A stretch of 64,000 bases of DNA from Synechococcus sp. CB0101 (GTDB taxonomy: Bacteria; Cyanobacteriota; Cyanobacteriia; PCC-6307; Cyanobiaceae). This document shows, one piece after another, positions 1 through 64,000 of this stretch (positions are counted from its first letter, which is position 1; each line of letters starts with the position of its first letter). Below the pieces are notes generated by a model. The model saw nothing but the letters and a program-made list of their open reading frames with translations. It did not search any database and had not been told where the DNA came from. The stretch covers positions 1,829,860 through 1,893,859 of the forward strand of contig NZ_CP039373.1 in NCBI RefSeq assembly GCF_000179235.2, in the 5' to 3' direction. The position numbers and the translations under genes were made by a program.

Positions 1-183
1 CATCGCCGCACCGTGGTGCTGATCTATGCCTTCACCCAGTGGCTGGCGGCGTTGGCCTTGGTGCTGGCCAACGCGGAGCTGCGCTTTCTTTGGCTGGGCC
101 TGGCCACGGCGGTGCTGATCGTGGTGGTGACCGCGGCTCGCCGCAGCCTCAACCGCGAACAACTCGCCGGCGATGACGGCTGA
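1..183 (+). CDS. C-terminal fragment of a glycosyl-4-like sugar-phosphate transferase (partial)
   Basis: The window opens inside a reading frame that ends at TGA 181-183. The visible 60 residues contain two hydrophobic stretches followed by a short basic tail ([11 protein letters not shown]), as at the membrane-bound C-terminus of MraY/WecA-type undecaprenyl- or decaprenyl-phosphate sugar transferases. I recall a family 4 glycosyl transferase upstream of cinA in other picocyanobacteria, so the family name rests mostly on context. The frame overlaps the cinA start by 11 bp, which suggests translational coupling. Too little is present for a firm call. Confidence 0.5.
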
Positions 184-1420
184 GATTCTCTGTATCGGCA
201 CCGAGCTGCTGCTGGGCAACATCACCAACGGCAACGCCCGCTGGATCGCTGAGCAGCTCGCCGCGCTGGGCATTCCCCACCACCGCCAGCTGGTGGTGGG
301 CGATAACCGCGAGCGCCTGATCAGCGAGTTGCAGGCCGCGGCTGGGCGTTGCCGCGTGCTGATCACCACCGGTGGCCTGGGCCCCACGCCCGACGACCTC
401 ACCACCGAGGCGATCGCTGCTGCCTTCGGGGCGCCCTTGGTGGAGCATCCCCAGGTGTGGGCCGAGATCCAGGCCCGCCTCGCGGCCCGCGGCCGCCCTT
501 GCGCCGCCAGCAATCGCCGTCAGGCCTATCTGCCCGAGGGGGCTGAACTGCTCCCCAACCCCACCGGCACTGCGCCAGGGATGATCTGGAGCCCGCGGCC
601 CGGCTTCACGATCCTCACCTTCCCCGGGGTGCCCAGCGAGATGCGGGCGATGTGGCAGGCCACGGCCGCTCCCTGGCTCCAGGCGGCGGGCCTGGCGGAG
701 GGGGTGTTTGCCAGCCGCATGCTGCGCTTCTGGGGTGTGGGCGAGTCGAACCTGGCCGAACAGATGGCAGACCTTTTGGAGGGCTCCAATCCCACCGTTG
801 CCCCTTACGCCGGTGCCGGTGAGGTGAAGCTGCGGATCACGGCGCGGGCTCATTCCACGGCTGAGGCTGAGGCCTTGCTGGCGCCGGTGGCGGCGGAGAT
901 CCGCGCCCGCGCTGGCAACGCCTGCTTCGGGGCCGATCACGACAGCCTTGCTTCGGTGGTGTTGGAGCTGCTGCGCCAGCGCGGCCAGACCCTGGCGGTG
1001 GCCGAGAGTTGTACAGGAGGTGGCCTGGGGGCTGCCCTGGCTGCGGTGCCGGGCGCTTCCGATGTGTGGGTCGGTGGTGTGATCGCCTACGCCAACAGCG
1101 TGAAGCAAGGGCTCTTGGGGGTGCCGGCTGAGCTGCTGCAAGCTCACGGTGCCGTGAGCGATCCGGTGGCCCAGGCCATGGCGGAAGGAGCGCGTCGCGC
1201 CACCGGGGCCGATTGGGCGTTGGCGATCACGGGCGTGGCCGGGCCCGGTGGCGGCAGCGATGCAAAACCCGTCGGCTTGGTGCACCTGGCCGTGGCTGGC
1301 CCGGATGGTTGTAGCAGTGAGGGTTTGCGCTTTGGCGCGAGCCGGGGGAGGGCGTGGATCCAAACGCTGGCGGCTGGGGAAGCCCTCAACCGGCTGCGGC
1401 TGCGGATGCTCGAGGGCTGA
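173..1420 (+). CDS. cinA: CinA family protein (NMN amidohydrolase / competence-damage protein)
   Basis: A 415-residue protein of the usual two-domain length. The N-terminal half is a molybdopterin-binding-like (MoCF) domain beginning [16 protein letters not shown] with a GGLGPTPDD loop near residue 65. The C-terminal half (from about residue 255) is a PncC-type domain with the motif [12 protein letters not shown] and [10 protein letters not shown]. The family deamidates nicotinamide mononucleotide in pyridine-nucleotide salvage, and the N-terminal domain has ADP-ribose pyrophosphatase activity in some bacteria. The ATG overlaps the end of the upstream transferase. leuC follows after 55 bp on the same strand. 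Confidence 0.93.
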
Positions 1421-1475
1421 GCGGAGCGGTATCGCTCTCCGCCCTAGGCTCGCGGGCTGCGTTGGTGGATGCGCC

Positions 1476-2885
1476 GTGAGCTCCGGCACCCTTTACGACA
1501 AGGTCTGGGATCTGCATCAGGTGGCCCAGCTGCCCGGTGGTTCCACTCAGCTGTTCATCGGCCTGCACCTGATCCATGAGGTGACAAGCCCGCAGGCCTT
1601 TGCTGGCTTGAAGGACCTGGGCCTGAGCGTGCGTCACCCCGAGCGCACGGTGGCCACGGTGGATCACATCGTGCCCACCACCTCCCAGGCACGGCCCTTC
1701 GCCGACCCGCTGGCCGAGGAGATGCTCGCCACGCTTGAGGCCAACTGCGCTGAGCACGGCATCACCCTGCATGGCCTCGGCAGTGGCCGTCAGGGCATCG
1801 TGCACGTGATCGCCCCTGAGTTGGGCCTCACCCAGCCGGGCATGACCGTCGCCTGCGGCGACTCCCACACCTCCACCCACGGTGCCTTTGGTGCGATCGC
1901 ATTCGGCATCGGCACCAGCCAGGTGCGCGACGTGCTCGCCAGCCAGAGCCTGGCCATGGGCAAGCTCAAGGTGCGCCGCATCTGGGTGGATGGGCAGCTG
2001 CAGCAGGGTGTCTATGCCAAGGATCTGGTGCTGCATGTGATCCGCAGCCTCGGCGTGAAGGGCGGTGTGGGCTATGCCTACGAATTCGCTGGCCCGGCGA
2101 TCGATGCGCTCTCGATGGAGGAGCGCATGACCCTCTGCAACATGGCGATCGAGGGCGGCGCCCGCTGCGGTTACGTGAACCCCGACCAGGTGACTTTCGA
2201 TTACCTGAAGGGCCGGCCCTTTGCCCCAAGCGGTGCGGCCTGGGATCAGGCCGTGGCCTGGTGGAGCAGCCTCGCCAGCGGCCCCGATGCCGTCTTCGAC
2301 GATGAGGTGCGCTTTGACGCCGCCTCGATTGCCCCCACCATCACCTGGGGCATCACCCCCGGGCAGGGCATCGGCGTGGATGAAGCTGTGCCCACCCTCG
2401 AGCAAACCGAGCCTGACGAGCGTCCTCTCGCTGAGGAGGCTTACCGCTACATGGATCTGCAGCCCGGTACCCCCATCGCCGGTACACCGGTTGATGTGTG
2501 CTTCATCGGCAGCTGCACCAACGGCCGCCTCAGCGATTTGCAGGCGGCGGCGGCGGTGGCCAAGGGCCGCAAGGTGGCACCCGGAATCAAGGCCTTTGTG
2601 GTGCCTGGCAGTGAGCAGGTGGCTGCCGCGGCGGAAGCCGAGGGGCTCGACAAGGTGTTCCTTGAGGCCGGCTTTGAGTGGCGCGAGCCCGGCTGCTCGA
2701 TGTGCCTGGCGATGAACCCCGATCGGCTCGAGGGCCGGCAGATCAGCGCCAGCTCCAGCAACCGCAACTTCAAGGGCCGTCAGGGCTCCGCCAGCGGCCG
2801 CACCCTGCTGATGAGCCCGGCCATGGTGGCCGCCGCCGCCATCAACGGCCGCGTGAGCGACGTTCGCACCCTCCTCAACGCCTGA
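1476..2885 (+). CDS. leuC: 3-isopropylmalate dehydratase large subunit
   Basis: LeuC isomerises 2-isopropylmalate to 3-isopropylmalate in leucine synthesis, together with LeuD. The GTG at 1476 gives [16 protein letters not shown], the usual start of the family, and 469 residues, the usual length; the open frame runs further upstream into cinA but that part has no homology. The aconitase-type [4Fe-4S] ligands are visible as GSCTNGR and [22 protein letters not shown] is the conserved active-site segment. leuD starts 4 bp after the stop, so the two subunits are co-transcribed. Confidence 0.96.
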
Positions 2886-2889
2886 TCCG

Positions 2890-3525
2890 ATGACCAGCTC
2901 CACGCCATTCCCCGCCGGCCCGATCAGCAGCGTCAGCGGCACCACCGTGGTGGTGCGCGGCGATGACATCGACACCGATCGGATCATTCCGGCGCGCTTC
3001 CTCAAGTGCGTCACCTTTGACGCCCTTGGCCCCGCCGCCTTCGCCGACGATCGTGCTGAGTTGGCTGGTGGCGCCGCGGGCCCGCACCCCTTCGATCGCC
3101 CGGAGCTTCAGGGCGCTTCGATCCTGCTGGTGAACCGCAACTTCGGCTGCGGCTCGAGCCGGGAGCACGCCCCCCAGGCGCTGATGCGTTGGGGCATTCG
3201 CGCCGTGGTGGGCGAGAGCTTCGCCGAGATCTTCTACGGCAACTGCCTGGCCTTGGGTATTCCTTGCCTGGCAGCCGATCACGACACAATGCTGGCGATT
3301 CAGGCCGCTGCTGAAGCCGATCCCGCTGCCGCTTTCGAGGTGGATGTGGCCGATGCGCGGCTGAGCCGCGGCAGCCAAAGCTGGCAACTGGAGTTGGCCG
3401 CCGGCCCGCGCCAGATGTTGGCAACCGGCCAGTGGGATGCCACCGGTCAGCTGCTGGCCAACGCCGAAGCGCTCGATGCGACGGTTGCGCGCCTGCCTTA
3501 CCTGAGCGGATTCAGCGCCGCCTGA
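2890..3525 (+). CDS. leuD: 3-isopropylmalate dehydratase small subunit
   Basis: 211 residues with the LeuD swivel-domain signatures: GDDIDTDRIIPARFLK near the N-terminus and RNFGCGSSREHAPQAL around residue 80. It forms the heterodimeric isomerase with LeuC, whose gene ends 4 bp upstream. The ATG at 2890 gives a few residues before the conserved core and is the natural start. The frame ends 71 bp before the next gene. Confidence 0.95.
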   Translation: MTSSTPFPAGPISSVSGTTVVVRGDDIDTDRIIPARFLKCVTFDALGPAAFADDRAELAGGAAGPHPFDRPELQGASILLVNRNFGCGSSREHAPQALMRWGIRAVVGESFAEIFYGNCLALGIPCLAADHDTMLAIQAAAEADPAAAFEVDVADARLSRGSQSWQLELAAGPRQMLATGQWDATGQLLANAEALDATVARLPYLSGFSAA

Positions 3526-3596
3526 GCTTGGCCCTGGCCGCCCGCGTGGCGGCCAGTCGCGTAAGTGTCTATCAAGGAGAGAGCAGTCTGTGGCCG

Positions 3597-4091
3597 ATGC
3601 GACTCCTTGCTTCACTCCAGCCGGTGATTGCGGCCTTGTTGCTGGCGCCAGCTGCCGTAGCTGCGGCCCAGCCACTCGTGGTTGAGCCCTATCGGGCTCC
3701 AGCGGCAAAGGTCTCGCCGCCTTGGCCGCAGTGCCGCGGTTGTGATCTGCGCGGAGCCGATCTGAGTGGGCTGCTGCTCAACGGGATCGACCTGCGCGAT
3801 GCCGATCTGCGTGGTGCGGATCTGCGCGGCAGCAATCTGGAGGGAGCCGATCTCAGTGGCGCCGATCTGCGTGGCGCAATGCTTCAGGACAGTTGGCTGA
3901 GCAACGCCGATCTCAGTGACGTGGATCTGCGCCAGGCGAATCTGCGCGATGCCGTGTTGATTCAGGCCCTCACCCCGGGGCTGCAACTGGAGGGTGCGGT
4001 GTTGATCGGGGCCGACTTCACCGGCAGTGATCTGATGATTGGCGGCGATGAGGCGGGGCCAGATTCCTTGCCGCCGTTGCCGGGGCGTTAG
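3597..4091 (+). CDS. Exported pentapeptide-repeat protein
   Basis: The ATG at 3597 gives a 164-residue protein with an N-terminal signal peptide (MRLLASLQPVIAALLLAPA then AAVAAAQP). An AGGAGA lies unusually far (16 nt) upstream. The mature part has a CRGC motif and then about 14 A(D/N)L-type pentapeptide repeats (GADLSG, DADLRG, GSNLEG, NADLSD and so on), expected to fold as a right-handed quadrilateral beta helix. Many cyanobacterial proteins of this kind are lumenal or periplasmic with unknown function. The repeat is also visible as a DNA periodicity with recurring GATCTG. The open frame extends upstream into leuD, but only the part from 3597 makes sense. Confidence 0.85.
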   Translation: MRLLASLQPVIAALLLAPAAVAAAQPLVVEPYRAPAAKVSPPWPQCRGCDLRGADLSGLLLNGIDLRDADLRGADLRGSNLEGADLSGADLRGAMLQDSWLSNADLSDVDLRQANLRDAVLIQALTPGLQLEGAVLIGADFTGSDLMIGGDEAGPDSLPPLPGR

Positions 4092-4093
4092 GC

Positions 4094-7000
4094 CTAGAAA
4101 CCTCGGCGTTGAATCGCCTGGTCTTGGGCTAGGCCCGGTGGGGTGTAGGGCACAAAGGGCACACCGGTGCCGCGGAAGTTGAAGTCGTTGAGCTTCACCC
4201 GCACCCCGCCGATGCCTTGATAGGGGCTGTAGTACACGGCCAATTCGTAGGCACGCCGCTGCCAGCGCAGCTCCACATAGGAATCCACCACATCACCGAA
4301 GAATTCGGAATTGGGATCGCTGTTCACCCCGATGCCACCACTCAGGATCAGGGGCCCGACTAATTGCTGGGTCAGCCCGAGGCCGATGGTGCTCAGGTCC
4401 ACGATGCGGTCGAAGCTGAAGGGGCTGACGCCCTGACGCAGGGTGCCGCCGCCGGTCACGGTGACCTGGGTGTAGTCGAAGAAGTTCTTTTGCAGGTGGC
4501 CCAGGGTGAGGGTGGGTCCGCCGCTGATGCTGAAGGCCTGCTGACTGGTGCCATCGCCGTAGTAGGCGAGGTTCATGTTCAGGTTGGTGTTGATGGCCAG
4601 GCCAGGCACGATCGGCGTGGGGCTGAAGCGGGTGGCCAGCTCCGTACCGGGATTGCGTGGTTTGCCGCTCCAGAGGGGCAGGCGGCTGTTGATGGAGCCG
4701 TAAACGTTGGCCCGCCACAGCTCCGCCAGATTCACGGTCTTGAACTCAGTGCCCTGGAAGTTGCCGAAGCCAGCGCGCCAGAACAGCTTGTTGGTGATCT
4801 TGCCCAGGTTGGGCAGATCGCGCGTTTGCTCCAGTGAAGCCCCTAGGGCCGAGTAAACGTCTTGCTCGCCAAGGGAGCCGTTCCAGACCCGATAGCGATA
4901 GGCGGCAAAGCCACGGGCGGTGGTGCGTCCGATCCATGGCAATCGGAAGGAGCGGCTGATATCCCCCCAGCTGCGGGTGCCATTGGCGAAGTTGCTCGGA
5001 TCAAACGTGGAGAAATCACCCACCACGTCGATGTTGAGCCCGAGCACGCGCGTGTCGAAACGCGCTAGCAGGCCGAAGAGATCCCCAATGCGAGTGGGCT
5101 GACTCTTCGGTGAGCTGCCGATCGGCTTGCCCGGCAACACATAGCTGCTGGTGGTGCCATCGAGGGCGCGGCGCACCATGAACTGCGGTTGCAGGTTGAG
5201 GGTGCCGCGCTTGCCTACCTCCAGCGGCTTGAGGTTGTAGCCGAGGTAGAAGCCATCGCGGTCTTCTGAATCCACCGCCATCACCCAGCGGTTTTCCACC
5301 TCGCGGTCTTTCTCGAAGCGCTGGTTGCGTTGCAGCGGAATGGGTAGGCGATCTTCCAGGATCAGTTGATTGCTCTTGGCCTGAAGCACTAAATCGCCAT
5401 TGGGCTCCTGGCGTGCCACCACACCGCTGGCATCCACCCACGACTGGGCCGGTGTGTAGGGGTCGTTGGTGAAGGCGGCTCGATCGGCTTGCCAGCCGTT
5501 CGGCGTCACGGTGAGCCGGTTGGCCTGGATGCGCCAGCGGCTGATCATGCCGCTCACGAATTTGCGGTTTTCCTTGGTGGTGAGGGGATTGAGCTGCCAG
5601 GGCCGCACGCTTCCGTACGTCACCTCGCGGCCGCTGATGTTGACGTCGTCGCCAGCGTTGCCCGCTTGCCGCCGCACCGTGAGGCTCTGCTGGAACTGCA
5701 GGTTGCTCACCCGTTGATCCACCGCGGCTGCAATGGCTTTGCGACGCAGTGCCTCCTGCTGACCAGGGCTGAGCGCGTTGGAGTTGCTCGCAGCATCGGG
5801 TACCTCAGCAGGTGTTCCTGTGGCTTGTTCGGCTGAACCGAGTGCCACCTGATTGAGCTGCTCGCTGAGTGGTTTGGGTTGCGGTTGCCCGCCGCCCGGG
5901 CAGCCATCCGGTGGCTCCATCGCCACGCTGAACCGCGGCGGTGGGCTGCTGCCGAAGCGGTAGCGCATGCCCACCAGGTAGGCATTGCTGCCTTCACTCA
6001 CGCCGCTGTAGGTGCCGTAGGCGCCGGAGCGGTGGTGGATGCGGCCCACAATCGACCATTCCGGCTTGATCAGCGCTTCCACCTCGAAGCCGAGGTAGTT
6101 GAGGAAGGTGGTGTAGTTCTCGCGGAACGTCTTCTCGTAGTTGCTGACGTTGGTGTTGAGGCTGACGCCTTCAAAGAAGGCCAGGCTCAGCCACGGCTGC
6201 AGCCAGGCGCGCACACCGAAGCTCCAGGTGAATTCGCCGAAGGTTTGGGCGGGGGTGTTGGCGTAGGGAACGTCTTGGTTGAATTCACCGCCCTGCTGCT
6301 CATAGGCGTGGTGCAGCAGAGCGTTGGAATCGAATTCCAAGGCCAGGGGGCCGGCGCGCAGCAGCCGCTTGTTCAGGCCCACCCCCCAGAGGTATTCCGG
6401 CCGCATCCGGCCATTGAACAGAAAGGTGTCGCCGAAGTTGGCGTCGATCATCTGGCCGCCCCACACGGTCGCCGCCCAGGGGTAAGGGCGCCAGTTGGGC
6501 ACGGGCGGCAGCGGCGGCGGGCAGGCCATCGTCTGCGCCTGAGGCGAGAGGGCCACCGGTGGCATCTCCCAGTCGTCGGCCGGTAGGCGCTCCGGGGTTC
6601 CGGCGGGGACGCCGATCGCTTCGCTACCGCCGCTCAGAGGTGAGGTCTCCAGGGCCTCACCCACCGTGGCGTCGGCGTCCGGGAGCTCGGCGACCCCGAA
6701 GCTCACATCACCGTTGAAGGGCGCCACGGGTGTCGCCCAATAGCTGAGCGGCAGGAGCGGGGCGCTAGGCGGCTGGCTGGGGTTGAGGTCGAGGGCGGCG
6801 CTATCGAGATCGAGGACGCCGTACACCTCATCGATCTCGCCGCTGTTCTCGATCAGGCTGTAGCGGAGCTTGCTGGCCTGGAGATATTGGTTGCCGCGTT
6901 GAAAGCGAACCCGGCCGCTGGCGAAAATGGTGCGGGTGGCGCTTTCGTATTCCAGGCGATCCGCCAGCAGGCGGCCTCCCGCCAGGATCACTTTCACATT

Positions 7001-7246
7001 GCCCGTGGCCACAAATCGGTTGGCCAGCAGGTCAAACCCCTGATCGTCGGCGCTCAGCTCGATCTCGATCGGTGGCCGCTGAGCCGGTGTGGCCTCAATC
7101 AGTCCAGATGGGCCCCCCTCCGAGGCCGGAGCAGCAGGGCTGGGTGCAGTCGTGGGCTGTTCCGCTGCAACAGCGTGACCGCCCATCGCGATCGATGCCG
7201 ATCCCAGCACCGCAATCAAACGGCGGACGCGTTGCGGGACAGGCAC
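4094..7246 (-). CDS. LptD/OstA-like outer-membrane protein with DUF3769 domain
   Basis: 1050 residues with an N-terminal signal sequence, an OstA/LptA-like segment around residues 60-145 (NRFVATGNVKVILAGGRLLADRLEY, given here only as its start, and FASGRVRFQRGNQYLQA) and a long beta-rich C-terminal region with alternating aromatic residues, as expected for a barrel. This is the cyanobacterial DUF3769 form of the lipopolysaccharide-assembly protein LptD, which inserts LPS into the outer leaflet. The last residue is Phe, the usual outer-membrane barrel signal. It is convergent with the pentapeptide gene, with 2 bp between the stops. Confidence 0.85.
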   Translation of the reverse strand: MPVPQRVRRLIAVLGSASIAMGGHAVAAEQPTTAPSPAAPASEGGPSGLIEATPAQRPPIEIELSADDQGFDLLANRFVATGNVKVILAGGRLLADRLEYESATRTIFASGRVRFQRGNQYLQASKLRYSLIENSGEIDEVYGVLDLDSAALDLNPSQPPSAPLLPLSYWATPVAPFNGDVSFGVAELPDADATVGEALETSPLSGGSEAIGVPAGTPERLPADDWEMPPVALSPQAQTMACPPPLPPVPNWRPYPWAATVWGGQMIDANFGDTFLFNGRMRPEYLWGVGLNKRLLRAGPLALEFDSNALLHHAYEQQGGEFNQDVPYANTPAQTFGEFTWSFGVRAWLQPWLSLAFFEGVSLNTNVSNYEKTFRENYTTFLNYLGFEVEALIKPEWSIVGRIHHRSGAYGTYSGVSEGSNAYLVGMRYRFGSSPPPRFSVAMEPPDGCPGGGQPQPKPLSEQLNQVALGSAEQATGTPAEVPDAASNSNALSPGQQEALRRKAIAAAVDQRVSNLQFQQSLTVRRQAGNAGDDVNISGREVTYGSVRPWQLNPLTTKENRKFVSGMISRWRIQANRLTVTPNGWQADRAAFTNDPYTPAQSWVDASGVVARQEPNGDLVLQAKSNQLILEDRLPIPLQRNQRFEKDREVENRWVMAVDSEDRDGFYLGYNLKPLEVGKRGTLNLQPQFMVRRALDGTTSSYVLPGKPIGSSPKSQPTRIGDLFGLLARFDTRVLGLNIDVVGDFSTFDPSNFANGTRSWGDISRSFRLPWIGRTTARGFAAYRYRVWNGSLGEQDVYSALGASLEQTRDLPNLGKITNKLFWRAGFGNFQGTEFKTVNLAELWRANVYGSINSRLPLWSGKPRNPGTELATRFSPTPIVPGLAINTNLNMNLAYYGDGTSQQAFSISGGPTLTLGHLQKNFFDYTQVTVTGGGTLRQGVSPFSFDRIVDLSTIGLGLTQQLVGPLILSGGIGVNSDPNSEFFGDVVDSYVELRWQRRAYELAVYYSPYQGIGGVRVKLNDFNFRGTGVPFVPYTPPGLAQDQAIQRRGF

Positions 7247-7317
7247 CGAAGGGAATTAAGAGGGCGTGATCCTGACACGCCTGGGGCGGGAACGCCGATC
7301 AGGCTTCGGGCAGAGGA

Positions 7318-7437
7318 TCACTCCTCCAGGTCTTTGCGGCTGGGGGTGCGGCTGGGATCGCTGGCCAGGAAGCCGAACACGAAGATCCCGATGAAAAAGA
7401 AGACGACGGAGTAAACCGAGATCTTGAGGGCGAGCAT
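7318..7437 (-). CDS. psbI: Photosystem II reaction-centre protein I
   Basis: A 39-residue frame, [20 protein letters not shown] followed by [19 protein letters not shown], is unmistakable PsbI: one transmembrane helix and a polar stromal tail. PsbI sits next to D1 and stabilises early PSII assembly intermediates. It lies between the OstA-like gene (same strand, downstream) and the divergently read mannosidase. Confidence 0.97.
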
Positions 7438-7537
7438 TGGTTCTGTCCGGCGGTGACAGGGAGTGACGGGCGCCAGGTGGGCCCTGAATGACCCTGCGGC
7501 AGCGGCATCATCCTATGGGTCGTGATCGCGTAGACCG

Positions 7538-10500
7538 ATGCCGGAGGGGCCAGAGCGCGCTGTTCGCTCCTGGATTGAAACGTTTCAGGGGCAATCGCGG
7601 CTGGATCTCAGGCCCCTCTGGCGCCGCTGCACCCCTGCTGGCGCTGGCGATCTGGCCTTGCTGGATCCCTGGGGAGCGCGTCATCGCCCCGATTGGCATG
7701 CCCGCGGCCTGCTGATCTGGCCCCGCGGTGGCCGGTGGCTGGAGCTGCAGCTGGAGCTGGTGTGTCCCGTGGCCTGGCAGCAACGGCAGCAGGGGGATCG
7801 CCTGGCGCGTCTGGTGCTGCGTTGGTGGGCCGATGCGGTGGACCTGCGGGTGAACGGGGAGAGGGTGCATCAGGGGGATCTCTTCGATACCGCCTGCCGC
7901 TGGCCCCTCCCCGCTGCCTGGTGGAACGGCGAGCCCCTGCAGCTACAGCTGCGCCTGCGCTCCCCCCTCCACGACGACGGTGCGCTGATCACCAGTGCCG
8001 TGGAGCAGGAGCCCTTGGATTCAGCCGATCCCAGTGGGGTGCTGGCAGGGCCGCGGCTGGCCCTGGCGGCGCAGCGTCTGCCGGCTGAGGCCCAGCCGGC
8101 TTTGCTGAAACAGCTGGATGCGCTTGATCCAGCTGATCCCACCAGCGCAGCGGTGCTGGAGCCTTGGCTGAGGCAGCAGGAGCAGTTGCAGCCGCCTGGC
8201 CCTGTGCAGGTGTTGGGCCACGCCCATCTGGATCTGGCCTGGCTGTGGCCGGTGGCCGACACCTGGCAGGCCGCTGTGCGCACCTTTGAATCAGCGCTCT
8301 CCTTGATGGAGTGCTTCCCGGAGCTCCACTTCGCCCACTCCACCCCGGCGCTCTACGCCTGGATTGAGCAGCACCGCCCGGCTCTGTTTGCGCGGCTGCG
8401 GGCGGCGATGCAAGCCGGGCGCTTCGAGCCGATCAATGGCCCCTGGGTGGAGAGCGATTGCGTGCTGATCGGCACCGCTTCCCTGCAGCAGCAGTTTGCC
8501 CTTGGCCAGGCCTACAGCCGCTCCCGTTTCCCCGAGTTGACACACAACCTCTGTTGGCTGCCCGACAGCTTTGGCTTCAGTGCAGGACTGCCCGCCGTGG
8601 CCCGCAGTACCGGAGTGGAGTGGTTCTGCACCCACAAGCTCGCCTGGAACAGCGGCCAACCGTTCCCCCACCGCCTGTTCCGCTGGCGCAGCCGCTGCGG
8701 CAGTGAACTGCTGGCCCTGGCTACGGCTCCGATCGGCACCGACGGTGACCCCCTAGCGATTGAGGCCTACAGCCGCGCTTGGCAAGGCGCCACGGGCGTG
8801 GATCAGGCCCTCTGGCTCCCGGGTGTGGGCGATCACGGCGGCGGTCCCACTGCAGAGATGCTCGAGCAGTTGCAGCTGTGGCAGAACCAACCGTTGGCCT
8901 GCCCGCAGACCCATGGCAGCCTGCGCCAGTACCTGGCTGGGCTCGAGCCGTTGGCGGCGCAGCTGCCGGTGTGGCGCGATGAGCTCTATCTCGAGTTGCA
9001 CCGCGGTTGTGCCACGAGCCGGCCCGATCAGAAGCGCCATAACCGCAGCCTGGAGCGGCTGTTGCGGGAGGCGGATCTGGCCCAGGCCCTTCAACACGTA
9101 TTGGCTCCGGGCGCACCCCCGCCAGCCCCGGCTGACTGGAAGCCGTTGCTGTTCCAGCAGTTTCACGACATCCTCCCGGGCACCTCGATCCCGGAGGTGT
9201 TTGAGCAGGCCGAACCCCAGTGGCGTGCTGCGCGCCGCCAGGCCCGCCGCTGTCGTGATGCGGCCTGGCAGGCCCTGTTGCCGCCGCACCGCAACGGCTG
9301 GTGGTTGGTGCAAGGGCAGTTGCAAAGCGCGGGGCCATGCACCCTGCGGCTGCCGGCGGGCTCCTGGCGACAGCTCCCTAGCCAGGCAGCGCTCCCCCAG
9401 CAGTCAGCACCCGGTGGTGGCACTTGGGTGCAGATCAACCTGCCCGCCGGTGTGGCGGCGGTGCCGCTGCAACGCGCTGCGCTGGAGGCGCACTCCGAGG
9501 TGGTTGCGCTCCAGCATCCGGTTGTGTTGCAGGCCGTGGATCAAACCCTGCAGCTCAGCAATGGCCTTGTGCGGGCGGCGTTCGGCCCGACCGGGCTCGA
9601 GCAGCTGTGGGGGGCGGACGGCGTGGCCCAGTTGGCGGAGCCAGCGGCTTGGTGCCGCTGGCGTGATCACGGAGAGTTCTGGGATGCCTGGGATCTTGCG
9701 GTCGACTACCGCCAGCACCCCTTGCCGCTGCAGTGGCAGAGCGGCCCTGATGTGGCGGAGCAGGGGCCGCTCTGTACACGGCTGGTGTGGCGTGGCCGCT
9801 GCGGCAGCAGCCGCCTGCGGCTGGACGTGCAACTGCGGGCGGCATCGCCATGGTTGGAGCTCACGCTGCAGGTGGATTGGTGCCAGCGCCATGAGCTGCT
9901 GCGGCTGGAGTTGCCCCTGGCGCAAGCCGCCTGCCGCTACGCCGCCGATACCTCGGGCGGCGTGATCGAGCGCCCGGCTGCGCCGGTGAATGGCCGTGAG
10001 CAGGCGCGCTGGGAGGTGCCTGCCATCAGTTGGCTGGCCTCCCAGCGCGCGGCAGGTGGCGGTTTGGCGGTGCTGCTGGATGGGCCCCAGGGGGTGTCGG
10101 CGGATACGGATCGCCTTGGGGTGTCGTTGCTGCGGGCGCCCACGTGGCCGGATCCCTCCGCCGATCAGGGGCGGCAACGGTTGCGTTTGGCCCTGATGCC
10201 CTGTGCCCAGGGCTGGCGCCAGCAAGCGGTGCCCCTGGCGGCGCAACGGTTCCGCGAGCCGCTCTGGATTCGCCCCGCAGCTGGTGCTGGTGCTCCCGAG
10301 GGTTGGCCGGCCCTGGATCTGGGTTCAACGGCGCTGCAGCTGGTACAGCTGCAGCCGCACGCTCAGCCCGGCACAGCCCGGCTCACCGTGCAAAACCTCA
10401 GCCCGCAGCGCCAACAGCTGCGCTGGCCTCAAGGGTGGATCGCTCGCCGCGAATCAGGGGAGGCGTCCGTTGATCTCCAAGCGGGGGATCAACTGTTGCC

Positions 10501-10558
10501 CTGGCAGCTCGGCCACTGGCAGATCTGGTGTGCGGGAGGCGACCCTCAGTCGTCGTGA
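7538..10558 (+). CDS. Alpha-mannosidase, glycoside hydrolase family 38
   Basis: 1006 residues with the GH38 layout: an N-terminal accessory domain, then the catalytic domain starting at GHAHLDLAWLWPV (zinc-binding His and Asp, about residue 228), the nucleophile region CWLPDSFGFSAGLP, and GVGDHGGGPT with further metal ligands, followed by a middle helical and a C-terminal beta-sandwich domain. The family hydrolyses alpha-mannosides with retention at a zinc site. No signal peptide is visible, so a cytoplasmic role in glycan turnover is likely. The gene sits between psbI and psbN/psbH, and its 3' end overlaps convergent psbN by 13 bp. Confidence 0.9.
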   Translation: MPEGPERAVRSWIETFQGQSRLDLRPLWRRCTPAGAGDLALLDPWGARHRPDWHARGLLIWPRGGRWLELQLELVCPVAWQQRQQGDRLARLVLRWWADAVDLRVNGERVHQGDLFDTACRWPLPAAWWNGEPLQLQLRLRSPLHDDGALITSAVEQEPLDSADPSGVLAGPRLALAAQRLPAEAQPALLKQLDALDPADPTSAAVLEPWLRQQEQLQPPGPVQVLGHAHLDLAWLWPVADTWQAAVRTFESALSLMECFPELHFAHSTPALYAWIEQHRPALFARLRAAMQAGRFEPINGPWVESDCVLIGTASLQQQFALGQAYSRSRFPELTHNLCWLPDSFGFSAGLPAVARSTGVEWFCTHKLAWNSGQPFPHRLFRWRSRCGSELLALATAPIGTDGDPLAIEAYSRAWQGATGVDQALWLPGVGDHGGGPTAEMLEQLQLWQNQPLACPQTHGSLRQYLAGLEPLAAQLPVWRDELYLELHRGCATSRPDQKRHNRSLERLLREADLAQALQHVLAPGAPPPAPADWKPLLFQQFHDILPGTSIPEVFEQAEPQWRAARRQARRCRDAAWQALLPPHRNGWWLVQGQLQSAGPCTLRLPAGSWRQLPSQAALPQQSAPGGGTWVQINLPAGVAAVPLQRAALEAHSEVVALQHPVVLQAVDQTLQLSNGLVRAAFGPTGLEQLWGADGVAQLAEPAAWCRWRDHGEFWDAWDLAVDYRQHPLPLQWQSGPDVAEQGPLCTRLVWRGRCGSSRLRLDVQLRAASPWLELTLQVDWCQRHELLRLELPLAQAACRYAADTSGGVIERPAAPVNGREQARWEVPAISWLASQRAAGGGLAVLLDGPQGVSADTDRLGVSLLRAPTWPDPSADQGRQRLRLALMPCAQGWRQQAVPLAAQRFREPLWIRPAAGAGAPEGWPALDLGSTALQLVQLQPHAQPGTARLTVQNLSPQRQQLRWPQGWIARRESGEASVDLQAGDQLLPWQLGHWQIWCAGGDPQSS

Positions 10559-10686
10559 TCGTCGAAGGGATCGGTGAGACCTTTGGACGGCGGGCCAAAG
10601 GCTTGGTAAATCCCGAAGCCGGTCAGGCCCAGCAGCACGGCCAACACGGCCAGTGCCACGGACATGGCTGGGGACGACGTTTCCAT
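10546..10686 (-). CDS. psbN: PsbN, photosystem II assembly factor
   Basis: A 46-residue protein, [20 protein letters not shown] then [15 protein letters not shown] and DPFDDHDD, with one membrane helix and the highly conserved FGPPSK..L.DPF tail. PsbN is needed for repair and assembly of the PSII reaction centre and is not a stable subunit. It is transcribed divergently from psbH, 85 bp away, the usual cyanobacterial and plastid arrangement. Its 3' end overlaps the mannosidase gene by 13 bp. Confidence 0.97.
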
Positions 10687-10771
10687 CACAACTCTCGACA
10701 GGCACAGCCGCGGCGGCTGCCGCGGCCCTTACAGTAACGAGACTGACCCTTGCCAGAGAGCAAAGCCCGTC

Positions 10772-10972
10772 ATGGCTCAACGCACCCGCCTGGGAGATCT
10801 GCTGCGTCCCCTCAACTCCGAGTACGGCAAGGTTGTTCCCGGTTGGGGCACCACCCCGGTGATGGGTGTGTTCATGGCCCTGTTCCTGGTGTTTCTGCTG
10901 GTGATCCTTCAGCTGTACAACAAGTCACTGCTGCTCGACGGCATCACCGTCAACTGGAACGGCGTCGGCTGA
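10772..10972 (+). CDS. psbH: Photosystem II protein H
   Basis: 66 residues: [20 protein letters not shown], the conserved VPGWGTTP, one transmembrane helix ([18 protein letters not shown]) and a lumenal tail ending VNWNGVG. PsbH binds near CP47 and supports Q_A to Q_B electron transfer and PSII assembly. The ATG at 10772 is chosen by homology; the frame is open further upstream. tatA starts 4 bp after the stop, so the two are likely one transcript. Confidence 0.97.
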
Positions 10973-10976
10973 TCGG

Positions 10977-11240
10977 ATGAACGTCTTCGGAGTCGGACTG
11001 CCGGAGTTGGCGGTCATCGCGGCCATCGGTTTACTGGTGTTCGGCCCGAAGCGCTTGCCCGAGTTGGGCAAAACCCTTGGACGCACCCTGAAGGGCTTTC
11101 AGAGTGCGTCCAGCGAATTTGAGAAGGAATTCCGCAAAGCGGTCGATACGGTGGATGCCGAAGTCAGCGTCACCAGTTCCTTGCCCGCTAAGAAGCCAGA
11201 GGCTGCTGAAGCTGCTCCTGAGCCCTCTTCAGAGGCGTGA
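10977..11240 (+). CDS. tatA: Sec-independent protein translocase TatA/E
   Basis: 87 residues with the TatA plan: short N-terminus, membrane helix beginning at GLPELAVIAAIGLLVFGPKR, the FGPKRLPELGKTLG hinge and an amphipathic helix, then an acidic, Ala/Pro-rich tail. TatA oligomers form the conduit for folded twin-arginine substrates in the plasma and thylakoid membranes. It directly follows psbH and precedes pth on the same strand. Confidence 0.93.
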   Translation: MNVFGVGLPELAVIAAIGLLVFGPKRLPELGKTLGRTLKGFQSASSEFEKEFRKAVDTVDAEVSVTSSLPAKKPEAAEAAPEPSSEA

Positions 11241-11259
11241 GCTGAGCCTCTGAGCGTTC

Positions 11260-11910
11260 ATGGCTGGTTCGAGCAGCACCGCCCCACTGCAGTTGCTGGT
11301 AGGGCTCGGCAATCCCGGCGACAAATACGCCGGCACTCGCCACAACGTGGGGTTCATGGCGCTCGAGCGCCTCGCCGCCGAGGCGGGCGGCAGTTTTAAG
11401 CAGCAGAACAAGCTGCATGGCTTGCTGGCCGAGGTCGGCGTTGGCGCACAGCGCCTGCGCCTGTTGATGCCCCAGACCTTCATGAACGACAGCGGTCGCT
11501 CGATCCGTGCCGCTCTCGATTGGTTTGGCCTGGATCCGGTGCAGATTTTGGTGTTGGTCGACGACATGGATCTGCCGTTGGGCCGCCTGCGCTTGCGCAC
11601 CAGCGGCGGCGCCGGCGGTCATAACGGCCTGCGCAGCACCATTGCCCATCTCGGCGGGCAGGAGTTCCCTCGGCTGCGCATCGGCATCGGTGCGCCGGCC
11701 CTCAATCCCGTCGAGCGCAAGCAGCGCACGGTGGGGCATGTGCTGGGCCGTTTTGACGCCGCTGAGCAGCCGGTGCTCGATCAGGTGCTCGCGGAGGTGC
11801 TGGCCGGTGTCGATCTGATTCAGCGGTTGGGATTTGAGCGGGCCGGTAACCGATTGAACGGGTTTGTGGCGCCGGCTGCCGCCAAGCTGGCGGAAGCACC
11901 GCTGGGCTGA
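11260..11910 (+). CDS. pth: Peptidyl-tRNA hydrolase
   Basis: 216 residues. The catalytic region LVGLGNPGDKYAGTRHNVGF (Asn and His of the active site) lies at about residues 10-30, followed by MPQTFMNDSG and VDDMDLPLGRLR.RTSGGAGGHNGL. Pth cleaves peptidyl-tRNA released from stalled ribosomes. Length and motifs are standard. The gene follows tatA by 19 bp and precedes a small DUF3146 gene by 11 bp. Confidence 0.96.
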   Translation: MAGSSSTAPLQLLVGLGNPGDKYAGTRHNVGFMALERLAAEAGGSFKQQNKLHGLLAEVGVGAQRLRLLMPQTFMNDSGRSIRAALDWFGLDPVQILVLVDDMDLPLGRLRLRTSGGAGGHNGLRSTIAHLGGQEFPRLRIGIGAPALNPVERKQRTVGHVLGRFDAAEQPVLDQVLAEVLAGVDLIQRLGFERAGNRLNGFVAPAAAKLAEAPLG

Positions 11911-11921
11911 GGAGCGCCGTT

Positions 11922-12179
11922 GTGAGTCGCTTACCCACCACCACGGCTCAGCTGCGGGTCCTGCAGCAGAGCTTCAGCCAGCGTCTGCTGGAAGGAGAGG
12001 TGAGTGCGGGCGGCTTCCAGTGGACGTTCAGTTGGTTTTTTGATCGCGGCGAGTTGCTGGTGGAGCCATCTCTGGGCCGCGCCCTGATCCACGATGCGCT
12101 GTTGCGCTTTCTGCTCAAGGCCGACTACCAGCTTGAGCCGGGTGGGGACTACGCCTTCACCGTGCGGGCCAAGTTTTAG
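11922..12179 (+). CDS. DUF3146 family protein
   Basis: 85 residues from GTG at 11922: a Leu/Gln-rich start, then GEVSAGGFQWTFSWFFDRGE, LLRFLLKADYQLEPGGDY and a C-terminal FTVRAKF. This pattern matches the small cyanobacterium-specific family DUF3146, of unknown function. It follows pth by 11 bp. Family assignment is from memory of the family, not from a search. Confidence 0.7.
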   Translation: MSRLPTTTAQLRVLQQSFSQRLLEGEVSAGGFQWTFSWFFDRGELLVEPSLGRALIHDALLRFLLKADYQLEPGGDYAFTVRAKF

Positions 12180-12187
12180 AGCGCGAT

Positions 12188-12619
12188 TCAACGGTTGAGC
12201 AGCTCAAGGTCTCGGCTGCGGCTCAGCGCCCGGCCAAGCTGGCGCTCAATCAGCAGTTGGGCCACCACATCGTCCACATCCCGGGGGGGCAGGCGCAGGC
12301 CGGGGGGGAGCCATCGCCGCCAGCCGCGGGCTGGCTCCAGCTGCCAGTAGCGCTCCCGAGCAGCGAGGGTGGTGCCCGCCTCAGGGATCAACTGCACCCG
12401 CAGCTGATGGGTGCGGAGCCACTGCTGCCAGGGCCGGCTGCCGGTGCCATCTCCCAGCAGCACGGTTGTGCAGCCAGGGCTTTGCGCCCACTCCAACAGC
12501 AGTGCTTGGCAGCGCTCGGGCGGTAGAACGCCGGCGGCTTTCACCTGCAGCGTTTCCGTGTCGGCCAGCACCAGGCCGCATTTGCTCAGGCCTGGATCGA
12601 TGGCGGCGAGATGGTTCAC
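12188..12619 (-). CDS. RNase H-fold resolvase-like protein (YqgF/RuvX-like)
   Basis: 143 residues starting MNHLAAIDPGLSKCGLVLAD, the first beta-hairpin and catalytic Asp of RNase H-like resolvases. Later segments (TVLLGDGTGSR; an acidic LPPRDVDDVVAQLL near the C-terminus) fit the remaining acidic residues of the fold. Such proteins act in Holliday junction or pre-16S rRNA processing, but this member is shorter and divergent, so its substrate is not predictable. Its start overlaps the DUF3084 gene stop by 4 bp, which implies coupling. Confidence 0.65.
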   Translation of the reverse strand: MNHLAAIDPGLSKCGLVLADTETLQVKAAGVLPPERCQALLLEWAQSPGCTTVLLGDGTGSRPWQQWLRTHQLRVQLIPEAGTTLAARERYWQLEPARGWRRWLPPGLRLPPRDVDDVVAQLLIERQLGRALSRSRDLELLNR

Positions 12620-13773
12620 CGCGCGACCGCCCGCAGTTCAACGGCCACCGGATCCACCAGATCGCTGTTGCGCAGCGAGATCGCCTGCAGTTGCACCACC
12701 TGGCCGGCGGGTCGGTTGGTGAGCGAAGCCGTGAGTTGATTCACGCTGGCTGCATCGAACTGAAGGCCGCTGGCCAAGCTGCCGGCCCGCTGCACGGTGT
12801 TGTAGGCCGCGGCGAGCAGCAGATTGAGGCGGCTACGCACCTGCTCTGGGCTGCGTTCATCGCCTTCCAGCACGGTGGTGGCCAACTGTTCCCCCGCTTT
12901 CACCACCTGCTTGTTGCGGCGCACATCGGGGAAGGCCACCACCTGGCGTTCGCCCTTGAGCACATTGGCGGCGGAGATCAGGCTCACGACCCAATCGCCT
13001 CGTTTGCTGAGGATGCCCTCGAGCTTGGTGATGTCACTGCGGGGGACCAACAGCATCTGCCGGTTGGGGGGCTGCCCGGGCAGCACCCGCTGGAACACGT
13101 TGATGTTGGTTTGGCGTAGCAGCGCTTCGATCACCACCTTGGCCTGATCAGGGCTTTGGATCCGCACCTTGGCGATCTCCAGCGGTTGGCCGCTGCTGAT
13201 CACCACATCACCGCGCCGCAGGGCGATCAGGTTGGTTTCCAGCTGCTGTAGCTCTTTGGCCGAGGCGCTGATCCGCGTGTTCAGCCGTGCCAGCTCCTCG
13301 CGGTTGCGGCGGATATCGGCATCTTTGGTGCCGATTTCGCGGCTGAGCTGATCGCGTTCCTGCTCCAGTTGCCGGCGTTGTTGCAGCAGGGGGGCCAGCT
13401 CCTTGCGCAGGGAAGCGGCCTGGGCTTCGACCATGCCGAGCTGGCTGCGGGCTTCCTGGCGGCCCTGCTCGGCGGCATTCAGCTCGCTCTGGCTGCGCTC
13501 AAGGGCCTCACGGCCTTCGCGGAGGCGCCGCTCCAATTGGTCGAGCTCAAACAGTCCGGTGCGCAGCCGATCGCTCACCAGCAGCATCAGGCCAAGCGAG
13601 ATGGCGCTGATCAGGCTGCCGGTGAGCACCGTGATCACCACGGCCGTACGACGCGGCCGCATCCCGAGCAGGCTGAGGCGCGCCTTGCCCACCTTGGAAC
13701 CAAGCCGATCGCCGAGGGTGGAGAGCACTCCACCCAGCAACAGCAGCGCCAGGATCAACAGCCAGCCCGACAC
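12616..13773 (-). CDS. DUF3084 membrane-anchored coiled-coil protein
   Basis: 385 residues. Two hydrophobic segments near the N-terminus (GWLLILALLLLGGVLSTLG; TAVVITVLTGSLISAISLGL) are followed by a long heptad-rich coiled coil (about residues 75-170, rich in Leu, Glu, Arg, Gln) and a mixed alpha/beta C-terminal domain. This is the layout of the cyanobacterial DUF3084 family, whose function is unknown. It lies between ntcA and the resolvase-like gene, all on the minus strand. Confidence 0.8.
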   Translation of the reverse strand: MSGWLLILALLLLGGVLSTLGDRLGSKVGKARLSLLGMRPRRTAVVITVLTGSLISAISLGLMLLVSDRLRTGLFELDQLERRLREGREALERSQSELNAAEQGRQEARSQLGMVEAQAASLRKELAPLLQQRRQLEQERDQLSREIGTKDADIRRNREELARLNTRISASAKELQQLETNLIALRRGDVVISSGQPLEIAKVRIQSPDQAKVVIEALLRQTNINVFQRVLPGQPPNRQMLLVPRSDITKLEGILSKRGDWVVSLISAANVLKGERQVVAFPDVRRNKQVVKAGEQLATTVLEGDERSPEQVRSRLNLLLAAAYNTVQRAGSLASGLQFDAASVNQLTASLTNRPAGQVVQLQAISLRNSDLVDPVAVELRAVAR

Positions 13774-13811
13774 AACCTTGCGCGACGACGCTCAGTATCG
13801 GTGGACAGCGC

Positions 13812-14552
13812 TCAGCTGAATCGCTTAGCCAGGGCAAGCGGATCAAACACCGTGATCTTTTTGCGGTCGATCTGCACGAGGCCCGCGTTGCGTAGATCCC
13901 CAAGCAGGCGGGTGATCGTCACCCGGGTGGATCCGATCGCTTCGGCGATCGCCTGGTGGGAGAGGCGCAGATCAATCGTGATCCCTTCGCTGGTGGGCAC
14001 CCCGAAATCACGGCAAAGCACCAGCAGAAAGCTCACCAGTCGCGACGACATGTCGCGGTGGGTGAGGGTTTCGATCATGGTTTCGGTCTGCAGGATGCGT
14101 GAGGAGAGGCCCTGCAGCATCAGCAGCCCCACGCTGGCGTCAAGCTCGATTGCCTTGCGCACCGAGGCGGCCGGGGCCGTGACCATCTCCACGCGGGTGA
14201 ACGCCACAGCGTGATAGAAGCGATCCGAGCGCTGGCCGGTGAGCAGCGAGAGCACCCCGAACAGGCTGTTTTCCCGCAGCAGGGCCACGGTGATCTCCTC
14301 GCCCGACTCGTAAACGCGCGAGAGGCGAACGGCGCCGCGCCGCAGCAGGTACACCTTCTCGGCGGGATCGCCCGGGAAGAAGATGGTTTTGCCGCGCTCC
14401 ACCGTTTCGGTGGTGCTGCCATTCAGGCCGCGGATCACATCCAACAGCGTGGCGTTGGAGGCAACGGGAGATCCCGCCACCGGGGTGAGCCCTGCGGCGC
14501 CGGTGGTCGGGCTTTGGGAGTAGCGGCTGAAGCCTGGTTGGGCGCCGACCAT
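13812..14552 (-). CDS. ntcA: Global nitrogen regulator NtcA
   Basis: 246 residues. A cyclic-nucleotide-type sensor domain ([31 protein letters not shown]) and a Crp-type helix-turn-helix ([20 protein letters not shown]) near the C-terminus identify NtcA, which senses 2-oxoglutarate and activates nitrogen-assimilation genes. Picocyanobacterial homologues usually begin near LLDVIRGL, so the ATG at 14552 adds about 34 residues; a TTG inside the frame could be the true start. An NtcA-type promoter lies just upstream, suggesting autoregulation. Confidence 0.95.
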
Positions 14553-14575
14553 AACGGCGGGGCAATTTGAGGCGG

Positions 14576-14617
14576 ACCCTACGGATCACCCCTGCGGGCT
14601 CTTGTAGTGATTGACAC
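14576..14617 (-). promoter_or_regulatory. NtcA-activated type promoter of ntcA
   Basis: Reading the minus strand, GTGTCAATCACTAC (14604-14617) fits the GT-N10-AC NtcA site, and exactly 22 bp further downstream is TAGGGT (14576-14581), which fits the TAN3T -10 box. This spacing is the standard NtcA-activated arrangement. A transcript would start about 16 nt before the ATG at 14552. The site touches the last base of the rph stop codon. Confidence 0.7.
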
Positions 14618-15351
14618 TATTTCGGGGCTTGCTCCAGCGCCTGCAGCTGACTATGCCGAAGTAGCTGCAGGCCTTCGTCGGCCAAATCGAGCAGCTGGTT
14701 GAGTTGCTGCCGTGAGAAGGGAGCTCCTTCGGCGGTGCCCTGCACCTCCAGCAGTTGCCCCTGGCTGTTCATCACCACGTTGAGGTCCACCTCGGCGCGG
14801 CTGTCCTCGCTGTAGTCGAGGTCGAGCAAGGCCTGGCTTCCCACCAGCCCCACCGACACCGCGGCCACTTGCTCCAGCATGGGGGTGCCGTTGAGAACGC
14901 CGCGGGCCTCAAGGCGCCGCAGCCCCAGGGCTAGGGCCGCCCAGGCCCCGGTGATCGATGCGCTGCGGGTGCCGGCATCGGCCTGCAGTACATCGCAGTC
15001 GATGTGGAGGCTGCGCTCGCCCAGGGCTTCGAGATCAAGGCAGGCCCGCAGGCTGCGGGCGATCAACCGCTGAATTTCCTGGGTGCGGCCTGAGAGCTTC
15101 ATCAACTCCCGCGGCTGCCGGCTGGGGGTGCTGGCGGGGAGCAGGCGGTAGTCGGCGCTGAGCCAGCCCTTGCCGGATCCTTGGCGCCATTTCGGCACGT
15201 CCTCCTCGAGGCAAACGCTGCAGATCACCGCGGTGCGACCGGTGTGCACGGTGACGGAGCTCAGGGCAAAGCCCATCGGATCCCAGTCGAAGCGGGTCGG
15301 CCGCAGGTCGCTCGGGCTGCGGCCATCGCTGCGGGACGGGGCTGCGGGCAT
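14617..15351 (-). CDS. rph: Ribonuclease PH
   Basis: 244 residues with RNase PH signatures: SDGRSPSDLRPTRF at the start, GSGKGWLSADYRLLP in the middle, QRLIARSLRACLDL, and the phosphate-binding and catalytic segment LDLDYSEDSRAEVDLNVVM. It trims tRNA 3' ends phosphorolytically. It lies upstream of ntcA on the same strand, separated by the ntcA promoter. Confidence 0.95.
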   Translation of the reverse strand: MPAAPSRSDGRSPSDLRPTRFDWDPMGFALSSVTVHTGRTAVICSVCLEEDVPKWRQGSGKGWLSADYRLLPASTPSRQPRELMKLSGRTQEIQRLIARSLRACLDLEALGERSLHIDCDVLQADAGTRSASITGAWAALALGLRRLEARGVLNGTPMLEQVAAVSVGLVGSQALLDLDYSEDSRAEVDLNVVMNSQGQLLEVQGTAEGAPFSRQQLNQLLDLADEGLQLLRHSQLQALEQAPK

Positions 15352-15473
15352 GGGTTGGGCCTGGATCTGCGTTGGCTCGATGGTACGGGTGTTTGCACTA
15401 CAGGTAGTGGCTGATGCTTGCCCATCGGTTCGCCACCGCTACATTCAGGATTCAGCGCGGCGGCACAGCGGAG

Positions 15474-16097
15474 ATGACGGCGAGCATTGCAGCCCTTCCC
15501 GGCAGTGGCTCCAGCGGCCCCTTTCGGCCTGGCCACCGGGCTGCCGGCGGTGGGCGTGCCGTCAGCTCGGCATCGTCTGTAGCTGGACGCAGCCTGCGGC
15601 TGGTGGCACAGCAGGAAGGCTTGCTGCAGGTGCACACCGCTCCCTTCCGCGGCAGTTTCAGCGGAGTGTTCAGTCAGGCCCTGCGCAGTGCCGGCCTCGG
15701 CAGCCGCGTGTTGATCAGCCAGTTCCTCAAAGGGGGTGTTGATCAAGGGCTGGAGCGCAGCGTCTGGCTGTGCGGACGGCTGCAGTGGCTGAGACCGGCC
15801 GTGGTCAGCTGCCTGGCGGAGCCGGCCGCAGCCGATCAGGCCGGTGCTGCGGATCGCGAGGCTGTGCGCGACGTATGGACCTTCACCCGCGAGCAGATGC
15901 TGGCGGGACAGCTGGATCAGCTGGTGCTCGATGAGCTGGGCCTGGCTGTCGAGCTCGGCTTTCTGGAGGACGCTGAGGTGCTGGCCGCCCTCGAGCAGCG
16001 CCCCTCCCACCTGGATGTGATCCTGACGGGGCCTTCCATGCCCAGCGCTCTACTGGCGATGGCGGATCAGGTCACGCAGCTGCGCCGAGGTTTCTGA
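15474..16097 (+). CDS. CobO/BtuR-like P-loop protein with degenerate Walker A
   Basis: The ATG at 15474 gives 207 residues. After a Gly/Ser-rich start, the segment GLLQVHTAPFRGSFSGVFSQ aligns with the P-loop of cob(I)yrinic acid a,c-diamide adenosyltransferases (normally VYTGDGKGKTTAALG), followed by the family's SRVLISQFLKGG and QLVLDELGLAVELGF. The P-loop Lys and most Gly residues are missing, so ATP binding by the canonical route is doubtful. The stop overlaps the dcd start (TGATG), so it is coupled to dCTP deaminase. Corrinoid function is uncertain. Confidence 0.7.
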   Translation: MTASIAALPGSGSSGPFRPGHRAAGGGRAVSSASSVAGRSLRLVAQQEGLLQVHTAPFRGSFSGVFSQALRSAGLGSRVLISQFLKGGVDQGLERSVWLCGRLQWLRPAVVSCLAEPAAADQAGAADREAVRDVWTFTREQMLAGQLDQLVLDELGLAVELGFLEDAEVLAALEQRPSHLDVILTGPSMPSALLAMADQVTQLRRGF

Positions 16098-16690
16098 TGC
16101 TCAAGAACGACCGCTGGATCAACGAGCAGGCTGCGGCCGGCATGCTCGAGCCCTTCCAGCCCAAGCTGGTGCGCCACCTGGATCCGGATAACGGCGCCCA
16201 GCCGGTGCTGAGTTTTGGCTGCTCCTCCTATGGCTACGACCTGCGCCTCTCGCCCCAGGAATTTCTGATCTTCAAGCATGTGCCGGGCACGGTGATGAAC
16301 CCCAAGCGGTTCAATCCGGCCAACCTCGAGCCGGCGCCTTTGCACCGCGACAACGACGGCGACTACTTCATCCTCCCGGCCCATTCCTATGGGCTCGGCG
16401 TGGCGCTGGAGAAGATGAAGGTGCCAGCCAACATCACAGTGATCTGTCTCGGCAAGAGCACCTATGCCCGGCTGGGAATCATCGTGAACACCACGCCAGC
16501 GGAAGCCAGCTGGGAAGGGCACCTCACCCTCGAGTTCAGCAACTCTTCGGGAGCTGATTGCCGCATCTATGCCAACGAAGGCATCTGCCAGCTGCTCTTC
16601 TTCGAAGGCGATCCCTGCGAAACCACCTACCAGGACCGCGCCGGTAAATACCAGCACCAGCCCGAGCGGGTCACCCTCGCCAAGGTTTAA
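16097..16690 (+). CDS. dcd: dCTP deaminase
   Basis: 197 residues starting MLKNDRWINEQAAAGMLEPF, with SFGCSSYGYDLRL, the catalytic region LGKSTYARLGIIVNTTPAEA and EGHLTLEFSNSSG, and the C-terminal ATP-lid-like ERVTLAKV. The enzyme deaminates dCTP to dUTP for thymidylate synthesis. Its neighbour thyX, convergent and 3 bp away, uses the resulting dUMP, so the two form a thymidylate module. Confidence 0.94.
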   Translation: MLKNDRWINEQAAAGMLEPFQPKLVRHLDPDNGAQPVLSFGCSSYGYDLRLSPQEFLIFKHVPGTVMNPKRFNPANLEPAPLHRDNDGDYFILPAHSYGLGVALEKMKVPANITVICLGKSTYARLGIIVNTTPAEASWEGHLTLEFSNSSGADCRIYANEGICQLLFFEGDPCETTYQDRAGKYQHQPERVTLAKV

Positions 16691-16693
16691 GGC

Positions 16694-17416
16694 TCACGGT
16701 GCGAGCCGAGCCTTATGCAAACGGCTCTTCTCGTACCAGGCGGCGATCTCCGGCGCCCACGCCTGCATGTGCGGCCACATCAGATCGCAGAGCACCCGGA
16801 TCTCCTCCTGGGCATCGAGCTTTGCCCGCAGATCCATGAAGTGCAGGAACGCCCGCAGCGAGAAGCTCACCACGAAGTGTTGGCGGTAGTCGAAGGGGAG
16901 GATGCCGCGGGCGTGCTCCTCGGCGAAGCCGGCCGCAAGCATGTCGCGGTAGCGCTCGGCAGCCAGCCGGCAGAGCTCGAGATCCTTGCTGCGCTCTTCA
17001 GCGGTGTAGGCGTATTTCTTGCCCTGGCGATCGCTGTAGTGGCCCTCGGGGCGCAGATAGAACACCTCCTCCAGCTCGAGCTCGCCGTTGGCGGCTCTGC
17101 AGATGCGATCTCCCGTGTAACGCATCGATTGCACATCGAAGCTCACCCCGACCCGGTGGGTTCGGGCCTGTTGCATCACCGAATGGGGGAACCAGCCCAC
17201 ATTGAGCACGATCTGAGCGTGCTCGAGCGGTCCGTAATGGCCCCGTTCACCGGACAGCAGGCGCTTCACGCAGATCTCGCCGGCTTTGCTTTCATCGGGC
17301 CATTCGGCGCGATCGGCGGCCACGAAGCCCTCGCTGTAGTCCTGGTGCATCGCGGCGTAGATGCACTGCTGCGGGTTGGGGGTGGCGGCGATCAGCTCAA
17401 CCCGGAAGCGGTTCAT
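16694..17416 (-). CDS. thyX: Flavin-dependent thymidylate synthase
   Basis: 240 residues. The ThyX signature is present as RTHRVGVSFDVQSMRY (family motif RHR-X7-S), with RFRVELIAATPNPQQCIYAA at the N-terminus and FSLRAFLHFMDLR near the C-terminus. ThyX makes dTMP from dUMP using methylenetetrahydrofolate and reduced FAD. It is convergent with dcd. No thyA is in the window. Confidence 0.94.
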   Translation of the reverse strand: MNRFRVELIAATPNPQQCIYAAMHQDYSEGFVAADRAEWPDESKAGEICVKRLLSGERGHYGPLEHAQIVLNVGWFPHSVMQQARTHRVGVSFDVQSMRYTGDRICRAANGELELEEVFYLRPEGHYSDRQGKKYAYTAEERSKDLELCRLAAERYRDMLAAGFAEEHARGILPFDYRQHFVVSFSLRAFLHFMDLRAKLDAQEEIRVLCDLMWPHMQAWAPEIAAWYEKSRLHKARLAP

Positions 17417-17476
17417 GGGGAAGGTGCCGGCGCCCGCCGGACTGCGGTGGCTGCAGGGTAGGCGGGGTTGGCTGGA

Positions 17477-18037
17477 TCAGCCGTGGCTGCGCGGACCAGC
17501 CATCGGGGTTGCCGCCAGGGTGGGTTGCAGGCTGCTCTGGCTGGCAAGGCCCGCCAGCTGCGGCAGCGGTGTCGCCGCGATCAGGGCTGTGGTGAGTGCT
17601 TCGAGCTCCGGTTTGCTGCGGGCCCCGAGGGCTCGGCCGATCGGTTCGCCGGAGGCATTGAACAGTTCCAGCTGGGGGATGCCGTTCACCTCATAACGAT
17701 CTACCTCCGGCTGCCAGCGCGGGTTGTCGACATTGAGGAGCACCACGTCGAGTTCGCCATGGTGTTGCTGCTCGATCGTCTCCATCGCGGGTGCCATGGC
17801 TTGGCAGGCCTCACACCAGTCGGCATAGAACTCCACCAGGGTGGGGCGTCCGTCCCCCAGCGCTACCGAAAGATCGAGGGATTGGCGCGCCAGCTTCTCC
17901 AACGGTGCGGCGGGTTGGAGGCCGCCCCGCAGGGCGAACAGGGCCAGAGCCAAAACGGCGCCCAGGGCGGCCAGCAGCATGCGGGCTCGGCGTCCGAGCA
18001 ACGGTTGGGCTGTGGAGTCGGGCGTCGGTGCGCTCAC
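17477..18037 (-). CDS. Membrane-anchored thioredoxin-like protein (TxlA/HCF164-like)
   Basis: The GTG at 18037 gives 186 residues: a short polar start, one N-terminal membrane helix (MLLAALGAVLALALFALRGG), and a thioredoxin domain with the active site YADWCEACQAMAP and the cis-Pro segment NGIPQLELF. This is the plan of cyanobacterial TxlA/plastid HCF164, which carry reducing power to lumenal targets such as cytochrome b6f. The open frame continues upstream but that part is antisense to the ferredoxin gene. Confidence 0.8.
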   Translation of the reverse strand: MSAPTPDSTAQPLLGRRARMLLAALGAVLALALFALRGGLQPAAPLEKLARQSLDLSVALGDGRPTLVEFYADWCEACQAMAPAMETIEQQHHGELDVVLLNVDNPRWQPEVDRYEVNGIPQLELFNASGEPIGRALGARSKPELEALTTALIAATPLPQLAGLASQSSLQPTLAATPMAGPRSHG

Positions 18038-18115
18038 GGGGGGAGCCTGATCGGGTTGCCACAATCTGCCAGCTTTCTGAAGCTGGTTAGCCTGAGCGCC
18101 AGCGGGTGAGCCTGA

Positions 18116-18532
18116 GTGAAGCGCCGCATCACCCTGCATTTCCCCCGCGAAGCGGTGCACCAGCCGATTGCCTATCGGTTGGCGGTCGAGTTCGACATTG
18201 CCGCGAAGATCCTGCGGGCTCAGATCGCCCCGAATCAGAGCGGCACCATGGTGGTGGAGCTCTCCGGCGATATCGATGATCTCGCTGCGGCTGAGCACTG
18301 GCTGGAAAGCCAGGGGCTTGGCCTTAACCGCGCCTCCGGTCAGATCCAGGTGGATCCTGCGCGCTGCGTGGATTGCGGCATTTGCACCAGCGTTTGCCCC
18401 AGCGGTGCCCTGAGTAGCCACGCCCCCACTTGGCAGCTCCAGTTCGACGCGCAACGCTGCCTGGTGTGCGAACAATGCATTCCCACCTGCCCGTTTGAGG
18501 CGATTGCCCTGGTGCTGGAGCCATCCCCGTGA
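18116..18532 (+). CDS. NIL domain plus two-[4Fe-4S] ferredoxin
   Basis: 138 residues from GTG 18116. The N-terminal half is a ferredoxin-fold NIL domain (ITLHFPREAVHQPIAYRLAV); the C-terminal half has two ferredoxin motifs, CVDCGICTSVCP and CLVCEQCIPTCP. NIL-ferredoxins are common in cyanobacteria and are linked to sulfur or methionine metabolism in other groups; the exact role here is unknown. The last bases overlap the next gene's GTG start (GTGA), so the two are coupled. Confidence 0.85.
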   Translation: MKRRITLHFPREAVHQPIAYRLAVEFDIAAKILRAQIAPNQSGTMVVELSGDIDDLAAAEHWLESQGLGLNRASGQIQVDPARCVDCGICTSVCPSGALSSHAPTWQLQFDAQRCLVCEQCIPTCPFEAIALVLEPSP

Positions 18533-19035
18533 AAGCTGTGTTTGGTCTGCTGTTGCTGCCTGTGCGGGCACCGATGTTGTTGGTGCTGCTGTTGGTGAGT
18601 GGCTACATGGGGTTGCATTGGGCGGAGGTGGCGCCGCTGATGCTCAACCGCGCCGAGACCCCCCTCCAGCTGGAATTGGCGGGGCCGCTGTTCTGGCCCC
18701 TGCAATGTCTGCAGGCCCTGGTGGTGGTGCTGTTCTGCGCGATGCCTGATCTGCTGCTGCGGGAGTTGTCGCAGCTGATGGCCGCCAGCAAGGCCCTCAC
18801 CTTGGTGGTGACGTTGCTGATCGTGATCACCGGTGGCCTGTACCTGCTGCACCTGGCCGTGTTGGCGGAGGTGCTGGTGTTGGCCTCATCGGTGTTGCTG
18901 GCGCGCCTGGATCTGAGCCGGCTGCGCGTTGCGCCGGCCCCCTGGATGGGGGCCATCGGCTTGAGCGTGTGGGTGCTGCTGGGCATCAGCCTCGGGGCGC
19001 TGGTGCATGAGCGGCTTGTGCCTGCGCTCGTTTAG
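18529..19035 (+). CDS. Conserved hypothetical membrane protein
   Basis: 168 residues with four strongly hydrophobic segments (about residues 5-25, 45-65, 80-115 and 135-155) and almost no soluble part. I do not recognise a family. It overlaps the NIL-ferredoxin gene by 4 bp and its stop overlaps the convergent lytic transglycosylase by 4 bp. Coupling to the ferredoxin hints at a redox-linked membrane function, which is inference only. Confidence 0.75.
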   Translation: MKAVFGLLLLPVRAPMLLVLLLVSGYMGLHWAEVAPLMLNRAETPLQLELAGPLFWPLQCLQALVVVLFCAMPDLLLRELSQLMAASKALTLVVTLLIVITGGLYLLHLAVLAEVLVLASSVLLARLDLSRLRVAPAPWMGAIGLSVWVLLGISLGALVHERLVPALV

Positions 19036-21020
19036 GGCTCCATGCAGATCGCGGTGGGATCGCTCTGCAGCACCTGATAGCTCCAGCGGTTGCCCAGCAC
19101 TTTTTTCACGTAGAGGCGGGTTTCGGGATAGGGGATCGCTTCGCTCCAGAGCTCCGGTTCCTGCTCGGGGTCTGGCAGGGCAGGGTTGAGCCAGCTGGCC
19201 ACAGCACCGGGCCCGGCGTTGTAGCTGGCCACCGCGAGGAACGGCTGTTGCTCCCATTGCTCCAGCAAACGACGCAGGTAGCGGGCTCCGAGCTGGGCGT
19301 TCAGCCCTGGCGTCGGCAATTCGGCGGCACTCACCGGCCGGCCCGCCAGTTCGGCGGCCGTTTCGGGCATCAGTTGCAGCAGCCCGACCGCCCCCACCGG
19401 TGAGCTCACCCCTGGGCTGAACCTGGATTCCTGCCGCGCCACGCCCCAGAGCAGCTCCAGGTCCACTCCTTCTTGCTGGGCGGCCTGGCCCAGCTCCGCC
19501 TGGAACCGCCGCGGGTGCTGTTGCAACGCCCGTTGCCATTGCGCGCGGCAGCCCGGCTGCGGCAGCCGCAGGTTGGCGAAGTCCAGTTGGCCCAGGCCGG
19601 TCCAGTCGTCGCCGATGGCGGTGCGCAGGCGCCCTTCCAGCAGCAGTTGCATTGGGCCCTGGGGCCGGCGGCCCCCTTGTTGATGGCGCCAGCTCTCCCA
19701 GGCCTCGAGGGCTTGGCCGGTGCGCCACAGCTCATCGAGCCGATGGTTGCCGCTGGCGAGGGGGTGCCAGCTCAGCTCGGCGCTGGGGCCGGGTGGCATG
19801 GGTGCGGCGCCGGGCAGCGGTTGCTGGAGCCGCACCCTGGCCCGCCAGCTGTAGTACCCAACCGGTTGGGTGCGCAGCAGCGTCTGCCAGAGCTGTTTGG
19901 CCTGTTCGCTCTGGCCCGCTCGCTGGGCGAGATAGCCCTGCCAGAACAGCTGCCGCGCGGCCAGCACCGCCGGCAGCTTCCGGCTGGGGATCGCCTCCAG
20001 GATCTGGGTGGCCTCCGTCCACTGCCGCTGCAGCAGGGCCTTACGGGCCAGCTGCCACTGCAGCTCCCAGCTGGTCGGTTCCTGGGGCCAGCGCTGCAGC
20101 ACCGGCTGCCAGGGGATGCGTTGCTCCAGGGCTAGCCGCGCCTGCACGGCCGGCCCCTGCCTCAGGCTGCTGGGCAGATGCTCTAGGCGCGCGAGCGCAG
20201 CAGCGCCGGGTTCTTCGGCCAGCAGCGCTGCCGCGTCTCGAGCCAGGGGGCTGTTGGGTTGCTGCTGGGCGAGTTGCAGCAGCAGAGCCTGACCCCGCTC
20301 CTGCTCGGCGCCGCTCCCCCGCAGCAGGCTGCGGCCCAGGCTCAGGGATAGCTCGGGTGAGGGTTGCTGTTGCCCCAGGCAGCGCTCGGCGGCCTCCAGT
20401 TGGCCCACCTGCAGCAAGCCGCTGCTCAGCAGCTGGCGCTGCTCGCTGTTGAGGCCTTGCTTTGGGTTCTCGCAGGCCCGCAGAAGTAGGTCTTCAGCCC
20501 CCGGCCAGCGGGCACCCCAGCGGGCCAGATGCAGGCTGTCGCCATCTTCCAGTGCTGCTGCCAGGGCCGCGGGGTGGGCGGGAAAGCGGCGAAGCAGCAC
20601 GGTGCGTTGGCCCAGGGCATACAGCGCATCAGCGCTGGCGGGTTCCTGGGGAAAGCGGCGCAGCAGGCTGTGCCAGAGCGCCTGGGCCTGCTGCGGTTTG
20701 CCCTGGGCTTCTGCGTTCTGCGCGCCTTGTTTCAGCGCGACCGCCGCCAGCGGGCCGTTCCCCCAGCCTTGCCCCTGCAGCAGCTGCTGGCGCTCGGCGG
20801 GTGTGCGTTTGGGCTGGGCACTGAGCAGCAAGGCGGCATCACGGCGGCGCAGGGGATCAACGCTGCGGAAACGTGCGGCCTGCAGCGAAGCCGTGCTGCT
20901 GTTGGGGTTGAGGGGAGGAGCCAGCCGCACCAGGGCCTGCCGAGCTGCGGCCAGGGCGATGCCACTGCCGAGGCAGGTGGCGCCGATCAGCAGGGCGGCG
21001 GAGGGGCGCAGCTGGGGCAA
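19032..21020 (-). CDS. Soluble lytic transglycosylase-like protein (Slt family)
   Basis: 662 residues. An N-terminal hydrophobic signal or anchor (PSAALLIGATCLGSGIALAA) precedes a long Ala/Leu/Gln-rich superhelical region of TPR-like repeats (about residues 60-480) and a C-terminal SLT domain with catalytic Glu in VARQESRFSPGVSSPVGAVG, LLQLMPETA and VASYNAGPGAV. The enzyme cleaves peptidoglycan glycan strands with formation of anhydromuramyl ends in the periplasm. It reads away from the small gene at 21070. Confidence 0.9.
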   Translation of the reverse strand: MPQLRPSAALLIGATCLGSGIALAAARQALVRLAPPLNPNSSTASLQAARFRSVDPLRRRDAALLLSAQPKRTPAERQQLLQGQGWGNGPLAAVALKQGAQNAEAQGKPQQAQALWHSLLRRFPQEPASADALYALGQRTVLLRRFPAHPAALAAALEDGDSLHLARWGARWPGAEDLLLRACENPKQGLNSEQRQLLSSGLLQVGQLEAAERCLGQQQPSPELSLSLGRSLLRGSGAEQERGQALLLQLAQQQPNSPLARDAAALLAEEPGAAALARLEHLPSSLRQGPAVQARLALEQRIPWQPVLQRWPQEPTSWELQWQLARKALLQRQWTEATQILEAIPSRKLPAVLAARQLFWQGYLAQRAGQSEQAKQLWQTLLRTQPVGYYSWRARVRLQQPLPGAAPMPPGPSAELSWHPLASGNHRLDELWRTGQALEAWESWRHQQGGRRPQGPMQLLLEGRLRTAIGDDWTGLGQLDFANLRLPQPGCRAQWQRALQQHPRRFQAELGQAAQQEGVDLELLWGVARQESRFSPGVSSPVGAVGLLQLMPETAAELAGRPVSAAELPTPGLNAQLGARYLRRLLEQWEQQPFLAVASYNAGPGAVASWLNPALPDPEQEPELWSEAIPYPETRLYVKKVLGNRWSYQVLQSDPTAICMEP

Positions 21021-21069
21021 CGCGGAGCAACAAGTGTTGGCATTCTTGGGGAGATCTCATCCCCAGGCC

Positions 21070-21294
21070 ATGGGCCGGCTGCGTCTGCCATCGCTTCCGC
21101 CGAGCCTCACGGTGCTGCCGGGGTGGCGGCAACGGCGGCGGGTGCTGCAGGTGTGGGCCCTGGCGGGTCTGCTGATGCTGCTGCGCCCCCTCTGGCCGCT
21201 GCAGCTGTTGCCCGGCTGGTTTGTGGGCGGCGTGCTGCTTTGGGCGGTGGTGGAGTTGCTGCTCTGGGCCTGGTGGCCGCGGCGTTGGCGCTGA
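21070..21294 (+). CDS. Small membrane protein, unknown
   Basis: ATG 21070 gives 74 residues: a basic, Pro/Leu-rich start (MGRLRLPSLPPSLTVLPGWR) then two hydrophobic helices (VWALAGLLMLLRPLWPLQLL; GGVLLWAVVELLLWAWW) and a basic end. It fits the gap between the transglycosylase and glmM, and its codon use matches neighbours. No family recognised. Confidence 0.65.
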   Translation: MGRLRLPSLPPSLTVLPGWRQRRRVLQVWALAGLLMLLRPLWPLQLLPGWFVGGVLLWAVVELLLWAWWPRRWR

Positions 21295-21337
21295 GGCCTC
21301 CGCCTAGCCTGCAGGCCGCTTCAGGTGTGGTGGTGTG

Positions 21338-22744
21338 ATGGCCGAATCGGCTGCGTTCTCCCTGGCTGCGTTCCCTCTGGGAACGCCTCTACCCCAGGGC
21401 ACAGCCGCCTTCGGCACCGATGGCATCCGCGGCCGGGTGGGCACGCAGATCACCCCTGCCCTGGCCTTGCAGCTCGGCTATTGGTGCGGGCAGGTGCTGC
21501 CGCCGGGAGGGCCGATCCTTCTGGGCAGTGATTCGCGCAGCAGTGGCCCCATGCTGGTGGCAGCGCTCGCGGCCGGACTCACCGCTGCAGGCCGCGATGT
21601 GCTCGATCTGGGTCTCTGCCCCACTCCGGCGGTGCCCGGGGCGATCCGTCAGCTGGGCGGCAGCGGCGGGTTGATGGTGAGTGCCAGCCATAACCCCCCG
21701 CACGACAACGGCATCAAGGTGTTCGGCGCCTGCGGCGCCAAGCTGGGCAAGGAGCAACAGGCGGCGATCGAAGCGGGCCTGCACGGCGGCAGCGAGGTGA
21801 GCAGTGGCTTTCGCGCCACCGGTCGACTGCACCAGCGCCCCGACCTCCTCGAGGCCTACCAGCAGCGGTTGCTGGCGAGCGTGGAGGGTGCGCGCCTGGA
21901 GGGCTGCCGCATCGTGCTGGATCTCTGCTGGGGTTCGGCCACCAGCTGCGGTGAAGCACTGTTCCGCGCCCTCGGCGCTGATCTCACCGTGATTCATGGC
22001 CAGCCCGATGGCAGCCGCATCAATCAGGGCTGCGGCAGCACCCATCTCGAGCCCCTGCGCACGGTGGTGCTGGAGAAGGGTGCGGCGATGGGGTTCGCAT
22101 TCGATGGTGATGCCGATCGCATGCTCGCCGTGGATGGCCGCGGCAGGGTGGTGGACGGCGATCAGATCCTCTATCTCTGGGGCCAGGCCCTGATGGCTGA
22201 TGGCGTTTTGCCCGCGAACCGGATCGTGGCCACGGTGATGAGCAACCTGGGCTTTGAACGGGCGTGGCAGGCCTCAGGCGGGTTGCTGGAGCGCACGGCC
22301 GTGGGCGATCAATACGTGCACGCCGCCATGGAGGAGCTGGGGGCGGCCCTCGGCGGGGAGCAATCGGGCCATATCCTCTCGGCGCGCCATGGCATGAGCG
22401 GCGATGGCCTGCTCACCGCGCTGCAGGTGGCCAGCTTGATTCAGGCGCGGGGCGGTTCCCTCGCCGACTGGATGGACAGCAGCTTCCAGCCCTATCCCCA
22501 GAAGCTGGTGAATGTGACCGTGCCTGATAAGGCTCGCCGCACCGGTTGGCAGAGCTGCGCGCCACTCAGCGAAGCGGTGCAGCAGGCCGAGGCCGCGATG
22601 CATGGTTCAGGCCGCGTGCTGGTGCGGGCGAGCGGCACCGAACCGCTGTTGCGGGTGATGGTGGAAGCGGCCGAGCAGGCCGATGTGGATCATTGGAGCC
22701 AGCATCTGGCGGCTCTGGCCGATCAGTACCTCAACGCTGCTTGA
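21338..22744 (+). CDS. glmM: Phosphoglucosamine mutase
   Basis: 468 residues with all phosphohexomutase motifs: FGTDGIRGRVG, the phosphoserine loop LMVSASHNPPHDNGIKVFG, the metal site FAFDGDADRM, the sugar-binding GGEQSGHI, and the phosphate-binding VRASGTEPLLRVM. GlmM makes glucosamine-1-phosphate for UDP-GlcNAc. The ATG at 21338 directly follows an alternative in-frame GTG at 21335. The convergent GlcNAc-kinase-like gene overlaps its 3' end by 14 bp, placing amino-sugar functions side by side. Confidence 0.95.
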   Translation: MAESAAFSLAAFPLGTPLPQGTAAFGTDGIRGRVGTQITPALALQLGYWCGQVLPPGGPILLGSDSRSSGPMLVAALAAGLTAAGRDVLDLGLCPTPAVPGAIRQLGGSGGLMVSASHNPPHDNGIKVFGACGAKLGKEQQAAIEAGLHGGSEVSSGFRATGRLHQRPDLLEAYQQRLLASVEGARLEGCRIVLDLCWGSATSCGEALFRALGADLTVIHGQPDGSRINQGCGSTHLEPLRTVVLEKGAAMGFAFDGDADRMLAVDGRGRVVDGDQILYLWGQALMADGVLPANRIVATVMSNLGFERAWQASGGLLERTAVGDQYVHAAMEELGAALGGEQSGHILSARHGMSGDGLLTALQVASLIQARGGSLADWMDSSFQPYPQKLVNVTVPDKARRTGWQSCAPLSEAVQQAEAAMHGSGRVLVRASGTEPLLRVMVEAAEQADVDHWSQHLAALADQYLNAA

Positions 22745-23696
22745 TCGCCGCCGCCGCGAGGCTGAGGGCACCACTGCAGGCATCGCCGGCCGGAGCCTGC
22801 AGTGTGGCCTCAGGCAGCCGCTGCCGCAGGGCTGTCTGAAAGGCGAGCTGGAGCTGCTGCAGATGCAGCAAGGCTCCGCCCACACCGCAGACAGCAGGTG
22901 CGGGCAGATCCAGCTGCTCGGCCACGCTCTGCACCATCGCCGCCAGGGCCTCGGCAGAGCGTGTGATCACCGCCTGGGCATGGCGCTCGCCGGCCAGGGC
23001 CAGCTCATTCAGCACCGGCGCCAGGCGGGCGAAGCCTGCCGCACCAAAGTCTGGGGCGACCACAGCCGCTTTCACCGCCTGGGCTGAGTCAGCGCCAAGG
23101 GCTTCCCACAGCGCCGCCCGCAGTGGTGTGTCTGAGACACGTCCATCCGCCATCTGCACACTCAAGGCCAGGCCATCGCGGCCGATATCCATGGCGGAGC
23201 CGGCCCCATCCAGCAGCCAGCCCCAGCCCCCGCAGCGCCTGATCTGCCCCTGGCCATCGCTGCCCGCGGCAATGCAGCCCGTGCCGCTGATCACCAGGAT
23301 GCCGGCCCCTCCGCTGAAGGCGCCGGCCAGGGCTGTGCGCTCGTCGCCCACCACCACGGCCAGTTCAGGAGAGAGCTGCAAGCACTGGGCCGCCAGCGCG
23401 GTGCCTTGGTGTTGCACGGCGCTGCCCGCTTCGATGCCGCTGGCGCCGATCCCCGCAGCTGCCAGGGGTGTGTTCGCTTCCAGTTGCGCTGCGGCCAGGG
23501 CGGCCGTGAGACTGCCCTGCAGCGCCGCTGCAAACCGGCTATCGCCGCCTGTTGCGGCCAGGTGGGAAACCCCACCCCCCTGGCCTTCGCTGAGCACACG
23601 CCAGGCCCCGCTGGTCTCCAGCCGCGCCAGCCGGCAGGTGGTGTGCGTTTGGCCGGCATCGAAGCCGGCGATCAGCCGGGGCGGAGCCTCAGGCAT
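22731..23696 (-). CDS. BadF/BcrA-type ATPase, N-acetylglucosamine kinase-like
   Basis: 321 residues with the actin-like ATPase fold: phosphate-1 GFDAGQTHTTCRLA, phosphate-2 ILVISGTGCIAAGSDGQG, and GCGGWGWLLDGAGSAMDIGR as in GlcNAc kinases. Adenosine site VCGVGGALL is near the C-terminus. It probably phosphorylates an amino sugar such as GlcNAc from wall recycling; the substrate is inferred from family and from convergent glmM. Its start overlaps the ictB stop by 8 bp. Confidence 0.8.
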   Translation of the reverse strand: MPEAPPRLIAGFDAGQTHTTCRLARLETSGAWRVLSEGQGGGVSHLAATGGDSRFAAALQGSLTAALAAAQLEANTPLAAAGIGASGIEAGSAVQHQGTALAAQCLQLSPELAVVVGDERTALAGAFSGGAGILVISGTGCIAAGSDGQGQIRRCGGWGWLLDGAGSAMDIGRDGLALSVQMADGRVSDTPLRAALWEALGADSAQAVKAAVVAPDFGAAGFARLAPVLNELALAGERHAQAVITRSAEALAAMVQSVAEQLDLPAPAVCGVGGALLHLQQLQLAFQTALRQRLPEATLQAPAGDACSGALSLAAAAIKQR

Positions 23697-25011
23697 CAGC
23701 GCGGGCTGCGGCGCTGCGGCTCACGCTCAGGGTGGCCAGGCAGAACCAGCCGGTGAGCTGCACCTCAGGGCGGAAAAAGATCGTGTCGGTGATGCCTTGC
23801 ACGCACAGGCCTGCAATCGCGGCCAAGGCGGCCAGGGCCGGTAGGGCCCAGCTGGATTCGCCCTTGAGCTGGGCCCAGCCAGCGCGAATGCTGGCGGCTA
23901 GGAGGCCCAGCCCCGCCAGCAGGTTGGGGATGCCGCCCTCCACCAGCAGCTCCAGCGGCACGGAGTAGGCGCTGAGGGCGTTGAACTTGGGCTGTTGGTA
24001 GAGCGGATAGATCAGGTTGAAGGCGCTGTTGCCCGGCCCGATACCGAGCCAGGGCCGCTCCTGAATCATCTCGATGGCGGCCAGCCACACGTTGATGCGG
24101 AAGTTGTTGGAGCTGTCCTGGCGGCCTGCCACCAGGCTCATCACGCGGATCCGCAACGGTTCGATCTGGGTGACGGCCACCACCAGTGCGGCAGCGGCCG
24201 CTGCCACGAGCAGCAGCGGAAACAGGCGGCGCCAGAGGGTGGGCCAGTGGCGGGTCTGCCGCAACACCAGCAGCAGCATCACTGCACCCAAGGCGCCGAG
24301 CATGCCCAGCCAGCCGCCGCGGCTGTAGCTCAGGAACAGTGCAGCCGCGCCAACCAGCAGTGAAGCTGCGGCAAATAGCCGCTGCGGCCACGTGCGCCAG
24401 CGCAGCAGCGCCACCAGGGCGATGGGCAGGATCGGGATCAGATAGCCCGCCAGCAGGTTGGGATTTTCGAGTGGTCCGTACACGCGGATCGTGCCGTCGG
24501 CCACTGAATTCGGATCGGCCCAGCGGGCTAGTTCAGTGGTGTCGCCATAGAGCTGGCGGATCGCCAGCACCGCGCTCACCAATTCCCCCGCCAGCAGGGC
24601 GGCCACGATGCGGTTCCACCACTGCGGAGCACAGGCCAGCAGCTCACGCATCAGGGCATACACCCCCAGATAGCTGGTGAGCTTCAGCAGCCCTTTGAAG
24701 GCCGCCATTGGCACCGGTGAGAAGCCGGTGGCCAGCACCGCCACCCCCAGCATCACCAGCAGCCAGCCGCTGATGCCGCCGATTCGTCCGGCTGGAGTAC
24801 ACAGCGCCCAGAGCAGCCAGAGCAGTCCGGCCGAAAGGATCAACAGGCTCAGCCCGCCACGGGTGACGAGCGGCAGCCCGGCCATCAGTGCACAGAGCAC
24901 GAGCCCGGCCAGCAGGCTGAAGCGTGAGCTGATCGGACCTGAGGCCGAACTGGCCAGCAGGCCTTGCCAGCGCAGCAGCCAGGGGGTGGACGGCACCGGG
25001 GCCAGGCTCAT
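23689..25011 (-). CDS. ictB: IctB family O-antigen-ligase-like membrane protein
   Basis: 440 residues with about 11 hydrophobic helices and the central loop [20 protein letters not shown] plus [20 protein letters not shown] and [17 protein letters not shown], typical of Wzy_C/O-antigen ligase proteins and specifically of cyanobacterial IctB. IctB was first described as involved in inorganic carbon accumulation, but it is not itself proven to be a transporter. It overlaps trmB by 4 bp. Confidence 0.85.
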
Positions 25012-25721
25012 GCCGTGGGGACTGCGGAGTCGAGCGGATTATCGGTGGCTTCTAGCCATTGCTCCAGCACTGCCAGCTCCGGCAGCGGTGCTTCGTTGCG
25101 TTCATAGAGCACGCGATACACCGGCAGCCCTTGGTTGAGCACATAGGTTTCCCGCTCAGTGGGCACCGGCAGGGGGTTGCTCGCGCGCCAGGGTTTGGCG
25201 TCGATCGCGGGGCGGCTGAAGCACCCGCAGGCTTCGGTGAGCGCCACCATCGGATCGATCACGGCGGGCACATCGCTCTGGATGAAGAAGCGTTTGCCCG
25301 GGGCCAGGGCCGCGGCGATCGCCAGCAGCAGCGCTGGCTGCAGCACCCGCCGTTTGTGGTGCTTTTTCTTGAACCAAGGATCCGGAAACTGGATCGACAC
25401 CAGATCAAGCTGGCCGGCTGGCAGCACCGCCAGCCACGCCTGCAGGCTCACATTGGCGTTGCAGAACAAGTAGTGCAGGTTGCCCAGAGCCAGGGCCTGG
25501 CGGTCGGCTTCGGCGGCCTGCACCAGCGGCCGGCGGATCTCCACGCCGAGGTGATTCAGCGCGGGTTGCTGTTGGGCCAGGGCGAGCAGGAAGCGGCCGC
25601 GGGCACAGCCGATATCCAGGTGGATCGGCTGGCTGGGATCGCTGAACAGCGCTGCCGGCGCGGGCAGTTCCAGCGGCAGCTGGAAGAAACGGCTGAGGGG
25701 ATTGACGTGCTGGCGCACCAT
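25008..25721 (-). CDS. trmB: tRNA (guanine-N7-)-methyltransferase
   Basis: 237 residues with the SAM motif [15 protein letters not shown], the substrate region [20 protein letters not shown]-type sequence (seen as [18 protein letters not shown]) and a C-terminal [16 protein letters not shown]. TrmB methylates G46 in tRNA variable loops. It overlaps ictB by 4 bp and follows the FIST gene by 5 bp, so the three are probably co-transcribed. Confidence 0.92.
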
Positions 25722-25726
25722 GCGGC

Positions 25727-27040
25727 TCAGGAGGCAGGGCGATCGGCGGGTTGTTGGTTGGGCACGAGGAAGCCCCAGCTCGCGGTGTAGCCGTGCAGGT
25801 GGGTAGCGCCCGCCACCGGCCCGATTTCGCCATTGCAGAAGGCGCCGGCCACCGGAACTCGTTCAAATTGTTCGCGGCAGGCGCTCACATCGCCATCGGG
25901 CTGGCCATACAGCCCCTCGCCCCGCCCCAGGCAGGCAAACAGCAAGGCCGCCAGTGGTTCGGGCTGCCGCCGGCGCTGGCTGCTGAGCAGTTGCCGTTGT
26001 TCCTGGCGGGAGGCGTTGGCATCGCGCAGCTGGAATTGCACCCGCTGCCCCACGCGCAAGCGTTCGCCCACGGCCACCGAGCCGGTGCGGGGATCCACGC
26101 CGATCAGGTTGCGCACCAGAAAGGCCGCATCGTCTGGGGTATCGCTGCTGCTGAGCTGAAAGCTGCTCTTCGCCACCCCCAGAAACAGCGAGTGGCGCAC
26201 CAGTTCGCGTTCCTCTGGATTGAGGTCTTCGAGGATCGCCTGCAGGCAGGCCACGGGAGTGCCCCGGTGGTCGCCATCACTGAGCCGTTGCACCACATTG
26301 CGCTCGGCTTTCTCCACCTCAAACACCGGACCAATCGGCCGGCAGCCCTGGGCCACCACGGGTTCGAGCCGCCAGGCACCACCGATCAGACAGCCCACGG
26401 CGCCCTCCACCACCTGGTCGTTCAGCAGCAGAGAGCCGTGGCTGGCGCTGTGCTGGCCGGCGATGCCGCCCACCTTGGCCGCCTGGGGATAGGCGTAGTC
26501 CAGGCCACTGATCAGATCGTTGATCGCCGGGCAGCCGGGGTCGATGAAGAGCAGCATCGAATGGGCGGCATCGGGCTGGGCGCCCACCCAATCAACCCAT
26601 TGCTGGCTGGGACCATCAAGATCCGGCAGGCCACCGGCTTCCAGGTGGAACAGCTGCAGCTCCGCCCCCGGTAGTTCAAACAGGCTCACGCTGATGCCGG
26701 GTTGATGCTCCAGCTCGTGGGGCTGGCCCTGGGCATCAGTGCCCACCACGCCACCGCCGGCGCAGCCGATCCAATGGCGGCTGGGGATGGCGGTGCGCAG
26801 CAGTGGCAACAGCCGCTGCAAATCGGTGGCGTAGGCGGTGGAGCAGAACACCAGCGCCAGATCCGCCTCGCCGCGTTGACCTGCGGCCCGGAGTTGTTGG
26901 CTCAGGTCGGCCACCGCCGCTTCCAAGGCAGGCTGATTGCTGAGGGCGGTGCAGCAGCGGGCCTGCCGGCGTGTGCGGCGCCGCAACAGCGGGCCGATCC
27001 TGGACTGCAGCGAATGGGGGAGGCGAAACGTCCGAGCCAT
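25727..27040 (-). CDS. FIST N/C domain sensory protein
   Basis: 437 residues. FIST-N features occupy about residues 45-230 ([46 protein letters not shown]) and FIST-C about 230-410 ([44 protein letters not shown]). FIST proteins are predicted small-ligand, perhaps amino-acid, sensors. The C-terminal Cys-containing AFCNGE is a conserved feature. It is first in a minus-strand cluster with trmB and ictB. Confidence 0.8.
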
Positions 27041-27109
27041 GGCTGGACCCTACTGCTGCTGGCTGCAGCGTCAGGCCCGGGATAATGACGGCTTGCCGCC
27101 CCCCTCTGC

Positions 27110-27727
27110 GTGCCAGACCTGCTGCTCTATCGCACTCTTGTCTGGCTGGACTATCGCCTGGCTGCGGTGTTTGCCGTGGGGCTGCCGCTGGTGCTGCTCC
27201 TGTGGGCTGCCTGGAAGCGGGAGCAGGCCCTGGTGCGTTTGATGGGCATCTATTGGAAGGTGGCCAGCCTGCTGTTGATCACGGTGCTGCTGCTCACCGA
27301 CAACAAGCCCCTTGGTTATCTCCTGGCGTTCCTGGCCCAGGGCCTGGTGGTGCTGAGCGTGTGGTTCTGGGTGGATCTCAATGAAGAGCTGGCGGATCTG
27401 CCCCCCTGGCGGCCGTTGCCCTTTGCGGTGCGTGCCTGGCGCTGGGGCCTAAGCGTGTTTGGGGTGCTGGGGGCTCTGCTCAGTGCACGCGCCCTGGACT
27501 GCGTGCGCGGCGGCGTCACCCGCCCGGTGTGTCGGGTGTGGCTGGAGGCGCCTGATGATCTGCACGGCGGCGCTGCCAGCTTCTTCAATTTCGTGTTCGG
27601 CGGCAGCTGGACCGGCACCATCGCGGCCTTTGTGGGCTACGTGGCTTTGGTGGCCTACGCGGTGGGTGCGTTGCAGTGGTTGCTGGTGCGGCTGCCGAAG
27701 CAGGGGCGGGTGGCCGGTGGTTTCTGA
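27110..27727 (+). CDS. DUF3177 family membrane protein
   Basis: 205 residues from GTG 27110, with about five membrane helices. Notable segments are LLLYRTLVWLDYRLAAVFAV, VWFWVDLNEELADLPPWRPL and a C-terminal helix GTIAAFVGYVALVAYAVGAL. The pattern fits cyanobacterial DUF3177, of unknown function. Its end overlaps the next gene's start by 11 bp. Confidence 0.7.
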   Translation: MPDLLLYRTLVWLDYRLAAVFAVGLPLVLLLWAAWKREQALVRLMGIYWKVASLLLITVLLLTDNKPLGYLLAFLAQGLVVLSVWFWVDLNEELADLPPWRPLPFAVRAWRWGLSVFGVLGALLSARALDCVRGGVTRPVCRVWLEAPDDLHGGAASFFNFVFGGSWTGTIAAFVGYVALVAYAVGALQWLLVRLPKQGRVAGGF

Positions 27728-28022
27728 GCTGCTCGACCGCCTGGAGGAGATCAGCCGCAGCCGGCCTGATCGGGTGCTGCGCCTCACCGGTGACCTCCCG
27801 GGCGACAGCGGGATGGAGCCCTTTGAGCTGCTGATCTTCCGGGGCTTCTCGAGCAGCGTCAGCCATCCCACCGGCTTCGATCCCGATCAACCGGCTTTGC
27901 CCGAATCGGCACGGCTCGAGGCCGCCGAGCTGTTGCAGGGGCCGCTCAATCCCGCTGCAGAGCAGCGACTGGCGGGCCCGATGGAGCCTCAGTTGTTGCT
28001 GGATCCCGCGCGCTGGGGCTGA
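27717..28022 (+). CDS. Conserved hypothetical protein
   Basis: GTG 27717 gives 101 residues: a charged helix (ELLDRLEEISRSRPDRVLRL), a short core GMEPFELLIFRGFSSSVSHP and an acidic/Leu-rich end. The start overlaps the DUF3177 gene by 11 bp in another frame, which argues for coupled translation. No family recognised beyond similarity of plan to small picocyanobacterial proteins. The 3' end is convergent with the cupin gene, 3 bp apart. Confidence 0.65.
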   Translation: MVSELLDRLEEISRSRPDRVLRLTGDLPGDSGMEPFELLIFRGFSSSVSHPTGFDPDQPALPESARLEAAELLQGPLNPAAEQRLAGPMEPQLLLDPARWG

Positions 28023-28025
28023 TCC

Positions 28026-28507
28026 TCAGCGCTGCACGCACAAGCGCCGCCAGTTGCCCAGGAGTGCTGTGAGAGCGGCGCCGTAGGGGCTCAGTTGCTC
28101 CGCTGCCGCCAGCTCGAAATCGGCAAAGTCGAAGCCGGGGGCGACGGTGCAGCTCACCAGGCTCCAGTCGCTGCCATTGGCCGGTTCAGCCGCAAACCAG
28201 TGGCCGGCGGGCAACACATGTTGCGGGATCTCGCCGCGGGACAGATCGAGCCCGAGGCGTGTGGTGCGGGCTCGGCCACTGGGGCTGATGTCGTGCACCA
28301 GCAGCGCGCCGCCGCCATGGGTATGCCAGAGCTCATCGGAGCGGATCCGATGCCAGTGGGAGCATTCCCCGGCCCTGAGCAGAAACAGGATCGCTGTGCT
28401 GGCAGGCCTGGGCCCCCATGGGGTGTCCACGAGCAGGCTGGCCCGGTAGGTCTCGCGGTAGTGGCCCCCCTCGGGATGGGGTTGGGGTGCGAGCCCCAGC
28501 TGATCGA

Positions 28508-28529
<22 letters not shown>
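28026..28529 (-). CDS. Cupin, DUF985 family
   Basis: ATG 28529 gives 167 residues. Motifs of the DUF985 cupins are clear: LGLAPQPHPEGGHYRETYRA, AILFLLRAGECSHWHRIRSD and ELWHTHGGGALLVHDIS. Members bind a small ligand in a beta-barrel; function is mostly unassigned. Its start overlaps the ileS stop by 22 bp, which is a larger overlap than usual here. The longer open frame (to 28598) only reads antisense-like sequence inside ileS. Confidence 0.85.
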
Positions 28530-31441
<2,912 letters not shown>

Positions 31442-31465
31442 GGCGCCTGGAGCAGCAAGGGCCGA

Positions 31466-32014
31466 TTATCCCGCTTGGCTGACGGCGGCTTGGAGCAGCT
31501 GATCGATTTCGGCGAAGGAGCTCACCACGGGCGCGGGTTCGGGCTGGGCGGGCTGTGCAGCAGCAGCGGAGGTTGAGGCGTCTTCAGCGCGCACCCAGCG
31601 CTTGCCACTGCTGCCCTTGCTGCCGCCGCCGCGCTTGAGCGCGGCGAGCACGGTGCCCGACGCGGCGCTCACGGCGGCGATGCCCTTGGCCACGCTCACC
31701 ACGAGTTCGCTCAGGCTGGTTTGCCAGCGTTCAACAGAGAGCAGACGTTGCTGTTCTTCGGGGGTGAGCGCACGCCAGCGCAGCTGCAGCACCTCAACGC
31801 CCAACCGGCCGATCAACAGCCCACCGCAAAGCACCGCGAGCATCGGGGAGCCGGTGAGGCGATCGGCGCTGGTGACCAACGTCAGCCCCAGCAGCAGCAC
31901 CACCGCACCCCACATGGCGTCACGGGGTCGTGACATTTCAGTGGCCAGCAGCGGCAGCAACAGCACGGCCAGGCCCACCACCAGGGCAAGCGTTCCGCTA
32001 AGGCTGGCAACCAT
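31466..32014 (-). CDS. Hypothetical membrane protein (possibly Ycf66-like)
   Basis: ATG 32014 gives 182 residues: three membrane helices (MVASLSGTLALVVGLAVLLL; DAMWGAVVLLLGLTLVTSAD; PMLAVLCGGLLIGRLGVEVL), then a soluble Ala/Ser/Pro-rich tail. The helix-plus-tail plan resembles Ycf66 proteins but I cannot confirm that. The open frame continues to 32071, but that part is antisense to tRNA-Leu and is excluded. Confidence 0.6.
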   Translation of the reverse strand: MVASLSGTLALVVGLAVLLLPLLATEMSRPRDAMWGAVVLLLGLTLVTSADRLTGSPMLAVLCGGLLIGRLGVEVLQLRWRALTPEEQQRLLSVERWQTSLSELVVSVAKGIAAVSAASGTVLAALKRGGGSKGSSGKRWVRAEDASTSAAAAQPAQPEPAPVVSSFAEIDQLLQAAVSQAG

Positions 32015-32065
32015 GACTGCGACGAGATTGACCGCATTCTCGGTGCATCCGTACAGTCGCGCCAT

Positions 32066-32147
32066 GCCCACCTGGCGGAATTGGTAGACGCGCTGGGTTT
32101 AGGTTCCAGTGGCTTCGGCTGTGGGGGTTCAAGTCCCCCGGTGGGCA
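32066..32147 (+). tRNA. tRNA-Leu (anticodon UAG)
   Basis: The acceptor stem GCCCACC at 32066 pairs with GGTGGGC ending at 32146. The D-arm has GGCGGAATTGGTAGACGC, the anticodon stem-loop reads CTGGG-TTTAGGT-TCCAG giving UAG, a class II variable arm follows, and the T-arm GGGGGTTCAAGTCCCCC is complete. CCA is not encoded. The tRNA is intact and not a site of insertion. Confidence 0.95.
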
Positions 32148-32206
32148 TCGGGGGCAAGGCCCCAACTTCCTAAGGTGGCCTGAACGTTGGCCGGTGCAGC
32201 CAGGGA

Positions 32207-33232
32207 ATGACGCAAGCTCTGGTTCAGTCACCGGAGATGGACGGCGCCTCGCGGGAGCTGCGGGCATCGGTGAGTGCCGTGCCGCGGGAGTACCTCGATC
32301 CACCGGCGGCCTGGAATCCCACGGTGGGGCTGTTCCTGGGCGGTTACGTGCTGGCCGCCATCACGATCGCCGGCTGGTTTGTGTGGGAGTGGCCGCTGCT
32401 GCCGCTGCTGGCGACCGGTTTTCTGGCCCTGCACCTCGAGGGCACAGTGATTCACGACGCGTGCCATAACGCGGCCCATCCGAATCGCTTCTGGAATGCC
32501 TTCATGGGGCATGGGGCCGCACTGTTGCTGGGCTTCAGCTTCCCGGTGTTCACGCGTGTGCATCTGCAGCACCATGCGCATGTGAACGATCCGAAGAACG
32601 ATCCAGATCACATCGTGAGCACCTTCGGCCCGTTGTGGTTGATTGCACCGCGCTTCTTCTATCACGAATATTTCTTCTTTCAGCGCCGCCTCTGGCGCCG
32701 TTATGAGCTGCTGGAGTGGGGTCTGGGCCGCGGTGTGTTTTTCGCCATCGTGCTTGCCGGCATCAAGTATGGCTTCATTGATTTCATCTTCAATTGTTGG
32801 TTCGCGCCGGCCTTGATGGTGGGTGTGACCCTTGGTCTGTTCTTTGATTACCTGCCCCACCGCCCATTCCTATCGCGGAACCGCTGGCACAACGCCCGCA
32901 TCTATCCCGGCAGGCTGATGAACTGGCTGATCATGGGCCAGAACTATCACTTGGTGCATCACCTCTGGCCTTCGATTCCCTGGTTTGAATACAAACCGGC
33001 CTACGAAGCCACCAAGCCGATTCTCGATGCCAAGGGCTCGCCCCAACGCCTTGGTTTGTTTGAAAGTAAGGGTGATTTCACCAATTTCATCTACGACATC
33101 CTGCTGGGCGTGCGCAGCCACAAGCGCCGGCGCAGCAAGTTGCGGCCGATCGCCGGCTTGCTGCCGAGCTTCAAGGCGCGCCGCCATGTGGTGGCGCTTC
33201 TGCATCGCACGGCTGTCTCGCCGAAGCGCTGA
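32207..33232 (+). CDS. crtR: Beta-carotene hydroxylase, CrtR type
   Basis: 341 residues of the membrane fatty-acid-desaturase superfamily. Histidine boxes are HDACHNAAH (about residue 84), HLQHHAH (about 123) and HLVHHLWP (about 252), with HNARIYPG upstream of the last. CrtR adds hydroxyls to the beta-ionone rings of beta-carotene to give zeaxanthin, the main picocyanobacterial carotenoid. Four membrane helices are apparent. It follows tRNA-Leu and is convergent with gatC, directly abutting it. Confidence 0.9.
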   Translation: MTQALVQSPEMDGASRELRASVSAVPREYLDPPAAWNPTVGLFLGGYVLAAITIAGWFVWEWPLLPLLATGFLALHLEGTVIHDACHNAAHPNRFWNAFMGHGAALLLGFSFPVFTRVHLQHHAHVNDPKNDPDHIVSTFGPLWLIAPRFFYHEYFFFQRRLWRRYELLEWGLGRGVFFAIVLAGIKYGFIDFIFNCWFAPALMVGVTLGLFFDYLPHRPFLSRNRWHNARIYPGRLMNWLIMGQNYHLVHHLWPSIPWFEYKPAYEATKPILDAKGSPQRLGLFESKGDFTNFIYDILLGVRSHKRRRSKLRPIAGLLPSFKARRHVVALLHRTAVSPKR

Positions 33233-33526
33233 TCAGTCCGCCAGGATCTTCGGCACGCGGAAGAAGTCGCCCTCCCGTTGGGGGGCTTCTTCGAGCAGTT
33301 GCTCGCGCACTTCGGTGGGCACCACCACGTCGTCGCGGGTCACGTTCACCACTTCCACGGCGCGGGTGGTGGGAGGAACCCCCTCGGTGTCCACCGCCTG
33401 CAGGTGATCGACGTAGTCGAGGATCCGCTCCAGCTGGGTGGTGTAAGTGGCGACCTTCTCCTCGGGCAGGTCGAGGCGGGCCAGCTTGGCCACCTTGCGG
33501 ACGTCGTCGGCGCTGATGTTGCTCAT
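33233..33526 (-). CDS. gatC: Aspartyl/glutamyl-tRNA amidotransferase subunit C
   Basis: 97 residues beginning [20 protein letters not shown], with [20 protein letters not shown] and the C-terminal [16 protein letters not shown]. GatC holds GatA and GatB together in the enzyme that amidates Glu-tRNA-Gln. The stop abuts the crtR stop. The creatininase-like gene is 9 bp upstream. Confidence 0.95.
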
Positions 33527-33535
33527 GGTCAGAAC

Positions 33536-34312
33536 CTAGCTGGAGGGCTCCTCCAGGAAGCGTTGCAGATCGGCGGTGAGGGCCGTAGCCGCCACATCCA
33601 GGAAGCGCGATCCGTGTTCGGCCGTGGCCAGCGATGGATCGGAGCCCATGCGCCCATCGGGGTGCCGGCGGCGGAAGTCGTCCGGCCCGTGGATTGGGCC
33701 CGCGGGTGCGGCCTCTGGCAGCGGGCGTTGCTTGCTTTGCAGGCTCGGCTCCAGGGCGAGGGTGATGGCGATCTCACTGGGCGTGGCGTGGTGGCCTTCC
33801 TTGTCGCCATAGAGCTCGCGGGCCAGCCCCATCGCCTCGGGTGCCATGAACCAGTTGGCCAGCTTGCAGCGCAAGGCAGCGGCGTTGGGCAGCCCCCGGC
33901 TCACGGCGGTGCCGTAGGCCTGGGCAAAGGCCGCTTTGGTGGTGGCGATGTTGCCGCCATGCCCATTGATCACGTAGATGCGCTCGAAGCCGTGGCGGGC
34001 CAGGGAGAGCACCAGGTCGTGCATCACCGCCAGCAGCGTGGATGGCTGCAGGCTCATGGTGCCTGCGAATCCCAGGTGGTGTTCGGCCATGCCGAAGGCC
34101 TGGGCGGGTGTGACGAGCACACCGCTGCGGCGGCCCACTTCCAGGGCCACGGCTTCGGCGGTGAGGGCGTCGGTGCCAATGGCGCCGGTGGGACCGTGCT
34201 GTTCGGTGGAGCCGAGCGGCACGATCACGCCCTTGCAGCGCTGCAAATAGGTCTCCACCTCCGGCCAGCTGCGTAGCTGCAGCCGGATCTCTTCAGTTGG
34301 GGTGGCAACCAC
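33536..34312 (-). CDS. Creatininase family amidohydrolase
   Basis: 258 residues with the metal site GSTEQHGPTGAIGTDALTAE and the INGHGGN motif around residue 120, plus GDKEGHHATPSEIA. These define the creatinine amidohydrolase/MftE-like family, zinc-dependent hydrolases in cofactor or creatinine pathways. The substrate in cyanobacteria is unknown. Confidence 0.85.
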   Translation of the reverse strand: MVATPTEEIRLQLRSWPEVETYLQRCKGVIVPLGSTEQHGPTGAIGTDALTAEAVALEVGRRSGVLVTPAQAFGMAEHHLGFAGTMSLQPSTLLAVMHDLVLSLARHGFERIYVINGHGGNIATTKAAFAQAYGTAVSRGLPNAAALRCKLANWFMAPEAMGLARELYGDKEGHHATPSEIAITLALEPSLQSKQRPLPEAAPAGPIHGPDDFRRRHPDGRMGSDPSLATAEHGSRFLDVAATALTADLQRFLEEPSS

Positions 34313-34381
34313 GACGGCGGAGCAACTCAGATCGGCTCAGTATCCCTAGGATCGAGTTCAGGTGGTTCCTGAGGGCACCCC

Positions 34382-34681
34382 ATGCTGCAGCGCAAGCTTT
34401 ACCGCTTCCAATGTGAGCAACGGCCGATCTGGGTGTTTCTGCGCGACCAGCAACGCTGGATCGAAGAAGCCCTGGTGGTGGAGCTGGAAGGTGATCTGGT
34501 CACCCTCCGCTACGACGCCGAAGACGACGATGAGCTCCACAGCTGGGAGGAGTGCGTGCGCCTCGATTCCATCGGCGCGGTGAGCACCCGCCTGGCCTAC
34601 TTCAGCCGTTCAGCTCAGCCCGACGACATTGAGGTGACGGGCGACTGCCCTGAATCGGAGCAGCTGCCCAGTCAGGGTTAA
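34382..34681 (+). CDS. Conserved cyanobacterial protein, probably DUF6679
   Basis: 99 residues: MLQRKLYRFQCEQRPIWVFL, RDQQRWIEEALVVELEGDLV and SWEECVRLDSIGAVS. The small beta-rich plan with a conserved WEE..RL.SIGAV motif is common to cyanobacteria; I recall it as DUF6679 but cannot check. Function unknown. Confidence 0.7.
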   Translation: MLQRKLYRFQCEQRPIWVFLRDQQRWIEEALVVELEGDLVTLRYDAEDDDELHSWEECVRLDSIGAVSTRLAYFSRSAQPDDIEVTGDCPESEQLPSQG

Positions 34682-34698
34682 GGCATTCCCGAAGGGTT

Positions 34699-34836
34699 TT
34701 AGTGGGCCGTTCCGTTGCCGTCGTACTGGTCGGTGTCGTAGTAGCCGCCTTTGGTGCCAAAGAAGAGGGTGGCCAGTACAAACAGGCCGCTACCGCCAAT
34801 CAGCACGGTGGCAAGGGTGAAGCCGCTGGAATCCAT
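34699..34836 (-). CDS. Small single-helix membrane protein
   Basis: 45 residues: MDSSGFTLATVLIGGSGLFV, LATLFFGTKGGYY and an end DTDQYDGNGTAH. One membrane helix followed by a short polar tail is characteristic of small thylakoid-complex subunits, and the GGYYD.D.YDGNGTAH ending looks conserved in cyanobacteria. It could be a small NDH-1 or photosystem subunit, but I do not recognise it with confidence. It lies between the DUF6679 gene and the mpg remnant, reading away from mpg. Confidence 0.65.
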   Translation of the reverse strand: MDSSGFTLATVLIGGSGLFVLATLFFGTKGGYYDTDQYDGNGTAH

Positions 34837-34910
34837 TGCACTCAGATGATCTTGCGCTGAGTCTGTCTGAGCCGGAGGGCTGTGACAGGAGTCAGTGAGC
34901 TAACTGTGAT

Positions 34911-35237
34911 GTGCCTCCATCCACCCCCGCGGCGACTCAACCACATCCGCGAGCTCTCCCCCGCAGCTTCTTCTGCCGCCTCGCTGAGCTGGTGGCGCCT
35001 GAACTGATTGGCTGCCTGCTGGTGAAGCGCAAAGCACATGGCGACTTGCTGTGGGGCGTGATTGTGGAAACGGAGGCGTATTCCCAGGAGGAGCCTGCTT
35101 GCCACGGTTATCGCCGCCGCACCCCCAGCAACGAAACGCTCTTTGGTGAGCCAGGGCGCTTTTACGTCTATGTGAGCTATGGCATCCACCACTGCGTGAA
35201 GCGAGCCCGTCTCTCAAAGACCCCAGGCTGGGCTTGA
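34911..35237 (+). pseudogene. Left remnant of mpg (3-methyladenine DNA glycosylase, native 5' half)
   Basis: GTG 34911 begins a frame of 108 residues that matches the intact mpg at 48386-48934 through [39 protein letters not shown] and HCV, then runs into unrelated residues ([12 protein letters not shown]) and stops. The switch falls at position 35200. The C-terminal half of the enzyme is missing here and is found 13.4 kb away. This is the original 5' end of the host gene, with its own start and presumably promoter, cut off by integration of the element on its right. Confidence 0.9.
35187..35200 (+). repeat. Attachment repeat 1 (left end of E1, in mpg)
   Basis: CACCACTGCGTGAA is the last sequence shared by all three mpg copies before they diverge (also at 42345 and 48551). 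A longer 26-nt identical block lies 35 bp upstream (35127-35152; 42285-42310; 48491-48516). The true crossover point lies in or upstream of the repeat. Confidence 0.8.
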
Positions 35238-35296
35238 GATTTCAGCGGCTGCCCCAGGTCTCCCAGCCAACTCCCAAGCCACCGCCCCAAAAAACT

Positions 35297-35387
35297 CCCA
35301 GATTTTTTCTCTCAGAGACCCCCACGGCTACGAAGGGCTACAAGCCGAGTTGACTGGCTTGGCTTGGTCAGTGGTGCAGCCGTAGCC
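35297..35387 (+). repeat. E1 left-end block with paired GGCTAC repeats (probable integrase arm sites)
   Basis: CCCAGATTTTTTCTC (35297-35311) is followed by GGCTAC at 35326 and 35336, one helical turn apart, and an inverted copy GTAGCC at 35382. The same block sits at nearly the same distance from the attachment repeat in E2 (42453-42498). Arm-type sites for the integrase are the likely meaning; this is inference. Confidence 0.6.
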
Positions 35388-36024
35388 CTGGTGTCAGCAC
35401 CTGCACAGCACCTTGCTCAAGCCGCCCTCGCTTCGCAACAACAACGGCAGCCTGCAGGTGCGGGTGCGGATTGATGGAAAGGATGCCTTCATCAATCGCC
35501 TGGGTCGCTGGAGTGACCCTGTAGCGGTGGCACGAGCACAAGCCATCAGTGCCCAGATATGGAGCGACTACCAGCAGGGCACCTTTGACCGCTCCCTGAT
35601 GGCGTATCAGCCCCTCATCAACGGCAAGGAGGTGGGGCTGCTGGAAGCCGTGAAGGCACGGGCAGAGGAGAAGCGCCAGGCTGCCGCTATCCACGCCTAC
35701 AGGGTGCTGAAGCGCTATGGGAAGCCCATCCGCAACAGGAGTGACGCAGAGGCGTTTCTGGCGTGGTTACGGGAAGAGGGGCTGAGCGACTGCACCATCG
35801 CTGGTTTGATGACCCACTATCGCCAGTGCTCAGGCGGCAACCGCCACCTGTTTTCCCACAAGCTGAAGTGGCAGCGGCGGTCAGTGCAGAGCGATGTGCT
35901 GAGCGTGGAAGAAATCCAGGTGGTGCTGAGTGACCTGGAGACCAACGAGCCTTGGTATTACCCCCTGTTTTTGCTCTGGCTCAGCACCGGTGACTGCCAG
36001 GAAAGATGACGCCTCTGCTGCTGT

Positions 36025-37149
36025 TCAAGCAGTCATCGTCAACGTAGCCGGTGTGGATTCAATTTCTGTAGATGGTGGGTTGATCCAAACCACTTCTGGC
36101 TGACGCCAACATCGGATTGCTCGTGACCAGCGCCGTGGATTGAGCTGGCGGGCTTTTTCGTACACGACAGCGCGATGCCGACAGATCTCCACGGCCTGTC
36201 CGCCGTGACGTTGCTGAGGCGTCACGAACTTGATGCCGCTGTGGCGGTGCCGATGGTTGTACCAGTCCACAAACGACGCCACCCACTGGCAGGCCTCGTC
36301 CTTGCTGGCAAATGGCCGTCTCGGGTAATCAGGCCGGTACTTCGCAGTGCGGAACAGCGATTCGGAGTAGGGGTTGTCGTTGCTGACGCGCGGACGCGAG
36401 AACGACCTGAGCACGCCCAGCTCCTCCAGCCTGCTTTCCAGCGTGGCTGCACGCATGGCATTGCCGTTGTCGGCGTGGAGGATCAACGGCTGCTTGCGTC
36501 CCCGACTGATTCGCTCGCGCAGGCACGCCCTGATCACCAGATCGGCTGCAATGACTGGGTCTTCTCGCTCAGCGACATCCCACGCCACGACCTTGCGGCT
36601 CCAGACGTCGATCACCAGATAGAGGTACAGCCACACACCTCGCACGGTGGTGGGCAGGTAGGTGATGTCCCAGCTCCAAACCTCGTTTGGACCAGCAGCC
36701 CTGAGCCGTGGCACTGGGCGCGGTTCCTGTGGTGGCCGAGCTCGGCCCCGCCGGTGAACCTGACCGTGAGCATGGAGAACTCGGTAAAAGCTGCGCTCTG
36801 AGCCGATATACAACCCGCGATCCGCCAGCACCGGCACGATCTGCCCAGGCGGCAGCGCCGCAAATTCCGGCTCATTGCACGTGAGCAGGATCCGTTGGCG
36901 TTCCTCCTCACTGAGGCGGTGAGTCACATGCCGGAAGCTGCCCTTGCGACGATCGACACCATCACCGTCTCCAGCAAACTGACGGCGCCAGCGCTGCAAC
37001 GTCGACAGGCCCACGCCCAGAAGCAGAGCCAGCTCACGAGCTCGGGCACCGTTGATGATGCCCTCGTCGAGGATCTCCAGGGCCTTCCGGCGATCGTCAG
37101 GCGACGTCAATCGTCCCCGTCCTCTCCCCAGAAGGCCTGAATCTTTTTT
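36025..37149 (-). CDS. IS3-family transposase OrfB (DDE integrase part)
   Basis: Reading from the frameshift site, the frame gives a helix-turn-helix (GARARELALLLGVGLSTLQR), an HTH/linker region, and an rve integrase core with DDE residues in VWSWDITYLP, LILHADNGNAMRA and NPYSESLFRTAKYRP, followed by FVDWYNHRHRHSGIKFVTPQ. It is made as a fusion with OrfA by -1 frameshifting. No in-frame start of its own is convincing. It appears intact. Confidence 0.85.
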   Translation of the reverse strand, partial: KKDSGLLGRGRGRLTSPDDRRKALEILDEGIINGARARELALLLGVGLSTLQRWRRQFAGDGDGVDRRKGSFRHVTHRLSEEERQRILLTCNEPEFAALPPGQIVPVLADRGLYIGSERSFYRVLHAHGQVHRRGRARPPQEPRPVPRLRAAGPNEVWSWDITYLPTTVRGVWLYLYLVIDVWSRKVVAWDVAEREDPVIAADLVIRACLRERISRGRKQPLILHADNGNAMRAATLESRLEELGVLRSFSRPRVSNDNPYSESLFRTAKYRPDYPRRPFASKDEACQWVASFVDWYNHRHRHSGIKFVTPQQRHGGQAVEICRHRAVVYEKARQLNPRRWSRAIRCWRQPEVVWINPPSTEIESTPATLTMTA

Positions 37150-37613
37150 GAGGCGATCAGCAGCGCAGCCGCCTCCGCCAGAGCTTTCTCCTTGCGGCGC
37201 AGCTCCTGTTTGAGCCGCTTGATCTCCTTTTGATCCTGCGCGCGGAGCCGTTCCAGCTCCTTCTGCTCTTTCAAGGTGAGCACTGGTTTCTCGTTGGCAT
37301 CCTGGGATGCCTGACGCCACCGCTCCACCTGCTCCGGATAGAGACCCCGCTCTCGGCAGTAGGCACTGAGCTCGGTGGCGTTGAGCCCAGCAGTCTCGAG
37401 CACCACCGTGAATTTGTCTGTGGCACTCCAGCCCTCAGGATCCTTCTCGGATGCCGGCACCACCTCTCCCTGCAACCGCCAGGCCTTCCTCCAGTTGTAG
37501 AGGGTGACCACGTGAATGCCCAGCTCTGCTGAGATCTGGGCCACGCTCTGCCGCATGGGCGGACTCATCCGCTTTCTCGCGTCAGCTTTGACGGCCTCGC
37601 TGTAGCGACGCAT
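37107..37613 (-). CDS. IS3-family transposase OrfA
   Basis: 168 residues: an N-terminal helix-turn-helix (SVAQISAELGIHVVTLYNWR), a second one (LNATELSAYCRERGLYPEQV), and a leucine-zipper-like coiled coil (EQKELERLRAQDQKEIKRLK) ending just after the slippery site (IASKKIQAFWGEDGDD). OrfA binds the IS ends and is fused to OrfB by frameshifting. Confidence 0.85.
   Translation of the reverse strand: MRRYSEAVKADARKRMSPPMRQSVAQISAELGIHVVTLYNWRKAWRLQGEVVPASEKDPEGWSATDKFTVVLETAGLNATELSAYCRERGLYPEQVERWRQASQDANEKPVLTLKEQKELERLRAQDQKEIKRLKQELRRKEKALAEAAALLIASKKIQAFWGEDGDD
37143..37149 (-). other. Programmed -1 frameshift heptamer A AAA AAG
   Basis: On the minus strand the OrfA codons TCA AAA AAG contain A-AAA-AAG. 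Slipping back one base continues as AAA AAA GAT in the OrfB frame (LKKDSGLLGRG). This is the classic IS3-family slippery sequence joining OrfA and OrfB. Confidence 0.8.
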
Positions 37614-38177
37614 AGATCTGCTCCATCAAGCCCCCTGCTTGAAAAATGGTCGGGATGGAGAGGCGTCAACTTTGCTGGCAGAGGGGGCACTGGGCTGCGA
37701 AATGCCGAAATCAGGGGGCTGACCTGGGATTGCATCCGCTTGGAGCAGGGAGAGGTGCTGGTGATGAAGAGCCTGCGGCGTGATGGGTATTCCAGTGGGA
37801 GGGTTGAGTGGGCACCCACCAAGACGGGCAAGGAGCGAGTGGTGCCGCTGATGCCCCAGGTGCTGGAGACCTTGAAAGAGCACCAGCAGCAGATGGATCA
37901 GCTGAGCATCTACGACCCGTATGGGCTGGTATTCGTCACGCCCACCAGCCACAGCAACGTCTATGACCACTTGTTGGGTCGTGTTTGGCATCGCAGCCTG
38001 CAGCGGTGTGGATTGAAGCCGAGGAGGCTGTATGCCCAGCGTCATAGTTTTCTGTCTCATGCTCTTGCGATGGGCAATTCGCCAGCTGATTTGGCAGCGG
38101 CGGCAGGTCACTCCACCAAGATGCTCCTGGATACCTATGCCAAACCAACAGGCAGATTGAAGATGCCGACTTGGTAA

Positions 38178-38750
38178 TCACCACAACTCACCAGTGCGGT
38201 AACGACGTTGCTGCTCACGCTGCTTCATCAGATGGTTCAGGCGCGACTGGTGACCTGCCTGCTGCTGCGGTGAGCGCATCGGCGGCAACTTGGTGACCCT
38301 GGGGGCATGAGGCGTTGAGGGCGGTGCTGAAGGCATTACAGGGCGCTGAACTTGTTGGTGAAATCGCTCAGGTCGAAACTCAGGTGGATTGCCCAGAACC
38401 CCTCGCTTCTTCAGCAGGGTCTCCAGTGATGGGCAGTTGGTCTGGAAACCAGTGGTTCCATGCTTCTCTCGCAGGCGCACGTATTCAAAGTGCACCAGCG
38501 GGAACTGTGCTTCCAGAAACTTCTCAAACGATTGATGCTCACCACACTTGTGGCACTTGAAGTTCCAAGCGTTGCCAACGGGATACAGGTAACCCTTGGC
38601 GTCAGATGGCGCGAGAGTCTTCCCTTTGCTGTTCTTGCCGCTGTATTGACAATAAGGGCACTGGAAGCGAAGAGCATTCGCTTTGCGTTCAAAAAGAGGT
38701 AATGCAGTTGAGATGTAGTCAATAAAGGTCTCTTCGATGGCTTTGGTCAT
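38178..38750 (-). CDS. Zinc-ribbon protein like the N-terminal domain of T4-type primase (gp61), E1 copy
   Basis: 190 residues. Residues about 27-75 hold a four-Cys zinc ribbon, RFQCPYCQ...NFKCHKCG, with AKGYLYPVGNAW between and SFEKFLEAQFPLVHFEYVRL after it. This order closely resembles the start of phage T4 gp61 primase (FRCPVCG...ARGWYYG...CYNC...YLKEF.P.LYREYIF). There is no TOPRIM or primase catalytic domain; the rest is Pro/Gln-rich and ends with KLPPMRSPQQQAGHQSRLNH, a tail conserved in the E2 paralogue. It is convergent with the integrase (stops 1 bp apart). A role in element replication or in interfering with phage replication is inference. Confidence 0.75.
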   Translation of the reverse strand: MTKAIEETFIDYISTALPLFERKANALRFQCPYCQYSGKNSKGKTLAPSDAKGYLYPVGNAWNFKCHKCGEHQSFEKFLEAQFPLVHFEYVRLREKHGTTGFQTNCPSLETLLKKRGVLGNPPEFRPERFHQQVQRPVMPSAPPSTPHAPRVTKLPPMRSPQQQAGHQSRLNHLMKQREQQRRYRTGELW

Positions 38751-38778
38751 TTGTCATATTGCTTGTCTAGATGTCGAT

Positions 38779-38807
38779 ATTATATCACAGATTTTCTCAT
38801 GTGTAAA
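38779..38807 (-). promoter_or_regulatory. Sigma-70 promoter of the E1 gp61-like gene
   Basis: Minus strand: -35 TTTACA (38802-38807), 17-bp spacer, -10 TATAAT (38779-38784). The same boxes and spacing occur in E2 (44382-44410), although surrounding bases differ. Confidence 0.75.
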
Positions 38808-38824
38808 TCTTGAAAAGCATAAAT

Positions 38825-38846
38825 AACCTTGTAGAGGTTTGATCAA
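38825..38846 (+). promoter_or_regulatory. Operator-like repeat 1 of E1
   Basis: Begins AACCTTGTAGAGGTTT and ends GATCAA. It matches the repeat at 38915 in 19 of 22 positions and contains an AACCT/AGGTT dyad. It lies 18 bp beyond the minus-strand -35 box, the same place as its E2 counterpart at 44428. Confidence 0.65.
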
Positions 38847-38884
38847 GATGGTGACTCGATAAAATCCAGATAAACACAGGATGC

Positions 38885-38913
38885 TTGACAAACTATAAAG
38901 AAGCCTGTATAAT
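38885..38913 (+). promoter_or_regulatory. Perfect consensus sigma-70 promoter of the E1 small-gene operon
   Basis: Plus strand TTGACA (38885-38890), 17-bp spacer, TATAAT (38908-38913). It would give a leader of about 375 nt before the gene at 39295. E2 has the identical boxes and spacing at 44478-44506. Confidence 0.8.
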
Positions 38914-38914
38914 G

Positions 38915-38936
38915 AACTTTGTAGTGGTTTCATCAA
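38915..38936 (+). promoter_or_regulatory. Operator-like repeat 2 of E1
   Basis: Begins AACTTTGTAGTGGTTT and ends CATCAA; starts 1 bp after the plus-strand -10 box, so a bound protein would cover the start point. It is a near copy of the repeat at 38825, 90 bp away. Confidence 0.65.
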
Positions 38937-39294
38937 ATGATCTTGAGTTGATTCATTGATGATTCCCAATGACCACTCGAAAGAACCCCAAAAGACTCAA
39001 GACAAAATCAAACAGATTCTATTCGCAACTTGATTCAAGACACACGCAAAAGAAACTCAACTGAAACTTGATTCAAGATTCATCAGCAATCAATAAGATC
39101 TCTTGATTTAATCCTCAAGTATTTATCCTTGATTCATTCAAGAGAAATCCTGGTGGAGTCATGAGTCAAGATTTAAATCTATTATTAAATAACATCCAGA
39201 AGTTCATCTTAAATGATGACCACAAGAAAATAGATGATCCTCGCCAAGGATGAATCATGAATAAATAGATTCAGGTTCTATTCTAAATGTATAG
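38937..39294 (+). other. AT-rich leader/intergenic region of E1 with palindromes
   Basis: No gene is supported here. It holds two copies of the palindrome CTTGATTCAAG (39029-39039, 39067-39077), a third expanded form (39128-39142), and TCCTCAAGTATTTATCC (39112-39128), which is repeated exactly in E2 at 44611-44627. It may be a structured leader, operator cluster or origin. Confidence 0.5.
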
Positions 39295-39477
39295 ATGAAG
39301 TCTATTCCAAGAGTAAAGCAAATCAGTTTCAAAGAAAAAGAGCATCCATTTCTCCTCCAGCAAATGGAGGATCTGATGGATCTATACAAAATGGATATCA
39401 GTGGTCTCTACAAGACCCTGCTGCGAGAAAAGCATCAAGAGGTCTTCGGGTCTCCATCCAGCAGGTGCATCAGATGA
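39295..39477 (+). CDS. Small element protein, QISFK family, E1 copy
   Basis: 60 residues. KQISFKEKEHPFLLQQMEDL and MDLYKMDISGLYKTLLREKH are shared with the 57-residue E2 protein at 44786 (about half identical). The second half reads as a helix-turn-helix or ribbon-helix-helix-like pair of helices, so DNA binding is plausible but unproven. Its stop overlaps the next gene's ATG (ATGA). No strong ribosome-binding site is seen. Confidence 0.7.
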   Translation: MKSIPRVKQISFKEKEHPFLLQQMEDLMDLYKMDISGLYKTLLREKHQEVFGSPSSRCIR

Positions 39478-39635
39478 CCACCATCAGGATTCATCTGCAT
39501 CCTGTCGAGGCAGAGATGCTCAAGGAGGTTCAGAAGGGCAACAGGCGCTTCCGTGATCTGGAGACCCTCCTGCTGGGTCTGATTCGTGAGGAATACGCCA
39601 AAACGCCTGCTGGTCGCAACAAGGGGGCGTCATGA
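39474..39635 (+). CDS. Small ribbon-helix-helix-like protein, E1 copy
   Basis: 53 residues, MTTIRIHLHPVEAEMLKEVQ then GNRRFRDLETLLLGLIREEY. An initial beta strand followed by two helices is the ribbon-helix-helix plan of small repressors. E2 has a 44-residue counterpart at 44956 in the same position. It overlaps both neighbours by ATGA, so the three E1 genes form a coupled operon. It is the best candidate for the protein that binds the operator repeats; that is inference. Confidence 0.7.
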   Translation: MTTIRIHLHPVEAEMLKEVQKGNRRFRDLETLLLGLIREEYAKTPAGRNKGAS

Positions 39636-40135
39636 CTCACCGTGAACTGATGGTGGAGGAGTTCCTCAAGAAGCAGGCAGCGGCAAAGCGGGTGCTGGTG
39701 GCAATCAAGAAGGCGCGGAAGCGCGAGACCCTGCCCAGTGCCCTCCAGATCGCTGATGCCCCTCTGGCGATCGAGGAAGAACACTCCTTCTACATCTTCC
39801 GCACTGACACCAATGCTGTGCTCGCCAGGGGCATTCAGGGGTTTGAGGCGGCGAAGATCAGAGCAAACGAACTGAGGAAATCCCACGGGTTGAAGTGGGA
39901 TGAGGTGAAGTTCAAAGCAGAGCGTGGGAAGCAGTCGGGTGCCGCTGGTTCATCTGGTGGATCAACGGCAACAGCACCCAAGAAGCAGTTCGGGGTCAGT
40001 CGTGATGGCAAGACCTTCACCAATGCTCGCGGGGAGACAAACAGGATTGATTACGCCAGACGCTACAACCCATCAAAAGGGCGAAGATTCAGGGGATATA
40101 CAGACTCTCAGGGCAACTATCACGATATTGACTGA
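39632..40135 (+). CDS. Unknown element protein
   Basis: 167 residues. A charged N-terminal helix region (VEEFLKKQAAAKRVLVAIKK), a middle domain with EEHSFYIFRTDTNAVLARG, a Gly/Ser/Ala linker (about 115-130), and a basic, aromatic C-terminal segment (FGVSRDGKTFTNARGETNRI, RRYNPSKGRRFRGYTD). I recognise no family. The basic tail could bind nucleic acid. It is the third gene of the ATGA-coupled operon; E2 has no counterpart, so it is cargo or an E1-specific accessory. Confidence 0.65.
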   Translation: MTHRELMVEEFLKKQAAAKRVLVAIKKARKRETLPSALQIADAPLAIEEEHSFYIFRTDTNAVLARGIQGFEAAKIRANELRKSHGLKWDEVKFKAERGKQSGAAGSSGGSTATAPKKQFGVSRDGKTFTNARGETNRIDYARRYNPSKGRRFRGYTDSQGNYHDID

Positions 40136-40193
40136 GGCGAGTGTGGTCGCTCACTCATCGTGAGCGCCCGAAGGAGTAGATATATTCGCACTG

Positions 40194-40481
40194 ATGGGGG
40201 CATCAGAATCTTGGCATAAGTTTGCTATAAAGAACAAGTCGACAGAGGCACTGTTGCTACTGAGGTCTTGCGCGAGACCAGAACGAGACGGGCAGATCCC
40301 TGTAGTGATCGAGTGGCATTATTCAGATCCACCGCAGCGCCTTGTGTCTCAACAGATTTACCCGCAGGGGGTTGACAGAGGAGGGCGACCATCGTATACT
40401 TACCTCACAAGCGACAACGACTCCGGCAACCAAGCACAGGGAGAATCCGTTGTCTTGTTAGACGAAAAACCGTCGAAATAA
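40194..40481 (+). CDS. Unknown element protein
   Basis: 95 residues starting MGASESWHKFAIKNKSTEAL, with IPVVIEWHYSDPPQRLVSQQ and DRGGRPSYTYLTSDNDSGNQ. No family is recognised. An AAGGAG lies about 18 bp upstream, rather far. The low GC and position inside E1 mark it as element cargo. Confidence 0.55.
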   Translation: MGASESWHKFAIKNKSTEALLLLRSCARPERDGQIPVVIEWHYSDPPQRLVSQQIYPQGVDRGGRPSYTYLTSDNDSGNQAQGESVVLLDEKPSK

Positions 40482-40534
40482 CCCTTTACCGGCTCAGGTT
40501 TAGAGCGCATACACACTTACGCCCTGGAGGCACT

Positions 40535-40759
40535 ATGACTACATCTGACAATCTTATTAAGTGGGAATACCAACTTACCTATCACGTTCCAATCTCCCTT
40601 GATGATAATGGAAACATCGAGTGGGCTGAGCAGAGCGACCACTGCGTGATTACTCTTCCTGCCAGCATTGAGAATCCCTGCGAGTTTCTCGGCAAGTCTG
40701 GTTATGATAACCAGGTAGACATCATCGATTTTACCGATTTTAGCAAAGTCGACGCCTAG
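40535..40759 (+). CDS. Unknown element protein, possibly frameshifted
   Basis: 74 residues with a good ribosome-binding site (GGAGG about 6 nt before ATG 40535). Content: LIKWEYQLTYHVPISLDDNG and an acidic end VDIIDFTDFSKVDA. The stop at 40757 falls inside another open frame that reads on as DINKEVKEFLSEVV, so the gene and the next frame may be one protein broken by a -1 frameshift, natural or by mutation. Confidence 0.6.
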   Translation: MTTSDNLIKWEYQLTYHVPISLDDNGNIEWAEQSDHCVITLPASIENPCEFLGKSGYDNQVDIIDFTDFSKVDA

Positions 40760-41004
40760 ACATTAACAAAGAAGTCAAAGAATTTCTCTCGGAAGTAGTA
40801 AATACTCTTCTCCCTTGCACCATTGATGAAGAGGTGATCACGATTAACAATCGCGGTCACCTCAAGATCAAAGGCAAGTATCCGTCTAGTGAACTCTCAT
40901 TCGCTATGGGAACCACTCCCAGCGACTATCGGTGGAAGTATCGTGCCAAGACGGCGTTAAAGCGTTTTATCTACACAGAAATCCTCAGCAGTTCAACTGC
41001 TTAA
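40744..41004 (+). CDS. Open frame without a start codon, likely continuation of the preceding gene
   Basis: From 40744 the frame is open to TAA 41004 and reads DINKEVKEFLSEVVNTLLPC, TINNRGHLKIKGKYPSSELS and TTPSDYRWKYRAKTALKRFI, which looks like real protein. No ATG, GTG or TTG stands at its beginning; the first ATG is late (40905). It overlaps the end of the 74-residue gene in the -1 frame. The end converges on the gene at 41001. Confidence 0.45.
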   Translation, partial: QSRRLDINKEVKEFLSEVVNTLLPCTIDEEVITINNRGHLKIKGKYPSSELSFAMGTTPSDYRWKYRAKTALKRFIYTEILSSSTA

Positions 41005-41168
41005 CCGATCAGATCCATTAAGCGCCCATCGCTATCCACCAGGCGATGGCGCTTCCCAGTGGATTCCGCGCGACGCTGAGCAACCCGATAGGCATCCGCT
41101 TGGTTCTGCTTGGTCTGGTAGTGATGCCAACGACCGAACTGGTCTTGCCATTCAATATTGATGGTCAT
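41001..41168 (-). CDS. Small unknown protein
   Basis: ATG 41168 gives 55 residues: MTINIEWQDQFGRWHHYQTK, DAYRVAQRRAESTGKRHRLV and DSDGRLMDLIG. This FGRW.HYQTK...DAYR.A..RA..TGKRHRLVD pattern is one I associate with small hypothetical proteins of picocyanobacteria and their phages, without known function. Its stop overlaps the convergent frame ending at 41004. Confidence 0.6.
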   Translation of the reverse strand: MTINIEWQDQFGRWHHYQTKQNQADAYRVAQRRAESTGKRHRLVDSDGRLMDLIG

Positions 41169-41227
41169 CGATATCCTGTAATCAATATTGTGGGAACTCA
41201 AAGATGACCATTGTTTTGCACCTCACT

Positions 41228-41968
41228 CTATGTGAGGTTGGTTGCAAATGGATTGTTATTCCATCCACTCGCTATTAATGCACCAAACCCATTCTGATCC
41301 ACAACGGAACGATCGCCGCCATCTGAACTGGAATAGTCTGCAACTTTCGCAAGTGCGGAGACGGGGTTGAGGGAGCTCTGGAATCTCCTTCCCAGAACTT
41401 GACCAAGAGAGCGTAATCCTGAGAATGACACAGGCGAACTGGCGCTCCAAATCGAAATTTCTTCAACTGGAACTAGAGATGTTTGGCTCGATCCGCCGCT
41501 GATCACAGTATTGTATTGATTCTCGTATTGTGCTGAAGCAACTTTGCTGATCTGACCAGCGACAGTGCCGTTTTTGTAGGTAAAAGACCCAGTGATCACA
41601 TCCCTGATAAGGGGTTGCTCAGATATGTTGTCAGAATCATTTCCGCCAAGTGTGAGAACTATTGTTGAAGGCGAGAATTCATACTCCCACTGCAAGGAGT
41701 ATGGCATTGACAGATTCTGTGGAAGATTCCCCGTCTCAGCGCCGTATATGTCGGCAATGGTTCGATTCCCAGGATTGTATGGGTCAGATCCAGTTATTCC
41801 ATAGACCGTATCAGTCTTATTGATCCATTGAAATGCCTTTGGGAAGTCGTATCCATCCGCATCATGGAAGAGAATATTCCCTTCCTGTGAATAGAGTGCC
41901 CCACTGGCTACCTTGCTGCCATTGTTCTTGGTAGGTCTCTTGGCGCCACCTCTTTTCTTTTTGCTCAT
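41228..41968 (-). CDS. Unknown element cargo protein
   Basis: 246 residues: a basic start (MSKKKRGGAKRPTKNNGSKV), then a beta-rich domain with GNILFHDADGYDFPKAFQWI, DSDNISEQPLIRDVITGSFT and a C-terminal SSDGGDRSVVDQNGFGALIA. No signal peptide, zinc site or enzyme motif is visible. Low GC and isolation on the minus strand at the end of E1 suggest cargo. I do not recognise it. Confidence 0.6.
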   Translation of the reverse strand: MSKKKRGGAKRPTKNNGSKVASGALYSQEGNILFHDADGYDFPKAFQWINKTDTVYGITGSDPYNPGNRTIADIYGAETGNLPQNLSMPYSLQWEYEFSPSTIVLTLGGNDSDNISEQPLIRDVITGSFTYKNGTVAGQISKVASAQYENQYNTVISGGSSQTSLVPVEEISIWSASSPVSFSGLRSLGQVLGRRFQSSLNPVSALAKVADYSSSDGGDRSVVDQNGFGALIASGWNNNPFATNLT

Positions 41969-42050
41969 ATCCTTATCCTTTTTGTAAATCTAGAGCCTAG
42001 CACCCTGTCTGATTATGTTATTTCTGCATAATCCCGCTCCCTCCCAATAA

Positions 42051-42368
42051 TCTCCACCCACCCCCGCCCAAGCCACTCCCATAGCCACCACGACCACCCA
42101 AGACTTCCCAGCTCTCCCCCGCAGCTTCTTCTGCCGCCCCGCCGAGCAGGTTGCCCCTGACCTCATCGGCTGCCTGTTGGTCAAGCGCCAGCCCTCAGGC
42201 GAGCTGCTCTGGGGCGTGATTGTGGAAACGGAGGCGTATTCGCAGGAGGAGCCCGCCTGCCACGGCTATCGCCGCCGCACCCCCAGCAACGAAACGCTCT
42301 TTGGTGAGCCAGGGCGTTTTTATGTCTATGTGAGCTATGGCATTCACCACTGCGTGAAGGCGGCCTGA
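42051..42368 (+). pseudogene. Middle remnant of mpg 5' half (right end of E1)
   Basis: From the stop at 42048 the frame is open and encodes [40 protein letters not shown] and on to [12 protein letters not shown], then stops after three unrelated residues. It matches the 5' half of the intact mpg, most closely over its first 110 bp. No ATG, GTG or TTG opens it; an ATA stands where an ATG would be expected in both this copy and the next. It marks the E1/E2 junction. Confidence 0.85.
42345..42358 (+). repeat. Attachment repeat 2 (E1/E2 junction)
   Basis: CACCACTGCGTGAA, identical to the repeats at 35187 and 48551. Copies 2 and 3 share 20 identical bases ending here. Repeat-to-repeat distances are 7158 bp and 6206 bp. 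Confidence 0.8.
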
Positions 42369-42452
42369 CTCCAAGGGACATCTGCCGCGGCCTGATTTCT
42401 GAGCGACTCGGCGGGGTCAAAAGCCAATGCTCAAGCCGCTTCCCAAGAATTT

Positions 42453-42498
42453 CCCAGATTTTTTCTCCCAGGTGACGCCCAGGGCTACATAGGGCTAC
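42453..42498 (+). repeat. E2 left-end block with paired GGCTAC repeats
   Basis: CCCAGATTTTTTCTC (42453-42467) then GGCTAC at 42483 and 42493, one helical turn apart. It begins 94 bp after the attachment repeat, against 96 bp in E1. Likely integrase arm sites, by analogy. Confidence 0.6.
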
Positions 42499-42571
42499 GA
42501 AACGGGTTAAGGGGCTTGGCCGCGGCAATGGGTCGGCCATAAGCCAGAGGTCTGAGCGGAGCACCAGACCC

Positions 42572-43648
42572 ATGAGGAAAGCACCATCGCTAAGGAGCAA
42601 CAACGGGGCGCTGCAGGTCCGTGTGCGCCTTGATGGCCGTGATGTCTTTATCAACCGTCTGGGGCGCTGGGATGACCCTGTGGCAGTGGCGAGAGCACAG
42701 GCGATTAGCGCCCAGATATGGAGCGACTACCAGGAGGGGACGCTGGACCGCTCCCTGCTGCGATACACCCCGCTGGTGAAGGGTCAGCAGGTGGGACTGC
42801 TGGAGGCGATGCAGGCACTGGCCGACAGCACCCATAACGCCCGCTGCATCCATGCCCTGAGGGTGGTCAAGGGATACGGCAAGCCGCTCAGAAACGGCAG
42901 TGATGTTGAGGACTTTGTGCGGTGGATGCAGGCCAAGCCGCTGGCCAACCGCACCATTGCTGGGATTCTGCAGGTGTGCCGCAACGCCAACCCCAGCAAC
43001 CGCCAACTATTCACCTACCGCCTGCCCCTCAAGCAGAGGTCCGTGCAAAGCGACGTGCTGAGCATTGAAGAGATTGGCCTGGTGCTCAGGGACATGAAGG
43101 AGCACGAGAGCTGGTTTTACCCACTCTTCCTGCTGTGGATGAGCACGGGGCTACGGAATGCCGAGATTCGCGGCCTGACGTGGGATTGCATCCGCTGGAG
43201 CGACAAGGAGCTGCTGGTCTGTAAGTCCCTGAGACGGGATGGGTATTCCAGCGGCAAGGTGGTCTGGGCAACGACCAAGACAGGCAAGGAGCGTGTCGTG
43301 CCCCTGAGTGATGCCGTGATGGAGACGCTGCTGGACCACCAATGCCAGATGCAGGAGCAGGGCTTGTATCAGCGAGAGGGTCTGGTCTTCTTGTCACCTG
43401 ACACCTACACCAACGTCTACGACCACCTGCTGGGTCGTGTGTGGCATCGGTCCTTGAAGCGGTGCGGCCTGAAACCACGGCGGCTGTATGCCCAACGTCA
43501 CTCCTTCCTCAGTCACGCTTTGGCGATGGGGAATTCACCAGCAGACCTGGCGCAGATTGCTGGTCACTCCACTGAGATGCTGCTGAAGACCTATGCCAAA
43601 CCAACAGGCCGCGTGAAGTTGCCGACTTGGCCTGAAATGGAAACGTGA
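42572..43648 (+). CDS. Tyrosine recombinase/integrase of E2
   Basis: 358 residues. An N-terminal arm-binding domain (APSLRSNNGALQVRVRLDGR, DDPVAVARAQAISAQIWSDY) is followed by a SAM-like core-binding domain and a catalytic domain with Arg in GLRNAEIRGLTWDCIRW, Lys in TKTGKERVVPL, Arg in LYAQRHSFLSHALA, GHST and the nucleophile Tyr in LLKTYAKPTGR. It should integrate and excise the element at mpg, and may act on E1 in trans. It starts at ATG 42572 after the left-end repeats. Confidence 0.92.
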   Translation: MRKAPSLRSNNGALQVRVRLDGRDVFINRLGRWDDPVAVARAQAISAQIWSDYQEGTLDRSLLRYTPLVKGQQVGLLEAMQALADSTHNARCIHALRVVKGYGKPLRNGSDVEDFVRWMQAKPLANRTIAGILQVCRNANPSNRQLFTYRLPLKQRSVQSDVLSIEEIGLVLRDMKEHESWFYPLFLLWMSTGLRNAEIRGLTWDCIRWSDKELLVCKSLRRDGYSSGKVVWATTKTGKERVVPLSDAVMETLLDHQCQMQEQGLYQREGLVFLSPDTYTNVYDHLLGRVWHRSLKRCGLKPRRLYAQRHSFLSHALAMGNSPADLAQIAGHSTEMLLKTYAKPTGRVKLPTWPEMET

Positions 43649-43727
43649 AAAAGAATGCTTACTTCTAATCTATAAAAGTGGGTGCATCCTATCTCAATGC
43701 CTCATCATCACATCACTGGCCAGGGTC

Positions 43728-44354
43728 TCAGTCCTGCAGATATGGAGCAGCAGGGTCCCTCTGTCTGAGTTTCTGATGCTGCTTGACCTTGTGCGCCAGT
43801 CGAGCAGAGCACCCTGCCTGCTGCTGTGGGGTCAGGCGAGGGAGTTTTGTGATGGCTGGTTGAATTGGTCCTGAAATCACTTGATTCTGGCTGGTTGCAG
43901 CACTATCTCCAGCAGCCTTGCAATCAGTTTTCTCAATTCCACTACCCGACTCCACCAACTCGCCAGCAAATGCTGCTGTGACCCTTCCAGAGACCCTCTG
44001 AGCGGCATTGGAGAGGGTGGGTGCATTGGTGCCCTTCCCTGTCAGTCCTAACCCATCACGCTCTGCCACATACTCCAGGAAGACTGATGGGAAATGGTCT
44101 TCTAAAAAGTTGTGAAACTGCTTGCCAGTCCCGCAGCGGTGACACTTGAAGTTTAGGGCATTACCGTTGCTGTAGAAGAATCCCTTGCATCCACTTGGAG
44201 TCACCGTGCGACCTCTATGGTTTTTGCTGCTCAACTGGCAATAAGGGCACTGGAAACGGTAGGCATTGAGTTGCCTGCTGAAGTGCGGCAGCAACCCACT
44301 GACTTGATTTAAATACTTTTCTTCTATGCTTGAAATGCTCAGGCTTGATGTCAT
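43728..44354 (-). CDS. Zinc-ribbon protein like the N-terminal domain of T4-type primase (gp61), E2 copy
   Basis: ATG 44354 gives 208 residues. SISSIEEKYLNQVSGLLPHF leads to the four-Cys ribbon RFQCPYCQ...NFKCHRCG with CKGFFYSNGNAL between and FHNFLEDHFPSVFLEYVAER after. The C-terminal KLPRLTPQQQAGCSARLAHK matches the E1 paralogue while the middle differs. As in E1 it lacks any primase catalytic domain and faces the integrase, 79 bp apart. The likely origin is phage replication machinery; its present role is unknown. Confidence 0.75.
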   Translation of the reverse strand: MTSSLSISSIEEKYLNQVSGLLPHFSRQLNAYRFQCPYCQLSSKNHRGRTVTPSGCKGFFYSNGNALNFKCHRCGTGKQFHNFLEDHFPSVFLEYVAERDGLGLTGKGTNAPTLSNAAQRVSGRVTAAFAGELVESGSGIEKTDCKAAGDSAATSQNQVISGPIQPAITKLPRLTPQQQAGCSARLAHKVKQHQKLRQRDPAAPYLQD

Positions 44355-44381
44355 GGCGATATCTGCTTTCTTTCTTTGAGG

Positions 44382-44410
44382 ATTATAGCATGAATTCTCC
44401 AATGTGTAAA
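44382..44410 (-). promoter_or_regulatory. Sigma-70 promoter of the E2 gp61-like gene
   Basis: Minus strand TTTACA (44405-44410), 17-bp spacer, TATAAT (44382-44387), matching E1 in boxes and spacing. The start point would be about 20 nt before ATG 44354. Confidence 0.75.
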
Positions 44411-44427
44411 TCCTCAAATGCATAAAT

Positions 44428-44449
44428 AACCTTGTATAAGGTTGACGAA
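44428..44449 (+). promoter_or_regulatory. Operator-like repeat 1 of E2
   Basis: AACCTT-GTAT-AAGGTT is a perfect 6-4-6 inverted repeat followed by GACGAA. It sits 18 bp beyond the minus-strand -35 box, exactly as in E1. Confidence 0.65.
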
Positions 44450-44477
44450 AGTAGTGGCCACTGGTTTCTGTTGGGAC

Positions 44478-44506
44478 TTGACAGAAACCCTAAAAACATA
44501 TATAAT
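44478..44506 (+). promoter_or_regulatory. Perfect consensus sigma-70 promoter of the E2 small-gene operon
   Basis: Plus strand TTGACA (44478-44483), 17-bp spacer, TATAAT (44501-44506). The leader to the gene at 44786 would be about 270 nt. Confidence 0.8.
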
Positions 44507-44529
44507 AACCTTGTTGGTGCTTCAATCAA
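44507..44529 (+). promoter_or_regulatory. Operator-like repeat 2 of E2
   Basis: Begins AACCTTGTTGGTGCTT and ends CAATCAA; directly follows the plus-strand -10 box, as in E1. It is 79 bp from repeat 1. Confidence 0.55.
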
Positions 44530-44785
44530 GTATCTGTTGATTCTTCTGGTTGATGCCCTGCTGATATTCAATAGAGATTCAAAAAGAAACTCGATAGATG
44601 CTGGCTTGAGTCCTCAAGTATTTATCCCTAAAAACTTCTGGTCTTTATCCATCAAATTTCAAAAGAATACCCAAAGAAATATCAATCCGCGATTCATTTA
44701 AGACCGCATTGAATCAGAGGCCAGAATTCACCCAGAAAACTCATGATAAATAGTTAAAAATCAAATCAAGAAATCACCAGGAAAT
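44530..44785 (+). other. AT-rich leader of the E2 small-gene operon
   Basis: No gene is supported. It contains the inverted repeat CTTGAGTCCTCAAG (44605-44618) overlapping the 17-nt block TCCTCAAGTATTTATCC (44611-44627) that is identical in E1 (39112-39128). Confidence 0.5.
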
Positions 44786-44959
44786 ATGTATTGCAGAAGC
44801 AAGGTCCAGCAAATTAGTTTTAAGTGGAGAGAGTATCCAGTATTGATGTCACAGCAGAAAAAGTTGATGGAATACTACGGAATGGATATGAGCGGACTCT
44901 ATAAGCATCTTCTCAGAGAAAAGCACTCTCAACTCTTCTCGCCCTCAGTCGCCCCATGA
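44786..44959 (+). CDS. Small element protein, QISFK family, E2 copy
   Basis: 57 residues, MYCRSKVQQISFKWREYPVL, MSQQKKLMEYYGMDMSGLYK and HLLREKHSQLFSPSVAP. It aligns with the E1 protein at 39295 over nearly its whole length, which supports both as real genes. AGGA lies 7 nt before the ATG. The stop overlaps the next ATG (ATGA). Confidence 0.72.
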   Translation: MYCRSKVQQISFKWREYPVLMSQQKKLMEYYGMDMSGLYKHLLREKHSQLFSPSVAP

Positions 44960-45090
44960 AGACCTACCGCATTCAACTGACTGCAGAAGAGCAGAAGAAA
45001 CTGGAGCAGGTCCTCAAGCGCCTCAGGCAGCGTGATGTGCAGTCATTTTTCTTGGAGGCGTTGCATGAGCAGTGGTTGAAGTTGGGCTAA
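44956..45090 (+). CDS. Small ribbon-helix-helix-like protein, E2 copy
   Basis: 44 residues: MKTYRIQLTAEEQKKLEQVL then RQRDVQSFFLEALHEQWLKL. A starting beta strand and two helices fit a ribbon-helix-helix repressor. It is coupled by ATGA to the previous gene and corresponds in position and plan to the E1 gene at 39474. Confidence 0.7.
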   Translation: MKTYRIQLTAEEQKKLEQVLKRLRQRDVQSFFLEALHEQWLKLG

Positions 45091-45142
45091 AGGCAGTAAT
45101 AAGCCTCGTCACATCATCTATTTCTTACAGCTTCTTGATAGC

Positions 45143-45171
45143 TTGTCAAACCATTGATAATCTGGTAAGAT
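45143..45171 (+). promoter_or_regulatory. Putative promoter of the gene at 45194
   Basis: TTGTCA (45143-45148), 17-bp spacer, TAAGAT (45166-45171), 23 bp before the ATG. Each box has one or two departures from consensus. Confidence 0.5.
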
Positions 45172-45193
45172 ATTGACTCTTGAATCTTGCGAT

Positions 45194-45874
45194 ATGGACC
45201 AATATGTAATTGATGACTCTTATTTGGATGAGCATTCTTATGGAGCAAATGAAGGTGATTGCATCCTGCTTCTTGTTGTTGCGACGCTTTTGAATTCTGG
45301 CGACCCTGAATTGGAGAATATTCGGGAGAGCTTGGGCGATTCCGCCCCCGACAGATTTTTATCTCTTGTAGAAGAGTCAAGCCTCCTTGTTGGCCAAAGA
45401 CTCTCTAGGCTTCTTCATTCTCTGGCCAGGCCTTTTAATGACGACGAGTGTGAGTATGGAGGCGAATATTATGAGGGTAGCATTGGGTATCCACTTCGTT
45501 TTGTCGCGCCTTCGCAATCATCTGAATGCTCGGGTGTCGTTGGTTTCCAATGGGATGATGGAGATGAGTTGCAAAAAGGACTGGGATTTCTTGATAAGAA
45601 GTCGGGCGACTTGAAAGTGGCGATTTTCATTAGTCTTGAGCGATGTGATGGCAATTGTGGCGGCTATGAGCTCTATTTGAGTCATGTCGAGGATTATTTG
45701 TGCCAGCCTTTGGTCCAGATAGCTGCATATAGCGATGCTTCGGCTGCTTTGAAAATCGCAGAGTATTCTAGTAGTAAGCGCATAAGAAATATCAATGGCA
45801 AGGAGGCAAGCTCTTTTTTGTCTGACTACTCTATTTCTTGTCGCGAAGATAAGGCCATGAGTCAGGCTTTCTGA
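45194..45874 (+). CDS. Unknown acidic cargo protein of E2
   Basis: ATG 45194 gives 226 residues (a TTG at 45173 is an alternative). The protein is acidic, starting MDQYVIDDSYLDEHSYGANE, with a hydrophobic CILLLVVATLLNSG, FNDDECEYGGEYYEGSIGYP, and CDGNCGGYELYLSHVEDYLC. No known domain is recognised. Low GC and its place between the switch genes and the methyltransferase mark it as cargo, possibly linked to defence by context only. Confidence 0.65.
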   Translation: MDQYVIDDSYLDEHSYGANEGDCILLLVVATLLNSGDPELENIRESLGDSAPDRFLSLVEESSLLVGQRLSRLLHSLARPFNDDECEYGGEYYEGSIGYPLRFVAPSQSSECSGVVGFQWDDGDELQKGLGFLDKKSGDLKVAIFISLERCDGNCGGYELYLSHVEDYLCQPLVQIAAYSDASAALKIAEYSSSKRIRNINGKEASSFLSDYSISCREDKAMSQAF

Positions 45875-46210
45875 TTTTCCGTTTCGTTTTCTCTTCCTGA
45901 TTCTTCTCCCCGATGACCTCGTTGTTGGGTAGCTAGATGACTCTTTTCTGTCCAGAGGTGCATGTGGAGATTCGTCGTGGGTCCTTCAGTAGGTCGGGAG
46001 AGGCCATCTGGTGCCCCTTGGAGGCCTTGCCGCATGTGCAGGTCCTGGGGGCAGGTCAAAGAGCCGCAGACCTTGAATCCTTTGGATTAGTGAGTGTAGC
46101 CATGAATACTGCATATGCTGAATTACAACTCAATCTCCTGGCGGTGTTTCATTGGGCTAATTCTCTTCCATGAGGTTTCGGCAGTTTGCCTTGGTGAGTA
46201 AGATGGGCAA
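45875..46210 (+). other. Intergenic region upstream of the methyltransferase
   Basis: A 336-bp stretch without a convincing gene. A 78-residue open frame (45937-46173, MTLFCPEVHVEIRRGSFSRS) and an antisense 65-residue frame exist, but neither has a recognisable domain or good ribosome-binding site. It probably holds the methyltransferase promoter. Confidence 0.4.
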
Positions 46211-47296
46211 ATGGCACATTTAACTTGCATCGAATCCTTCTCAGGGCCTGGCGGCATGTCACTTGGCCTTGAGAGGGCAGGATTTCAGCTTCTTTATGCT
46301 TTTGATAATGATGCACCTTCTGTTGTCACTCATAATCTGAATCTCAATGGTAAATGCTTTCAGCTAGATGCTCGCCAGGTTGATTCTGTTGAATTGCTGG
46401 CTCAATGTGGCTTATCTGTTGGTGATTTAGATTTATTCAGCGGGGGGCCACCTTGCCAGGGTTTTTCAAAGCAGAGGCGAGGAGCTCATCTAGGAGATGA
46501 CCGAAATCTTCTTGTGCTCGAATATCTGCGCCTGGTCCAAGAGTTAAAACCAAAGTCCTTTCTTTTTGAGAATGTTGCTATATTTGGCCAAAAGAGGGGT
46601 CTGGCCTTTCTGGCTGCAATGAAGGAGGCTCTTTCTGCATACAGACTGTATCCAAACTTCTTTAACTCTGCAGACTTTGGTTTAGCGCAAACAAGGCACA
46701 GATTTATGCTTGTTGGCATTAGGCGAGATATAGGCTTTCGATTTTTGTCCCCGCCTCCCACCGTCCAGAAATGGGCAACGGTCAGGGATGTTATTGGCGA
46801 CATGCCGCCCCCGCCTTCGGACTGCTCCGAGCATCCTGACTTCTTCAATCATGCCCAAACTAAGATAACTAAACGCAATATCGAAAGATTTTCGTATGTC
46901 CCCCAGGGCGGAGGATGGCAAGACATACCTTGGGATTTAAGGCTGGATTGTCACAAGACGGCTGACATTAAAAGTGGAGGTTGGCCAGATGTTTATGGCC
47001 GCTTATCTTGGGACGGACAGTGCCCAACCATTACTGGTGGATTTGATAGTTTTACTAGAGGGCGTTATGGTCATCCTGAGCAGAATCGTGCGCTTACCCC
47101 AAGGGAGGCCGCTCGACTGCAGGGATTTCCAGACAACTTCATTCTTACTGGGAATCGTCATCAGGTAAGGCATCAAATTGGCAATGTTGTCCCCCCGCCT
47201 CTCGCCGAGGCTGTCGGGAAGCAAATCGCAGATTGTCTAAACGGCAAATCGCAACCTGTTATGCCTGATTTTGAGCAGCTTCCGCTTGCTGCTTAA
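46211..47296 (+). CDS. DNA (cytosine-5-)-methyltransferase
   Basis: 361 residues with the C5 methylase motifs in order: I ESFSGPGGMSLGLERAG, IV GGPPCQGFSKQRR (catalytic Cys), VI FLFENV, VIII FGLAQTRHRFMLVG, a target-recognition region (about 200-290), IX REAARLQGFPDNF and X HQIGNVVPPPLAEAVG. It protects host DNA from the convergent restriction enzyme. GC is lower than the host. The recognition sequence cannot be read from the protein. Confidence 0.93.
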   Translation: MAHLTCIESFSGPGGMSLGLERAGFQLLYAFDNDAPSVVTHNLNLNGKCFQLDARQVDSVELLAQCGLSVGDLDLFSGGPPCQGFSKQRRGAHLGDDRNLLVLEYLRLVQELKPKSFLFENVAIFGQKRGLAFLAAMKEALSAYRLYPNFFNSADFGLAQTRHRFMLVGIRRDIGFRFLSPPPTVQKWATVRDVIGDMPPPPSDCSEHPDFFNHAQTKITKRNIERFSYVPQGGGWQDIPWDLRLDCHKTADIKSGGWPDVYGRLSWDGQCPTITGGFDSFTRGRYGHPEQNRALTPREAARLQGFPDNFILTGNRHQVRHQIGNVVPPPLAEAVGKQIADCLNGKSQPVMPDFEQLPLAA

Positions 47297-48146
47297 ACCG
47301 TTGTAGGTGCTCCTCTAGCCCGTCGAGACTCAATAATGATATCCCCCCTTTTGTGACCCTTCCTAGCCCAGATGGTATGTCTCCGTAAAATGCATGTGTA
47401 ACATTTTGAGATAGGCACATTTGATAGAGAATCCACTGGTCTGGTGTGCATACTTCGCGGGCATTGTCTTGGCCAGAGCGCTGCATTTCGCTTAGTGCTA
47501 CTAGGCAGCTTGTGTATTTTTGCGGCTCGAGCACATCGAGAATTCTTTGTTGGGTAAATACTTGCGATATTCTTTCTCTTGTCGTTATTTTTGCTGCTAG
47601 CACTAGTCCAGTTGTCCTCGCCTGGTTGGTGATTGAGATATCGGTCGAGACTTTGATGCCAGCGCTCGTTGGGACGAATGACCCGTATGCAAATTCTGGG
47701 CCCAGCTTTTCGCCGATGAATACTCTTATGACTCTCTCGAAGAATGTGCCAGGTGTCTTCCTGCTTGATGGCGAGTATATATCAATAAAGATTGCGGCGG
47801 AGGTTGCGAGCGAGTAGATTGACGCGTTTGCTGACTCAGCGCTCTCCAGCCCAGATTTATTTTGTGGCCATGCGGCTGGTGATTGGTGCCTTGGGTCCCA
47901 AATCTCAATATTGATAGGCCTGCTCGTTTCGCCTCGGTTGTCTATTAGCAGATACTTCTTATTGCTGTATCTGCATTCTTTGAATGTTGCGCCCTCGATG
48001 GCCTTGCTGTGGCACTCGTTTGCTGTCCTCGTTATCGCGGAGAGCGCTTCCTGGTGATTTGCCTCTTTGATGTGGGTGTCTATGGCTTTAATTGCCGATT
48101 GGAGGTCCAAGTGCGATTGCTCGTCTTCATGCTTTGTAGCTCTCAA
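47259..48146 (-). CDS. Putative type II restriction endonuclease
   Basis: 295 residues, convergent with the C5 methyltransferase and overlapping its 3' end by 38 bp. TPGTFFERVIRVFIGEKLG and KVSTDISITN...LVLAAKITTRERISQVFTQQ fit a PD-(D/E)XK nuclease core (Asp in TDIS, Lys in AAK) as seen in several type II enzymes. The call depends on this pattern and on the pairing with a methylase. Confidence 0.75.
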   Translation of the reverse strand: MRATKHEDEQSHLDLQSAIKAIDTHIKEANHQEALSAITRTANECHSKAIEGATFKECRYSNKKYLLIDNRGETSRPINIEIWDPRHQSPAAWPQNKSGLESAESANASIYSLATSAAIFIDIYSPSSRKTPGTFFERVIRVFIGEKLGPEFAYGSFVPTSAGIKVSTDISITNQARTTGLVLAAKITTRERISQVFTQQRILDVLEPQKYTSCLVALSEMQRSGQDNAREVCTPDQWILYQMCLSQNVTHAFYGDIPSGLGRVTKGGISLLSLDGLEEHLQRFKQQAEAAQNQA

Positions 48147-48385
48147 TCGTGTCTCGGGCCATGGTCTCTCCAGCGGTTGCGGCCTGCCTAACGATTTCTT
48201 GTTGGATTGCTGCCCTGGTCCGTTTCCCTATGCCAATACCGCATAAAACCGCTCTTTCTCAATAGCCTCCGCCCAACCTCGCCCAAGCCACTCCCATAGC
48301 CATAGAAGTCTTCCCAGCTCTCCCCCGCAGCTTCTTCTGCCGCCCCGCCGAGCAGGTTGCCCCTGACCTCATTGGCTGCCTTCTG

Positions 48386-48934
48386 GTGAAACGCCAACCC
48401 GATGGCGCGTTGCTGTGGGGCGTGATTGTGGAAACAGAGGCGTATTCGCAGGAGGAGCCTGCTTGCCACGGCTACCGCCGCCGCTCACCAAGCAACGAAA
48501 CGCTCTTTGGTGAGCCTGGGCGTTTCTATGTGTATGTGAGCTACGGCATTCACCACTGCGTGAATGTGGTGACGCACCGGGCCGAGTGGGCCAATGGTGT
48601 GTTGCTGCGTGCCGTGGCGCTGCCGGATGAGCCCGAGCGGGTGGCTGCCGGACCGGCTTTGTTGGCGCGGCGATTTGCCATCGATCGCAGCCACGACAGG
48701 CGCCCTGTGGATCCGGCCGAAGGGCTGTGGCTGGCGCCGAAACCTGCAGCTCTCGCCGCCTGGGGGCCTGACAGCCTGGTGCAGACCACCCGCATCGGCA
48801 TCACGCAGGGGCAAGACCTGCCGTGGCGTTGGTATCTGCGGTCAAGCCGCAGCGTGAGCAAACGGGCCCGGGGCGATCGCTCACCGGCGCCGGCTGACGC
48901 TCTGCGCGTGGCCGCGCTGCCGATGGGCTTCTAG
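48386..48934 (+). CDS. mpg: 3-methyladenine DNA glycosylase, reconstituted at the right end of E2
   Basis: AAG/MPG family. The catalytic Glu lies in [20 protein letters not shown], then [20 protein letters not shown] and the DNA-binding C-terminal part ([20 protein letters not shown]). The enzyme excises alkylated purines. From 48386 (GTG) it has 182 residues, but coding similarity begins earlier, near 48300 ([20 protein letters not shown]), without any ATG, GTG or TTG after the stop at 48263. The N-terminal part is element-derived; the part after 48564 is host. Expression and start therefore depend on the element, and function is uncertain. Confidence 0.8.
48551..48564 (+). repeat. Attachment repeat 3 (right end of E2, inside mpg)
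   Basis: CACCACTGCGTGAA inside the reconstituted mpg frame, followed by the native sequence TGTGGTGACG. Recombination with repeat 1 would remove both elements and restore the native gene. Confidence 0.8.
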
Positions 48935-48960
48935 CCTGAAGAAGACTCCTGCGGCCCACC

Positions 48961-49971
48961 TTGAGCGACTGGACTCACCGCCATGTGTTGGATCTGGCGG
49001 CCTTCTCGCTCGATGATTACGCCACGGTGTTGGAGTTGGCGCAGCGCTTTCGCGTGATGCCGAGCTCCGGTGCGCGCAAGCTGCCGGCGTTGCAGGGCCG
49101 GCTGGTCACCACCCTGTTTTTTGAGCCCAGCACCCGCACCCGCAGCAGCTTTGAGCTGGCGGCCAAGCGGCTCTCTGCTGATGTGCAGAGCTTCTCGCCC
49201 TCGTCGAGCTCGTTGAGCAAGGGCGAAAGCCTGCTCGATACGGTGCGCACCTATGTGGCTATGGGTGCCGATCTGCTGGTGGTGCGGCACCGCTGCACCG
49301 CTGTGCCGGCCTGCCTGGCCCGCGATCTGGATGCCAGCGGTGAGCGGGTGGCGGTACTCAATGGCGGCGATGGCCTGCACAGCCATCCCAGCCAGGGTCT
49401 GCTCGATTTGTTCACCCTGGCGCGTCAGTTCAACCCGGAGGCCCCAACCCCGGAAGCCCTGCGCGGCCGCCGCATCGTGATCGTGGGCGACATCCTCCAT
49501 TCCCGCGTGGCGCGCTCCAACCTCTGGGCGCTCACGGCTTGCGGTGCGGAGGTGGTGCTGTGCGGCCCGCCCACACTGCTGCCCGATGCCTTTGGTCAGT
49601 TCGTGGCAGCGCCGCCACCGGGGCAGGCCAGCGATCCAGTGGCCCGGCGATCAGCCATTCGGGTGGAGCGGGATTTCGATCGAGCGCTGCAAGGTGCCGA
49701 CGCGGTCATGACCTTGCGTCTCCAGCAGGAGCGCATGAACCAGAACCTGCTCACCAGCCTCGAGAGCTATCACCGCGCCTATGGCCTCACGCACGCACGC
49801 CTGGAGGCCTGCGGCGCTACCACTCCGGTGCTGCATCCCGGCCCTGTGAACCGGGGGGTGGAGATGAGCGGTGCCCTGCTCGACGATCTCCAACGCTCAC
49901 TCGTGGACCAACAGGTCACCAATGGCATCGCTGTGCGGATGGCGCTGCTCTATCTGATGGCGGCGAGCTGA
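48961..49971 (+). CDS. pyrB: Aspartate carbamoyltransferase catalytic subunit
   Basis: 336 residues. The carbamoyl-phosphate site [56 protein letters not shown] and [13 protein letters not shown] are all present. It catalyses the first committed step of pyrimidine synthesis. TTG at 48961 gives the conserved start [15 protein letters not shown]. It lies 26 bp after mpg. Confidence 0.95.
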
Positions 49972-49977
49972 TCGCGC

Positions 49978-50325
49978 TTAGAGCAGCTTGAATCCCTCCA
50001 GCAGTAGCCCGTAGCAAAAGCCGATTCGGCTCATGTCGAGCAGTTCCAGCCCCAGGCGGTCGCCGCCGCGGCGGAGCAGGGGCTTGCGGGCTCGGATGGC
50101 CAGTTCCAGCAGCACCACGCAGATCAGCGCGGCTGGGGGATCCAGGAAAGCGCGTGCACCAATGATGGTGCTCACGGCATTGCCGAGGAAAAACGTGCTA
50201 AGCAGCACGATCAACAGCACGGAAAGCCGCCGCCAGGGATTACGGGCCCACTGCTCCAGCCGTGGCCAGGCACCACCGAGGCTCTGTTGAAGCCGGGTGC
50301 GCTGCAGTGGGCGGGAGCTGCTCAA
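49978..50325 (-). CDS. Ycf20 / DUF565 family membrane protein
   Basis: 115 residues with two or three membrane helices (LSVLLIVLLSTFFLGNAVST, ALICVVLLELAIRARKPLL) and the conserved C-terminal LDMSRIGFCYGLLLEGFKLL. These fit Ycf20/DUF565, found in cyanobacteria and plastids and linked in algae and plants to photoprotection. Convergent with pyrB, 6 bp apart. Confidence 0.8.
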   Translation of the reverse strand: MSSSRPLQRTRLQQSLGGAWPRLEQWARNPWRRLSVLLIVLLSTFFLGNAVSTIIGARAFLDPPAALICVVLLELAIRARKPLLRRGGDRLGLELLDMSRIGFCYGLLLEGFKLL

Positions 50326-50332
50326 TCAGCGC

Positions 50333-50530
50333 TCAGCTGTCGGCGTCTTTCTTACGGGATCCCTTGCCTTCCAGCAACTCCAGCAGCGCTTCCATCTGGG
50401 CCATCACACCGCGCACTTCGCCGGCCTCGGGCAGCAGGCCGTCGTCCATCACGCCCTGGTGCATCTCACGCAGCTCCTGGCGGATGTAACGCAGGTGGCT
50501 CACCACCTGCTCGCGCTTCGACTGCGACAT
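50333..50530 (-). CDS. Small conserved hypothetical protein
   Basis: 65 residues, helical and charged: MSQSKREQVVSHLRYIRQEL, GVMAQMEALLELLEGKGSRK. It is 7 bp upstream of ycf20 on the same strand. No family recognised. Confidence 0.65.
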   Translation of the reverse strand: MSQSKREQVVSHLRYIRQELREMHQGVMDDGLLPEAGEVRGVMAQMEALLELLEGKGSRKKDADS

Positions 50531-50645
50531 GCGTTCGACCGGGGACGGACTGATCTGTCCCTTTTACCGCATCGCCCTCTAGCAGAGACTGGGCCATGGT
50601 CAGCCTCACGAATCCCACAGCCCTCAGGCAAGGGGCCGCCAGGGC

Positions 50646-50807
50646 TCACTTTTGGCCGAATTGGGCTTTCGCCTCTTCATAAAAGGCTAAGTCGATCGCG
50701 TCGCGGCCGGCCTCTCTCGCCAGGGATTCGATGCGCTTGCGCACGGCCGGGCGGACAAAAAACGGAATCTCCTTGAGCTTGGCTTCGGCTTCAGGGTTCC
50801 AGTTCAT
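50646..50807 (-). CDS. Small PCP_red-like domain protein
   Basis: ATG 50807 gives 53 residues: MNWNPEAEAKLKEIPFFVRP, AVRKRIESLAREAGRDAIDL. This W...AE..L..IP.FVR..VR..IE..AR..G short domain is the one at the C-terminus of light-independent protochlorophyllide reductase ChlB and also occurs alone in cyanobacteria. Function of the stand-alone form is unknown. It lies beside tRNA-Ala. Confidence 0.75.
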   Translation of the reverse strand: MNWNPEAEAKLKEIPFFVRPAVRKRIESLAREAGRDAIDLAFYEEAKAQFGQK

Positions 50808-50837
50808 GGCTGCCGCAGCAGGGCCCAATCAGGTGGA

Positions 50838-50910
50838 TGGAGAATAGGGGACTCGAACCCCTGACCTCTGCGGTGCGATCGCAGCGCTCTACCAGCTGAG
50901 CTAATTCCCC
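50838..50910 (-). tRNA. tRNA-Ala (anticodon CGC)
   Basis: Minus strand: acceptor GGGGAAT pairs with ATTCTCC, D-arm TAGCTCAGCTGGTAGAGC, anticodon stem-loop CTGCG-ATCGCAC-CGCAG (anticodon CGC), T-arm CAGGGGTTCGAGTCCCCT. Discriminator A at 50838; CCA not encoded. Confidence 0.95.
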
Positions 50911-50988
50911 GGATGGGCCCCTGGTTGGGCACCGGCGAGAACTTATCAGTCTTTGCTGGTGGCGTTGTCGCCCGGTGTCTCTCCTCCC

Positions 50989-51204
50989 ATGCCCCAGTCC
51001 GCCGCCATCACGCCTGAGTTGATCGCCTCGCTGGATGAGGAGTCGGTGGCGGCGCTGGCTCGCCGTCTGGAAGACGACGACTACCCCAATCCGTTTGGTG
51101 GTTTGCAGGATTGGCACCTGCTGCGCGCCGTCGCCATCCATCGGCCTGAGCTGGCGCGGCCCTACGTGCACCTGGTGGACCAGGAACCCTTCGATGAGGA
51201 TTGA
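50989..51204 (+). CDS. DUF2555 family protein
   Basis: ATG 50989 gives 71 residues: SLDEESVAALARRLEDDDYP, NPFGGLQDWHLLRAVAIHRP and YVHLVDQEPFDED. This matches the cyanobacterial DUF2555 family, which commonly precedes coaBC. It overlaps the coaBC start by 11 bp, so they are coupled. Function unknown. Confidence 0.8.
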   Translation: MPQSAAITPELIASLDEESVAALARRLEDDDYPNPFGGLQDWHLLRAVAIHRPELARPYVHLVDQEPFDED

Positions 51205-52447
51205 GCAGCCGGAGGGCGCCGCTCTGGATCCGCTGGCGGGCCGGCGCATTCTGGTCGGCATCAGCGGCAGCATCGCTGCGGTGAAGCTGCCGTTGGTGGT
51301 GAGTGCCCTGGCCAAACGGGGTGCTCAGGTGCGCTGCGTCGTCACTCCCAGTGCGGCCCAGTTGGTGAGCCCTGTGGCCCTGGCCAGTCTCAGCCGCGAG
51401 CGCTGTTACCTCGATGCCGATCAATGGTGTCACACGGCGCCGCGCCCGCTGCACGTGGAGCTGGCGGAATGGGCTGAGCTGGTGCTGTTGGCGCCGCTCA
51501 GTGCCACCACGTTGGGGCGCTGGGTGCATGGGCTCGGCGACACCTTGCTCGCCTCCACCTTGTTGGCCACGGAGGCGCCGGTGCTGGCCGCCGCGGCGAT
51601 GAACACCGCCATGTGGGGGGCACCCGCCGTGGCCGCCAACTGGCAACAGCTGCAGCGCTATGAGCGTGTGCTGCCCCTGGGGCCTGCAGAGGGGCTGCTG
51701 GCCTGTGATCGCCAGGGCTCGGGGCGGATGGCAGACCCTGAGCTCTTGGTGTTGGCCCTGGAAAGCCTGGCCAGCTGGGGCTGGCAGCGCGATTGGCAGG
51801 GGCGCCGCTTGCTGGTGAGCGCCGGCCCCACGCGGGAATGGTTTGACCCAGCCCGCTGCATCAGCAATCCCAGTACAGGCCGGATGGGAGTGCTGCTGGC
51901 CCAGGCGGCGCGGCTTCGTGGTGCTGAGGTGGATCTGGTGCATGGCGCGCTCCAGCTGGACCCCTCCTGGTTGGAGGGCCTCAACCTCCATCCGATCGAT
52001 ACCGGTGCTCAGTTGCAGCGGGCGCTTGAACAGCTCCAGCCCCAGGCCGATGCCATTGCCATGGCGGCGGCGGTGGCCGACCATCGGCCGGCGCGCACGC
52101 TCAGCTACAAGCCCACAAAAGCCGAGCTGGACGCGGCGATGTGTGGGCCTTGGGAGCCTGTTCCGGACCTTCTGGTGGAGCTGGTGAGCCGGCGGCCAAC
52201 GGGCCAGCGGATTCTGGGCTTCGCCGCCCACAGCGGGGATGTGCTGCCGCAGGCCCAGGCGAAGTTCGCCCGCAAAGGTTGCGATCTGTTGTTTGCCAAT
52301 CCGATCGATCAGCCCGATGCCGGGTTTGGCAGCTCCACCAACCAGGGCTGGCTATTGGGGCCTGGTGATGCCGTGGAGCGGCTGGAGCCGATGGGCAAAT
52401 TGGCCCTGGCCCACCGGTTGATCACCGCTTTGGGGGCTGCGCTTTAA
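51194..52447 (+). CDS. coaBC: Bifunctional phosphopantothenoylcysteine decarboxylase/synthetase
   Basis: 417 residues. The CoaC part has the flavoprotein start GRRILVGISGSIAAVKLPLV, the PLSATTLGRW loop and the NTAMW catalytic segment. The CoaB part begins near LLVSAGPTREWFDPARCISN and has AMAAAVADHRPA. Together they make 4'-phosphopantetheine for coenzyme A. ATG 51194 is chosen by homology and overlap with DUF2555. Confidence 0.93.
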   Translation: MRIEQPEGAALDPLAGRRILVGISGSIAAVKLPLVVSALAKRGAQVRCVVTPSAAQLVSPVALASLSRERCYLDADQWCHTAPRPLHVELAEWAELVLLAPLSATTLGRWVHGLGDTLLASTLLATEAPVLAAAAMNTAMWGAPAVAANWQQLQRYERVLPLGPAEGLLACDRQGSGRMADPELLVLALESLASWGWQRDWQGRRLLVSAGPTREWFDPARCISNPSTGRMGVLLAQAARLRGAEVDLVHGALQLDPSWLEGLNLHPIDTGAQLQRALEQLQPQADAIAMAAAVADHRPARTLSYKPTKAELDAAMCGPWEPVPDLLVELVSRRPTGQRILGFAAHSGDVLPQAQAKFARKGCDLLFANPIDQPDAGFGSSTNQGWLLGPGDAVERLEPMGKLALAHRLITALGAAL

Positions 52448-52782
52448 GCCGCCAGGGCGGGGCCGGAGTCGCCGTTCTGCAGGAGGTCCATGAAGGTGCG
52501 CAGCTGCAGCCTGGGGATGTAGGGCCAGCCACCGCTCTTCTCCATGCCCTGCAAAAGGTTGAACAGGGCACCGCGATCAGCCGGAAGGCTGGCCCGGAAG
52601 GGGCCGTCTTGAATCGAGCGGTGCAACTCCTCCAGGCGGCGCAGCAGCAACAGCAGGGCTTCGGGCTCGCCATCCACTTCATCCGCCAGGGCCTGCAGGC
52701 TCAGAAGCTCGGCGCTGAGGCGGGCCTCCCAGTCGCCGGCCGCCAGGCTGCGGGTGGAATCGGTGGTACTGCCTTCGTTCAT
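52444..52782 (-). CDS. Conserved hypothetical protein between coaBC and psbO
   Basis: ATG 52782 gives 112 residues, mostly helical: LSAELLSLQALADEVDGEPE, ALLLLLRRLEELHRSIQDGP, and a C-terminal GWPYIPRLQLRTFMDLLQNG. No family recognised. It converges on coaBC (4-bp overlap) and is divergent from psbO. Confidence 0.65.
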   Translation of the reverse strand: MNEGSTTDSTRSLAAGDWEARLSAELLSLQALADEVDGEPEALLLLLRRLEELHRSIQDGPFRASLPADRGALFNLLQGMEKSGGWPYIPRLQLRTFMDLLQNGDSGPALAA

Positions 52783-52921
52783 TCGGTCGGGATCTGCGGC
52801 TCTCGCATACAGGTTGTTGAGAGCCGCGACATGGTACGCGGAATGGGCTTTTTGCACCGGTAGTATCCGCAGCGGGCGCACCCCATCCAGAGGTTTTCCC
52901 CTGTCAGACCGGCTTCTCCCC

Positions 52922-53743
52922 ATGCGTTTCCGTCCTCTGCTGGCCCTTGTGCTGGCGCTCTGCCTCACCCTTGTGACCGCCTGCAGTGGCGGCGCCAAGG
53001 CTGTTGATCGGGCCAACCTCACCTACGACGACATCCACAACACCGGTCTGGCCAACGACTGCCCGACCCTGCCGGATTCGGCTCGCGGTTCGATCAGCCT
53101 GGATGCGGGTGCGAAGTATCAGCTGCGTGAGATCTGCATGCACCCCTCTGAGGTTTATGTGAAGGGTGAACCCGCCAACAAGCGCGTGGAAGCTGAGTTC
53201 CAGCCCACCAAGATCCTGACTCGCTTCACCACCAGCCTCGACCAGGTGTATGGCGACCTGGCAGTGGTCGGCAATGGCATCAACTTCAAAGAGCAGGGCG
53301 GTATCGACTTCCAGATCGTGACCGTGCTGCTGCCCGGCGGTGAGGAGGTGCCCTTCACCTTCTCCAGCAAGGAGCTCGACGCCACCGCTGACGGCGCGGC
53401 GATCACCACCAGCACCGATCTGAACGGCAGCTACCGCGTTCCCAGCTACCGCACCTCCAACTTCCTGGATCCCAAGGGCCGTGCCCTTACCACCGGCGTG
53501 CAGTACGCCCAAGGTCTGGTGGCTCTCAATGGTCAAGACGACGAGCTCGCCCGCGAGAACAGCAAGCGCTACATCGACGGCACTGGCGAGATGAATCTCT
53601 CCATCACCAAGGTGGATGCTTCCACCGGTGAATTCGCCGGCGTGTTCACCGCCGTGCAGCCCTCCGATACCGACATGGGTAGCCACGATCCCCTCGATGT
53701 GAAGATCACCGGTCAGCTCTACGGCCGTCTGGAGAAGGCCTGA
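52922..53743 (+). CDS. psbO: Photosystem II manganese-stabilising protein PsbO
   Basis: 273 residues. The start MRFRPLLALVLALCLTLVTA is a signal peptide ending in VTAC, which looks like a lipobox. The mature part has LTYDDIHNTGLANDCPTLPD and the disulfide partner in REICMHPSEVYVKGEPANKR, then VTVLLPGGEEVPFTF, NFLDPKGRALTTGVQYA and QPSDTDMGSHDPLDVKITGQ. PsbO shields the Mn4CaO5 cluster on the lumenal side. ATG 52922 fits; longer open frame upstream is not homologous. A terminator follows. Confidence 0.96.
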   Translation: MRFRPLLALVLALCLTLVTACSGGAKAVDRANLTYDDIHNTGLANDCPTLPDSARGSISLDAGAKYQLREICMHPSEVYVKGEPANKRVEAEFQPTKILTRFTTSLDQVYGDLAVVGNGINFKEQGGIDFQIVTVLLPGGEEVPFTFSSKELDATADGAAITTSTDLNGSYRVPSYRTSNFLDPKGRALTTGVQYAQGLVALNGQDDELARENSKRYIDGTGEMNLSITKVDASTGEFAGVFTAVQPSDTDMGSHDPLDVKITGQLYGRLEKA

Positions 53744-53786
53744 TCCCCACGCTCAGCGTGATCTCGCATCGCTCTCTGACATCACG

Positions 53787-53811
53787 AGGGGCCTTCCGGG
53801 GCCCCTTTTTT
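53787..53811 (+). terminator. Rho-independent terminator of psbO
   Basis: GGGGCC (53788-53793), a 6-nt loop, GGCCCC (53800-53805), then six T residues. It lies 44 bp after the psbO stop. Confidence 0.85.
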
Positions 53812-53899
53812 CATGCCTTGACGGCCTGGAGCGTGGGGGATGTGAGCGGCGAGGCCTTGCTCTGGGAGAATCGTCCGCAACGATGAACCCCCTGCCGTC

Positions 53900-55066
53900 A
53901 TGACGAGCACCGTCGCCTCCTCCAAGGGCCTAATTGCACCCCACGGCGGCAGCCTGGTGGATCTGCGGGTTCCGGCCGAGCAGCGCGACGCGGCCAAGGC
54001 TGGTGTGGATCACGTGGTGGAGTGCTCCGACCGCAACGCCTGCGACGTGGAGCTGCTGATGGTGGGCGGCTTCTCGCCCCTGCGCGGCTTCATGCACCAG
54101 GAGGATTACCAGTCGGTGGTGGAGACCAACCGCACCACCAGCGGGCTGCTGTTCGGCCTGCCGATCGTGATGGACACCCAACGCGACGACATCTCGGTGG
54201 GCCACAAGCTGCTGCTCACCTACCGCGGCCAGGAGCTGGCGGTGATGACCGTGGAGAGCAAGTGGGAGCCCGATAAAGCGCGCGAGGCCGTGGGTTGCTA
54301 CGGCACCTCCTCACTCGAGCATCCCGCCGTGAAGATGATCGCCACCGAGCGCGGTCGTTATTACCTCGGCGGTGCCATCCAGGGCCTGGAGCTTCCGAAG
54401 CGCGTCTTCCCCTGCAAAACGCCGGCTGAAGTGCGCGCCAACCTGCCCGAGGGCCAGGACGTGGTGGCGTTCCAGTGCCGCAACCCCATCCACCGCGCCC
54501 ACTACGAGCTGTTCACCCGTGCGCTCGATGCCAGCAACGTGAGCGATCAGGGCGTGGTGCTGGTGCATCCCACCTGCGGCCCCACCCAGGACGACGACAT
54601 CTCCGGCGAAGTGCGCTTCCAGACCTATGAGCGCCTGGCCGCTGAGGTGAACAATCCCCGCATCCGCTGGGCCTACCTGCCCTACTCGATGCACATGGCT
54701 GGCCCCCGTGAGGCCCTGCAGCACATGATCATCCGCAAGAACTACGGCTGTACCCACTTCATCATTGGCCGCGACATGGCGGGCTGTAAGTCGTCGATCA
54801 GTGGCGACGACTTCTACGGCCCCTACCAGGCCCAAGACTTCGCCCGTGACAACGCCCCCGAGCTCGGCATGGAGACCGTGCCCTCGCTCAATCTCGTGTA
54901 CACCGAGGAGGAGGGCTACGTGACCGCCGAGCACGCCGATGCCCGCGGCTTGCATGTGAAGAAGCTGAGCGGCACCCAGTTCCGCAAGATGCTGCGCAGC
55001 GGCGAGGAGATCCCTGAGTGGTTCGCCTTCCGTAGCGTGGTCGAGGTTCTGCGGTCGGCTGCCTGA
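53900..55066 (+). CDS. sat: Sulfate adenylyltransferase (ATP sulfurylase)
   Basis: 388 residues. The HxxH nucleotide-binding motif lies in FQCRNPIHRAHYELFTRA, with HPTCGPTQDDDISGEVR and YGCTHFIIGRDMAGC further on. Sat activates sulfate to APS for assimilation. No APS-kinase domain is attached. ftsH follows 37 bp downstream. Confidence 0.95.
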   Translation: MTSTVASSKGLIAPHGGSLVDLRVPAEQRDAAKAGVDHVVECSDRNACDVELLMVGGFSPLRGFMHQEDYQSVVETNRTTSGLLFGLPIVMDTQRDDISVGHKLLLTYRGQELAVMTVESKWEPDKAREAVGCYGTSSLEHPAVKMIATERGRYYLGGAIQGLELPKRVFPCKTPAEVRANLPEGQDVVAFQCRNPIHRAHYELFTRALDASNVSDQGVVLVHPTCGPTQDDDISGEVRFQTYERLAAEVNNPRIRWAYLPYSMHMAGPREALQHMIIRKNYGCTHFIIGRDMAGCKSSISGDDFYGPYQAQDFARDNAPELGMETVPSLNLVYTEEEGYVTAEHADARGLHVKKLSGTQFRKMLRSGEEIPEWFAFRSVVEVLRSAA

Positions 55067-55103
55067 GGGCGGTTAACATTCCTTAATCACAGCGGAGATC
55101 CAA

Positions 55104-56948
<1,845 letters not shown>

Positions 56949-56958
56949 TCCCTCCGGC

Positions 56959-57570
56959 TTGATCAGTGGCCTCCGCCGCCAGCCGTTGCTGGCGGTGCTT
57001 AGGCCTCAATCCCTCCAACAGGCTCGCCTGCAGCTCCAGCAGCTGCACCAGGCGGGCCTTTGCCATGCGGAGTTGGCGGTGGATCCCACGCCGGCGTGGG
57101 TGGCGATGGCGCGCGAGTTGGTGAGCAACTTCCCCGAGCTGCGCTTGGGAGCAGCATCCGTGCGCTGCTCGGCTGGCCTGGAGGCGGCTCTGCAGGCCGG
57201 CCTTGGCTACGTGGTGTCGCCGATCCTCGATCGTGCCCTGCTGGACCAAGCGGCGGCGGCGGCGATCACCCTGGTGCCCGGTGTTTTCAGTCCCACCGAA
57301 ATCGCCGCGGCAGTGCGTTGGGGCGCACCGGCGGTGAAGCTCTATCCGGCTGTGAGCCTTGGACCTGGCTATTGGCGCTCCCTGGCGGGGCCGTTGCGGC
57401 CATTGCCCTTTTGTATTGCAGCCGGAGGCCTCGCGCCTGGTGATGCCAGCGCTTGGTATGCCGCCGGTGTGGATGCCCTGGCGCTGGGGAGCTGCCTGTT
57501 TGATGGCGCCCAGCTCGATCCAGCCCTGAGCCAGCTTGTTGTCAACCTGAGATCAAAGTGCTACTCCTGA
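56959..57570 (+). CDS. KDPG/KHG aldolase-like protein
   Basis: 203 residues from TTG 56959. The TIM-barrel of Eda is visible: QPLLAVLRPQ at strand 1, CHAELAV with the equivalent of the catalytic Glu, FPELRLGAASV, VSPILDRALL, TLVPGVFSPTEIAAAVRWGA and the Schiff-base Lys in AVKLYPAVSLG. The Arg that follows the Glu in E. coli Eda (in VTLRT) is absent here (AVDPT), so substrate use may differ. It may serve the Entner-Doudoroff pathway reported in cyanobacteria. It starts 10 bp after ftsH. Confidence 0.8.
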   Translation: MISGLRRQPLLAVLRPQSLQQARLQLQQLHQAGLCHAELAVDPTPAWVAMARELVSNFPELRLGAASVRCSAGLEAALQAGLGYVVSPILDRALLDQAAAAAITLVPGVFSPTEIAAAVRWGAPAVKLYPAVSLGPGYWRSLAGPLRPLPFCIAAGGLAPGDASAWYAAGVDALALGSCLFDGAQLDPALSQLVVNLRSKCYS

Positions 57571-57589
57571 GATAGACGATGTTGTCTGT

Positions 57590-58204
57590 ATGTCTCAGCT
57601 CACGATCAAGCTCAGCGACAAGGCCGATGCCCTGATCGCTCAGCTTCAGAAGGAGATCTTCAATCGCCGCCGTAAGAAGGTGTCGGCCTCCGGCGTGGTG
57701 GAGACCTTGGTGGAGAGCGGCGCCAAATCGCAATCCGATAAGCGCTTCGCCACCTCCTGGAAGAACCTGATCAGCGACATCGAAAAGGCGGCCAAGCTCG
57801 CCAATGCCCACGGCAGCAAGCCCGCCAATCTCAGCGATGCGGAATGGGCCATGGTGCTCAGCCACCGCGCCCGCTCCGGTAGCCCCAAGGCGGCCGCAAA
57901 ACCAGCTGCCAAAGCCAGCCGCCGCACCGCCGCGGCTACGCCAGCGACCGCCAAGGCTGCGCCTGCCCGCAAAGCAGCCGCGAAGCCCGCTGCCAAACCA
58001 GCGGCGAAGGCCAAGCCCAAGCCCGCCAAGGCTGCCCGTAACCCGGTGAAGAAGGCCGCTGTCAAAGCGGTGCCCAAAGCCAAGGCCGTGGCCGGCGGCT
58101 CCTCGGTGGCACGCCGCATGGCGAAGGCGGTGAGTCGTTTGAGTGCTGCATCGCCTGCAGCGCCCAGCAGCAATGGAGTCGCTCAGCTCACACCGGTGAG
58201 CTGA
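57590..58204 (+). CDS. Histone H1-like protein with Lys/Ala-rich tail
   Basis: 204 residues. The N-terminal 100 residues form a folded domain (MSQLTIKLSDKADALIAQLQ, RRRKKVSASGVVETLVESGA, LSDAEWAMVLSHRAR). The remainder is a low-complexity AK/P-rich tail (KPAAKPAAKAKPKPAKAARN) like eukaryotic or bacterial H1-type proteins. A DNA-compacting role is likely by composition. The start strand and VVETLVESGAKS recall ribbon-helix-helix folds. aroC is convergent, 23 bp away. Confidence 0.7.
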   Translation: MSQLTIKLSDKADALIAQLQKEIFNRRRKKVSASGVVETLVESGAKSQSDKRFATSWKNLISDIEKAAKLANAHGSKPANLSDAEWAMVLSHRARSGSPKAAAKPAAKASRRTAAATPATAKAAPARKAAAKPAAKPAAKAKPKPAKAARNPVKKAAVKAVPKAKAVAGGSSVARRMAKAVSRLSAASPAAPSSNGVAQLTPVS

Positions 58205-58227
58205 GCTCCAACAAGCTCAGTGGTGGA

Positions 58228-59316
58228 TCACCACAGGCTGCACTGACCCTGTTGGCGCAGCAGGTGATCCGCCAGCACCAACGCCACCATCGCCTCCACC
58301 ATCGGCACGGCCCGCGGCAGCACGCAGGGGTCGTGGCGGCCTTTGGCTTCCAGGGTGGTGGCTTCGCCGCGGTCGTTGATCGTTTGCTGAGCCTTGCGGA
58401 TCGTGGCGGTTGGCTTGAACGCCACCCGGATCACGATCGGCTCGCCGTTGCTGATGCCGCCCTGAATGCCGCCTGAATTGTTGGTGGCGGTGTGCAGGGA
58501 GCCATCGCCGGTGGGCAGGAAGGCGTCGTTGTGCTCGCTGCCTTTCTGCAGCGTGCCCTCAAAGCCGGAGCCGATCTCAAAGCCCTTGGTGGCCGGCAGC
58601 GACATCACCGCCTTGGCCAGATCGGCTTCCAGCTTGTCGAATACGGGCATGCCGAGCCCCACGGGGGCCTGACGCACCACGCACTCGATCACGCCGCCGC
58701 AGGAATCGCCATCGCGGCCGATCGCCTCGATCCGCTCGATCATTTGCTCCGCCATCGCGGCATCCGGGCAGCGCACGATGTTGGCCTCCACATCGTCGAG
58801 TTGCACCGAGCTTGGATCGATCGTGGCTTCCAGGGTGTGAATGCGCTTCACCCAGGCGATCACCTCGGTGCCATTGGCCTTTGCCAGTAGCTGTTTGGCA
58901 ATCGCACCGGCGGCAACACGGCCGATCGTTTCCCGGGCGGAGGCGCGGCCACCGCCACTGCGCGCCTGGATGCCGTATTTGGCCTGATAGGTCGCGTCAG
59001 CGTGGGAGGGGCGGAAGGCCACCTCCATCTCCTTGTAGTCCTGGGGCCGTTGATCCTTGTTGCGCACCACCATGGCGATTGGGGTGCCGAGGGTCACGCC
59101 GTCGAGCAGCCCGCTGAGGATCTCAACGCGGTCGTCTTCTTTGCGAGGGGTGGTGATCTTGCTCTGTCCGGGTTTGCGCCGGTCCAGTTCCGCCTGAATC
59201 GCCTCGAGATCGAGCTCAAGCCTTGGAGGGCAGCCATCCACGATCACACCCACCCCGCCGCCGTGGGATTCACCGAAGGTGCTGATGCGGAAGAGATCGC
59301 CGAAGCTGCTGCCCAT
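58228..59316 (-). CDS. aroC: Chorismate synthase
   Basis: ATG 59316 gives 362 residues. Signatures: [60 protein letters not shown] and [20 protein letters not shown]. AroC makes chorismate from EPSP using reduced FMN. The open frame continues 41 codons upstream without homology. Confidence 0.95.
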
Positions 59317-59357
59317 GGGCTGAATGCGCTGCAGCGAGCCTACAAACTGGGCTCTGA

Positions 59358-60029
59358 TTGAAGCCTGACGCGCCGGTGAGGAAAGAGGAGCGGGCAGCCC
59401 TGATCTTGCAGCGCCTGGAGGAGCATTACCCCACCACACCGGTGCCGCTGGATCACAGCGATGCCTTCACCTTGTTGATTGCGGTGCTGCTCAGCGCCCA
59501 ATGCACCGACAAGAAGGTGAATGAGGTCACGCCTGCCTTGTTTGCGGCAGGCCCTACGCCCCAGGCCATGGCGGCTTTGCCGGAAGCCACGATCCTCGGC
59601 CATATCCGCCAACTGGGTCTGGCCAAGACCAAGGCCCGCAATGTGAAGCGGTTGGCTGAGTTGTTGTTGGAGCGCCACGGCGGCGACGTGCCGGCCAGCT
59701 TTCAAGCCTTGGAAGCGTTGCCGGGTGTCGGCCATAAAACGGCATCGGTGGTGATGGCGCAGGCCTTCGGCGTTCCTGCCTTTCCGGTCGACACCCATAT
59801 CCATCGCCTGGCGCAGCGTTGGGGGCTCAGCAGTGGTGTGAGTGTGACCCGCACAGAAACCGATCTCAAGCGCTTGTTTCCCAAGCACGCCTGGAACAAG
59901 TTGCATCTGCAGATCATTTTTTATGGCCGCGAGTTCTGCACCGCACGCGGCTGTGATGGAACGGTGTGTCCGCTATGCCGTGAGTTGTATCCCAAGCGCC
60001 GCAAGCCGGTGGCTTGGATCAAAGCCTGA
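59358..60029 (+). CDS. nth: Endonuclease III
   Basis: 223 residues from TTG 59358 (GTG 59376 is an alternative). HhH motif [20 protein letters not shown] with catalytic Lys, and Asp in [13 protein letters not shown]. It removes oxidised pyrimidines. Four cysteines occur near the C-terminus as [14 protein letters not shown], spacing C-X4-C-X4-C-X2-C instead of the classic C-X6-C-X2-C-X5-C, so the iron-sulfur cluster ligation may be altered. It diverges from aroC. Confidence 0.92.
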
Positions 60030-60072
60030 CTCGTTGAGCTGCGCCTCCTCCCGAGCCCGGCACCAAGACAAC

Positions 60073-60099
60073 AAAAAGCCCCCGCTTGCGCGGGGGCTT
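60073..60099 (-). terminator. Rho-independent terminator of psbA
   Basis: AAGCCCCCGC (60076-60085), TTGC loop, GCGGGGGCTT (60090-60099); on the minus strand it is followed by a T run (60073-60077 as A). A second small hairpin GGTTCAA/TTGAACC lies between it and psbA (about 60103-60122). Confidence 0.85.
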
Positions 60100-60137
60100 C
60101 TGGTTCAACCGTGATTGAACCGTTTTGAGGATCAACC

Positions 60138-61217
60138 TCAGCCGATGGCGGGGGCAGTCAGAGCCACGGGGGTGGCTTCTGCAGCAGCCAGGTCGAGGGG
60201 GAAGTTGTGAGCGTTGCGCTCGTGCATCACTTCCATACCCAGGTTGGCGCGGTTCAGCACGTCGGCCCAGGTGTTCAGCACACGACCCTGGGAATCCAGG
60301 ATCGACTGGTTGAAGTTGAAGCCGTTCAGGTTGAACGCCATGGTGCTCACGCCCAGGGCGGTGAACCAGATGCCGACCACAGGCCAGGCAGCCAGGAAGA
60401 AGTGCAAGCTGCGGCTGTTGTTGAAGCTGGCGTATTGGAAGATCAGGCGACCGAAGTAACCGTGGGCAGCCACGATGTTGTAGGTCTCTTCCTCTTGGCC
60501 GAACTTGTAGCCGTAGTTCTGGGACTCGCTCTCGGTGGTTTCACGCACCAGGGAGGAGGTCACCAGGGAGCCGTGCATGGCGGAGAACAGGCTGCCGCCG
60601 AACACACCAGCCACACCAAGCATGTGGAAGGGGTGCATCAGGATGTTGTGCTCAGCCTGGAACACCAGCATGTAGTTGAAGGTGCCGCTGATACCCAGGG
60701 GCATGGCGTCCGAGAAGGAGCCCTGACCGAAGGGATACACAAGGAACACAGCAGAGGCTGCGGCCACGGGTGCGCTGTAAGCAACGCAGATCCAGGGGCG
60801 CATGCCCAGGCGGTAGGAGAGTTCCCACTCACGTCCCATGTAGGCGTAGATGCCGATGAGGAAGTGGAAAACCACCAGCTGGAAAGGACCGCCGTTGTAC
60901 AGCCACTCGTCGAGGCTGGCGGCTTCCCAGATGGGATAGAAGTGCAGACCAATGGCGTTGCTGCTGGGGATCACAGCGCCAGAGATGATGTTGTTGCCGT
61001 ACAGCAGGGAGCCGGCAACGGGCTCACGGATGCCGTCGATATCAACCGGGGGAGCGGCGATAAAGGCAACGATGAAGCAGATGGTGGCGGCCAGCAGGCA
61101 GGGAATCATCAGAACGCCGAACCAACCCACGTAGAGGCGGTTGTCGGTGCTGGTGACCCACTCGCAGAACTGGTTCCACGCAGAAGCGCCTTGGCGCTGC
61201 TGGATGGTGGTGGTCAT
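60138..61217 (-). CDS. psbA: Photosystem II D1 protein, Glu130 form
   Basis: 359 residues. Conserved parts include [60 protein letters not shown] and the processed C-terminus after NFPLDLAA. Residue 130 is Glu, which marks the high-light D1:2 type; the Gln130 form is D1:1. D1 binds P680, pheophytin, Q_B and the Mn cluster ligands. A terminator follows. The 186 bp upstream to cofG contain only a weak promoter guess (TACATT at the -10 place). Confidence 0.98.
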
Positions 61218-61403
61218 GAGTACGGGATACGTAGTGCTCAGCAGCCAAGCCCGAATGGACTCGTTGTTGAGCGGGAAGGAAGGACAGGCCGGAAACCCGC
61301 CCTGCCACAGATGAATGTAACGGATGTTTGCGCCGTGTGACGCCCGCTTAAGGCTCGAGCTGGCGGGTTCGGCCAGCAGTGGTGCTTATCTCAAGGATCA
61401 GCT

Positions 61404-62399
61404 GTGCTTGTGACCCCAGTGACGGCAGGCGATTTGGTGACTTGGAGTCCCAGCGTCACCCTGGTGCCCACCCATGGCTGCTTCAACGCCTGCGACTACT
61501 GCAGCTTCCGGGTTCCCCTCGATCAGGCCGTGCCCCTGGGGCTGCCGGAGGCCAAGGAACAGTTGATGGCGCGCCCGTCGGCAGCTGAGGTGTTGCTCCT
61601 CAGCGGTGAGGTCCCTCCCGATTCCCCCACGCGGAAGGCCTGGTTCGCGCGCTTGCGCCAGCTCAGCCGTTTGGCCCTCGCCCGTGGGCGCTTGCCGCAC
61701 ACCAACGCCGGGCCCCTCTCGCGCCACGAAATGGCAGCCCTGGCCCGTCTCAATCCTTCGATGGGGTTGATGCTCGAAGGGGTAGGCCCCGCCTACGACG
61801 CCTTGCACCGCCGCGCTCCCAGCAAAACCCTGGCGATGCGGCTGGGGCAGTTGGAGCAGGCCGGCCGGTTGGGGGTGCCCTTCACCACTGGCTTGTTGCT
61901 TGGTGTCGGCGAAACGATGGCGGACCGTTCCCGCGCGTTGGAGTTGCTGGCGGTTTTGCAGCGGCGCTGGGGGCATCTCCAAGAGGTGATCCTTCAGCCC
62001 TGGCGGCCGGATGGCGAGGCTGCCAGACCCCTCAGTGCCCTGGAGCAGCGCGATCTCCTGGAGGTGATTGCCATGGCGCGGGAGCTCTTGCCGCCCGAGG
62101 TTCATCTGCAGACCCCTCCCAATCTCTGGCCCCTCGCCCAGTTGCCTGCGGCACTCGAAGCAGGCATCAACGATCTCGGCGGGATCGACTGCGTGGATGT
62201 GATCAATCCGGCCTATCCGCAGCCCACCCCCGAGGTGTTGCGGCAGCTGCTCGCTCCCTTGGGTTGGCGGCTCGAGCCCCGCACCTGCGTGCATCACCAT
62301 TGGTGGCCCCTGCTGCCTTCCGCCCTGAAACGGCACGTGGAGCAGTGTGCGCGCTTGTTAGCGTCCGATCCGGCCCAGGCCCACGCGCCCCACACCTGA
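61404..62399 (+). CDS. cofG: FO synthase subunit 1 (CofG), radical SAM
   Basis: 331 residues from GTG 61404. The radical SAM cluster motif is CFNACDYCSF (C-X3-C-X2-C), with SGEVPPDSPTRKAWF, HTNAGPLSRHEMA, GLMLEGVG and LQTPPNLWPLAQLPAALEAG, as in CofG. With CofH it makes the deazaflavin FO, antenna of cyanobacterial DNA photolyases. No cofH is in the window. The radical SAM gene downstream is 6 bp away. Confidence 0.9.
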   Translation: MLVTPVTAGDLVTWSPSVTLVPTHGCFNACDYCSFRVPLDQAVPLGLPEAKEQLMARPSAAEVLLLSGEVPPDSPTRKAWFARLRQLSRLALARGRLPHTNAGPLSRHEMAALARLNPSMGLMLEGVGPAYDALHRRAPSKTLAMRLGQLEQAGRLGVPFTTGLLLGVGETMADRSRALELLAVLQRRWGHLQEVILQPWRPDGEAARPLSALEQRDLLEVIAMARELLPPEVHLQTPPNLWPLAQLPAALEAGINDLGGIDCVDVINPAYPQPTPEVLRQLLAPLGWRLEPRTCVHHHWWPLLPSALKRHVEQCARLLASDPAQAHAPHT

Positions 62400-62405
62400 C
62401 TGCCA

Positions 62406-63992
62406 GTGCGACACGCCTCCCTGGAGGAACAGCGGGTGCTGCTGGTGCGCCTGCCTTGTAACCCCATCTTTCCGATCGGCCCCGTTTACCTGGCCGATCA
62501 CATCCACAAACAATTTCCCCAGGTTGAGCAGCGCCTGCTCGATCTGGCGGCGGTTCCGCTTCTGGATGTGGACGCTGTGCTGCGCGAGCAGATCGAACGG
62601 TTTGAGCCTTCGCTGCTGGTGTTCTCCTGGCGCGATATCCAGATTTATGCCCCGGTGGATGGGCGCGGCGGCAATCCGCTCCAGAACTCCTTTGAGGTGT
62701 TCTATGCCCGCAATCCGCTGAAGCGTTTGCGCGGTGCCATCGGTGGACTGCGCCTGATGGGCTCCTTCTACGGCGAACTGTGGCGCAATCTGCGCTTGGT
62801 GCGCCGAGGCCTGCGGGCCGCACGCCGCTTCCAGCCTGAGGCCCGTGCCGTGCTCGGCGGTGGCGCCGTGAGTGTGTTTTACGAGCAGCTGGGTCGCCAA
62901 TTACCCCGCGGCACCGTGGTGTCGGTGGGGGAAGGGGAGCCGCTGCTGGAGAAGCTGATTCGCGGCGAATCCTTGGAGGGTGAGCGCTGCTTCATCGCTG
63001 GCGCGGAGCCCAGGCCCGGGCTGATCCACGAGCAGCCGGCCGGCATGGAGAAAACTGCCTGCGATTACAGCTATATCGCCTCAATTTGGCCCCAGCTCGA
63101 CTGGTATCTCGACGGCGGCGACTTCTACGTGGGCGTGCAGACCAAGCGCGGCTGTCCTCATAACTGTTGTTACTGCGTGTACACCGTGGTGGAAGGCAAG
63201 GCGGTGCGCGTGAACCCCGTGGAGGAGGTGATCGCCGAGATGCGTCAGCTCTACGCCAAGGGGGTGCGGGGCTTCTGGTTCACCGACGCGCAGTTCATCC
63301 CGGCTCGCCGCTACATCGAAGACGCCAAGGAGCTGCTGCGGGCGATCCAGGCCCAGGGCTGGAGCGACATCCGCTGGGCTGCCTACATCCGTGCCGACAA
63401 CCTCGACGCCGAGTTGGCGGAGCTGATGGTGGCCACGGGGATGGATTACTTCGAGATCGGCATCACCTCCGGCTCCCAGGAGCTCGTGCGCAAGATGCGC
63501 ATGGGCTACAACCTGCGCACCGTGCTGGAGAACTGCCGCCTGTTGGCCCGGGCTGGTTTCCGAGAGCACGTGTCGGTCAACTACTCGTTCAACGTGATCG
63601 ACGAGCGTCCGGAGACGATTCGCCAGACGGTGGCGTACCACCGCGAGCTGGAGCGCATTTTCGGAGCCGACAAGGTGGAGCCGGCGATCTTTTTCATTGG
63701 CCTCCAGCCCCATACCCACCTGGAGCAGTACGGCTTCGATCAGGGTCTGATCAAGCCGGGCTACAACCCGATGAGCATGCTCCCCTGGACCGCCCGCCAG
63801 CTGCTCTGGAATCCCGAGCCCATGGGCAGCACCTTCGGTCGCATCTGCCTGGAGGCGTTTGAGCGCAACCCCGCCGATTTCGGGCGCACGGTGATGGATC
63901 TGCTCGAGCGCGATTACGGCATCGCCCCCCTGGAGGAGGCGTTGCATGCTCCGGTGGAGGGCCGGCGCGCCTTGGCGACCGCCACCCGCTGA
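62406..63992 (+). CDS. B12-binding-type radical SAM protein, PSII high-light acclimation family
   Basis: 528 residues from GTG 62406. The N-terminal 200 residues have the Rossmann-like part (RVLLVRLPCNPIFPIGPVYL, LLVFSWRDIQIYAP, ARAVLGGGAVSVF). The radical SAM domain has CPHNCCYC (C-X3-C-X2-C), FWFTDAQFIPARRYIEDAKE and MDYFEIGITSGSQELVRKMR. I recognise it as the family named for photosystem II high-light acclimation in picocyanobacteria; the substrate is unknown. It follows cofG by 6 bp and ends 8 bp before the window end. Confidence 0.85.
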   Translation: MRHASLEEQRVLLVRLPCNPIFPIGPVYLADHIHKQFPQVEQRLLDLAAVPLLDVDAVLREQIERFEPSLLVFSWRDIQIYAPVDGRGGNPLQNSFEVFYARNPLKRLRGAIGGLRLMGSFYGELWRNLRLVRRGLRAARRFQPEARAVLGGGAVSVFYEQLGRQLPRGTVVSVGEGEPLLEKLIRGESLEGERCFIAGAEPRPGLIHEQPAGMEKTACDYSYIASIWPQLDWYLDGGDFYVGVQTKRGCPHNCCYCVYTVVEGKAVRVNPVEEVIAEMRQLYAKGVRGFWFTDAQFIPARRYIEDAKELLRAIQAQGWSDIRWAAYIRADNLDAELAELMVATGMDYFEIGITSGSQELVRKMRMGYNLRTVLENCRLLARAGFREHVSVNYSFNVIDERPETIRQTVAYHRELERIFGADKVEPAIFFIGLQPHTHLEQYGFDQGLIKPGYNPMSMLPWTARQLLWNPEPMGSTFGRICLEAFERNPADFGRTVMDLLERDYGIAPLEEALHAPVEGRRALATATR

Positions 63993-64000
63993 TTAGCTCT

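Follow-up and report, generated by a model that had tools for sequence, protein, structure and literature searches.

In the genome of Synechococcus sp. CB0101, the 5ʹ half of the DNA-repair gene mpg is present in three copies, which raises the question of how these copies arose and which of them is now part of a working gene. We analysed the locus in a window of 64,000 nucleotides (the whole stretch of DNA examined; all positions refer to it). The first-pass annotation had read the region as two tandem integrative elements in mpg, each supplying a new 5ʹ half, and this was confirmed by the junctions, by empty sites in related genomes and by the origins of the 5ʹ copies. We conclude, with a probability of roughly 93%, that E1 and E2 (Table 1) are related site-specific integrative elements inserted successively at one attB site in mpg.

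Repeat layout and gene content of E1 and E2

The mpg 5ʹ halves, each of about 300 bp, were recovered in direct repeat at 34952, 42110 and 48316, with the spacing reported earlier (7158 and 6206 bp). The ungapped identity of copies 2 and 3 to copy 1 was 84% and 77%, respectively, and 87-91% in the coding half. All three copies contain the core CACCACTGCGTGAA, read directly at 35187-35200, 42345-42358 and 48551-48564, and diverge right after it, as had been claimed, into GCGAGCC, GGCGGCC and TGTGGTG. The mpg 3ʹ half is joined only to the last copy; the Pfam match was full-length for copy 3 alone, and covered positions 2-76 of 181 of the profile for copy 1. The copies are 9-23% diverged and the genome is a single contig; therefore an assembly artefact, which had been named as a possible objection, was ruled out.

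As the first-pass annotation had stated, a tyrosine integrase gene opens each interval; it lies about 200 bp past the core and, in the first interval, is split by an IS. The two alignments of the split gene share 7 overlapping bases in the related locus L098, as expected of a target duplication. Since the E1 integrase is broken, E1 would be mobile only with the help of E2. In the intact E2 integrase, the catalytic residues R195, K236, R309, H332 and Y341 are invariant across the integrase family. The elements belong to the tyrosine-recombinase integrative elements: an integrase with the catalytic R, K, R, H and Y adjoins the att site, att sequences are directly repeated at the two ends, and relatives have empty-site alleles.

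Table 1. Features of the mpg array (positions in the window)
Feature	Position	Strand	Basis
attL side: displaced mpg 5ʹ half of the host and its native upstream region	34911-35200	+	core at 35187-35200; upstream comparison
Integrative element E1, 7158 bp, core to end of mpg 5ʹ copy 2	35201-42358	+	repeat and junction reading
E1 integrase, N-terminal part, interrupted	35413-35990	+	87% aa identity to L098 integrase; alignment ends 35990
IS inside E1 integrase, two transposase ORFs (HTH_Tnp_1, rve)	35991-37686	-	family matches, L098 alignment
E1 integrase, C-terminal catalytic part	37687-38177	+	PF00589
E1 stand-alone primase-type zinc-ribbon protein, 190 aa	38178-38750	-	phrog_47 DNA primase, E 2e-11
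E1 divergent promoter pair: leftward TTTACA-17-TATAAT, rightward TTGACA-17-TATAAT (12/12)	38779-38913		consensus scan
E1 37-aa ORF, ATGA overlap with next gene	39364-39477	+	62% identity to E2 counterpart region in 8F6; 89% in L132
E1 small ribbon-helix-helix-like protein	39474-39635	+	kept in elements of three target classes; no Pfam match
E1 167-aa ORF, common to uvrA-class and PLD-class elements	39632-40135	+	81% identity L132; 45% L121 and L131
E1 cargo ORFs without family match	40194-40481; 40535-40759; 41228-41968	+; +; -	ORF list; Pfam, PHROGs, PADLOC searched
E1 right end: motif AAGCCACTCCCATAGCCA 42070-42087, in-frame ATA 42081-42083, mpg 5ʹ copy 2, core 42345-42358	42070-42358	+	direct reading, motif comparison
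Integrative element E2, 6206 bp	42359-48564	+	repeat and junction reading
E2 tyrosine integrase, intact, 358 aa	42572-43648	+	PF00589, E 5e-15; phrog_1 integrase, E 2e-35
E2 primase-type zinc-ribbon protein	43728-44423	-	PHROGs and family profile
E2 divergent promoter pair, rightward TTGACA-17-TATAAT (12/12)	44382-44506		consensus scan
E2 37-aa ORF (44846-44959) and small ORF (44956-45091), ATGA overlap	44846-45091	+	comparison with related elements
E2 cargo ORF, function not assigned	45173-45874	+	ORF list, family search
E2 cargo: type II DNA cytosine methyltransferase	46211-47296	+	PF00145, E 3e-55; PADLOC MTase_II, E 3e-96
E2 cargo: type II restriction endonuclease	47259-48146	-	PADLOC REase_II, E 4e-21
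E2 right end: motif AAGCCACTCCCATAGCCA 48285-48302, in-frame ATA 48296-48298, mpg 5ʹ copy 3, core 48551-48564	48285-48564	+	direct reading, motif comparison
Restored chimeric mpg: element 5ʹ half and native 3ʹ half, probable AUA start	48296-48934	+	PF02245, E 5e-49, positions 1-180

The divergent promoter region of E1 also contains AACCTTGTAGAGGTT-like palindromes, at 38825 and 38915. For the E2 zinc-ribbon gene, the true start probably lies inside the listed ORF, on the downstream side of the promoter, and the ribbon-helix-helix-like protein of E1 is a candidate excision factor or regulator. Conjugation genes were not found in E1 or E2 with Pfam and PHROGs, the cargo and small ORFs of both elements mostly had no Pfam match, and no RNA families were detected within 34000-50000.

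It is possible, though doubtful, that these are satellite elements, induced and packaged by T4-like cyanophages as helpers, and that mpg is only their docking site. This would fit their size of 5-7 kb, the integrase and the strong divergent promoters with palindromes, as well as the stand-alone zinc ribbon, which is akin to the N-terminal domain of T4 primase (family profile match to 8dvf, E 9e-11) and occurs in elements of different target classes. However, packaging, capsid and terminase genes were not found with Pfam or PHROGs, and the position of the zinc ribbon is taken, in some mpg elements, by a gene with weak similarity to Rep. Phage genomes gave only integrases of <30% identity, and neither the integrase nor other copies of the element were found in IMG/VR viral contigs.

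Empty and occupied sites in related genomes

The first-pass annotation had suggested looking in relatives for an uninterrupted mpg-pyrB locus and for elements at the same codon, and both were found. Uninterrupted loci are present in the same genus (L127-L130), with empty-site alleles also at L109, L111 and L106, and about ten further genomes, from several genera, have an insertion at the same codon. The same crossover was located in nine genomes, including that of Synechococcus sp. 8F6, and at contig ends in another four. The attL signature, CACCACTGCGTSAA followed by GCGAGCC, was detected in 14/400 genomes, a few of them with two-mismatch matches or relics, in comparison to 1/400 for the reversed control.

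The upstream region of copy 1 is 83-92% identical to the native mpg upstream region of empty-site genomes (L128-L130), whereas copies 2 and 3 are preceded by an element leader that matches the right ends of elements in other genera. The elements have been transferred between genera. The E2 integrase is 96% identical in amino acids to the intact one of 8F6 (88% in DNA over 1.7 kb), while the 8F6 proteins that flank the element are less similar, at 77-86% (pyrB 79%, creatininase 86%, DUF6679 77%). The left end carried a GGCTACGAAnGGCTA-type motif in 13/21 cases and the right end carried AAGCCAC[TG]CCC[AG]TAGCC in 8/21; about zero were expected in shuffles and 0/10 native upstream regions had them. 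In the 8F6 element, an integrase like that of E2 is combined with a right end nearer that of E1, so ends have been reshuffled.

Three similar copies in the same orientation could also be produced by tandem duplication of a gene family through unequal recombination, with unrelated genes between the copies. Yet the truncated copies all end at the same base beside the left end of a related integrase, in many genera, and the same integrase family gives the same pattern at uvrA of the CB0101 genome. The upstream regions have two different origins: the leftmost copy retains the native one and the other two have an element leader, which argues against duplication, as do the existing empty sites and the attL junction common to several genera. 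We regard this explanation, which the first-pass annotation had set against its own, as refuted for all practical purposes. Orphan mpg 5ʹ halves lie far from mpg in eight genomes, a distribution that simple insertion in mpg does not explain, and in one genome (G253) the mpg copy extends beyond the crossover, to profile position 145.

In the proposed scheme, the integrase recombines CACCACTGCGTGAA, as carried by a circular form of the element, with the matching core of mpg. Beside its core, this circle has a diverged mpg 5ʹ half together with a leader and start of its own. Integration places that half in frame ahead of the 3ʹ half of the host gene, whose original 5ʹ half stays behind beside the integrase. 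The second element would then have taken one of the new core copies, giving the tandem array. Excision and circle formation are presumed in this scheme, the AGCCA-type repeats may serve as integrase arm sites, and in the circle the mpg 5ʹ region would also lie upstream of int and could drive it.

The restored mpg gene and its start codon

In-frame stops were present in 3/10 displaced 5ʹ halves and in 0/19 native or restored copies, and pN/pS between restored and native genes was 0.19, equal to that among native genes. As judged from these sequences, the element-supplied mpg is the copy that is kept, displaced halves collecting stop codons and restored ones not. A displaced 5ʹ half joined in silico to the 3ʹ half gave an open mpg frame. 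As in other elements that supply a 5ʹ end, the reading frame and N-terminus of the target are restored.

Upstream of the conserved LPRSFF, both 5ʹ halves carried by the elements lack ATG, GTG and TTG, and an in-frame stop precedes this motif; a normal start codon was therefore rejected, and the supplied start must be another codon. An ATA occurs at one place, in frame, in all 17 fused copies with leader, its spacer to LPxxFF varies by whole codons, and a related genome (L158) has ATG at exactly this position. Native mpg genes of many genomes also lack NTG starts and have AUA, AUU or AUC at a fixed place; after this survey, the idea of a restored gene without any start was dropped. The restored mpg very probably starts at ATA and would be translated from AUA, and AUA, AUU and AUC starts look widespread in picocyanobacterial mpg. 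As for the earlier claim that the 5ʹ half is replaced with promoter and start, the 5ʹ half and leader are indeed swapped; the start is probably ATA, and no promoter was detected in the element leader by consensus scan.

The missing NTG codons, the stop before LPRSFF and the leader devoid of a consensus promoter could also mean that integration inactivates mpg, which would then be silent, as in the SpyCI switch of streptococcal mutL. We consider this unlikely: the fused copies are stop-free and constrained at the native level while the displaced ones decay, and the ATA conserved in 17/17 fused copies, the ATG in its position in L158 and the native genes without NTG all speak against it.

An integrase family at protein genes and its relation to known systems

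All full-length members of the integrase family, which is nearly confined to the picocyanobacterial family (Cyanobiaceae), adjoin one of four protein genes: mpg, uvrA, a PLD gene or a DUF2301 gene. The integrase clade matches the target gene; target changes on the tree equal the minimum of two, reached by 0/200 shuffles. At uvrA of CB0101 the family likewise forms a tandem array. Elements of the uvrA, PLD and DUF2301 classes restore the 3ʹ end of their target, in the mode of phage 21 and e14 in E. coli, which restore the 3ʹ end of icd; the mpg class differs in this respect.

No tRNA or tmRNA was found at any integrase locus examined, including the mpg array, which bears on whether the elements are tycheposons. 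Tycheposons (Hackl et al. 2023, cited in PMC10872708) target tRNA genes and share with the mpg elements a picocyanobacterial host, site-specific tyrosine recombinases and variable cargo. The family studied here is found only at protein genes, and we consider this assignment very improbable. Another picocyanobacterial tyrosine integrase family, at tRNA-Phe or tRNA-Cys (PMC10187409), resembles the mpg elements in its restriction-modification cargo and target-specific clades and is set apart by its described location.

Replacement of the 5ʹ end of a target is known from SXT/R391 ICEs in prfC and from dusA-specific islands such as IMEVchUSA3 (PMC8409611). These, too, use a tyrosine integrase to enter the 5ʹ portion of a protein gene and supply a new leader and N-terminus with the frame kept. 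Unlike them, the mpg elements supply about 85 codons, measure 3-7 kb, reside in picocyanobacteria, have a probable AUA start and contain no detected conjugation or mobilisation genes; E1 and E2 thus lack the conjugation genes of an SXT/R391 ICE. SpyCI of Streptococcus pyogenes, a small chromosomal island, likewise occupies the 5ʹ end of a DNA-repair gene; this gene, mutL, is silent until SpyCI excises. Relatives of SpyCI at uvrA (promoter) show that related integrases may have different repair-gene targets (PMC4129442). In contrast to SpyCI, the mpg elements carry a constrained replacement 5ʹ half. Since 5ʹ-end replacement was already known, what is new is the gene targeted and the integrase family, with its range of four protein genes. 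The open-access literature searched did not yield any report of cyanobacterial mpg serving as a site of integration, in line with the first-pass annotation.

Tentatively, the elements may be picocyanobacteria-specific and possibly phage satellites, with integrases that have branched out to four or more protein genes, including two for DNA repair (mpg and uvrA). The mpg-class 5ʹ half might then have two roles: restoring the gene from a non-standard AUA start, which an integrase arm site would overlap, and, from a position directly upstream of int in the circle, coupling movement to mpg expression.

In some of the most abundant phototrophs, cargo such as restriction-modification travels on small elements that dock at protein genes, a route that tRNA-centred island searches would miss. 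The clade-to-target match offers a natural series for studying target change. Through the elements, a DNA-repair gene exchanges its leader and first ~85 codons between genera, and the footprint persists even after integrase loss; the probable AUA start of mpg concerns carriers and element-free relatives alike.

The mpg copies and the element boundaries

Repeat comparison and direct reading of the sequence confirmed three mpg 5' halves in direct orientation in the window, spaced 7158 and 6206 bp apart, as the first-pass annotation had claimed. All three share the core CACCACTGCGTGAA and diverge completely immediately after it. The accompanying claim that the last copy alone reaches the 3' half was supported by the Mpg profile, which was matched by copy 3 over its whole length and by copy 1 only over its first part. 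An assembly artefact as the source of the copies was ruled out, since the copies differ strongly and the genome is a single 2.79-Mb contig. Much of the two elements, E1 and E2, has a G+C content of 42-62%, below the ~65% of the surroundings.

Coordinates of the elements and related features (window positions unless a locus, L, is named; G000 is this genome)
Feature	Position	Basis or remark
Core CACCACTGCGTGAA, 3 occurrences	35187-35200, 42345-42358, 48551-48564	sequence read directly
E1	35201-42358	from just after the core of copy 1 to the end of the core of copy 2
E2	42359-48564	from just after the core of copy 2 to the end of the core of copy 3
Divergent predicted promoter pairs with AACCTTGTAxAGGTT palindromes	38779-38913 (E1), 44382-44506 (E2)	consensus scan
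uvrA array, 2 same-family elements	L095:5087-17460 (G000:C1:1588086-1600459)	3 direct uvrA 3' ends
Element at DUF2301 gene, same genome	L096:6278-12682 (G000:C1:2183277-2189681)	38-bp repeat at both ends, 82%

The region upstream of copy 1 resembles the native mpg upstream region of genomes with an uninterrupted locus (83-92% over 40-56 nt), and those of copies 2 and 3 resemble each other and element right ends from other genera. Copy 1 is thus the displaced 5' half of the host, and copies 2 and 3 were brought by E1 and E2, respectively. Left ends of elements carry GGCTACGAAnGGCTA-type and AAGCCA repeats, and right ends AAGCCAC[TG]CCC[AG]TAGCC, both far more often than shuffled sequence; native mpg upstream regions contained none of these motifs except one AAGCCA. 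They are putative integrase arm sites.

Integration sites and the integrase family

The relatives, compared as one genome per species, included four from the same genus (L127-L130), and some beyond these, in which mpg runs uninterrupted between creatininase/DUF6679 genes and pyrB. The identical mpg codon was occupied, with the integrase gene (int) beside the displaced half, in G171 (Synechococcus sp. 8F6), G126, G260, G141, G265, G207, G249, G277 and G580, and occupied sites lay at contig ends in G177, G239, G203 and G247; both the empty and the occupied loci whose search the first-pass annotation had proposed thus exist. The junction of displaced half and element left end was present in 14 of 400 family genomes, some of them two-mismatch matches or relics (e.g. 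G081), against one for the reversed control pattern. In G071, G295, G143, G205 and G169, mpg has an element-type leader and an upstream gap enlarged to 1.9-9.9 kb (0.2-1.8 kb in G045, G246, G123, G222 and G101); no integrase match was found in the enlarged gaps, and these loci are likely decayed insertions.

Some genomes have orphan 5' halves at a distance from mpg itself. In G193 (L103, L104, L105) they lie among a 1062-aa ORF of LanM size and many short ORFs (Nif11-like leader, EELEGVAGG end) that are candidate prochlorosin-like precursors. At L107 and L108 (G115) and L218 (G081), orphan halves or element relics occur inside islands holding repeated, near-identical outer-membrane-like protein genes, and at L114:6430-7230 (G045) an orphan half is at most ~200 bp from a permuted tmRNA prediction.

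Integrase homologues were found in 44 of 300 genomes of the family (E 1e-3, weak matches and fragments included); a phylum-wide search with a stricter cut-off gave only two matches outside it, both distant. Nearly all integrase N-termini are preceded by a gene fragment of one of four kinds: the mpg 5' half, the uvrA 3' end, the 3' part of a phospholipase-D-like (PLD) gene or the 3' end of a DUF2301 gene. The mpg, PLD and uvrA classes, the three sampled, each form one group in the integrase tree, with strong support for the latter two and weak support for mpg (72/66). This genome also holds a tandem uvrA array with spacings of 6779 and 5275, whose two integrases are nearly identical, and a DUF2301-site integrase disrupted by a transposase gene.

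The left-behind target piece adjoins int in every class, but int is oriented along its target only in the mpg class, and therefore the carried half is the 5' and not the 3' one. Integrating a circle of the form [element mpg 5' half - core - int ...] into mpg would yield [native 5' half - core - int ... element 5' half - core - native 3' half]. Whether the element is circular or integrated, int would have an mpg 5' region upstream of it in its own orientation and might be transcribed from an mpg promoter.

Tycheposons target tRNA genes (PMC10872708), and another picocyanobacterial integrase family sits at tRNA-Phe and tRNA-Cys (PMC10187409). We found no description of mpg as an integration target in cyanobacteria in the open-access literature, consistent with the first-pass annotation.

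Gene content and module exchange

Each element opens, as had been noted, with a tyrosine integrase gene ~200 bp past the core, intact in E2 and interrupted by an insertion sequence in E1. It is followed by a leftward gene for a stand-alone zinc-ribbon protein (a relative of the phage T4 primase N-terminal part), a divergent promoter pair, a 37-aa ORF, a small ORF joined to it by an ATGA overlap, and cargo. A type II methyltransferase and a type II restriction enzyme are among the E2 cargo; the E1 cargo ORFs gave no family match. Proteins of 48-53 aa similar to the E1 small ORF product occur in mpg, PLD and uvrA class elements; they had no Pfam match, and in our reading may adopt a ribbon-helix-helix-like fold. 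In some mpg-class elements int is followed by a gene for a 180-aa protein (L098:8426-8980, L099:8713-9255, L219:11200-11553) that shows weak similarity to proteins initiating replication (phrog_3584 at E 0.001, and a PF23343 match under the cut-off).

The rightward promoter of the pair is a perfect sigma-70 consensus, TTGACA-17-TATAAT, with a second strong promoter diverging from it. Although the scan gave nine promoter-like sites in total against 8.8 in shuffled sequence, the perfect promoters recur at the equivalent position in E1, E2 and relatives, and the arrangement with the palindrome is also present in L095, L097, L121, L131 and L132.

The E2 integrase and that of 8F6, which belongs to a different genus, share 96% protein identity and 88% DNA identity over 1.7 kb; the flanking proteins of the two genomes are 79% (pyrB), 86% (creatininase) and 77% (DUF6679) identical. 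The E1 body matches a PLD-class element in G165 (74-81% DNA identity over ~2.8 kb), and its left end and integrase N-terminal part match mpg-class elements; the classes thus exchange modules.

Constraint and start of mpg

Restored mpg copies are constrained like native ones (median pN/pS 0.19), and stop codons were present in none of 19 native or restored copies versus three of ten displaced copies. The proposal that the element replaces the mpg 5' half together with its promoter and start holds for the 5' half, but the element-borne halves of E1 and E2 contain no NTG (ATG, GTG or TTG) start, and the consensus scan found no promoter in the element leader. All 17 fused copies found with this leader have an in-frame ATA at one position, followed by spacers of 7-11 that are codon-scale and differ by whole codons; the position reads GTA or ACA in some orphan halves and ATG in L158. 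AUA is thus the likely start of restored mpg.

Of the 90 mpg 5' regions read from family genomes (L004-L033, L135-L194), 46 lack an NTG in the 30 codons leading up to the conserved FF, the next NTG being at least seven codons inside the domain; 44 of the 46 have ATA, ATC or ATT nearby, mostly at codon -9 or -7. Low-GC, Prochlorococcus-like genomes offer an example of a fixed-position ATA, with mpg reading stop-AAA-ATA-GAA. In these genes, roughly half of those read from picocyanobacteria, the start codon looks to be a conserved AUA, AUU or AUC.

Follow-up and report, generated by a model that had tools for sequence, protein, structure and literature searches.

Stand-alone gp61-type primase heads in tandem integrative elements of Synechococcus sp. 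CB0101 and their possible action on the cyanophage helicase

Introduction

What use would a mobile element of a cyanobacterium have for the front end of a phage primase? The question is raised by a window of 64,000 nucleotides from Synechococcus sp. CB0101 (the whole stretch of DNA that was analysed; contig NZ_CP039373.1, positions 1,829,860 to 1,893,859), in which two elements, here called E1 and E2, each encode a small protein resembling the N-terminus of gp61, the primase of T4-like phages. A first-pass annotation had proposed that the protein serves element replication as a primase accessory, or acts as a decoy against T4-like cyanophages. These phages are major killers of picocyanobacteria. 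The integrative elements of Prochlorococcus and Synechococcus known as tycheposons have a tyrosine recombinase and often a small serine recombinase.

The domain layout of T4 gp61 provides the frame for the comparison (PMC10359460). The zinc-ribbon core reads the single-stranded DNA template, Arg51 holds the 5′-triphosphate of the primer, and HIM1 (residues 74–97) binds the gp41 helicase at its N-terminal helical hairpins. The catalytic NTL/TOPRIM part starts at residue 115, and a second gp41-docking helix, HIM2, forms the extreme C-terminus. HIM1 is described as not conserved among primases and possibly unique to the T4 primosome (PMC10359460).

Results

Two tandem elements in a glycosylase gene

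The site at which E1 and E2 lie in tandem is a methylpurine-DNA glycosylase gene. Incomplete 5′ copies of it are found at the left end of E1 (34952–35250, plus strand) and at the E1/E2 junction (42110–42408, plus), and the complete gene stands at the right end of E2 (5′ part at 48316–48614, plus; gene end at 48934). The copies cease to match after GGCATYCACCACTGCGTGAA. The gene is single-copy in 12 of the 15 other genomes of the genus that have a match; extra 5′ pieces in two congeneric genomes (G115:C1:1317503 and 1331201; G177:C27:96727) may mark further elements at the same site. E1 and E2 show a satellite-type integrase and attachment-site duplication. The tRNA genes of the window (32065 and 50838) both lie outside them.

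The tyrosine recombinase gene of E2 is intact (42572–43648, plus). That of E1 is split by an insertion sequence (rve transposase and HTH_Tnp_1 ORF; 36025–37613, minus) into an N-terminal part (35413–36009, plus) and a C-terminal part (37740–38177, plus), whose stop abuts the stop of the head gene; E1 is probably immobile unless the E2 recombinase acts in trans. The cargo of E2 comprises a C5 cytosine DNA methyltransferase (46211–47296, plus) and a type II restriction enzyme (47259–48146, minus; PADLOC REase_II, E 3.6e-21), which form a convergent type II restriction-modification pair (46211–48146). A second tandem pair with recombinase, head and the partner protein RHH1 (see below) is located beside uvrA in the same genome (L055; G000:C1:1588400–1608300); its heads are identical except at a single residue. 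Each tandem is at or beside a DNA repair gene, the glycosylase gene in one case and uvrA in the other.

The heads correspond to the N-terminus of gp61

Both head genes are intact and lie on the minus strand; the E1 gene (38178–38750) encodes 190 amino acids and the E2 gene (43728–44354) 208. A longer reading of E2 from the ATG at 44423 would put the start codon upstream of the promoter predicted for the gene (−10, 44387–44382), which makes the start at 44354 likelier. The two proteins are 42% identical and share the KLP..PQQQAG tail, in agreement with the paralogy proposed in the first-pass annotation. In hmmscan searches of the PHROGs, E1 matched phrog_47, ‘DNA primase’ (E 2.1e-11, profile positions 31–133 of 947), and phrog_451 (E 3.7e-11), and E2 matched the same two families (E 1.1e-7 and 1.9e-14 respectively). 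phrog_451 carries no function name; syn9 gp61 matches it with residues 3–328 of 328 at 1e-138, which identifies it as the family of full-length cyanophage gp61. All of these matches are confined to the part of the profile that represents the gp61 N-terminus, and in E1 they end at about residue 108–116 of the 190. No Pfam family scored above its cut-off for either protein. Searching 50,697 phage records by tblastn returned 834 records for E1 and, at E ≤ 10, 917 for E2, with cyanophage gp61 genes on top; the best match of E2 was to a cyanophage gp61 N-terminus (residues 10–112, 46% identity, E 3e-17), and the best phage matches of the heads come from T4-like cyanophages. E1, E2 and several cyanophage gp61 proteins also share a G(T/L)TGKGxN stretch after HIM1. 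The plasmids searched contained no copy of the heads.

A DnaG-type ribbon was considered and found no support. DnaG ribbons have a Cys-His-Cys-Cys ligand set; the ribbon of E1 has the spacing CPYC...C..C of the C4 type, and no CHC2 zinc-binding family appeared among the Pfam matches at E ≤ 10 for E1 or E2. Neither head has a PADLOC match, and a known defence family was likewise discarded.

An AlphaFold model of E1 (pLDDT 74) was built from five aligned cyanobacterial proteins, with phage sequences left out. It has a C4 zinc ribbon at residues 27–74 (38529–38672, minus), two helices (75–82 and 84–96) that align with HIM1 of T4 gp61 (residues 75–98; 38457–38528, minus), a disordered linker, and, at residues 161–185, a C-terminal helix that is basic and conserved and includes the KLP..PQQQAG tail (38196–38270, minus). 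This predicted helix has no recognisable similarity to the gp61 C-terminus, where HIM2 sits. Foldseek found two PDB matches at E ≤ 0.001, both of them T4 gp61 in the primosome (E 2.5e-4 to 8dvf_H), and no unrelated entry at that threshold. The VIA comparison placed residues 3–98 of the model on residues 5–97 of gp61 with Z 9.7 and 2.5 Å over 89 residues; other proteins (Twinkle, DnaG ribbons, frataxin folds) reached Z 5.7 or less. When a profile of seven stand-alone proteins was compared with the PDB, gp61 was the sole significant match (E 3.4e-6), so that structure prediction and profile comparison both lead to gp61 and to no unrelated family.

Four ribbon genes were the only matches of syn9 gp61 in the host genome, each within residues 2–101 of 328; the catalytic remainder of gp61 (TOPRIM) was not found there with this query. 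E1 and E2 are the N-terminal zinc ribbon and following helix-turn-helix of the T4/cyanophage gp61 primase. Given the domain layout of T4 gp61, they keep the template-reading and docking head without the enzyme. The original claim that only a gp61-like ribbon and the next helix are present, with no catalytic domain, is borne out by profile matches that stop early and by PHROG, tblastn, sequence-profile and fold matches that are all restricted to the gp61 N-terminus.

Stand-alone heads are a fixed part of the elements

A profile of 21 stand-alone proteins matched 47 of 400 Cyanobiaceae-type genomes, belonging to 14 of 59 genera. The matches in two of these (G342 and G389) are full-length gp61 of 329–346 amino acids, which leaves stand-alone heads in 45 of 400. 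In a sample of the phylum (386 genomes, 142 genera), the only matches outside the Cyanobiaceae-type family were seven weak, ribbon-only ones (E about 1e-4, in frames of about 300 amino acids). A contig search with an alignment as the query found members in a Vulcanococcus MAG, Cyanobium usitatum Tous, Synechococcus sp. 8F6 and Prochlorococcus MIT 0701; a contig search of genomes with E2 alone as the query gave no match. The naming of the sampled family as Cyanobiaceae follows from these members. The 64 regions assembled hold 69 matches, namely 58 stand-alone ORFs (90–299 amino acids), eight fragments of under 90 amino acids and three full-length gp61.

The usual partner of the head is RHH1, a small ribbon-helix-helix-like protein encoded in E1 (39295–39477, plus) and in E2 (44786–44959, plus). 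Of the 58 stand-alone head ORFs, 51 have RHH1 at a distance of up to 2.6 kb, in 43 cases in divergent orientation, and 47 have a tyrosine or serine recombinase no further than 5 kb away; among the 42 heads flanked by 5 kb or more on each side, 37 have such a recombinase. None of 20 control windows from 14 of the same genomes had RHH1, recombinase or ribbon; the models behind these linkage counts derive from the element regions. That the head is a fixed part of the element, as first suggested, is supported by these figures, and the linkage to RHH1 and recombinase rules out a cargo gene.

RHH1 is followed by a second small protein in both elements (E1, 39465–39635, plus, of cluster cl5, common to four loci; E2, 44956–45090, plus), and in E1 by the operon protein cl6 (39632–40135, plus), present in seven of the first 21 loci. 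No relative of RHH1 or cl6 was found in phages. A wider search found RHH1 in 69 of 300 genomes, in some places without a recognisable head, which makes RHH1 the more widespread partner. Twenty of the RHH1 places without a recognised head were retrieved, and six of these have another CxxC protein opposite (L153 and L156–L160), which suggests that primase-like heads opposite RHH1 may be exchangeable. In the remaining places no CxxC protein was recognised opposite, and one (L162) gave no RHH1 match on re-scanning. The six are small zinc-ribbon proteins other than gp61 (L153:5292–5729, L156:5469–5954, L157:5396–5776, L158:6469–6858, L159:6510–6899 and L160:6455–6844); the L158 protein has a weak match to phrog_1139, ‘DNA primase’ (E 1e-3, profile positions 25–78), so that one group of them faintly resembles another family of phage primases.

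A diversified family that retains the docking segment

Residues were compared in 57 stand-alone proteins and 19 gp61; the sequences are related and not independent, and the counts are descriptive. The four ribbon cysteines are retained in 53 of the 57, the hydrophobic residues at T4 positions 77/78 in 56, and the HIM1 tyrosine (Y89 in T4) in 50. By comparison, the GDS signature is present in 2/57 stand-alone proteins versus 19/19 gp61, Arg51 in 2/57 versus 18/19 (Arg or Lys in 29/57), and Asn67 in 6/57 versus 19/19. Many stand-alone proteins have a typical TG..NC motif after HIM1 (TG in 25 of 57, NC in 21). The E1/E2 clade is intermediate: seven of its eight members have Arg or Lys at position 51 and aromatic residues at 53 and 66, and none has GDS or Asn67. 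E1 and E2 themselves keep most of the DNA-reading residues, so that these two copies have not lost DNA reading. The seven proteins without the HIM1 tyrosine (L043, L054, L104–L106, L114 and L133) mostly form one group, and most also lack the second helix of HIM1.

Values of dN/dS ranged from 0.05 to 0.44 across 13 pairs, a sign of purifying selection. Between E1 and its nearest relative the ratio is 0.13 overall, with 0.08 for the head, 0.11 for the tail and 0.33 for the linker. The stand-alone heads are a diversified family in its own right and not a recent truncation or pseudogene, since most loci are intact, dN/dS is low and the family is separate and diverse. The word ‘truncated’ in the first-pass annotation is thus correct as to the missing catalytic part and misleading as to a broken gene. 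In a FastTree tree of 76 heads (112 alignment columns, modest support values), the 19 gp61 proteins cluster together, with L042/L133/L043 as the adjoining group; the shorter proteins fall outside this cluster, as does the E1/E2 group. Recent capture from a sampled cyanophage was rejected on this topology, within the limits of its modest support; an old split would fit the tree better.

Several individual copies were recorded. In Synechococcus sp. 8F6 an E2-like head gene is split by about 1.2 kb with transposase-like ORFs (L036:8449–10558). Two 35-amino-acid ORFs that match only the HIM1 region lie downstream of an intact head at L123 (10842–10949 and 12000–12107) and are either decayed or HIM1-only copies. 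Identical divergent heads of 146 amino acids occur far apart in one genome (L139:9826–10266 and L140:9838–10278; G000:C1, 1336397 and 2189152), and only one of the two adjoins RHH1 and recombinase pieces. Among the phages, gp61 of metaG-MbCM1 (L169) and S-SSM5 (L165) is annotated as two pieces or N-terminally shortened, which may reflect a frameshift, a split gene or a fault in the annotation.

The divergent intergenic region

Head and RHH1 of E1 are separated by an AT-rich region (38751–39294, 33% GC) that is conserved in relatives. It contains two sigma70-like promoters, TTTACA-17-TATAAT towards the head (38779–38807, minus) and TTGACA-17-TATAAT towards RHH1 (38885–38913, plus), and the same divergent pair is present in the intergenic region of E2 (44355–44785; promoters at 44410–44382, minus, and 44478–44506, plus). 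One promoter of the E1 pair is a 12/12 match. As the scan gives no more sites than shuffled sequences do, the weight of the promoters rests on their repetition in E1 and E2 and on the alignment. The 39 divergent intergenic regions measured have a median length of 398 bp and a mean GC content of 34%, against 50% for the loci, and the region is conserved among six close elements. Repeats exceeded a Markov control (p < 0.05) in 10 of the 39. In E1, the leader of some 370 bp that separates RHH1 from its promoter holds four CTTGATTCAA-like repeats, 26–38 bp apart (39029–39137), which look iteron- or operator-like. Palindromic AACCTTGTAGAGGTTT-like sites adjoining the promoters are candidate operators. 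Ribbon-helix-helix proteins have a strand followed by two helices and bind DNA as dimers. The RHH1 monomer was modelled with two helices and no strand; its Foldseek matches include Arc, CdbA and CopG, all weak at E ≥ 2.7. RHH1 may bind the intergenic region.

Discussion

The evidence suggests, but does not prove, that E1, E2 and related elements use the head to capture or obstruct the replication proteins of phages that enter the cell. In our preferred reading, to which we tentatively assign a probability of about 0.48, the head is a helicase-docking primase mimic that acts on gp41 of T4-like cyanophages, either as a decoy or as a recruiter. The protein would consist of the gp61-type zinc-binding domain and HIM1, a disordered linker and the conserved basic C-terminal helix. 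Upon infection by a T4-like cyanophage, the HIM1 surface of the head would dock on the N-tier of the phage gp41 ring, and a ring so occupied could not prime there, because no catalytic domain follows HIM1. As a decoy, the head would poison lagging-strand synthesis of the phage; as a recruiter, it would bring the phage helicase to the element and allow the element to replicate. RHH1, encoded opposite, would act on the AT-rich stretch that separates it from the head gene, as a switch or as a partner that binds DNA.

The relationship to the cyanophage gp61 N-terminus, found by PHROG and tblastn searches and again in a fold match made without phage input, is consistent with docking on gp41. The HIM1 hydrophobics and tyrosine are kept in most members and the primer-handling residues GDS, Arg51 and Asn67 are mostly lost, which adds weight to the decoy version and makes an accessory to ordinary priming less likely. 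Linkage as a core gene, low dN/dS, a range that in our samples is confined to the Cyanobiaceae-type family apart from the seven weak matches, and a host genome with no gp61 remainder also agree with this reading. Several points weigh against it: the seven of 57 proteins that have lost the HIM1 tyrosine, mostly together with the second HIM1 helix; the DNA-reading residues retained in E1 and E2; and the many other HIM1 contact residues that differ from T4, in a motif stated not to be conserved among primases (PMC10359460). A competitor with HIM1 only might also be weak, as gp61 binds gp41 through HIM2 as well (PMC10359460). IMG/VR viral contigs were scanned three times, with three alignments and short patterns that could miss members, and gave no head, which counts against frequent packaging; RHH1 and cl6 are likewise without phage relatives.

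The target may be the host helicase rather than that of the phage. The genome has one strong DnaB_C match and three weaker ones, all with coordinates outside E1 and E2. The single strong match can be counted for a phage target as well as for a host one. DnaB also has an N-tier (PMC10359460), and the head might dock on it, or help DnaG, at an origin of the element's own in the AT-rich intergenic region, after excision and in phage-free cells. The low GC content and conservation of that region, and the replicon-like module that it forms with head and RHH1, would agree with such a host-directed replication factor. The domain is nevertheless of the phage C4 type and closest to cyanophage gp61, HIM1 is possibly unique to the T4 primosome (PMC10359460), and only about a quarter of the intergenic regions have repeats that beat the control; we consider a host-directed role unlikely.

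The divergent arrangement with RHH1 and the promoter pair common to E1 and E2 would also be expected if the ribbon had been reused as a nucleic-acid-binding factor that controls transcription or excision, together with RHH1, at the divergent promoters. Drift of the primer-handling residues and the persistence of members without the second HIM1 helix point the same way. Such a regulator would explain neither the retention of the HIM1 tyrosine and hydrophobics in most members nor the G(T/L)TGKGxN stretch that E1 and E2 have in common with several cyanophage gp61 proteins, and we judge it improbable. A non-functional phage primase remnant carried along with the element is hardly credible, and the selection data already speak against it. 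Broken or interrupted copies, such as the eight short fragments and the transposase-split gene of L036, form a minority; most loci are intact and under constraint, position and partner are constant, and the search of the entire host genome with syn9 gp61 gave no catalytic remainder.

Returning to the gp41-docking mimic, the heads can be set beside T4 and cyanophage gp61 (phrog_47 and phrog_451), with which they have in common the N-terminal C4 ribbon and HIM1 helix-turn-helix and a fold over about 90 residues. They differ in lacking NTL/TOPRIM, in their C-terminal tail, in having mostly lost GDS, Arg51 and Asn67, and in being encoded on host chromosomes inside mobile elements. The PICMI phage satellites of Vibrio have a similar plan, with a size of about 6 kb, an integrase, a small regulator, a primase-related gene and no capsid remodelling genes; their prim gene encodes a putative primase needed for full replication (PMC10803314). 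Here a head alone takes that place, the hosts are different, and dependence on a phage is putative. PLE satellites of phage ICP1 depend on phage replication proteins, a trait that resembles the proposed mechanism, but they have RepA_N and an iteron origin, and the available text of that report describes no gp61 head (PMC7145576).

The closest described elements are the tycheposons and a picocyanobacterial group with integrases beside tRNA-Cys/Phe (PMC10187409). The latter are likewise integrative, and several of our loci have a tRNA-Cys nearby; E1 and E2 differ in lying inside a glycosylase gene, and the accessible part of that description does not mention a head (PMC10187409). Tycheposons are defined as elements that have a tyrosine recombinase and integrate at tRNA genes (PMC10872708); E1 and E2 have the recombinase and fall outside this definition by their integration in the glycosylase gene. 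The literature searched, of which coverage was incomplete, gave no account of stand-alone primase heads in elements of this kind.

The fullest form of the proposal, that these elements carry a severed primase docking head as their central weapon against T4-like cyanophages or as a tool for replicating at their expense, in an exchangeable slot opposite RHH1, seems doubtful to us as a whole; if true, it would define a satellite class that parasitises phage primosomes by means of single-domain primase mimics. The head would be a natural dominant-negative probe of the gp41–gp61 contact resolved in T4, and the idea is therefore directly testable with purified proteins. If the phage primosome is indeed targeted or exploited, the elements would represent a widespread, small and so far unnamed type of satellite or defence in the Cyanobiaceae.
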